From: Baffinella frigidus
Lineage: Eukaryota > Cryptophyceae > Cryptomonadales > Baffinellaceae
Direction of reading: 5' to 3'
DNA length: 29,357 bases
NCBI GenBank assembly: GCA_026770585.1
Contig: MU647121.1
Span: forward strand, 14,919-44,275
Below are positions 1-29,357 of this stretch, one piece after another. Under the pieces are notes generated by a model. The model was not told where the DNA came from and did no database searches. It was given only the letters and a program-made list of their open reading frames with translations. The position numbers and the translations under genes were made by a program. Position 1 is the stretch's first letter, and every line of letters starts with the position of its first letter.

Positions 1-68
1 CTCTCTCTCTCTCTCTCTCTCTCGCTCTCTCTCTCCCTCGTCTCTCTCTCTCTCTCTTCTCTCTCTCT
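1..68. repeat. (CT)n microsatellite at left edge
   Basis: Nearly pure CT dinucleotides. The right edge also ends in (CT)n, so the contig probably breaks in such tracts. Confidence 0.95.
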
Positions 69-101
69 CGGGGTGAGGATTCAGAGTGTAGGGAGTGCCA
101 C

Positions 102-188
102 CAGAAAGGTTCGCCATGGGTGGTCTTCATGTCGAGGGGGAAGTTGAAGAGCAGCTGCTTGATCGAGTTGCTGAACAGCTGCTCGAAC
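102..188 (-). CDS. UBA1: UBA1 exon 27 (last in window)
   Basis: Encodes (R)[20 protein letters not shown] then KTTHGEPF(W), matching YSNNIRQLLHNFPPD....GAPFW. Donor TTCTG/GTGGCA; the tryptophan codon would be completed by the next exon, off the left edge. Confidence 0.93.
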
Positions 189-2440
189 CTGGGTTAGGGT
201 ACGGGTTTTACGGTTCAGTGTGCAGGGTTCCGGGTTTCTGCTTGATCGAGTTTGAACCTGGTTCATCGTTCGGGTTTCGGGTTTCATGTTTCGGGTTTCG
301 GGTTTCGGGTTTCGGTGTTTCGGATTTCGGGTTTCGGAAACCTCTTGCCAGTTTCGGGTTGGGTTTTGGGGGTTTGGGATTCCGGGTTCAGGGTTTAGGG
401 TTTACACCCGAACCTCTTGCGGGGTTTGGGCCTCAGGTTTCGGTGTTTCGGGTTCTGTGTTTCGGGTTTCTGGTTTCGGGTTTCGGGAACCTCTTGTGGG
501 TTTCGGGTTGGGTTCTGGGTTTCCGGGTTTCGTGTATCGGGAACGAACCTCTTGCGGCCCCACGCGATGCAATCGTTCCAATTCTTCGGCCGGGCATCCC
601 CGATCGTCTCCGACACGGAGGAGACCTGCGCCGAGATGAGTCATCACGTCAGCAATCCACGCCGAGATGAGTCATCACGTCAGCAATTCATGCTGACATG
701 AGTCATCATGTCAGCAATCCACGTCAGCAATCCAAAAGTCGACGGTTGAGTACCGGCACGGTCGACTTTTTCCATGTAAAGGGGGCCCCGAGTGTTTCAG
801 ACACGGAAGATACCTGCTCCGAGATGAGTCCGAGATGAGTCATCGCGTCAGCAATCTTCCAAACGTCGACTGATTAGTACCGGCACGGTCGACTTTTGCC
901 ATTATTGACGAGATTCCAGGCGTCCCCGAGTGCATTCAACAAAACCACCGTGTGGGAGAAGTTCAATAGTGAATCATTGGTATTTGGGGATAGACCGTGC
1001 TCTTGGCGGTGGTGGGCTGGTTCGAAAGAATATTTATTTTACGTCACTTATAACATGGACCACAACGGTCGACTTTTGCCATGGTTCAGCATAGAAAAAA
1101 CACAGAGCAGGACGGAAAATGGCTCCAAGGGAGGATACCGACTCTTCTCAAGTTGACAAGCTGGGTGCGTGGTACAAATCCGTCAACTTTGAAGCGGAAA
1201 AGAGGGGGGAGACCGTGCCCTTGGCGGTGGTGGGTTGGCTGGTGAGCGTCTGGAAGAACTTCTCCTCGTCTGCTACGTACGATGCCGCGTCCTCCACCGC
1301 CTGTTTTCGGGTTAGGAATATATTTAATTAATTTAGTAAGGATTAATTTATTTATTTACTTGTTCAATAAAAGTTTGTTTATTTATTTGTCATTTAATTG
1401 GGGTTTATTTACATAATTAGAGTTTGGGGTTATGGGTTCAGGGGTTAGGGTTTGAATGGAACTTCTCCTCGTCTGACAGGTACGACGCCGCGTCGTCCAC
1501 CGCCTGCGATCGGAACACCTCATTGTTACTGGTGCCCCGCGCGACTGTTCTGCGACTGTTCTGCGACTGTTCTACGACTTTCTGCGACTGTTCTGCGACT
1601 GTTCTACGACTTTCTGCGACTGTTCTGCGACTGTTCTACGACTTTCTGCGACGGTTCTATCCTCGTCTGACACGGACGATGCCGCGTCATCCACCACCTG
1701 CGATCGGAACGACGGGCTACTGTTGCCATCCACTCAAAAGGCCACGACGAACCAAACCCCCCAGATATCAGAAGGGTACGTGACCTTTCCCTGTACAGTT
1801 CGAAGGAAAGGATTTTAAGATTGCAGCCTGCTGAGTGGATACATACGTATGAAAACAGTGCACACCCCGCCTGCGAGAGGAACACCTCTGGTTACTGCTG
1901 CTCCGCGCCCGGACACGCGTACCACACGGTGGACTACCAACCTTTCATCAAAAGTCAACTTGCCTTGATGCAATTAACTTGAAGGATTTTCTGGTGCAAT
2001 TTGGTCACGCAGCACCCTGAATTCCAGCCCCAACGAAACTTTCGTAGCCCACCGTATGGATATCCCGTCAATACCGCATGCGAATCCACGGCCGGCCAAG
2101 AGTGGCAAATTCAGTACGCGACGTTTCGTTTCGTGGTACTAACTGAGTTTGCCTTCCCCGACTTTCCACACGCGGTGATCGACTTTTGGCCTTTTTTCAG
2201 AATCAACTTTACACGTGCATTGTGAAATTTCGACTTGTGACCTGGCGTGGTCGACCCTGAAACCAAAGCATTTCCTGCTCAACGAGCCTGGCGTGCTTTG
2301 CAGTAAATACATCCCCCTCGTACCTGTTCGAAGACGCCCTCGCGTGCCCACTGGATGGTGTGCTCGATCGCGTTCGGGAAGTCCTCAACATGTAGTTGTA
2401 CAGTCCATACATCTGTTTTATAATCACTTCCTGGTACTAA

Positions 2441-2473
<33 letters not shown>

Positions 2474-2547
2474 CACATAAACATATAAATATACATTTAC
2501 ATATAATTTACATATACAAATACATATAATTTATAAATTCCAAGTAG

Positions 2548-2603
<56 letters not shown>

Positions 2604-5600
2604 TTCCATACAAACGGAATATACATATTATATATATATATATATATACATACATACATACACACACACATACATCTAGCGTATAGAGGGGCCTCGCACC
2701 TGCTTGAAGACGCCCTCGAAGTCGTCGCGCGCCCACTGGATGGTGTGCTCGATCGCGTTCGGAAAGTTCTTCAGCGTGCAGATCGGGATCGCCTGCCATC
2801 CCAAATCCCTTTCTTACAAAATTTATAAAAAGTCGTAGTTTTTATGTTTGAATCTAGTGGCCGTGAGACGCAGAAACTGAGATGGCGACGCGTTCTTGGA
2901 GCCATTTGCCATGCAAGGTTCAGTCGCGGCTTTACAAAGCACGAAAGATCAAAGCGCGTTCGGGAAGTTCTTCAGCGTGCAGATCGGGATTGCCTGCAGG
3001 GGTGTAACGTTTAGGGGTTACTAACTGAGACGCTCTTTTGGAGCCATCTACAGCTCTGAGATGCTTTCTTGGAGCCATTTACCGTCACAAACTCCACTCA
3101 CGGCTTTACAAAACATCAAAATCATGGCGTTCTCGAAACCGGTTTGGGGGGTGAAGGAATGGCTCCAAGACCTTCTCGGGGGGGTCGCGCGAGGAGGAGT
3201 AGGATTCCGTCAAGTGCGGGATCACCACCTGTTTCGGGACACGATTCAGTGTTGGACACACCTACTGTTGCACACGATCAGTGTTGGACACACCTATTCT
3301 TGGACACGATCGGTGTCCGGCACACATGATTGGTGTCGGACACACTTATCCGGGACACGATTGGTGTCCGACACACTTATCCGTGGACACGATGCAGCGA
3401 TCCGAATCGCCACCAGTTCGGGGACACGATCAGTGTTGGGCACACTTAATCGTGGACACTGTCAGTGTCCGGCACACTTATTCGGGGACACGATCAGTTT
3501 CCGGCACACGTGATGGCGGGCAAGATCAGTGTACGACACACGCGATGATGAGCAATATCAGTGAACGACACACCTGTTCATGGACACAATGAGTGTCCGG
3601 CACACCTCTTCGTGGACGTGATGAGTGTTGATGGACACGACTGAATACTACCTGGACGTCGCTCTTGGTGCCAAGGGTCCTTCAAGGACAAGATCAGTGT
3701 CCAGCAGACCAATTGGTGGACACGATGAGTATCCGGCACACCTCTTCTTGGACACGAGCGCACCGTCGCGTCCAAACAGAGCGTGTCCTACACACTATCA
3801 CGTCCAGAAAATGAGTGTCGGACACGTACCTGGACGTTGCCCTTGGTGCCGAGGGTGCCGCTCTCGAGGAGCGGCTTCTGGACAAGACCAGTGTCCGGCA
3901 CACCTATTCGGGGACACGAGCGAATACCTGGACGTTGCGCATTTGACCTATTTGGAGCTGCATGTAGCCTACTCGGCGTGTTACCACGTCTCGTCTAACG
4001 CCCCCCCTTCGCCACCTGTACTATACTGCGTCTTCTGGACATGATCGCATACCTGGACGTTGCCCTTGGTGCCGAGAGTGCCGCTCTCGAGGAGGGGCTT
4101 CTGCATGTACACGCACCGCTGGTCCATGTACGTCCGCGCCTGCACGATTAGGGTTCATTTATCGATTAGGTCGAGACAATGTTAAGCAGGAAAAAGCGTG
4201 CAAGATCACAATTTTCGCCGCCGGCACACGGGCGTTGCATCACTTTGGTTTTTGGCGACAGAAATTACCACACAATTTATTTACTCGTCCTAAGTTGACA
4301 ATGATTCTACTACACGTAAACACCGTATTCAATGATACCTGGACGTTATCGAGAGCGTTGCAGACGCCGTGGAGGTTGTCGAAGAAGTCATCTCCGAAGA
4401 TGTGCTCCGTGTCGCTCCCCACCCGCGTCTCGTACGTCTTCACCTGCCAACAGTCAATTTGTTAAGATAGAGAGAGCGCGAGGGAGCGAGGGAGCGAGGG
4501 AGCGAGGGAGCGAGCAAGAGAGAGAGAGAGAGACTGAGAGAGAGACTGAGAGAGGGAGAGAGGGAGAGTTGGTATATTGAAGTATTTGTGAAGATGGCGG
4601 AGCAGACGATGTGCTCCGAGCCGCTCCCCACACGCGTCTCGGAGGTCTCCACCTGTGAAAAGTCGATTTGTCGAGATGTTTGATTTGCTTAGGTTTAGGG
4701 TTTACTGTTTAGGGTTGAGGGTTGAGGGTTGAGGGTTTAGGGTTTAGAGTTAAGGGTTTGGGGTTTAGGGTCTAGGGTGTAGGGTTGAGGGTGTAGGGTT
4801 TAGGGTGTAGGGTTTGGGGTGCAGGGTTTAGGGTTTAAGACAGACCTTGAAACCGGGGTGCATGTCCGTGACCTTCTCCCCCACGGCCGTCGACTTGTTG
4901 GCTCAGGGTGTTTTAGACGCCGCGTGTGGTGTTGGATTCACCTTGTTCGGTATTGCGCCAGGGCCACATTTGCATCATGGAGGCCCGATTTCGTCTCCCA
5001 GTTATTGTACTTTTCGGGTCAGCGCGGATTTTGGATCGGGGTCAGGGAGTCGGGAAAAATTGAAAATATCGAAAAAGGGCTCTAGTATTTGTGACATATT
5101 ATGGGTGGGGGGTGCATCTTGTCATCATATCAATGCATAAGATAGCATAAAATCAAAAATATCGAAAAAGGGCTCTAGTATTTGTGACATATTATGGGTG
5201 GGGGGTGCATCTTGTCATCATATCAATGCATAAGATAGCATAAAACTTTAGATGGACGCACCAATTATCGAGATTTTCATTTCCCGACACCCCGACCCGA
5301 CCTCGAGAAAATCTGCGCTGACCCGAAAAGTACAATACAAACCGTGGGCTGGGCAGGATGAAAAGACTGATGAGTTGTGAGGGGCGCGGACCTTGAAGCC
5401 GGGGTTCATGTCCGTGACTTTCTCGCCCGCGGTGGTTGACTTGAGCTTGTTGATGTCGCTCGGCCGGAACAGGAACTGCTCGGGTTTAGGGTGTAGGGTT
5501 TAGGGTTTAGGGTTTAGGGTTTAGGGTTTAGGGTGTAGGGTGTAGGGTTTGGGGTTTAGGGTTTAAGGTTTAGGGTTTCGGGTTCCATGTCGGTTACGTT

Positions 5601-8600
5601 TCCAACACCGTGTCCATCTATCAGAACCAGACACGTCTCGTTCCGCGACGGAACTCATTCCTGCAGGAATTGCTTCTCTCAAGTGTTTCTACGCAGAAAC
5701 ACTTGTGAGTAGTGTGGCCAGAAAATTTTGAGAGAAGTGTGGGCTGAAACACTTGAGAGTTTTTGGGGAGCCAAATAAATATTGTGCACAAACCTGGCGG
5801 TTGAGGTTGAACTTTTCGATGGTGCCTCCATCAAAAAGTCCAACCTCAAACCGACTGTCGGTTACGCGACCAACGCCGTGTCCATCTATCAGGCCAAGTA
5901 CCCGAAAAACTCGAAAACAGAGCGGGGGAGGCAAAAAAGAATATATATATATATATTGTGTGTACGTACCTGGCATACACAATATCTACTGGAACAACAC
6001 CTGGCATACACAATATTTATTTGCAGAAAAAACTGGGGGGGGTCGCAACCTGGCGGTTGAGGTTGGACTTTTCGATGGTGTCCATGTCCGTGACGTGCAC
6101 CAGGCCCGTCGGGCCGCACCCCACCCCCATCATCGCCCAGTTCTTCAGCACCTCGCACCTGTCGAGTTTATGGTTTAGGGTTTAGGGTGGGGAGTGGGCT
6201 GTGGCGTGAAGGGCTTCACGTTTCTGGTTTCGATTTCGGGTTTGGGGTTTGGGGTTTCGGGTTCGGGATCAAGGATGTAGGGTTGCGCCTACTGTTCAGG
6301 GTTCTGGGTTTCGGGTTTCTGGAGTATAATTCGTAAACCGCACGCTACGGATTCGGGTTTCGGATGTATACACCCTAACACTGAAACCGGGTTCATAAAG
6401 CCGAAACCGGGTTTGGAAGTTTGAGGAACCCGAAAGCGCCAACGAGGAAGTACTTGAGGTTCATAAGCATTTCGTGCAATGTTCTCCCGCAGCACACGTT
6501 TCGTTCCGGGTTTCGGGTATATCCCCCCTAATCAGAAACCGGGTCTATAAACCCTAAGCCATGTTCTAAAAACAAGAACAAAGGGTTATAGACCCGAAAA
6601 AGGGTTCATGAACCCGAAAAGAGGGTGATCACTCCGAAAAAACGGTTGGAAGGTTAACTCCGAAAAAAAAGGTATAACTCCGAAGATAGGGTTGGACGGA
6701 CCCGATAGCGCCAGCGCCAACGAGGAAGTACTTGAGGTTCGTGAGCTTTTCGTGCACCGTCTTCCCGAAGCACAGGATCTGCGAATCGTACCTGTTTCGG
6801 GCTTCGGGTTGAGAGATTGGAAGAGAGGTTTTGAGATCTGGTGGCATCTGCAAGCAGTGCCTGGTGCAAATGCACTATTCGATCCTTCCGACGCACACGA
6901 TCTGCGAATCGTACCTACTTGCGGGTCACGAAACGCGTCAAAACAATCCTCCTGAATTACGACATTGTGATTCGAAAAAATCTAAAATATCCAGAATGTC
7001 AAAAACATCTAAAATATCCAGAATGTCAAAGATGCATTCATGGCGAGATGCGCACCGGCCGCCGTCGCCTTGAATTTCTTCAGGAAAGAGCTCTTCGTCC
7101 TCAATACACACTCAAAACACAGAGTTTGGAGGAGACTGGTCTTCAAGACACACCCAACACCCAACGTTTCGAGGTCAAGACACACTCAAACGCAGCGTTT
7201 GAGGGACGCTGATCCCCAAGACACACGCAAAACACAACGTTTCGAGGTCAAGGCACACTCAAAACGCAGCGTTTGGGGGACGCGCACCGGCCGCCGTCGC
7301 CTTGCATTTCCTCAGCAGAAAGCTCCTCGTCCGGAAGGGCCTGGTGTAGGATTTAGGGTTTAGGGTTCAGGGTTCAGGGTTCAGGGTTTAGGCTTTAGGG
7401 TTTAGGGTTTAGGGTTTGGGGTTTAGGGTTTAGGGTTTAGGGTTTAGGGTTTAGGGTTTAGGTAGAGTTTAGTAAGGGTGTGTTGGGGGTTTAGCAATGA
7501 TTTATGGACCTCAGATGCGTCGAAGACAAAGTGCTGGTTGATCGGCGTGAACTTCCCTTTGGACCAGGAAACTCACATTCCAGGGTCTTGATAGGGGTGT
7601 AAACCAGGGTCTTGATATGCCTTTAGGGTTATACCTCGGAGGCGTCAAAAACGAAGTGCTGGTTGCAACCAGGCCACGCCGGCGTCAACCTCCCAGTCAT
7701 CCGGGGAGTGCGTCACCATTCCCGGTACACTCCGAAGAAAAGAAAACTAAACTTAGAAATGCGCGTGCCCTGTAGCCTCCTGGGCGGTAGGGACCTCGGA
7801 GGCGTCGAAGACAAAGTGTTGATTGATCGGCGTGAACTTGCCGGTCACGCCCTTCATCACTTCCTGCGCCGTGATGCTGCCGGGGGGGGTAGAATTTAGG
7901 GTTGGTGCGTGTGTTAATGGATTGGTCCGGCCGCAGCATCACCTCCAGCACCGTGATGCTGCGGGGGGGGGTTAGGGAATAGGGGAAAGGGAATAGGGAA
8001 CAGGGATTCGAGTCTAGTGTCATTGACAGGTTTCACACACGATACTCCCTAACCGTTTGGGGTTTGGGGTTTCGGCTTGGATGTGTGTGTGTGTGAGAGA
8101 GGAGGGGGGGGAGGGGGAGGGGGGGGGGGGGCAGCCGAACGGACTACACCCTACACCCTAAACCTCAAACCCTAACCCCCAAACCTGGCAATGAAGGACG
8201 CAATCGGCTCCGCACACGGAGCTGGCTGACTATGCTTAAGTTGACATAGTATCTTCGCGGTACACATCCGTCAACTTCAGGGCGAAAACTCGCCCGGTCT
8301 CGCGAAATTAGTAAGCCCAAATAGACTGGAACCTGCCAATGCCGGAAGCAATCGGCGCTCCGTGCGCTGATCCGGCTCTTTTTCTTTTTCGCCCTAACGT
8401 TGACGGATTGGTACCATAAACCCAGCACGTCAACTTAAGCATAGGCAGCCAACCCGAGTGTGACAGAGCGAGAACCTGCCAATGGCGAATGCGTTTTTTT
8501 GGGAGACAAACGTGTACATCAAGGTCTCTGCCTTCACCTAACGCCCCCCCCCCCTAAACACATAGCTGCCGATGACGGAGGCTATGGGCGCGAGATCCGC

Positions 8601-11600
8601 GCGCGAGACGCGAGTGAGGTCCGAGAAAGGTTGGCTGAATATGCCTCAGCTGACACGCTGGGTGCACGGTACCAACCCGTCAACTTAAGGGCAAAACGAG
8701 CCCGGTACCAACCCGTCAACTCCAGGGCAAAACGAGCCCGGCCTCGGCCGTGTGGTGAGACGAAATAGACAGTGGCAGAGAGCGAGAACCTGCCGATGAC
8801 GGAGGCGATGGGCGCGAGCTCCGCGCGTGACACGCGAGAGAGGTTCCGCATCAGCGCCGCGTCCACCTGTCGCGTCCAGAGAATACACGTTGAAAATACT
8901 GATATCACTCAAGTTGAAAATACTAATATCACTGTTTAAAATACGAATATCATATATATTATTATTAGTACCAGTCCTGTGTCGTGTCCGCTATTATGTT
9001 ATTGACACTTGCCCGGCCCCCAAACGGTGCGATTTACGAGGGGGTGGGACGCGAGACAGGTTCCGCATCAGCGCCGCGTCCTCCTGTCAAGGGTTAAGGG
9101 TTCAGGGTCCAGGTCACAGGGTTTGGGGTTTAGGGTTTAGGGTTTAGGATTTGGAGTTCAGGTTTCAGGGTGCAGGGTTTGGAGAGACACGTGGCCGTCC
9201 CCCAAACAGAGAGCTTTGCACGCCTTCGACACGCGCGAGAGGGTGAGGGTGAATCCTAAACCCCAAACCCGAATGAGGGTCAACTCGACACGCGCGAGAG
9301 GGTCTAACCCTAATCTCCCAAACCCTAATCCCTAACTAAGAAACCGCAACTCGGAACGGAGGTATCCTAAACCCTAAACCCTTAATCCTTAACCCTAAGC
9401 CCTAAGCCCTAAGCCCTAATTAGGAATGAGGAGTCGGAACTGACGTAGCTCGTCGATCCCCAAAACCCTAAGCCCTAAACCCTCATGAGGAAGTCGCGAG
9501 TCGGAAAGGAGGGACCTCGACGACCCCAGACCCTGAGCCATGCACCCTAAGCCGTAAACCCTCATCAGGAAATCGCAAATACGGAAAGGAGGGACCTCGT
9601 CAACGGTCGGCTTGTTGATAATCTTGCCATCCTCTGTGATAATCTGCCAACCAGACAAAGGGGGGTTGGATTAGCTTTGGGCAAAGGGGGTTTGGATTAG
9701 CTTTAGGCAACCAGACAAAGTGGGGTTGGATTAGTTCCGACACATAATTCATTTCACACCAAGGGAATTAATCTTCTTGCCATGCTCTGCGATAATCTGC
9801 AAACGAAGGGGAATTAGCATTTAGGCGCGTTCCTACACAAAATTTATTTTGAAGGAAAATGAGCATTTAGGCGCGTTCCTAGAACGGTGTGCAGAGATGT
9901 TGGCCACGGAAATAATAAAAATGGTAAAAGTTGACGGTTGTGGTACAGTACCAGGGATTTGGGGTTTGGGGTGTAGGCAGGGTGTAGGGTGTAGGGTGTA
10001 GGGTGTAGGGTGCAGGGTGCAGGGTGTAGGGTTTTGGGTGTATGGTGTATGGTGTATGGTGTATGGTGTATGGTGTATGGTGTATGGTGTATGGTGTATG
10101 GTGTATGGTGTATGGTGTATGGTGTATGGNNNNNNNNNNNNNNNNNNNNNNNNNNNNNNNNNNNNNNNNNNNNNNNNNNAGGGTGTATGGTGTATGGTGT
10201 ATGGTGTATGGTGTAGGGTGAAGGGTGAAGGGTGAAGGGTGTAGGGTGTAGGGTGTAGGGTGTGTTGTTGGGCTCGCAACTTCCTTGTTGAATCCCAGGG
10301 CGAGAGAGAGAGAATTGACGCGAGGTTCTTCGCGTGCGTCGCGCGAGGCCACGCCAGGTCATAAACGCGAATTACAAAACGCAACATTTCGCGCTAAAAG
10401 TGTCAACCTACCTTATCCTGGTACAGATTCTTATTATTCCGCAGGCAAATGGCTCCACTTTCCTTCCTCTTTGTTGAATCCCTGCGCGAGTACGAGGATC
10501 GTCGCGTGATCCAAGGTTTCGTTTCAGGTTTCGGGTTTCTGGTTTCGAATCCGGGCCTGCACCAAACCTTGGCAGGGTTCATGGCTTAGGTACCTCCTTG
10601 TTGAAGCCCTGGGCGAGCTCGAGGATCATGTGGTGGTCCTCCTCGTGTGTTGCGCGCGGGTATCCGTTGAGCTGCGCCGAGAACGAGTCCAAGGCCTGCG
10701 ACACGCCACCCGTCAGCATACCATATATCCAGCATACCATATATGTATGGAACTCTCCCCACGCCAGAGGGCTCGAAGGAAAAGGCCGTTTACGAGAAGG
10801 CTGCCTGTGTCCTGTGTGTACCAGGAACGAGAGAAATGTCCACGTTGGACATCGATTTGTACGAGGCGGATCGTCGCGTGGTCCTCCTCCTCGTGCGTCG
10901 CGCGCAGGAACCCGTTCAGCTGTGCCCAACCAATCCAAAGCCTACTCCCACAAACACGTTCAGGGTTGTGCTTAGGGTTAAATGTTTAGGTTTGGGGCTT
11001 TGGGTTTTAGGGTTTGGGGTTTAGGGTTTAGGGTTTAGGGTTTAGGGTTTAGGGTTTAGGGTTTATGTTTTAGGGTTTAGGGTTTAGGGTTCAGGGTTTG
11101 GGGTTGAAGGTTTCGTCTTCAGGCTTTAGGGTTTAGGGCTTAGGGCTTAGGGTTTAGGGTTTAGGGGGGGCACCCAAAATCCGAGGAGGAGCAGGCGTTC
11201 CCGATCTATTTTCCCGTAGTGGGAGGTTGTGAATCGGCTCCAACTTCCGCAAAAAGGAGGGCCCTCCAATACCCTGAAGCAAAACCGACGGTGCGTTCTT
11301 TGGGGGTACTTGGAATCCGAGGAGGAGCTGGCGTTCCCGGTCGATTTTGCCGTAGTCGGAGGTTGTGAATTGCGTTTAGTGAGATGTCGTTGTACCGAGC
11401 AATTAGAACCACGAACATATATGGACCGATCGTAGTACCACGAACATAAACGGATTGATGAAATTAGTACCACGGACATAAATGGACCGATCTGCGAACC
11501 CCTCTGTGTGGACCTGGAATCCGAGGAGGAGCTGGCGCTCGCGGTCGATTTTGCCGTAGTCGGAGGTTGTGAATTGCGGGTCTTGCAGGGACTGCCGCAG

Positions 11601-14600
11601 CGTCTTGAAGTTCATGCGCGCTGCTTGCTTCACCTGTTGTAGTTTGGGTTGGGGTTTAGGGTGGGGGGTTGAGGTTCATGGTTGAGGGTTTGTGGTTGAT
11701 GCTTCACCTGGTGCGGTTTGAGGTGTGCGGTGTGGGGGTGTGTGGTGTGTGGTGTGTGGTGTGGGGTTGAGGGTTGAGGGTTGAGGGTTGAGGGTTAACG
11801 GTTTCGGGTTTCGGGTTTCGGGTTTCGGGTTTCGGGTTTCGGGTTTCGGGTTTCGGGTTTAGCGTTCAGGGTTTCGGGTTTAGGGCCCCCAACCTGCAGG
11901 ACGGTCCCACCCCCCTTGTACTCCCCCATCCCGCGCGTGTCCCCGACCGAAAAACTGAATGGCCCCAGAACCTGCCGTTGGGGGGGGGGCAGGGTTTAGG
12001 GTTTGGGGGTTGGGTTTACACCTGTCAAGAACTGCGAACAAAGGGGGAAAACGAGGGAGAGCCGGGGTTCTCGCGGTTTAGGGTTTAGGGTTTAGGGTTG
12101 AGGAATGGCTCTCCCTCGGTTTTCTCTAGGTCCAGACCTAAAATCGACTTCCATCGGAGGCAGCGCATCGTGCCCGCTGTCCTCCCTCAACCCTTCACCC
12201 TTCACCTTTCACCCTAAACCCTAAACCCTAAGCTGCGAGAAACTTGAACTCTACAACCTAAACTCTGAACCCTAAGGGGTTCCTAAACTCTAAACCCCAA
12301 GGGGCTCCGACCTTGACTTTCATGGGAGGCAGCGTCTCGAGCCCCTCCATGCCCTGCACCCCCGATATCTGCACCAGGTCGCCGTCTTCGAGGTTGTGCC
12401 TGGTGTGGGCATTGGCCTTCAGGATTTATGGGTTATGCTTTGGGGTTTAGGGTTTAGGGTTTAGGGTTTAGGGTTTGGCGTTTGGGGTTTGTGATTCAGG
12501 GGCTGGGGTTCAGGGTTCAGGGTTCAGGGTTCAGGGTTCAGGGTTCAGGGTTCAGGGTTCAGGGTTCAGGGCCCAGAGTTCAGAGTTCAGGGTTCAGGGC
12601 TTAGGGTTTTGAGGAGGCTCATAACCTGTTGAAAAGGGCTCATGCAAAAAACGTTCGCGGTGTAGGGTTTCTGGTTCAGGGGCTGTGACCGGGTGTCTTC
12701 GAGCGTCGAAACGACCCCCACCTCCTCACTGGAGACGTGCGAGAGGAGACACTGCGCGGGGTTCTCGCCGTTCGTGTCCGTCACCTGGTTGGGTGGGTTG
12801 GGGTTTTGTTGTTTGGTGTTTGGTGTTTGTTGTTTGGTGTTTGGTGTTTAGTGTTTGGTGTTTGGTGATTAGCGCGCGCGCAGCGCTGGTGGTTAGCTCT
12901 TCACTGGCGCTGCGCGCGCACGCGCAGCGCTAGTGTTTACTAGCTTGTCACTAGCGTTGTGCGCGCACGTGTCTTCGAGCGTCGAGTCGACCCCCATCTC
13001 CTCCGTGGAGACGTACGAGAGGAGACACTGCGCGGGGTTCTCGCCGTTTGTGTCCGTCACCTGGTGTGGAGGGTTTGGGGTATGGGGTTTGGGGTGTGGG
13101 GTGTGTCAGGGTGTGGGGGTTTCCCGACCCCAACACACGTGTGTCCGAACAAGGGTTTCGGGTTGAGGGTTGAGGGTACTCGCGGTTTAGGCTCTAGACT
13201 TCAGGTTTTAGGCTTTATGGCGTGGGGTTTATTGGTAGCTTACGTTTTGTTTGGCACCCTAAACCATTAGGGATTTATTAGCGGCTTAAGGGGTTATTGG
13301 CAGCTCGTGGTCCTCGCCGGAGTCAACAAAGATGTGTCCGAGCACGGGTTTGGGGTTTGGGGTATGGGGTTTGGGGTATGGGCTTTGGGGTTTGGGGTTT
13401 GGGGATCAGGGTGCAGAGTTCAGGGTTCAGGGTTCAGGATGAAGGAATCTCGCGGATCAGGCTTGAAGCTTTATGGCGTGTTGGGTTTAGCCTTTAGCCT
13501 TTAGGGTTTATTGGGTTTGGGATTTATTGGGTTTAGGGTTTATTGGGTTTGTGGTTTATTGGGTTAAGTGTTTATTGGCGGGTTAAGGGGTTATTGGCAC
13601 CTCGTGGTCCGCGCCGAAGTCGACGAAGATGTGTCCGAACACTCCCCGCGTCTGCGCCATGATGAACCTGGTGTAGGTGTTGTATTCAGTCAAGTAAATA
13701 TCTAGTAAAATAGATATTTAGCAAAATAAATATTTAGTTAACTAAATTAGGGCTGAGGGGCTTGATTTAGGGGGCTAGGGTTGATGGTTTGGGATTAGGA
13801 TTTAGGGTTTAGGGTTTAGGGTTTAGGGTTTGGGGTTTGGGGTTTAGGGTTTGGAGGTTACTTGACGCCCTGTGCGCGGCACGCGTCGTTGATTCGCACA
13901 CACTCCCCGAAAATGCGGTCCTGGGTTTGGAGTTTGGGGTTTGGGGTTGAGGGTTGAGGGTGCAGAGCTCAGGGGAGCAAGGGCATGAATTGCAGAGAAG
14001 GAAGGGGTTTGGGGTTTATGGTTCAGGGTTCAGGGTTCAGTGTTCAGTGTTCAGCGTTCAGTGTTCAGTGTTCAGTGTTCAGTGTTCAGGGCTTAGGGAG
14101 GCTTCAGGGTGAAAGACTCGGGGGGGTTAGCACCGTGCAGACGACGAGCGAATAGCGCGCGACCACCTCCGCGTTCACCTCCGTCTGCCCCCACACCACT
14201 CGATTCAATTTCAAACTCAAATTCAATCAAACTCAAACACCACGCGTCGATCAGCTGTTTCGATCGGCACGTCTGGTTCAGGGTTCAGGGTTCAGCATGG
14301 CCCTGTCGCCTGTCCACATTCCCCTACTCCTTGTCCCCTGCCCCCTGTCCCCTGTCCTCAAGCACCCTGTACCCTACACCCTGTCCGGACCTCGAGCACG
14401 TCAACTTAGTGCCAGCACCGTCAACTTTTGCGATTTATTGTCACGAACCTCGAGGACATGGAAAGTCTCGTGCAGGTTGAGCCCCGCGACCACACAGCGG
14501 GCTACGACAGGATTTTCGGTCCAAAAAGTGCCGAGTTTCCGTTACCTTATCCGTAGGAACCCCCCTATGTCCCTACGGGTTGCCTACCGTAGGGTCCCAG

Positions 14601-17600
14601 GTCTTATCGGTCAAGGGTTATTCACAAATCCCTTGGAAGTCCGCTGTGTGGTGAGCCCCGCGAGCGTCGCAACAGTCGCCTCAAAAAGGTCTCATTGCCG
14701 CATGGTACACCACTTTTCACCACTCGTGGCCACACGGGGGGGGGGGGGGTGCCAGGGTGCAGGGTTTGAGGTGCAGTTCATGGTTTACCGTTTTCGGGTT
14801 TGACGGCAACTGGGAATTATTCAGAAAGTTGGCGACGGACACCCGCAAGGACCTCGGGCAGGGTGTAGGGCGTAGGGTGTAGGGTGTAGGGTGTTGGGTG
14901 TTGGGTGTTGGGTGTAGGGTGTAGGGTGTAGGGTGTAGGGTGCAGGGCGTAGGGTGCAGGGTGTAGGGTGTAGGGTGTAGGGTGTAGGGTGTAGGGTGTA
15001 GGGTGTAGGGTGTAGGGCGTAGGGTGTAGGGTGTAGGGTCCGGACCTCGAGGACGTCGATGGTCACGTGGGGGTTGAGCCCCGCGAGCTTCTCAACCGTC
15101 GCCGCCGCCCGCCCGATCCCGAGATCTGCATTCAGGCTTCGGGGTTTAGGGGTTCACCTTATTTAGGGCTTAAGGCTTGGGGTGTAGGGTTTGGGGTGTA
15201 GGGTGTGGGGTGTAGGGTTGAGGGCGTAGAGTTTAGAGTGTAAGGTTTAGGGTGAATGGTTTGGGGTGTAGTTTAGAGTTTACGGTTGCCGGTTTTGACA
15301 AGTGGCAACTGAAAAGTGTTCGAACCACAGAAACACAGAAAACTCGCAAACCCTAGACCCTCGACCCTCGACCCTAGGCCCGACACCCTGGATGGAAAGG
15401 TTTCTGGACCTGCTTCTCCCAGATAGAACTGGGCCGCGAAATCGGACGGGGTTGTTTCTTGCGGGTCGTGCAGCGTCAGCGACTTCACCCCTGCCAGCGC
15501 CAGATCCTGGCAGACCCATGCTTCTTTATTACTCTCGATACAGGTCCTAGAAAGGCCCTTTAGCCTTGAGTTGAGTGATACAATGTCTATGAGCCTCAAG
15601 AGCTTGGGGGTTAGCGTTGAGGGTGTGTGGCTTTAAGGTTTAGGGGTTACGGTGTAGGGGTAGGGGGTAGGGGCTATGGTTTAGGGTGTGGGGTGTAGGA
15701 TGTAGGGTTTAGCGTGTGGGGGTTAAACACTGAACCCTGAAGCGCCAGATCCTGTGCGTTCGGTGCGATCGGTAGTTAGTAAGTTGTTCGCTTTCCATGA
15801 GGTGTAAGGACCTGTTTACAGGACCTTTCATAGGGTTAAAAAGAAGAGTTTGTCGCGGGTTGTGGAGTGTGAGCGCCTTCACTCCTGCCAGCGCCAGATC
15901 CTGGTAGAAGCAGGGTTGGAGGTTAGCGTTAGGGTTTAGGGTTTAGGGTTCAAGGTATGTGAAGGGTTTCGGGTTCAGGGATGAAGGTATGTGTAGGTTT
16001 GAGGATTTAGGGTGTAGGGTGTAGGATTGAGGGTTGGGGGTTTAGGGTTGATGGTGTAGGGTGTAGGGTGTCGGGTGTAGGGTGTCGGGTGTAGGGTATA
16101 GGGTGTAGGGTGTAGGGATGAGAGTTGAGGGTTTAGGGTGTAGGGATTAGGGCTGAGGGTGTAGGGTTGGTGTGTAGGGTCCAGGGTGTAGGGGCGAGGG
16201 ACGCCAGCTGAGATGTACACATCAGTATCGATGTGTACATCGATATGAGATGTACACATCGATGTGCAGAAACGAATCGCTCGGAATGCACCGGGTGCAG
16301 GGTTCATGGTTTATGGTTCAAGGTTTAGGGTTTAGGGTTTAGGGTTTAGGGTTTAGGGTTTAGGGGCTTTGGTTGAGGGGTGATGGGTTATGGACCTTTG
16401 ATATCTCGACGCCCCGCCTCCGAGAAAGGTTGGAGCTTAGGTCTAGGGTGTGGGGTGTGGGTTTTGGGGTTTAGGGTGCAGGGTGTAGGGTGTAGGGTGT
16501 AGGGTTTGGGGTGTGGAGGTTAAACCCTGAACCCTGAACCCTGGCCCCCGCACCCTAAACCCTGACACCCCCCCTACCCTTTATCGGACCTTTGCTATCG
16601 AAAGCGGTTCGTTTCTCAGCACATCTCAGCTGGCGTCTCTTGCCCCTACACCCTGAACCCTAATCACCAAACCCTGAACCCTAAATAATCGCTTGGAATG
16701 GACCTCAACGTGCGGATGGGCTAGGGTTTAGGGTCTATGCCGAGGGTGTAGGGTGTAGGGTGTAGGGTGTAGGGTGTAGGGGTTATGGGTTATGGACCTT
16801 TGAAATCCCCCCTAATCCCTTAACCGTAGCCCCTCAACCTTGAACCCTAATCCCTGAACCCTAAACCCTGAACCCTGAATAATCGCTTTACCTTCGCAAT
16901 CTCGACACCCAGCCCCCCGAGTCCAATGAGGAGGATCGACGACTTCTGCATTTTCCTGGTGGGGGTTAGGGTTCAGGGTTCAGGGTTTAGGGGTTAGGGT
17001 TGAGGGGTTGGGGGTTAGGGTTTAGGGTTTAGGGTTTAGGGTTTAGGGTCCAGGGTTTAGGGGTCATTGTTCAGGGTTTAGATTCAGGGTTTGGGGTTTG
17101 TACCCCCAAAGCGATCGGAGATTACGTTCAAGGTTTTGGGTTTAGGTTTTCGGATCAAGGGTGTCGAGTGTATGGCGTCGTGCCCGAGCACATACAGCTG
17201 CCTGCTTCAGAGCCTCTCACCCAAGAGTTGACGCGGAGAAATCAGAAGTGGCCGTTCCCAGGGAATTGGAGCCAGTACCACCTGAGATGCAGTAATGGCT
17301 CCAATTTTCCAGGAAATAACTTTTGGAATGATGCGCCAAAAGTGTAGGGTTTTGGGTGCACCGCATCGCGTCGTGTCCGAGGACGTACAGCTGCCTGCTG
17401 TAGAGCGTCTCGTCGATCTCTGCGAACAAGGGGGCGTCCCCTCGGATGAGTCAACTGACGTCAATGAGTCAACCGACGTTGACTTAGTCGTGATGACGTA
17501 AGTCAACAGGCGTGGAAGGGGCTCTCTTTCGATGCGCGCGCTGATTGAGGCGAGCGATTCGTGTTATTGGTCTATCATTGTTACTGGTCCTGACGAGACT

Positions 17601-19376
17601 CCCCATTCGGAAGACCTGCAAGATCGAAACCCCGTCCGCCTAACAACACTATCGCAATGAAATTCAAGGCGTTTTTTTTGGCGTCAATGTTGAATCGTGG
17701 TACCGGCTGAAATATTTAGGGGTGGGTTCAGCTCTATCTCCCCAAAACGATAAGTCCCGCCATACTGCACTGCCAGGCCGGAGTTTTTTTCAGTCAACTC
17801 ACCTGCGAATGTGTAGTAAAGAAGTACACATCATGTGCACCTCGTTTCTAAAGTTGACAGATTTGTGGGCGAATTGACTTTTACAAAATCTCCGCCCTGG
17901 CAGTGTACTGCACTCAAGAGACTCGGAAAAGACCGTCAGCTGAATACTCCCGTTCAGGGTCAAGAGACCGCTAGCACCCCTTGTAAACTGCGCCCTGACC
18001 ACCAGTCCTCAAAGAAGGACCAAATCGACAATCTTCGATTTCCCAATTCTTGAGGAACCTGGCTCCAAGGGACGTCGGAATCCGACGTCGGTGGAGCCTG
18101 TTTGCCTTAAAATTGGAAATCAAAATTCGTCGATTTGCTCCGGCCGTGAGGGTTGGTGGGAGGATAGGCTTTATTATGGCATGGACGTGACTTGTGAGGC
18201 TGCGAAACAGTGCTGGCACTTTTTTGTGCGATAGGGTGGCCACCCCTTCAAAATCCCTCACTTGAGAACACATAATTGGTACCAGCGCCAGTAGGCACAG
18301 GTGCAAATGATTGTTACTACGAAATGAACGATTTTCGCCGGGAGTCTGTACCCACTAGAGCACTGCATGCAGGCGTGACGCCTGCACCATGCTGGCGGAT
18401 GCCTCGCACTGCCTTACTCGGTTTGACCCACTATCCTCAAGTTGGCATGCTGGGTTTGCGGTGCAAATTCGTCAGTTTTGAAGTGAAAAGCGGGCCCACC
18501 AAAGAGGCGAGACCAAAACAGACTGAGACACAGCTAGGATGCCGCTGCGAGGGCTCGCCACCCACTATCCCTTCCACCAGCCCTCAGAGTGGGAGCAAAT
18601 CGCCTTTTTTTACCCCCTGAATTTGTACTGGAGGGCGCCTAATCCGGTGGCCTGTGGTACAGATCAGGGATCTCGACCGAGAGGATTTTCTCCCACTCTG
18701 AGGGCTGGTGGTTCGAAGTGAAGCATTTTTCTCGTGTCAAGTTTTCCGGATTTGTACCAGGGGGAGGGGTCGGTACAGATCGGGGTTTGCGAAACGATTG
18801 GAATACTGGGGGGGGGAGGCTGGTGGTTGGTGGCAGAAGCTGCGAGAGGGAATGCCATGATGCAGGATATCCCGCCCCAGAATCGAATTCTTGGGATGGG
18901 GGGCCGCTCGCTCTGGACGCCCCCGGCATGCTGCCATGCCGCACATACCGAAGGTGCCAGAACCAGCGCTCAGCAGGGAGGTGCCTATCAGGGCTCCCCT
19001 TCGCACGTGCCTGGCTGTTCTGGATTCCCCGCGTTCCCAGGGCCTTACCTGGCTCCGGTTCCTCCGCCGCCTTGCCGCCGCGAAGCGCAATGCGCTTCAG
19101 AGGGGCCTGGGCCGAGAGCAGCGGAGGGCCTCCCGGAGTGGCGGTGGCCGCTGCACTGTCCTCGGACACCGGCCGCTTCCCGACGAGCGACGGTTGGTCG
19201 CCCCCGCGGAGCGAGGCCACGCGCAGAAGGTGTGCGGTGCTGTGGGAGGGAGCATGCGATCTAGGACCTGCATGGAGCAACCGGTTGCCACCCACGGCCC
19301 CTGAAAAATCGGCACAGTAGCCGACCCCGAGAAGCGCCAGCAGGATCCCCGCTGAGGTGGGGCATGAGCGTAGCAT
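102..19376 (-). CDS. UBA1: Ubiquitin-activating enzyme E1, 27 exons, 3' end off window
   Basis: The spliced reading frame (2423 nt, 807 codons plus 2 nt) matches E1 enzymes, which adenylate ubiquitin with ATP, form a thioester on a cysteine and pass ubiquitin to E2s. In order it shows a 109-residue leader; the N-terminal helix YSRQLYVLG (R118 is the arginine known to reach into the ATP site); the inactive adenylation half with GLGGLG at 140-145; the active half with GAGAIGCE at 541-548, [14 protein letters not shown] at 569-582 and FLFR at 583-586; the first catalytic-cysteine insert; and [10 protein letters not shown] with catalytic C698. It stops at GEPFW in the second catalytic-cysteine half-domain, so roughly 300 residues and the ubiquitin-fold domain lie beyond the left edge. 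Every exon is flanked by AG and GT and all 26 phases agree. The paralogue UBA6 is less likely outside animals. Family assignment is near certain; exon edges are inferred. Confidence 0.95.
189..548 (-). repeat. UBA1 intron 26: TTTCGGG-type heptamers
   Basis: Filled with GGGTTTCGGGTTTCGG-like heptamers on the plus strand (C-rich on the sense strand). The phrase AACCTCTTGC, which overlaps the exon-26 donor edge, recurs at about 341, 412, 489 and 546, so the splice-site edge is repeated four times. Confidence 0.85.
549..625 (-). CDS. UBA1: UBA1 exon 26
   Basis: Encodes [20 protein letters not shown] then AWGRK plus AG, matching the second catalytic-cysteine half-domain (..RPQTWADCVTWA). Confidence 0.93.
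626..1213 (-). other. UBA1 intron 25: exon-edge copies, hairpins, bZIP-like repeats
   Basis: Holds a 3-4-fold repeat of GATGAGTCATCACGTCAGCA-like units (630-725), an edge copy of exon 26 (about 785-835), a copy of the exon-25 donor edge (990-1024), two related GTCGAC-ended hairpins (730-772, 865-900) and one AAGTTGAC element (1148-1190). Confidence 0.8.
691..716. other. Palindrome TGCTGAC...GTCAGCA
   Basis: TGCTGACATGA-GTCA-TCATGTCAGCA is a near-perfect palindrome resembling a Maf/AP-1-type site; it lies in an intron and may simply be repeat structure. Confidence 0.6.
1214..1300 (-). CDS. UBA1: UBA1 exon 25
   Basis: Encodes [20 protein letters not shown] then SQPTTAKGT. With exon 26 it aligns to human E1 (PAENVNQYLTDPKFVERTL to QRPQTW) without a gap, which selects the GGCACG/GTCTCC donor. 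Several decayed copies lie upstream. Confidence 0.9.
1301..2699 (-). other. UBA1 intron 24: exon copies and AT microsatellite
   Basis: Copies of exon 25 lie at about 1458-1506 and 1659-1705, with acceptor-side copies continuing to about 1541, 1727 and 1868-1912. A copy of exon 24 lacking 12 bases lies at 2322-2390. A CTGCGACTGTT tandem repeat occupies 1541-1658. No third gene was seen. Confidence 0.8.
2442..2672. repeat. (ATACAT)n / (AT)n microsatellite
   Basis: Repeated ATACAT hexamers, then TATATATA and ACACAC, within UBA1 intron 24. Confidence 0.95.
2700..2792 (-). CDS. UBA1: UBA1 exon 24: catalytic cysteine
   Basis: Encodes [20 protein letters not shown] then [12 protein letters not shown]698 in PICTLK is the ubiquitin thioester cysteine. 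Partial copies lie on both sides (2322-2390 and 2955-2998). Confidence 0.98.
2793..3171 (-). other. UBA1 intron 23
   Basis: Contains an acceptor-side copy of exon 24 (2955-2998) that keeps CCTGCAG, and three copies of a short phrase TTCTTGGAGCCATTT (about 2895, 3014, 3067). Confidence 0.75.
3172..3228 (-). CDS. UBA1: UBA1 exon 23
   Basis: Encodes [19 protein letters not shown], essentially identical to the family consensus; sits just left of the hairpin minisatellite. Confidence 0.98.
3237..3930. repeat. Minisatellite of ~35-bp hairpin units
   Basis: About 15-20 diverged units of the form GGACACGATCAGTGTCCGGCACACCTATTC. GGACAC and GTGTCC within each unit are complementary, so every unit can fold. 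It fills UBA1 intron 22 and is interrupted by two copies of the exon-22 donor edge (3650-3680, 3828-3880). Confidence 0.9.
4053..4139 (-). CDS. UBA1: UBA1 exon 22
   Basis: Encodes [20 protein letters not shown] then TLGTKGNVQ, one of the most conserved E1 stretches. Confidence 0.98.
4339..4443 (-). CDS. UBA1: UBA1 exon 21
   Basis: Encodes [20 protein letters not shown] then [15 protein letters not shown], matching NRVGPDTE.IFDDDFF.NLDGV.NALDNVDAR. The Mg-binding aspartate of LDN is kept, while the usual second aspartate (NVD) is Q, encoded by the exon-final CAG. Confidence 0.97.
5003..5337. mobile_element. MITE-like element, ~55-bp terminal inverted repeats
   Basis: Starts TATTGTACTTTTCGGGTCAG and ends with its reverse complement (CTGACCCGAAAAGTACAATA); the similarity extends about 55 bases inward with mismatches. 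A TA at each end would fit a TA target site. It encodes no protein and contains an internal 93-bp tandem duplication, so it looks like a non-autonomous DNA transposon. Confidence 0.85.
5063..5248. repeat. 93-bp exact tandem duplication
   Basis: Two nearly identical 93-bp units beginning AAAATATCGAAAAAGGGCTC, inside the inverted-repeat element. Confidence 0.93.
5392..5475 (-). CDS. UBA1: UBA1 exon 20
   Basis: Encodes [20 protein letters not shown] then TDMNPGFK, matching FLFRPWDVTKLKS..A...VRQMNP. The acceptor is CCCTAAACCCGAGCAG, so a telomere-like heptamer supplies the tract just before the 3' splice site. Confidence 0.97.
5476..6049 (-). other. UBA1 intron 19
   Basis: TTTAGGG/TGTAGGG array at 5483-5585; copy of the exon-19 donor edge at 5791-5829; two copies of a phrase CCGTGTCCATCTATCAG (5609 and 5877 regions) of unknown origin; an (AT)n run at 5941-5957; and a doubled ACCTGGCATACACAATAT. 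Confidence 0.8.
6050..6158 (-). CDS. UBA1: UBA1 exon 19: adenylation active site
   Basis: Encodes [20 protein letters not shown] then [16 protein letters not shown]. This carries the aspartate that binds the ATP ribose and the N-x-x-R pair of the adenylation site. All expected residues are present. Confidence 0.98.
6159..6701 (-). other. UBA1 intron 18
   Basis: Heptamers of TTTCGGG/TTTGGGG type, then irregular AACCCGAAA/AACCGGGTT phrases in both orientations. A copy of the middle of exon 18 lies at 6435-6483. Confidence 0.8.
6702..6791 (-). CDS. UBA1: UBA1 exon 18: ATP-site glycine loop
   Basis: Encodes (R)[19 protein letters not shown] then [10 protein letters not shown](G): the start of the active adenylation half with the GxGxxG loop. 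The glycine codon is split GG/G. Confidence 0.97.
6792..7287 (-). other. UBA1 intron 17
   Basis: Acceptor-side copy of exon 18 (6893-6926), full-length degraded copy of exon 17 (7048-7103), a doubled AAAATATCCAGAATGTCAAA, and a tandem AAGACACAC..AACGTTTCGAGGTC repeat (7140-7270). Confidence 0.8.
7288..7340 (-). CDS. UBA1: UBA1 exon 17
   Basis: Encodes [17 protein letters not shown] plus CG, the variable linker (CLPED... in animals) before RYDAQIAVFG. The arginine is split CG/G to exon 18. Confidence 0.88.
7341..7794 (-). other. UBA1 intron 16
   Basis: TTTAGGG array (7345-7462), then two copies of the exon-16 donor edge (about 7503-7552 and 7630-7665). The first keeps the reading [15 protein letters not shown]-like and its GAG/GT donor. 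Confidence 0.85.
7795..7876 (-). CDS. UBA1: UBA1 exon 16
   Basis: Encodes (S)[20 protein letters not shown] then FVFDASE, matching E1 IAAQEVMKACSGKFMPI.QWLYFDALE. Confidence 0.95.
7877..8789 (-). other. UBA1 intron 15
   Basis: Inverted acceptor-region copy of exon 16 (7928-7965); degraded donor-edge copies of exon 15 (8187-8215, 8333-8360, 8471-8490, 8572-8640); a poly-G run (8101-8131); and three to four AAGTTGAC hairpin elements (8233, 8391, 8648, 8700). Confidence 0.85.
8790..8866 (-). CDS. UBA1: UBA1 exon 15
   Basis: Encodes [20 protein letters not shown] then ASVIG plus AG, matching E1 LDEDLIRKLAYVA.GDLAPINAFIGG. Confidence 0.94.
8867..9595 (-). other. UBA1 intron 14
   Basis: Acceptor-side copy of exon 15 (9053-9095), TTTAGGG heptamers (9120-9180), then an opposite-orientation CCCTAAA section (9250-9500), one of the exceptions to the strand bias. 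A phrase AGGAAGTCGCGAGTCGGAAAGG recurs about three times (9423-9595). Confidence 0.8.
9596..9643 (-). CDS. UBA1: UBA1 exon 14
   Basis: Encodes [16 protein letters not shown], a poorly conserved linker that is about six residues longer than in animal E1s. It is supported by AG/GT edges, phase 0 on both sides and a decayed copy at about 9771-9804. Confidence 0.75.
9644..10593 (-). other. UBA1 intron 13 with assembly gap
   Basis: Copy of exon 14 (9771-9804) preceded by a tripled GGGGTTGGATTAGCTTT phrase; the TGTATGG/TGTAGGG array with the gap; and two partial copies of exon 13 (10268-10350, 10466-10510). Confidence 0.85.
9967..10262. repeat. TGTATGG/TGTAGGG heptamer array with 50-N gap
   Basis: Homogeneous GTGTATG heptamers flanked by GTGTAGG heptamers; Ns occupy 10130-10179, so the true array length is unknown. 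Confidence 0.97.
10594..10695 (-). CDS. UBA1: UBA1 exon 13
   Basis: Encodes [20 protein letters not shown] then [14 protein letters not shown], matching the E1 ALH.F...GR.PRP.NEEDA..L..LAQ.VN segment. Confidence 0.94.
10696..11513 (-). other. UBA1 intron 12
   Basis: Copy of exon 13 (10861-10930), TTTAGGG array (11002-11165), and two long copies of the exon-12 donor half (11169-11237, 11308-11372) reading [11 protein letters not shown]-like. Confidence 0.85.
11514..11633 (-). CDS. UBA1: UBA1 exon 12
   Basis: Encodes [20 protein letters not shown] then [20 protein letters not shown], matching E1 VKVPKKISFKSLRESL..PEF..TDFAKFDRP..LHLGFQAL. Longest internal exon (40 codons). Confidence 0.95.
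11788..11860. repeat. Homogeneous TTTCGGG heptamers
   Basis: About nine consecutive TTTCGGG units in UBA1 intron 11; a variant heptamer locally homogenised. Confidence 0.93.
11894..11971 (-). CDS. UBA1: UBA1 exon 11
   Basis: Encodes [18 protein letters not shown] then KGGGTVLQ, matching E1 [26 protein letters not shown]. Confidence 0.95.
11972..12311 (-). other. UBA1 intron 10
   Basis: TTTAGGG units at 12065-12095, a copy of the exon-10 donor edge (12128-12170), then opposite-orientation CCCTAAA units (12190-12250). An imperfect inverted repeat, GGGGGAAAACGAGGGAGAGCC (12041) with GGCTCTCCCTCGGTTTTCTC (12106), flanks the heptamers. Confidence 0.75.
12312..12399 (-). CDS. UBA1: UBA1 exon 10
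   Basis: Encodes (R)[20 protein letters not shown] then ETLPPMKVK, matching E1 HGLEDGDFVTFSEVEGMTEL. Confidence 0.95.
12503..12600. repeat. Homogeneous TTCAGGG heptamers
   Basis: About ten consecutive TTCAGGG units in UBA1 intron 9, next to a short TTTAGGG run. Confidence 0.93.
12690..12784 (-). CDS. UBA1: UBA1 exon 9
   Basis: Encodes [20 protein letters not shown] then [11 protein letters not shown], opening the first catalytic-cysteine insert. A near-identical upstream copy at 12970-13063 has lost the CG/GT donor, which identifies this copy as the spliced one. Confidence 0.92.
12785..13600 (-). other. UBA1 intron 8
   Basis: Contains a 94-bp near-complete copy of exon 9 (12970-13063) with an intact acceptor but no donor, a partial copy of exon 8 (13302-13345), TTTGGTG heptamers (12810-12870), a GCGCGCGCAGCGCT inverted-repeat patch (12872-12970) and a GGGTTTATT repeat (13500-13580). 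Confidence 0.85.
13601..13667 (-). CDS. UBA1: UBA1 exon 8
   Basis: Encodes (K)[19 protein letters not shown] and DHE, matching the E1 signature FI.ADTRGLFG.IFCDFG. The lysine codon is split AA/G across the junction. Confidence 0.94.
13862..13920 (-). CDS. UBA1: UBA1 exon 7
   Basis: Encodes [19 protein letters not shown] plus two bases. It matches the E1 stretch ending INDFCH..GIKFI. The donor is AA/GTAACC, one of few exons not ending in G. Confidence 0.9.
14134..14184 (-). CDS. UBA1: UBA1 exon 6
   Basis: Encodes [17 protein letters not shown], corresponding to the E1 strand normally ending FQVVVLT. Weakly conserved, but the length and both phases (0/0) fit. Confidence 0.85.
14493..14648 (-). 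mobile_element. Short inverted-repeat element, copy 1 (CACAGCGG ends)
   Basis: Begins CACAGCGGGCT and ends AGTCCGCTGTG (complementary). It is the reverse complement, with scattered mismatches, of 22276-22430. TGAGCCCCGCGA occurs on both sides (14478 and 14652), as a target duplication would, although the same phrase belongs to an exon-5 copy. Confidence 0.85.
14857..15037. repeat. TGTAGGG heptamer array
   Basis: About 25 units, mainly GTGTAGG with GTGTTGG, GTGCAGG and GCGTAGG variants. Confidence 0.95.
15046..15125 (-). CDS. UBA1: UBA1 exon 5
   Basis: Encodes [20 protein letters not shown] then VTIDVLE, matching the E1 segment with conserved R-A and LNPYV. Confidence 0.93.
15410..15506 (-). 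CDS. UBA1: UBA1 exon 4
   Basis: Encodes [16 protein letters not shown] then [16 protein letters not shown], matching the E1 segment NIALSGVKSLTLYDP and the following strand. Ends GCAG/GTCC, phase 1. Confidence 0.94.
15507..16891 (-). other. UBA1 intron 3
   Basis: Copies of the exon-4 acceptor edge at 15743-15760 and 15862-15897, and of the exon-3 donor edge at 16392-16424 (weaker at 16588 and 16796). Mixed heptamers, mostly TGTAGGG/TTTAGGG but with CCCTGAA/CCCTAAA patches at 16515-16570, 16645-16685 and 16820-16880. Confidence 0.8.
16188..16652. repeat. Inverted repeat with nested hairpins
   Basis: GGTGTAGGGGC..GACGCCAGCTGAGATGT (from 16188) is the reverse complement of ACATCTCAGCTGGCGTC..GCCCCTACACC (to 16652), and GAAACGAATCGC (16268) pairs with GCGGTTCGTTTC (16602). 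Within the left arm GATGTACACATC / GATGTGTACATC alternate at 16212, 16230 and 16249, giving strong small hairpins. Confidence 0.85.
16892..16955 (-). CDS. UBA1: UBA1 exon 3
   Basis: Encodes [20 protein letters not shown] and a final K: the glycine-rich Rossmann loop of the inactive adenylation half. The exon-2 junction restores an arginine codon (CG plus G). Confidence 0.94.
16956..17361 (-). other. UBA1 intron 2
   Basis: TTCAGGG/TTTAGGG array (16965-17100), then a copy of exon 2 (about 17173-17222) reading [11 protein letters not shown]-like on the minus strand. GGAGCCAGTACC / AATGGCTCC phrases at 17270-17310. Confidence 0.8.
17362..17419 (-). CDS. UBA1: UBA1 exon 2
   Basis: Encodes [19 protein letters not shown], the invariant N-terminal helix of E1s, which contributes the arginine that contacts ATP. 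Acceptor TTCGCAG, donor ATGCG/GTGCAC. Confidence 0.93.
17448..17505. promoter_or_regulatory. Cluster of bZIP-type sites
   Basis: TGAGTCA, TGACGTCA, TGAGTCA and TGACGTAA lie within 60 bases just upstream of UBA1 exon 2. Resemblance to CRE/AP-1 sites only; function unknown. Confidence 0.4.
18574..18711. repeat. 22-bp perfect inverted repeat, 94-bp loop
   Basis: CCACCAGCCCTCAGAGTGGG (plus AG) at 18574-18595 is the exact reverse complement of 18690-18711; the RNA of UBA1 intron 1 could fold here. Confidence 0.93.
19049..19376 (-). CDS. UBA1: UBA1 exon 1: signal peptide and leader
   Basis: Encodes 109 residues from an ATG at 19376 plus one base. Residues 9-20 ([12 protein letters not shown]) form a hydrophobic core after a short basic start, with a plausible signal-peptidase site after C21-A22. 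A Ser/His/Arg-rich, acid-poor stretch follows, with F24 just after the predicted cleavage point. Two LRGG tetrapeptides occur at 56-59 and 98-101. The exon ends at CCAG/GTAAGG, the only near-consensus donor in the gene. Its one-base overhang joins exon 2 to give [14 protein letters not shown] in frame. The leader is not conserved in cytosolic E1s, so this join rests on phase, donor quality and position. An additional small exon cannot be excluded. Confidence 0.7.
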
Positions 19377-19921
19377 TATGGCGGGCCGCCCTTGCCCTTC
19401 CTGCGCTCGAGGCGAGCGCAATCAGGTTATTTTCCTCCTCACGACCCTGAGACCCAACCCAAAAGTGATTTGATAGGAAAATCATAGGAGAAATTACTAC
19501 GAGCTCATATGGCATAGGTAAATTTACTAATGAATCCCTATTAAATCAATTAGCCCCCCAACAATCTTGATCTTGTGAGGTCACGTCCCACGCCCAAGTG
19601 TTCGGGGCGCAAGTGCCAAGGGCTGTACCGCCCGCTCTGCCCCCCTCCGCGCAACCGCGCCCGCATCGTTGCATCCCGCCACCCGCGTCGCCCCTCGTGG
19701 CGGGCTGGTGTCTCTCTAGTCGCTCTTCACCGACCCCTCGTCGAAGGTCTTTTTACAAGCGTGCAAGCTGAGGAATCGACCTGGATCGCGACTGGATCTG
19801 CTCTGCACGCCCCACGGCACTCGACCTTTGCTGACCGACGCGACACCGGCCGAGTTCCCCCGCGCCGTCGGACGGCGACCGGCGGGTCCTTCTCGTTGGC
19901 GCATCGGATTCTCTTTTGTGC
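19377..19921. promoter_or_regulatory. Divergent intergenic region between the two start codons
   Basis: 545 bases separate the E1 and decarboxylase ATGs, so the 5' UTRs and a shared promoter must lie here unless 5' exons exist. The left half (19460-19560) is AT-rich and resembles part of the palindromic element at 21.6 kb (CTACTAATTTCTCCTAT-like); the right half is GC-rich. No clear TATA box was recognised. Heptamer repeats are absent. Confidence 0.55.
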
Positions 19922-20211
19922 ATGTCCCCCCCCGCTCTCGTGGGGCAGATGCATCCCATGGGATGGGAACAGACACAACCGCACAAGCACGACACCACCC
20001 CGGACGTCCCCGCTGACCGAACCGCCATGCCCTGGGACGCCTCGCGGAGCGACGCGCCCCCGCGCTCTCCGGGGGAACCCCCCCGGCCGGGGGGGCGCCC
20101 AGTCCATGCAGAAGAAGTCGATGAGCTCGATGCTCTGCTCCGGGCTGTCTACCCGCTGATTCGCAAGTACGAGGAGGACAACGCGTATCCAGACGACACG
20201 CGCGTCATCGA
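19922..20211 (+). CDS. Decarboxylase exon 1
   Basis: No ATG occurs between 19532 and 19921; the ATG at 19922 opens a frame ending EEVDELDALLRAVYPLIRKY (63-82) and EEDNAYPDDTRVI plus GA. This matches the family's N-terminal helix before VI(D/E)..HP. In-frame ATGs at 19949, 19958 and 20027 are alternatives. The first ~60 residues are Pro/Asp/Arg-rich and not recognisable. Donor GA/GTACCC. Confidence 0.8.
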
Positions 20212-23200
20212 GTACCCCCCCCCCTCTTCCCCGCCGCCCTCTGGTCTTCCCCCCTATCGCTTGCCAGGCTGGCACTTCTCCCCATGATGTGATGTGCTGA
20301 AAAGCTCGCGAGATTGCAACGTCTTGGCGGTTGATGACACCCCTTCCGTCTCCCCCCGATCCGCCTCCCGGATCTTCGCGGTTTTGGTCGTGCGTTGAGT
20401 AACCTCGCGATTCCTTGATCGCAGACATCGAGGGGGGCCGGAGCTGCGGAGCGCCTTGGATCTCTCGCTGCCTCCTGAGGGCTCTCGCGCTGCATATGTC
20501 AAATCCTACACCCTACACCCGAATACCGAATACTGAATCCGTAATTCGTACACCCGAAATCCGAAACCTGGTACCCCAGACTCTGAACCTCAAAGCCTGC
20601 ACCCTAAACCTTGAACCCCGAACCCCAAACCGTGTTGAATCCAAAACAATCAACGCGCTGCATGTGTCGAAACCTGGACCCGAAACCCTAATCTCGAATC
20701 CCTATTCCCCTATCCATCAACCCAAAACCTGAAACCCGGAACCCTGACCCCTAAACCCTGAACCCTAAACCCTAAACCTTGAACCTTGAACCCCAAACCC
20801 CAAACCGCATGAAACCCCAAATCATATTTGCGCTGCATGTTTCGAACCCTGGACCCTAAACCCTAAACACGGATGCATGATCCATGATCCACGATCCATA
20901 AACCCTAAATCCGGAACCCGGAACTCTAAACTTTGGACCCTAAACCCTAAACCCTAAACCCTAAACCCTAAACCCTAAACCCTAAACCCTAAACCCTAAA
21001 CCTTGAACCCCACACCGCAAACCACCTTAAACCCCCAAACCATACTGTTGCATGTGTCGAACCGTGGACCCTAATCCCTAATCCGTAATCCATAATCCAT
21101 GAACCCGAAATCTGAAACCCGAACCCCTAAACCCTAACCCCTCAACCCCAAGCCCTCAATCTCAAACCGCACCAAACCTTAAACCTTAAACTTCACGCCT
21201 TACTCGCTTTGCGTGTATCGAATCCTGGACCCAGAACCAGCTGGGCAGGGGGGGGAGGCTCTCTTGAACTGGACGCGGCGAAACAAACATCAAAACGAAA
21301 CGGGGACTCGCCGAGCGTAGCCGCATTCTTCCGCGCGGAAGAATGGGCCCTATTGACTATTGACACCCGTTTTCCACCTGAATTAGGTTGAATTGAAACC
21401 CTCGTAGTAAACCTAAACCCTACACCCTAAAACCTGAACCCTAAACCCTAAACCCTAAACCCTAAACCCTAAACCCTAGACCCTCGTAGTCCACCGTGTG
21501 GACACACGGATCCCCAGTAAGGGAATTCCTGTGCCACCGACCAATTTCATCTCGAAAGATAACTGAATCAGTTCCCAAATTGGCCTTTTCATTTAATTAG
21601 CAAGCCTAATTAAGTTTACTATGCCCTTACTAATTTCTCCTATTCAACCTCCTATTGAAAAGGAGGTCATTCAGTTATGTTCCGAGATGAAATTATAGAA
21701 TGCTAGGGGGGATACTCACTGGGGAAAGCACCGTCTGGTGAGTACCACTGTCCCCGTACAAACCGTGTTTCAAATAGAATATGTTTCCACATTGAATCCT
21801 CCCTCCCCCCGGTGCAATCGTATTACCGATTATTAAAAATCTGCTTGAGACTATGGTGACTTCTCAAATCTTGATTTATTGTCCAATGAAACAAACCACA
21901 CGCCCGGTTCAGCTATCGCCCTGGTACAGACCCTGCCCTAGAAGAGTCCCCTGCGCCCCTGTCGACTAATCCTCGCGTTCCCTCGTTCAAATTTCCGCTG
22001 AACCGCTCACTGCATGGGTGCCAGCACCAAATCCACAAACAGCGCATGGGTCAGCACCAAATCCGCTCACAGCGTTGGGGTCAGCACCAAATCTCCGCGG
22101 AATCCCGCGGTGTGGACCAGGTCACATTTTTTGCTGAATCCTTTAGTGTGATAAGGTGACAAAGTTTGGCTGAATCTCTTGGTGTGGAACAGGTGCGGAC
22201 GTGTGAGGAGGCGATACGGTACTCTGTCCGCACGTCGCACCCCCGATTCATGAACCAGGTCCTCCCTCTACCCCCCACAGCGGACTTCCAAGGGATTTTG
22301 AATAACCACTAAGCGACAAGACCGATGACCCTACGGTGGGCAACCTGTAGGGACGTAGGGGGGTTCCTACGGATAAGATAACGGAAAGGTGGCCCGATTT
22401 GGGCCGAAAGTCCCTTCGTAGCCCGCTGTGTCGTCTGTCTCAGGTGGTCTGTCTCAGGTGGGTTTACTGCCAGACTACTCCCAAGTTGACGCTCTGGGTT
22501 TCCGGTACAGATCCGTCGGAACGTTGGAGCGGAAACGAGCCCGGGCTCACCTTATTGGTGAGCCCGAATCAGACTGAGATCCTCGGCGCATCCACCCCCC
22601 ATCCGGGAAGCATTTGGGTCTGCGGAGTCCTCGTTACGAATGTCGGCTGACCCTGGGACCCGTGACCCAACGGGGGGGGGTCGTAACCTGTCCCCCCCTC
22701 GACCGCAGCCGTACGTCGGGTCGGAACCCGCGGGGCAAGTAACGGATTAGTAAACCCTTTATGGTTAGTGTTTAGGGATTAGTCGACCTCCAACACCAAA
22801 CCCGAAACTCTAAGCCTGAAACCCGCGAACAGCTGTACGCCGGGTCGGTGCCCGCAGGGCAAGTAGCGGATGAGTAAACTCTTTATGGTTAGTGTTTAGG
22901 CATTACCCCAAACCCCAAACCCCAAACCCCAAACCCCAAACCCCCACGCAGCTCTACGCCGGTTCGGAGCCCGCAGGGCAAGTGGCGGAGTTCCTCGCAG
23001 CGGTGCTCAACTCGACAGTGCACACGTACGGCGCGGGGCCCGTCTTCACCGTCATGGAGCGCGAGCTCATCGCTCAGGTTGCGAGCCCCCCCCCTCCCAG
23101 GGATATACAGGTAGCGAGGCCCTCACGCCGCGACACCAGTTCGTGTAAAGTTGATTCTGGAAAATTATGTTTCAATGTTTGCAGACATGGACCGTCGTCT

Positions 23201-26200
23201 TCCCTAAACCCTGAACCCTAAACCTTGCAGCCTAAACCCTAAACCCCAAACCCCAAACCCCAAACCCTAAACCCTAAACCCTAAACCCTGAACACTCTTA
23301 AACCCCAAGCAATCTTAACCCCTGAACCCTAAACACTGCTCAGGTAGCAACACTGGTCGGATTCGATGCGGACGAAGCGGACGGGGTCTTCGCCCCCGGG
23401 GTATACCTCCCTCCCCTTTGACCTTTTGCAGATTGGAGCTATGTCTTGGCGCTATTGTTCTGGAGCTATTTTGGGGGGATACCATAAATTACGACTCCTC
23501 CAAACCCTAAACCCTAAATCCTAAACCCTGAACCCTGAACCCTAAGCCCTAAGCCCTAAGCCCTAAACCCTAAACCCTAAACTCTAAACCAGGGGTCGTA
23601 TTCGAACATGACGTCAAGTGACTCGGTTGCTGACCTCCCCCCGACCTTGGCAGGGGTCGTACTCGAACATGACGGCGCTGCTAGTCGCGCGCAACGAGCT
23701 CTTCCCCCACGTCTCGCGCCAGGGCTGGCAGGTCAGAGCCTTTCTTCTCAAAAGTTGATGGGTTTGTACCGCAGACCCGGTATGTCAACTTGCGAATAGT
23801 CAGAGCTCTTCCCCCACGTCTCGCGCCAGGGCTGGCAGGTAAGCGCGGGTTTCGCATCTGTTGGCCACACCAGAACCACAAAATAATGCCAAACGACGGC
23901 GCTGGTACTAAACCGTGAACGTTCGCCATGGTTTCTTTGTTGCCGGGAGCTAGTCGCGCGCAACGAGCTCTTGCCCGACGTCTCGCGCCAGGGCTGGCAG
24001 GTTGCGTGCCATACCTACCTCCACGTGCGACGCATGAATACACCCTCTGCGCACAAGGGAGCCTCCTGCACGTGCGACGCTTGCAACACCACACCATTCT
24101 CTTGCCCCAGCGCGTTGCTCACCGTGAGAGAACTTTATTACTACCAACACGGCCGCCATGGCCGCCATGCATTGTATTCCCACCGAGGCTGCGTCTGAGC
24201 AGGAACCAGAGACCTTTGAACCCCAAACCCTACACCAGAGAGCGAGAGACCTCTACTGGCCCTCTGCGTACAAAGGAGAGTCCCCCGTGCGGCGGTTAAC
24301 TAATCATCACTTTCCTGGTACAAGAACCTGCCTGGTTTAGTCACCGTCCCGGTACAAACCCTACCGGTGTTAGCCAACTTGCCGGGGTTAGTCAACGGTC
24401 GTGCGGCTGAATTAAACATCCACGAACAAACCAGGTTAGTTAAATCTCGACAAACCCTCTGGACAGGAGGGGGACCGTCCTGTGGTATACACTTCGGTTC
24501 AGGCCCACTACTCGGTACCCCCCCCCCCCCTGGTTTACAGGTTTATGGGTTAGAGTGTGGGATTCGGGTTTAGGGGTTGGGGTTTGTAAAGCGACTCGTT
24601 TCAAAAATTCCTCAAACCCTGAAACCTGTACACTACCCGGTACACCTTAAACCAGGGGTTCCCCTGTGTCTGTTGCCCCCACCACTCATTCTGAGGTCTC
24701 GCTGCTGGGGCAGGAAAACGAAACTTGCTTCAAATTGGTCTAATCGGAAAAGGGAGAATCAACGTACGGTTTTAGCAGAGACACCATACCTTCTCAACAA
24801 ATACACCATACGTTCTTGCTTTCCCTCCTGGGGCTTTTACTACTGCACAAAGAGAGAGCAGCTTTATTGAGGAAGCACACATCAGATTAATTTTTTTCAT
24901 CATGGGAAAACAATCAGAATAATTAGACCGCCCCAGTTACTCCTGAGCTAAATATATTGCTATTCCTCCTGAGGTCTGGTTGGTGGGTCAGGTGACGACG
25001 GCGGTGATGAATTCACTCAACAGGCTTCCCACCCAGGAAATAGCTACGAAGAGAAAACCAAGAAAAAACTGCCCCTCCCCACCGCCGAAAACTCATGTTT
25101 GAGCCATTCCTCTGAAGGTATTTTGCGTGGGCCAGGCGAATTCTTATTATGTTCAGTTACCCCACAGCCAAATATATTGCGATTTCCTCTGAAGGTGGTG
25201 TTTGGGGTCAGGTGAAGAAGGCGGTGATGATCGCGGGGATGGGCTCCGATAACCTTATCGAGGTGCCCCCCTCATGTTCCTCTTCTTGTGTTTGCAACAG
25301 CAACAGTTGTTGTAAAAGACCTGATGCTCTCCTTCCTCCTCGTGTTCCTGTTCTTATTTTTTTGAGGTTCCTTCCTATCTTGTCCAAGTGTATCGTGTTC
25401 AAGTGTGGGACACCTGCTAGTGTAAGATGGGCTCCGACAACCTTATCGAGGTGCCCTCGATGGGCTTTGACAATCTCATCGAGGTGCCCCCCAGTCTTTC
25501 TGTGCTTCTTCTTACTCTTCTTGCTCTTCCTCTTCCTCTTCTTCTTTTTTCCCCCCCCTCTTCTCCTTCTTCTTCTTTTTCCTCCTCTTCTTCTTCTTCT
25601 TCTTCTTCTTCTTCTTCTTCTTCTCCGTGTCGCCCAGTCTTCCCAACCCACACGAATTCTCTGATTCGATTCGCGTTACACACCCTGCAGGTGCCTACCG
25701 ACGCGCGTCGGGGTGATGGACCCGGCGTGGTTGGAGTCGTGAAAGTGGTTGACTCATTGGGGATTTGCATTGACTTTGGGCGTTCCAGCGAGTGTTTTTG
25801 ACCGAACATGTTGGCTTGAACGCTCTCAGGTGCCTACCGACGCGGGGCGAACAGCGGTGTTAACTTTGCGAGCGGGGTTGACTTTGCGAGTAGGATCGAC
25901 TTAACGTCTTGCTCGCTCACAGGTGCCAACCGACGCGGACGGGGCGATGGACCCCGCGTGGCTGGAGTCGCACATCATAGCGTCCAAGGACAACGCCCGC
26001 CGCCCCTTCTTCGTCAGGTTAATCACCTCATTTGTTTCAAACTGATTCAGTTTGAAACACCGTTTCATGTTATTTTAAGGCTGGAAATTGCTATCTTAGC
26101 CCTCGGCATAGCTATACTCCAACTCAAACCCCACCCAGAAGATTGGCACGCTCTCCCTACTCCCTAAAACCTACCCCCCACCCGAACCCCGAAACCCGAA

Positions 26201-29200
26201 ACACTCTGGATACTGGTTCTCACCCTGTCTTGGAGCAGTTTTTCGATGACTGTATCCTGATGTCGTGTCTCTGGTCGTTTTCTCTGAATCCTAAATCCTC
26301 AACCCCAAACCCTAAAACATAAACCATAAACCCTAAGCCCCAACGGCAGCGCGACCGCGGGGACGACTGTTCTTGGAGCCATCGACCCGCTCCCGGCCCT
26401 CCACGACATCTGCCAACGGTACGCTCCAACGCGTTCTTGTGCCCCATGTTAACCGCGGATAGCGTTCTTGTGCCCCCATTAACCGCGGATAGCGTTCTAG
26501 AACGTTCTAGAATGGTCGGGAATGTGTATAGGGGCAGGGACGCACCGCGGGGACCATTGTTCTTGGAGCCATTGACCCGCTCCCGGCCCTCCACGACATC
26601 TGCCAACGGTACGCGTCTCGGGTTTAGGGTTTGGAGTTTGGGGGTTCGGGGTTGGGGATTTGGAGTTTGGGGTTTGGGGTTTGGGTTTAGGGTACGGTCC
26701 AACGCATGCGCCCGTCAGTTTTGAATGGTATGCAGACACGCCCCGGGGTGCAGATGAAAGCTTGCTTCTGGCATTTTCACCTTGTATGCAGACACGGTGT
26801 GGCTGCACGTCGACGGCGTGTGGGGAGGCGCCCTCATGTCTCCCGATCTCCTGGTTTTGAGGAGACCGGAACTTGATTCTCCCGTTTTGCGGTGCAAATC
26901 CGTCAACTGTCGGCGAGAAAACGATCAGTCAACCCGGCTGAGGGCTAGGGGGTTGACCTTTCTTCGTGTGCAGGCACAGGGTGTCACTGACGGCACGGGG
27001 TGTGGGTGGATGAAGGCATCTGCGTCTGACATACTTTTCTTGGTGTGCAGGCACGGGGTGTGGCTGCACGTCGACGGCGCGTGGGGAGGCGCCCTCATTA
27101 TGTCCGACACCCACAGGCAAGACCAACTACCGATATCCAGAAATATTCAGATGGCACAGGTTTGTGAAATTCCGACTTGTGACCTGGCGTGGGCTGTGTC
27201 GAGGCTAAGATGGCAAATTCCGTTGACCGATAAGGTGCACAGACCTTTGGATCACTCATTTCAATGCTGAGGGTAATGCAGAAGAAGAGCAAGAAAAATC
27301 CGTTGACGTGAAGCTGCTGGTGCGCAGACACACGATTCTCGATTCTCGGGTTGGAGAAGGAGGGCAGCTTCTGCTTCTGGTTTCGGAAATACAGAAAAAT
27401 GAGTGAGACCTGGAGAGGGACCCTGGGGAGTTTGTCGGTCAAGGGTTGAGGGTTTAGCAACGAGAAGATTGCGCTGATCTGAAGCTATTGGTGCGCAGAC
27501 ACAAGCTGATCGAGTTGGAGAAGGCGGACAGCTTTTAAGGCGCATAGACGTTTGGATCACTCATCTCGAGGCTGCCAGTAATCAAGGACAAGGCCAAGGA
27601 CGAAGATGCGCTGACCTGAAACTATTGGTGCGCAGACACAAGCTGAGCGGGCTGGAGAAGGCGGATAGCTTCTGCTTCAACCCCCACAAGCTCCTCGGCG
27701 TCCCCCTCCAGGTTTCCTTCCTTTTCCCCTGATACCGAAACCTTGGACCCGAAATCCGAACCCCGAAACTGTATTCCCGAAACACAAACCCCGAAAGCTC
27801 GTCGGCGTCCCTCTCGAGGTCCTACTCCATATCCCGTCGCATTCCCTTTCCCTTTCCCCTACTCCCTTTCCCATGCGCCCTTTCCCTTTCCCTCTCCCTT
27901 TCCCCTATTCCCTTTCCCCTATTCCCAAATCCTGAAACCCGAAACCCGAAGCCGTACACCCGACACCCGAAACCCGAAACCCTATTCCTGAAACCCGCAC
28001 CCCCAAACCCTAAACCACCATAAACCCCCAACGTCCTGCAGTGCTCGATGCTGGTAGTGAAAAAGCACGTCAGTTCTCATTGGCAGAGTTCCTGCACCCT
28101 AACTACCAATCCCCAACCCCCAAACCCTCAACCCTCAACCCCCAAACGCTAAACCCTCAACCCCAAACAGTGTTCGATGCTGCTGGTGAACAAACACAGC
28201 GGGGCGCTCGAGCGCGCCAACAACACCGATGCCGACTACCTCTTCCACGCAGGTTCCGCAGCACACCTAATTTTGTTTAATAATATAATTGTATACAATG
28301 TACAAGTGTTTTTGAAGGACGGCGTGGTACTATTTTACAAGGTAAAATACGAGCTCGTAACGAACGGTTCCAACGCTCTGCGCAAATCTGGTGAACAAGC
28401 ACGGTGGGGCGAACATCGGTGTTGTTGACGCCGATTACCTTTTCCACGCAGGTTCCACAACCGGACCCCATCGCCTGACAGAATATTTTCGTCTCGATTT
28501 TTTTTTTTGGAAGTACACTGCGGTGCTTTTTGGTGTATTTTTACAACGCTCATTTAACAATACGCATCCCTTTCCGTACAGGGGCGGGCGGGGGGGTCGA
28601 CTTGGGGCAGAAGTCGCTGCAGTGCGGACGGAAGCCCGACTGTCTCAAGCTCTTCCTCTGCTGGAAACGCTTCGGCGCCAAGGGGTAAGTGCGGGGGCCC
28701 CTATCACCGTTCAAGCCCCCTGTCAACGTCAATGCCCCCTATCACCGTTAATGCCCCCTATGGCCGTTAATGCCGAGGTGTCTTTCTGAAATCTGACGGG
28801 CGCTGTTTTGACCATGAACGATTCTTAGTCAAGATACGTCCTGTGGCCCCAGGGCTTTGGATCGAGGGTCTGGGGTTTCGGGTTTGATCGTTGACTCTAG
28901 TGATGTGGACTGTCTGAAGCTCTTCTTCTGCTGGGAAAGCCTCGGTTCTAAGGGGTGCGACGCCCCCTATGCCTTTAGGGCTTTGGATCGAGGGTTTGGG
29001 GTGGAGAGTTTTGCGCGTGGACCCTAGCACTGTGGTTATGTGGCATGCTCTTCCTCTGCTGGAAACGCTTTGGTTCCAAGGGGTGGAACCCCTCAACTCT
29101 AAACCCTAAACCCTAACCCCTACACCCGACACCTTAAATCCTAAACCCCAAACCCTCAACCCCAAACCCTAAACCCTGAACCCCAAACCCCAAACCCCAA

Positions 29201-29303
29201 ACCCCAAACCCCAAACCCCAAACCCCAAACTCCAAACCCCAAACGCAGGTTTGGCGCGCGTGTAGACCGAGCCATCGCGCACGCGCAGAGCCTCGCCACC
29301 AAG
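19922..29303 (+). CDS. Group II PLP-dependent decarboxylase (GAD/CSAD family), 15 exons, 3' end off window
   Basis: The spliced frame (1335 nt, 445 codons) matches glutamate / cysteine-sulfinate decarboxylases, cytosolic PLP enzymes that remove an alpha-carboxylate to give GABA, hypotaurine or beta-alanine. Landmarks in order: RYSVRTSHPRFMNQLYAGSE (130-149), APGGSYSNMTALLVARN (202-218), QAHYS with H244 stacking on PLP, SATAGTTVLGAIDP (295-308), HVDGAWGG with D326 pairing the pyridine nitrogen, and NPHK with K358 forming the Schiff base. About 60-100 C-terminal residues are missing at the right edge. Stretches such as DPLPALHDICQRHGVWLHVD and PDCLKL resemble animal CSAD, while VSATAGTTV and KLSGLEKADS resemble GAD65, so the substrate cannot be settled. 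The start is the first ATG after the AT-rich intergenic block and is in frame. No targeting peptide is evident. Confidence 0.95.
20425..20497 (+). CDS. Decarboxylase exon 2
   Basis: Encodes (E)HRGGPELRSALDLSLPPEGS then RAAY, matching the family segment HPEEL...LDLSLPEEG. Exons 2 and 3 align to GAD65 without a gap. Its 3' edge (GCGCTGCAT and following bases) is echoed at four later points in the intron. Confidence 0.88.
20489..21219 (+). repeat. Higher-order repeat seeded by exon-2 splice edge
   Basis: Five occurrences of GCGCTGCATRTGTCGAA-like sequence, each followed by CCTGGACCCTAAACC heptamers; the first is the real exon end. Spacing is about 168, 175, 217 and 159 bp. Confidence 0.85.
20498..22192 (+). 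other. Decarboxylase intron 2
   Basis: Long CCCTAAA-type arrays (20500-21190, 21410-21482). The exon-2 3' edge GCGCTGCAT.TGTCGAA is repeated at about 20655, 20830, 21047 and 21206, defining a higher-order repeat of 155-220 bp. A palindromic element lies at 21509-21724, and doubled GGGTCAGCACCAAATCC phrases and acceptor-edge copies (GTGTGGACCAG) at 22015-22125. Confidence 0.85.
21509..21724. mobile_element. Imperfect palindromic AT-rich element
   Basis: Left arm TCCCCAGT...AATTTCATCTCG.A..ATAACTGA and right arm TCAGTTAT..T.CGAGATGAAATT...ACTGGGGA are complementary at both the outer ends and a 24-bp inner block, with an AT-rich centre. No ORF. MITE-like. Confidence 0.75.
22193..22258 (+). CDS. 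Decarboxylase exon 3
   Basis: Encodes VRTCEEAIRYSVRTSHPRFM and NQ, the family signature (L)KY(S/G)VRTGHPRFFNQ. Acceptor GTGGAACAG, donor CCAG/GTCC, phase 0/0. Confidence 0.94.
22259..22951 (+). other. Decarboxylase intron 3
   Basis: Holds copy 2 of the CACAGCGG element, an AAGTTGAC element (22481-22530) and two copies of the exon-4 acceptor edge (22700-22745, 22829-22872), each followed by the same GGATTAGTAAAC..TTTATGGTTAGTGTTTAGG phrase. So exon edge plus flank was duplicated as a unit of about 125 bp. Confidence 0.87.
22276..22430 (+). mobile_element. Short inverted-repeat element, copy 2 (CACAGCGG ends)
   Basis: Begins CACAGCGGACT and ends AGCCCGCTGTG. Same 155-bp element as 14493-14648 but in the other gene and on the other strand. 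Core includes GGGGGGTTCCTACGGATAAG in both. Confidence 0.87.
22952..23077 (+). CDS. Decarboxylase exon 4
   Basis: Encodes LYAGSEPAGQVAEFLAAVLN then STVHTYGAGPVFTVMERELI and AQ, matching L..GLDP..LAGEWL..ALNTS.YTYE.APVFTLMERE. Copies at 22700-22745 and 22829-22872. Confidence 0.97.
23344..23400 (+). CDS. Decarboxylase exon 5
   Basis: Encodes VATLVGFDADEADGVFAPG, matching LVGF..GDGIF.PGGS. Acceptor GCTCAG, donor CCGGG/GTATAC. Confidence 0.94.
23654..23731 (+). CDS. Decarboxylase exon 6
   Basis: Encodes GSYSNMTALLVARNELFPHV then SRQGWQ, matching GGSISNM.A...AR....P. The 3' half with an intact GGCAG/GT donor recurs twice downstream (23808-23840, 23949-24001). The first copy is taken as the exon because only it keeps the acceptor. 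Confidence 0.92.
23732..24466 (+). other. Decarboxylase intron 6
   Basis: Two copies of exon 6's 3' half with intact donors (23808-23840, 23949-24001), an AAGTTGAC element in reverse (23749-23792), a GCACGTGCGACGC phrase repeated three times (24020-24085) and little heptamer sequence. Confidence 0.8.
24467..24514 (+). CDS. Decarboxylase exon 7: PLP-stacking histidine
   Basis: Encodes EGDRPVVYTSVQAHYS, matching RPV.FTSEQAHYS. H244 is the conserved ring-stacking histidine. Exon of 16 codons, acceptor GGACAG, donor CTCG/GTACCC; joins exon 8 to give QAHYS-VKKAV. Confidence 0.93.
24515..25211 (+). other. Decarboxylase intron 7
   Basis: Contains two or three diverged copies of a unit ending at the exon-8 acceptor (GAGCTAAATATATTGC..GGTCAGGTGA, 24951-25002 and 25171-25220; weaker near 25100), so intron tail plus exon edge was duplicated together. 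Confidence 0.8.
25212..25262 (+). CDS. Decarboxylase exon 8
   Basis: Encodes VKKAVMIAGMGSDNLIE, matching S(V/L)KKAA..LGIG.D.. . Partial copies at 24993-25012 upstream and at 25426-25447 and 25459-25483 downstream. Confidence 0.94.
25263..25922 (+). other. Decarboxylase intron 8 with (CTT)n tract
   Basis: Two donor-edge copies of exon 8 (25426-25447, 25459-25483), a pyrimidine tract of CTT/TTC repeats (25490-25625) and two acceptor-side copies of exon 9 (25685-25733, 25829-25850). Confidence 0.87.
25923..26017 (+). CDS. Decarboxylase exon 9
   Basis: Encodes VPTDADGAMDPAWLESHIIA then SKDNARRPFFV plus AG, matching V.TD..G.M.P..LE..I......PFFV. Truncated copies at about 25685-25733 and 25829-25850. 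Confidence 0.96.
26018..26349 (+). other. Decarboxylase intron 9
   Basis: Carries a 12-bp perfect hairpin GTTTCAAACTGA / TCAGTTTGAAAC (26034-26058) sixteen bases after the donor, then sparse CCCTAAA-like sequence. Confidence 0.85.
26350..26418 (+). CDS. Decarboxylase exon 10
   Basis: Encodes (S)ATAGTTVLGAIDPLPALHD then ICQ plus CG, the family signature (N/S)ATAGTTVLGAFDP. The serine is split AG/C with exon 9. A near-identical copy at 26525-26612 cannot join in frame and carries T-to-I. Confidence 0.97.
26419..27050 (+). other. Decarboxylase intron 10
   Basis: Copy of exon 10 (26525-26612) with the same donor context, copy of exon 11 (26784-26840) reading WLHVDGVWGGALMS, an opposite-orientation TTTAGGG/TTTGGGG array (26618-26692), an AAGTTGAC-type element tail (26895-26915) and TTCTAGAACGTTCTAGAA (26495-26512). 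Confidence 0.87.
26495..26512. promoter_or_regulatory. Heat-shock-element-like palindrome
   Basis: TTCTAGAACGTTCTAGAA has four alternating TTC/GAA modules at the spacing bound by heat-shock factors. It is intronic, so this may be chance or repeat structure. Confidence 0.35.
27051..27116 (+). CDS. Decarboxylase exon 11: PLP aspartate, GC donor
   Basis: Encodes (R)HGVWLHVDGAWGGALIMSD then TH plus AG. D326 is the PLP-nitrogen partner; the next residue is G where the family has A (HVDAAWGG). The donor reads CACAG/GCAAGA, a GC-AG intron. Confidence 0.95.
27117..27635 (+). other. Decarboxylase intron 11 (GC-AG)
   Basis: Starts GCAAGA and ends GCGCAG. Contains two acceptor-side copies of exon 12 (27322-27360, 27487-27537) with their own GTGCGCAG acceptors, each preceded by a related CTGA..CT.TTGGTGCGCAG phrase. 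Confidence 0.87.
27636..27711 (+). CDS. Decarboxylase exon 12: PLP lysine
   Basis: Encodes (R)HKLSGLEKADSFCFNPHK then LLGVPLQ. K358 in NPHK is the Schiff-base lysine. Two truncated copies precede it (27322-27360, 27487-27537). Confidence 0.98.
27712..28170 (+). other. Decarboxylase intron 12
   Basis: Copy of the exon-12 donor edge (27785-27820), CCCTTTCC repeats (27840-27925), CCCGAAAC heptamers (27935-28000) and an exon-13 acceptor copy at 28033-28060 (CTGCAG then TGCTCGATGCTG). Confidence 0.83.
28171..28252 (+). CDS. Decarboxylase exon 13
   Basis: Encodes CSMLLVNKHSGALERANNTD then ADYLFHA plus G, matching CSALLV.......C....A.YLFQ. Acceptor CCCCAAACAG lies directly after a heptamer tract. 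Confidence 0.95.
28253..28581 (+). other. Decarboxylase intron 13
   Basis: AT-rich first half, then a copy of the exon-13 donor half (28388-28452) that keeps CACGCAG/GTTCC. Confidence 0.83.
28582..28684 (+). CDS. Decarboxylase exon 14
   Basis: Encodes (G)AGGGVDLGQKSLQCGRKPD then CLKLFLCWKRFGAK plus GG, matching D.GDK..QCGR..D..KLWLMWKA.G. Gly-rich where the family has D.FYDVS. Donor GG/GTAAGT is the best consensus donor of this gene. Confidence 0.95.
28685..29248 (+). other. Decarboxylase intron 14
   Basis: Two copies of the exon-14 donor edge (28900-28958, 29046-29083), three TCA.CGTTAATGCCCCCTAT phrases (28700-28770), and a CCCCAAA array (29090-29240) running up to the exon-15 acceptor. 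Confidence 0.87.
29249..29303 (+). CDS. Decarboxylase exon 15 (last in window)
   Basis: Encodes (G)FGARVDRAIAHAQSLATK, matching GFE..VD.A..LA.YL. Acceptor AAACGCAG after a CCCCAAA array; donor AAG/GTCTGT. Confidence 0.92.
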
Positions 29304-29312
29304 GTCTGTGCC

Positions 29313-29316
<4 letters not shown>

Positions 29317-29357
<41 letters not shown>
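29317..29357. repeat. (CT)n microsatellite at right edge
   Basis: Pure CT dinucleotides to the end of the window. Confidence 0.97.

Follow-up and report, generated by a model that had tools for sequence, protein, structure and literature searches.

Intron lengthening is usually inferred rather than observed. Neighbouring copies of an exon with their splice sites are known as mutually exclusive tandem exons. The closest described system appears to be the repair of staggered breaks in the neointrons of Daphnia pulex; as described in PMC4202315, internal repeats are present in 55 of 90 neointrons, 33 repeats of 4-12 bp are common to an intron and its adjacent exon in new introns, and repeated breaks are proposed as a passive means of intron lengthening. 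Tandem genomic duplication of AGGT-bearing exon segments is described as a route of intron gain in a review (PMC3443670) and in a potato case (PMC4974935).

The window, which is the whole stretch of 29,357 nt analysed here, belongs to a 382 Mb assembly of the cryptophyte Baffinella frigidus and contains one 50-N gap. Two genes are predicted in it from homologues and from the single open frame that each gives once spliced:

100 to 17419, minus strand, predicted ubiquitin-activating enzyme E1 (UBA1-like), 26 exons in the window
20086 to 29303, plus strand, predicted PLP-dependent (glutamate/cysteine-sulfinate-like) decarboxylase, 15 exons

In both genes, CAG is present at 39 of 39 acceptors, the donors are GT without a clear consensus at +3 to +6, and the longest of the 38 real internal exons is 126 nt. 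Exons are abbreviated E (E1) and D (decarboxylase); E1 exon numbers are one lower than in the preliminary description of this DNA.

Copies of neighbouring exon edges are confirmed in these introns. The same 41 exons were scored against all 39 introns, and adjacent exon-intron pairs were compared with non-adjacent ones. A match score of at least 30 was reached by 36 of 78 adjacent pairs and by 0 of 1521 non-adjacent pairs (non-adjacent maximum 29); since the latter are an internal control, chance is ruled out. The counts were 40/78 versus 13/1521 at a score of at least 25, and 30/78 versus 0/1521 at a score of at least 40. Reverse-complement matches of at least 30 occurred in 2 of 78 adjacent and 2 of 1521 non-adjacent pairs, so the copies are direct and not inverted.

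At a score of at least 30, there are 47 copies, which belong to 29 of the 41 exons (20 of 26 in E1, 9 of 15 in the decarboxylase) and lie in 28 of the 39 introns. The earlier figures of at least 21 of 27 and 11 of 15 exons were slightly higher; weaker copies seen by eye (E2, D2) fall below the threshold and are left out of the counts, and the threshold is by construction blind to repeats of 4-12 nt. The copies are about 20-95 nt long, with at most three to any one exon of the window, and stand 40-556 nt from their own exon, none of the 47 being nearer than 40 nt. They are local, on the same strand and graded from near-identical downwards; 14 indel events across the 47 copies agree with the earlier statement that they do not maintain frame. 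Copies of nearly full length exist only for E8 and D10, with that of E24 less close. The copies are listed below; an exon-intron match is the basis of each entry unless another is given, and the four examples named earlier (copies of E8, E11, D6 and D4) are all among them.

E1 gene:
17172 to 17218, minus, exon 1, in the downstream intron
15848 to 15900, minus, exon 3 start, in the upstream intron
14449 to 14489, minus, exon 4 end
14652 to 14680, minus, exon 4, second piece, in our reading parted from the first by a 160-nt repeat at 14492-14651
13304 to 13345, minus, exon 7 end, reaching about 35 nt into the intron, with CT where the exon has GT
12969 to 13060, minus, exon 8, near full-length, in the upstream intron (92% over 92 nt of the 95-nt exon)
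12146 to 12175, minus, exon 9 end
11311 to 11374, minus, exon 11 end
11178 to 11234, minus, exon 11 end, second copy, ending 4 nt short of the edge
10878 to 10941, minus, exon 12 start
10467 to 10500, minus, exon 12 end
10282 to 10304, minus, exon 12 end, second copy
9775 to 9796, minus, exon 13 start
9049 to 9081, minus, exon 14 start, peptide in P0005
8566 to 8623, minus, exon 14 end
7510 to 7557, minus, exon 15 end
7635 to 7665, minus, exon 15 end, second copy
7056 to 7100, minus, exon 16 end
6885 to 6914, minus, exon 17 start
6435 to 6496, minus, exon 17, ending 11 nt short of the edge
5794 to 5831, minus, exon 18 end, adjoined by an inverted copy (a hairpin, read by eye)
4846 to 4897, minus, exon 19 end, peptide in P0005
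4605 to 4652, minus, exon 20 start, peptide in P0005
3830 to 3880, minus, exon 21 end, peptide in P0005
3652 to 3678, minus, exon 21 end, second copy
2955 to 2993, minus, exon 23 start
2328 to 2385, minus, exon 23 end region, peptide in P0005
1424 to 1503, minus, exon 24 start
1660 to 1695, minus, exon 24 start, second copy
996 to 1020, minus, exon 24 end
238 to 257, minus, exon 26, weak copy

Decarboxylase gene:
22833 to 22870, plus, exon 4 start
22712 to 22746, plus, exon 4 start, second copy
23593 to 23613, plus, exon 6 start
23803 to 23838, plus, exon 6 end, 36/36 identical
23949 to 24000, plus, exon 6 end, second copy
25426 to 25450, plus, exon 8 end
25691 to 25739, plus, exon 9 start
26541 to 26608, plus, exon 10, full-length
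26796 to 26837, plus, exon 11 start region
27499 to 27534, plus, exon 12 start, reaching about 40 nt into the intron
27347 to 27377, plus, exon 12, second copy
27787 to 27818, plus, exon 12 end
28427 to 28451, plus, exon 13 end
28388 to 28411, plus, exon 13, inner piece
29044 to 29082, plus, exon 14 end
28908 to 28954, plus, exon 14 end, second copy

P0005 is the deposited model of the E1 gene; it reads peptides of five copies as coding. The earlier suggestion that the copies leave decoy splice sites is supported.

Most of the duplicated tracts stop at the splice signal. The exon edge is reached by 39 of the 47 copies (24 downstream, 15 upstream), and GT is kept in 19 of the 24 downstream copies and AG in 15 of the 15 upstream ones. 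Identity in the downstream copies is 0.91 over the last 10 exon nt and 0.90 at GT, and falls to 0.44 at +3 to +6 and 0.28 at +11 to +20; in the upstream copies it is 0.89 in the exon, 1.00 at AG, 0.52 over the next four nt and 0.41 at 11-20 nt. Compared with mismatched pairs, 35 of the 39 edge-reaching copies have no residual similarity beyond the edge; five of the 39 (E7 downstream; E8, E20, D4 and D12 upstream) keep at least 60% identity 11-30 nt into the intron. Therefore, of the earlier claim that many copies take in both the splice site and adjoining intron, the first part holds and the second fails for most copies. Age was rejected as the reason for the missing flanks because near-identical copies have none either: where the exon part is 95-100% identical (D6 on both sides, E11, E21, D8, E14, E23), flank similarity is not above that of mismatched pairs. 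The outer ends of local repeats in the window lie 0-9 nt outside the exon in 35 of 58 entries and at 10-160 nt in 20 of 58, and at the other loci described below they lie at 0-10 nt in 21 of 45 and at 11-160 nt in 22 of 45; several entries are possible per exon, so these counts are not independent. Detection bias as a source of the pile-up was checked by also counting repeats that lie wholly inside introns.

The copies are not confined to this locus. In 12 stretches of other contigs, copies were found at 19 of 72 called exons, which is sparser than in the window, and matches lay in 21 of 144 own flanks versus 3 of 864 foreign flanks. Exons there were called by codon bias. The caller had been trained on the exons of the window, where its 24 calls, 3 of them false, overlapped 21 of the 41 real exons; this caller defines the exons and edges at the other loci, save for CCT-type hits and a gene in L008 that we take to be CCT1-like from its conserved order. 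When Pfam cores were used instead, 6 of 17 scored at least 30 in their own flanks, but for two of the six the flanks of other loci, which are probably paralogous CCT exons, scored 46. The count of own versus foreign flanks is preferred because these two cores matched other loci about as well, and its three control hits may be paralogous CCT exons of the same kind. One locus (L010) has five copies around one exon; in L012, 0 of 11 called exons had copies. Hence the description of nearly every intron as affected is roughly right for the two genes of the window and does not extend to the other loci sampled.

The explanation that we favour, at slightly below an even chance, is that introns grow by short, local, same-strand break-and-fill duplications at splice signals, and that these duplications then decay. 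Recurrent duplications of about 20-95 nt would lengthen the introns. Each duplicated tract is bounded on one side by the splice signal (immediately downstream of GT or upstream of CAG) and on the other by any point within the exon. Such a footprint is expected of a staggered break between exon and intron, the proposed cause, which would be gap-filled and joined with filler; the two copies are, or become, parted by small palindromic elements, telomere-like arrays, minisatellites or unique DNA. At D6, a palindromic element with the 8-nt direct repeat GTCAGAGC on both sides lies between the exon and its first copy, and in our reading the two abut once the element is set aside. The copy attached to the exon body would stay in use, while the outer one would turn intronic and decay, presumably neutrally. 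Splicing may tolerate outer copies where recognition works on short exon units (exon definition), because an exon spliced at the edge of an edge-reaching copy would measure at least 139 nt for all 39 of them, longer than any real internal one.

Some observations count against break-and-fill duplication. Uniformly placed breaks would not produce a pile-up at splice signals, and the bridging repeat expected of an insertion is uncommon, strings of at least 6 nt being shared by filler and copy for 4 of the 24 downstream copies and 1 of the 15 upstream ones (mismatched pairs, 3.5% and 6.3%). The mismatch rate by codon position is 0.070, 0.064 and 0.174 for positions 1 to 3, and 53% of mismatches are synonymous versus 27% expected if the copy changed at random. 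Part of this excess comes from synonymous changes in the real exon, but a period of coding use is possible for some copies.

It is also conceivable, at slightly less than one chance in four, that the splice site itself sets the break or copy boundary, so that transcription and splicing would shape DNA duplication and drive intron growth and genome expansion in this cryptophyte. Splicing-coupled copying, in which the splicing machinery would fix the boundary, seems unlikely; breaks might, for instance, be tied to nascent RNA bound by the spliceosome, or RNA fragments that stop at splice signals might serve as repair templates. The tract ends do fit the information content of the splice signals (CAG at every acceptor, GT with little beyond it), of which the copies keep about as much. 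However, RNA or cDNA inserts should take both orientations, and 36 direct versus 2 inverted adjacent pairs are found; the retention of GT, moreover, means that free spliced exons were not the template.

Ordinary tandem duplication of long border-spanning units, with faster decay of the unconserved intron half, is rather improbable. Such events exist, five window copies keep their flanks, two repeat pairs in L010 lie 351-352 nt apart, and downstream copies at other loci (n=7 only) fade gradually (identity 0.64 at +7 to +20, 0.44 at +21 to +30); the less sharp drop, the five copies and the 20 window entries ending 10-160 nt out also weigh against break-and-fill duplication. Nevertheless, units of 40-556 nt would copy that much intron, which would still be visible at these exon identities, and conservation of the exon would slow divergence at most about twofold, which does not suit the flankless 95-100% identical copies. 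The sharp edge and the repeat ends piled 0-10 nt outside exons therefore leave this explanation inadequate. Thus, of the growth by duplication across exon-intron borders first proposed, the local, same-strand and graded character stands, and plain cross-border duplication fails for most copies.

Two further explanations are less probable still. A mobile element or nuclease cutting beside CAGGT could leave target duplications of variable length; small repeat families in introns, the repeat-flanked element at D6, and the two D4 copies, which are alike past their inner end yet part near CAG, are in line with this, but the sequences between exon and copy are not one family (window self-comparison), and no motif beyond GT is common to the intron starts. 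Equally improbable is gene conversion, by which the functional exon would refresh the exon part of old duplications; similarity does stop about where the constrained signal does, but by eye the inner ends are sharp and not eroded, even in 95-100% identical copies. An assembly or haplotype artefact is highly improbable: the assembly is a draft (10 of 14 arbitrarily placed stretches were all N, and the window has its gap), but the copies have diverged and most have a flank of their own; they are on the same strand, adjacent only and present on other contigs.

This Arctic single-celled alga thus offers an unusually clear record of intron growth, with footprints of graded age in most introns of two genes, and we know of no duplication model that predicts footprints ending at splice signals. 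Near-perfect decoys beside real sites almost without donor consensus make it a test case for splice-site choice and a trap for gene prediction, with practical effect on deposited models such as P0005. The genome of strain CCMP2293 is given as 534.5 Mb and that of Guillardia theta as 87.2 Mb (PMC9756366), and such intron growth could be part of this difference; the same paper lists strain CCMP2045 as conspecific.

Mutually exclusive tandem exons are full-length with both splice sites, whereas most copies here comprise only part of an exon, carry a single splice signal and have an unrelated inner end. Pseudo-exons bounded by AG and GT were likewise rejected, as by eye the inner ends have no consistent AG or GT. 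Introners, as described in PMC9860276, resemble this locus in that their introns hold small elements flanked by target-site duplications; here, however, dispersed elements are few and no common intron-wide family was seen in the window's self-comparison, and the copied material is the host exon's own edge. Tandem genomic duplication (PMC3443670) shares the local duplication spanning AG|GT, with splice signals on both copies. It implies homology through the whole repeat unit, which the flanks of most copies here lack, and a copy that abuts the acceptor and runs on as the next exon, whereas here the copies sit mid-intron with no such continuation. By eye, neither the sequel of downstream copies compared with the next exon start nor the lead of upstream copies compared with the previous exon end exceeded the match to their own junction; intron ends compared with upstream exon ends gave no signal (p=0.42). 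Likeness of intron starts to the next exon start was weak and insufficient (4.28 versus 3.85 matches of 12, permutation p=0.029), and was apparent on inspection for no more than E24, E25 and decarboxylase intron 8. The neointrons of Daphnia pulex, as described in PMC4202315, come closest, since there too direct repeats of adjacent exon termini lie within the intron. Their repeats are 4-12 bp, a size to which our threshold is blind, whereas those found here are 20-92 nt, number up to three per exon and five in L010, and have one end at the splice signal.

Gene models of the ubiquitin-activating enzyme gene (E1, minus strand) and the glutamate-decarboxylase-like gene (plus strand) were built from splice signals, phase, and homologues. 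They comprise 26 exons within the window and 15 exons, respectively, and each set gives a single open frame when spliced. For 13 of the 26 E1 exons (13 to 25), the complete-codon peptides are present unchanged in P0005, a deposited partial Baffinella frigidus protein model matching E1. The 39 introns are 194-1695 nt long (median 543 nt) and the 38 internal exons counted are 48-126 nt long. The GC content of the window is 0.532, and that of the published CCMP2293 assembly (534.5 Mb) is 53.9% (PMC9756366); the main text of that paper never uses the word 'intron'. All 39 acceptors end in CAG. The donors comprise 38 GT and one GC (decarboxylase intron 11, position 27117), show no clear consensus at +3 to +6, and are preceded by G as the last exon base in 36 of 39 cases.

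All 41 exons were aligned against all 39 introns with a score threshold of 30, which was reached by 36 of 78 adjacent exon-intron pairs and by none of 1521 non-adjacent pairs (maximum 29); for the reverse complement, it was reached by 2/78 and 2/1521 pairs, respectively. Thus the imperfect copies of exon edges in adjoining introns reported in the preliminary description are confirmed, with the example coordinates reproduced within about a dozen bases, and their restriction to adjacent introns in direct orientation supports the proposed origin by local duplication. An iterated search of adjacent introns gave 47 copies from 29 exons, 20-92 nt long (median 39) with identities of 0.77-1.00, at 40-556 nt from the exon. 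Since they occupy 28 of the 39 introns, the claim that nearly every intron is affected holds roughly for these two genes only; on other loci of the genome, just 19 of 72 called exons have a copy. Mismatch rates between copies and exons at codon positions 1, 2, and 3 are 0.070, 0.064, and 0.174, with 14 indel events, and 53% of the changes are synonymous against 27% expected under random change. This excess partly reflects synonymous change within the real exon, and some copies may have been coding for a time. Below the threshold, repeats of about 50 nt upstream of decarboxylase exon 3 (22100-22195) were seen by eye, as were five faint repeats of the end of exon 2 inside its long intron (20484-21230).

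The main new result, which sharpens the earlier observation, is that most copies end at the splice signal. In 39 of 47 copies, the outer end of the alignment lies no more than 3 nt from the exon edge; the edge profile leaves out the eight that stop short (one each of E1 exons 4, 11, 17, 23, and 26 and decarboxylase exons 11, 12, and 13). In downstream copies (n=24), identity is 0.88-0.91 over the last 20 exon nt and 0.90 at the GT, then 0.44 at +3 to +6 and 0.28 from +11. For the 15 upstream copies, the values are 0.85-0.89 within the exon, 1.00 at the AG, and 0.87 at the C of CAG; identity then falls to about 0.52 in the few positions that follow and to 0.32-0.41 past 10 nt. The GT is intact in 19/24 downstream copies and the AG in 15/15 upstream copies. 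Since the acceptors are all CAG and the donors lack a clear consensus at +3 to +6, the copies keep about the information-bearing part of the junction. When the following 60 nt were compared with gaps allowed, flank similarity above the 95% level of mismatched pairs was absent in 35 of the 39 edge-reaching copies; therefore the suggestion that duplication ran across the border and included intron sequence is not supported for most copies. The four exceptions are the downstream copy of E1 exon 7 and the upstream copies of E1 exon 8 and decarboxylase exons 4 and 12. Those of E1 exon 8 and decarboxylase exon 4 lie in repeat-rich C-runs, and that of E1 exon 7, the only downstream copy to extend far into the intron, has lost its GT, as have four other downstream copies. 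When local direct repeats around exon edges were counted, those lying wholly in introns among them (58 rows), 35 outer ends fell at 0-9 nt outside the exon, 20 at 10-160 nt, and 3 inside it, a density per base about 26-fold higher at 0-9 nt than at 10-160 nt.

A possible scheme for these copies is that a short stretch was duplicated and an insert came to separate the duplicates, as would be expected of a staggered break that is gap-filled and rejoined with additional DNA. We favour this duplication-plus-insert reading since it agrees with the spacing, the direct orientation, and the sequence lying in between. A dispersed, partly palindromic element recurs in the window.

Dispersed element in the window, from self-comparison
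1137-1206, 8213-8298, 8383-8460, 8629-8706, 18416-18494, 22473-22539, and 23748-23808; both orientations; AAGTTGAC...GTCAACTT element

In one arrangement that can be taken apart stepwise, the order 3' of decarboxylase exon 6 is GTCAGAGC, a palindromic element, a second GTCAGAGC, and then the copy; by our reading, removal of the element and one repeat brings together two units of about 40 nt that lie directly end to end and extend about 4 nt past the donor. Splicing probably passes over the outer copy because it recognises exons as short blocks: an exon that used this copy would measure at least 139 nt (median 305), exceeding the longest real internal exon (126 nt). Outer copies would decay afterwards. 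Candidate explanations for why one tract end lies at the splice signal are that splicing determines where the break falls, that CAGGT directs a cut, or that gene conversion is confined to constrained sequence.

Copies also occur beyond this locus. Of 24 further stretches sampled from the assembly, 12 carried sequence (79,694 bases) and the rest were all or nearly all N; codon bias gave the 72 exon calls, in 11 of the 12. With a copy defined by a score of at least 35 within the called exon's own 700-nt flanks, 21/144 own flanks were positive, compared with 3/864 when the flanks came from exons at other loci and 3/144 in reverse complement, so that the pattern is not confined to the window. Rates per stretch vary from 6/9 (L015), 5/8 (L009), and 4/14 (L008) to none among the called exons of L012 (0/11), L028 (0/6), and L031 (0/7). 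The exon edge is reached by 22 of 31 copies. The 15 upstream ones show a window-like drop, from 0.90 at the AG to 0.32 at 7-10 nt, and the seven downstream ones lose identity more slowly (0.93 at the GT, 0.64 at +7 to +20, 0.44 at +21 to +30, and 0.27 after), so the sharp edge is a weaker claim there. Outer repeat ends again cluster at the edge (45 rows): 21 fall at 0-10 nt, 22 at 11-160 nt, and 2 inside the exon. Copies were also found for 6 of 17 exon cores defined by Pfam profile in CCT-type genes, located on another three contigs; for two of these six, the control scored equally high.

P0005 contains peptides of five decayed copies (9049-9081, 4846-4897, 4605-4652, 3830-3880, and 2328-2385). 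Therefore, predicted proteins of the Baffinella genome may carry false internal repeats.

Several other repeats were observed. Telomere-like heptamers in the 39 introns are strand-biased in sense orientation (128 CCCTAAA, 15 TTTAGGG). Strong bias to a single strand is also seen on L008 (54 and 2), L012 (48 and 0), L014, and L021, and a lesser one on L009. A 160-nt repeat is inverted between the two genes (14492-14651 and 22273-22431, 85% identity), and its E1 member appears to have landed within a pre-existing copy of exon 4, with about 12 nt remaining on each side. At 5003-5337, two copies of a 77-nt segment (100% identity) are separated by 17 nt and lie within a 30-nt inverted pair (97%), and a degenerate minisatellite based on GGACACGATCAGTGTCC occurs in E1 intron 21 (3240-3950). 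Inspection by eye shows a hairpin at 5794-5860, made up of the exon-18 copy and an inverted self-copy that precedes it; elsewhere, inverted exon matches in adjacent introns are scarce. In E1 introns 24 and 25 and decarboxylase intron 8, the intron start resembles the start of the next exon (e.g. GTCTCC, GTTCG), which may be a vestige of intron gain.

No earlier description of exon-edge copies was found in searches of open-licence PubMed Central papers. Introners have been described from 5% of species (PMC9860276), and the main text of that paper contains no word starting with 'crypto', nor Guillardia or Baffinella. Routes of intron gain in a review include tandem duplication and break repair (PMC3443670). 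In Daphnia, repeated staggered breaks have been proposed to lengthen new introns; however, the repeats that these introns have in common with the adjacent exon are 4-12 bp (PMC4202315), whereas the copies in the window are 20-92 nt.
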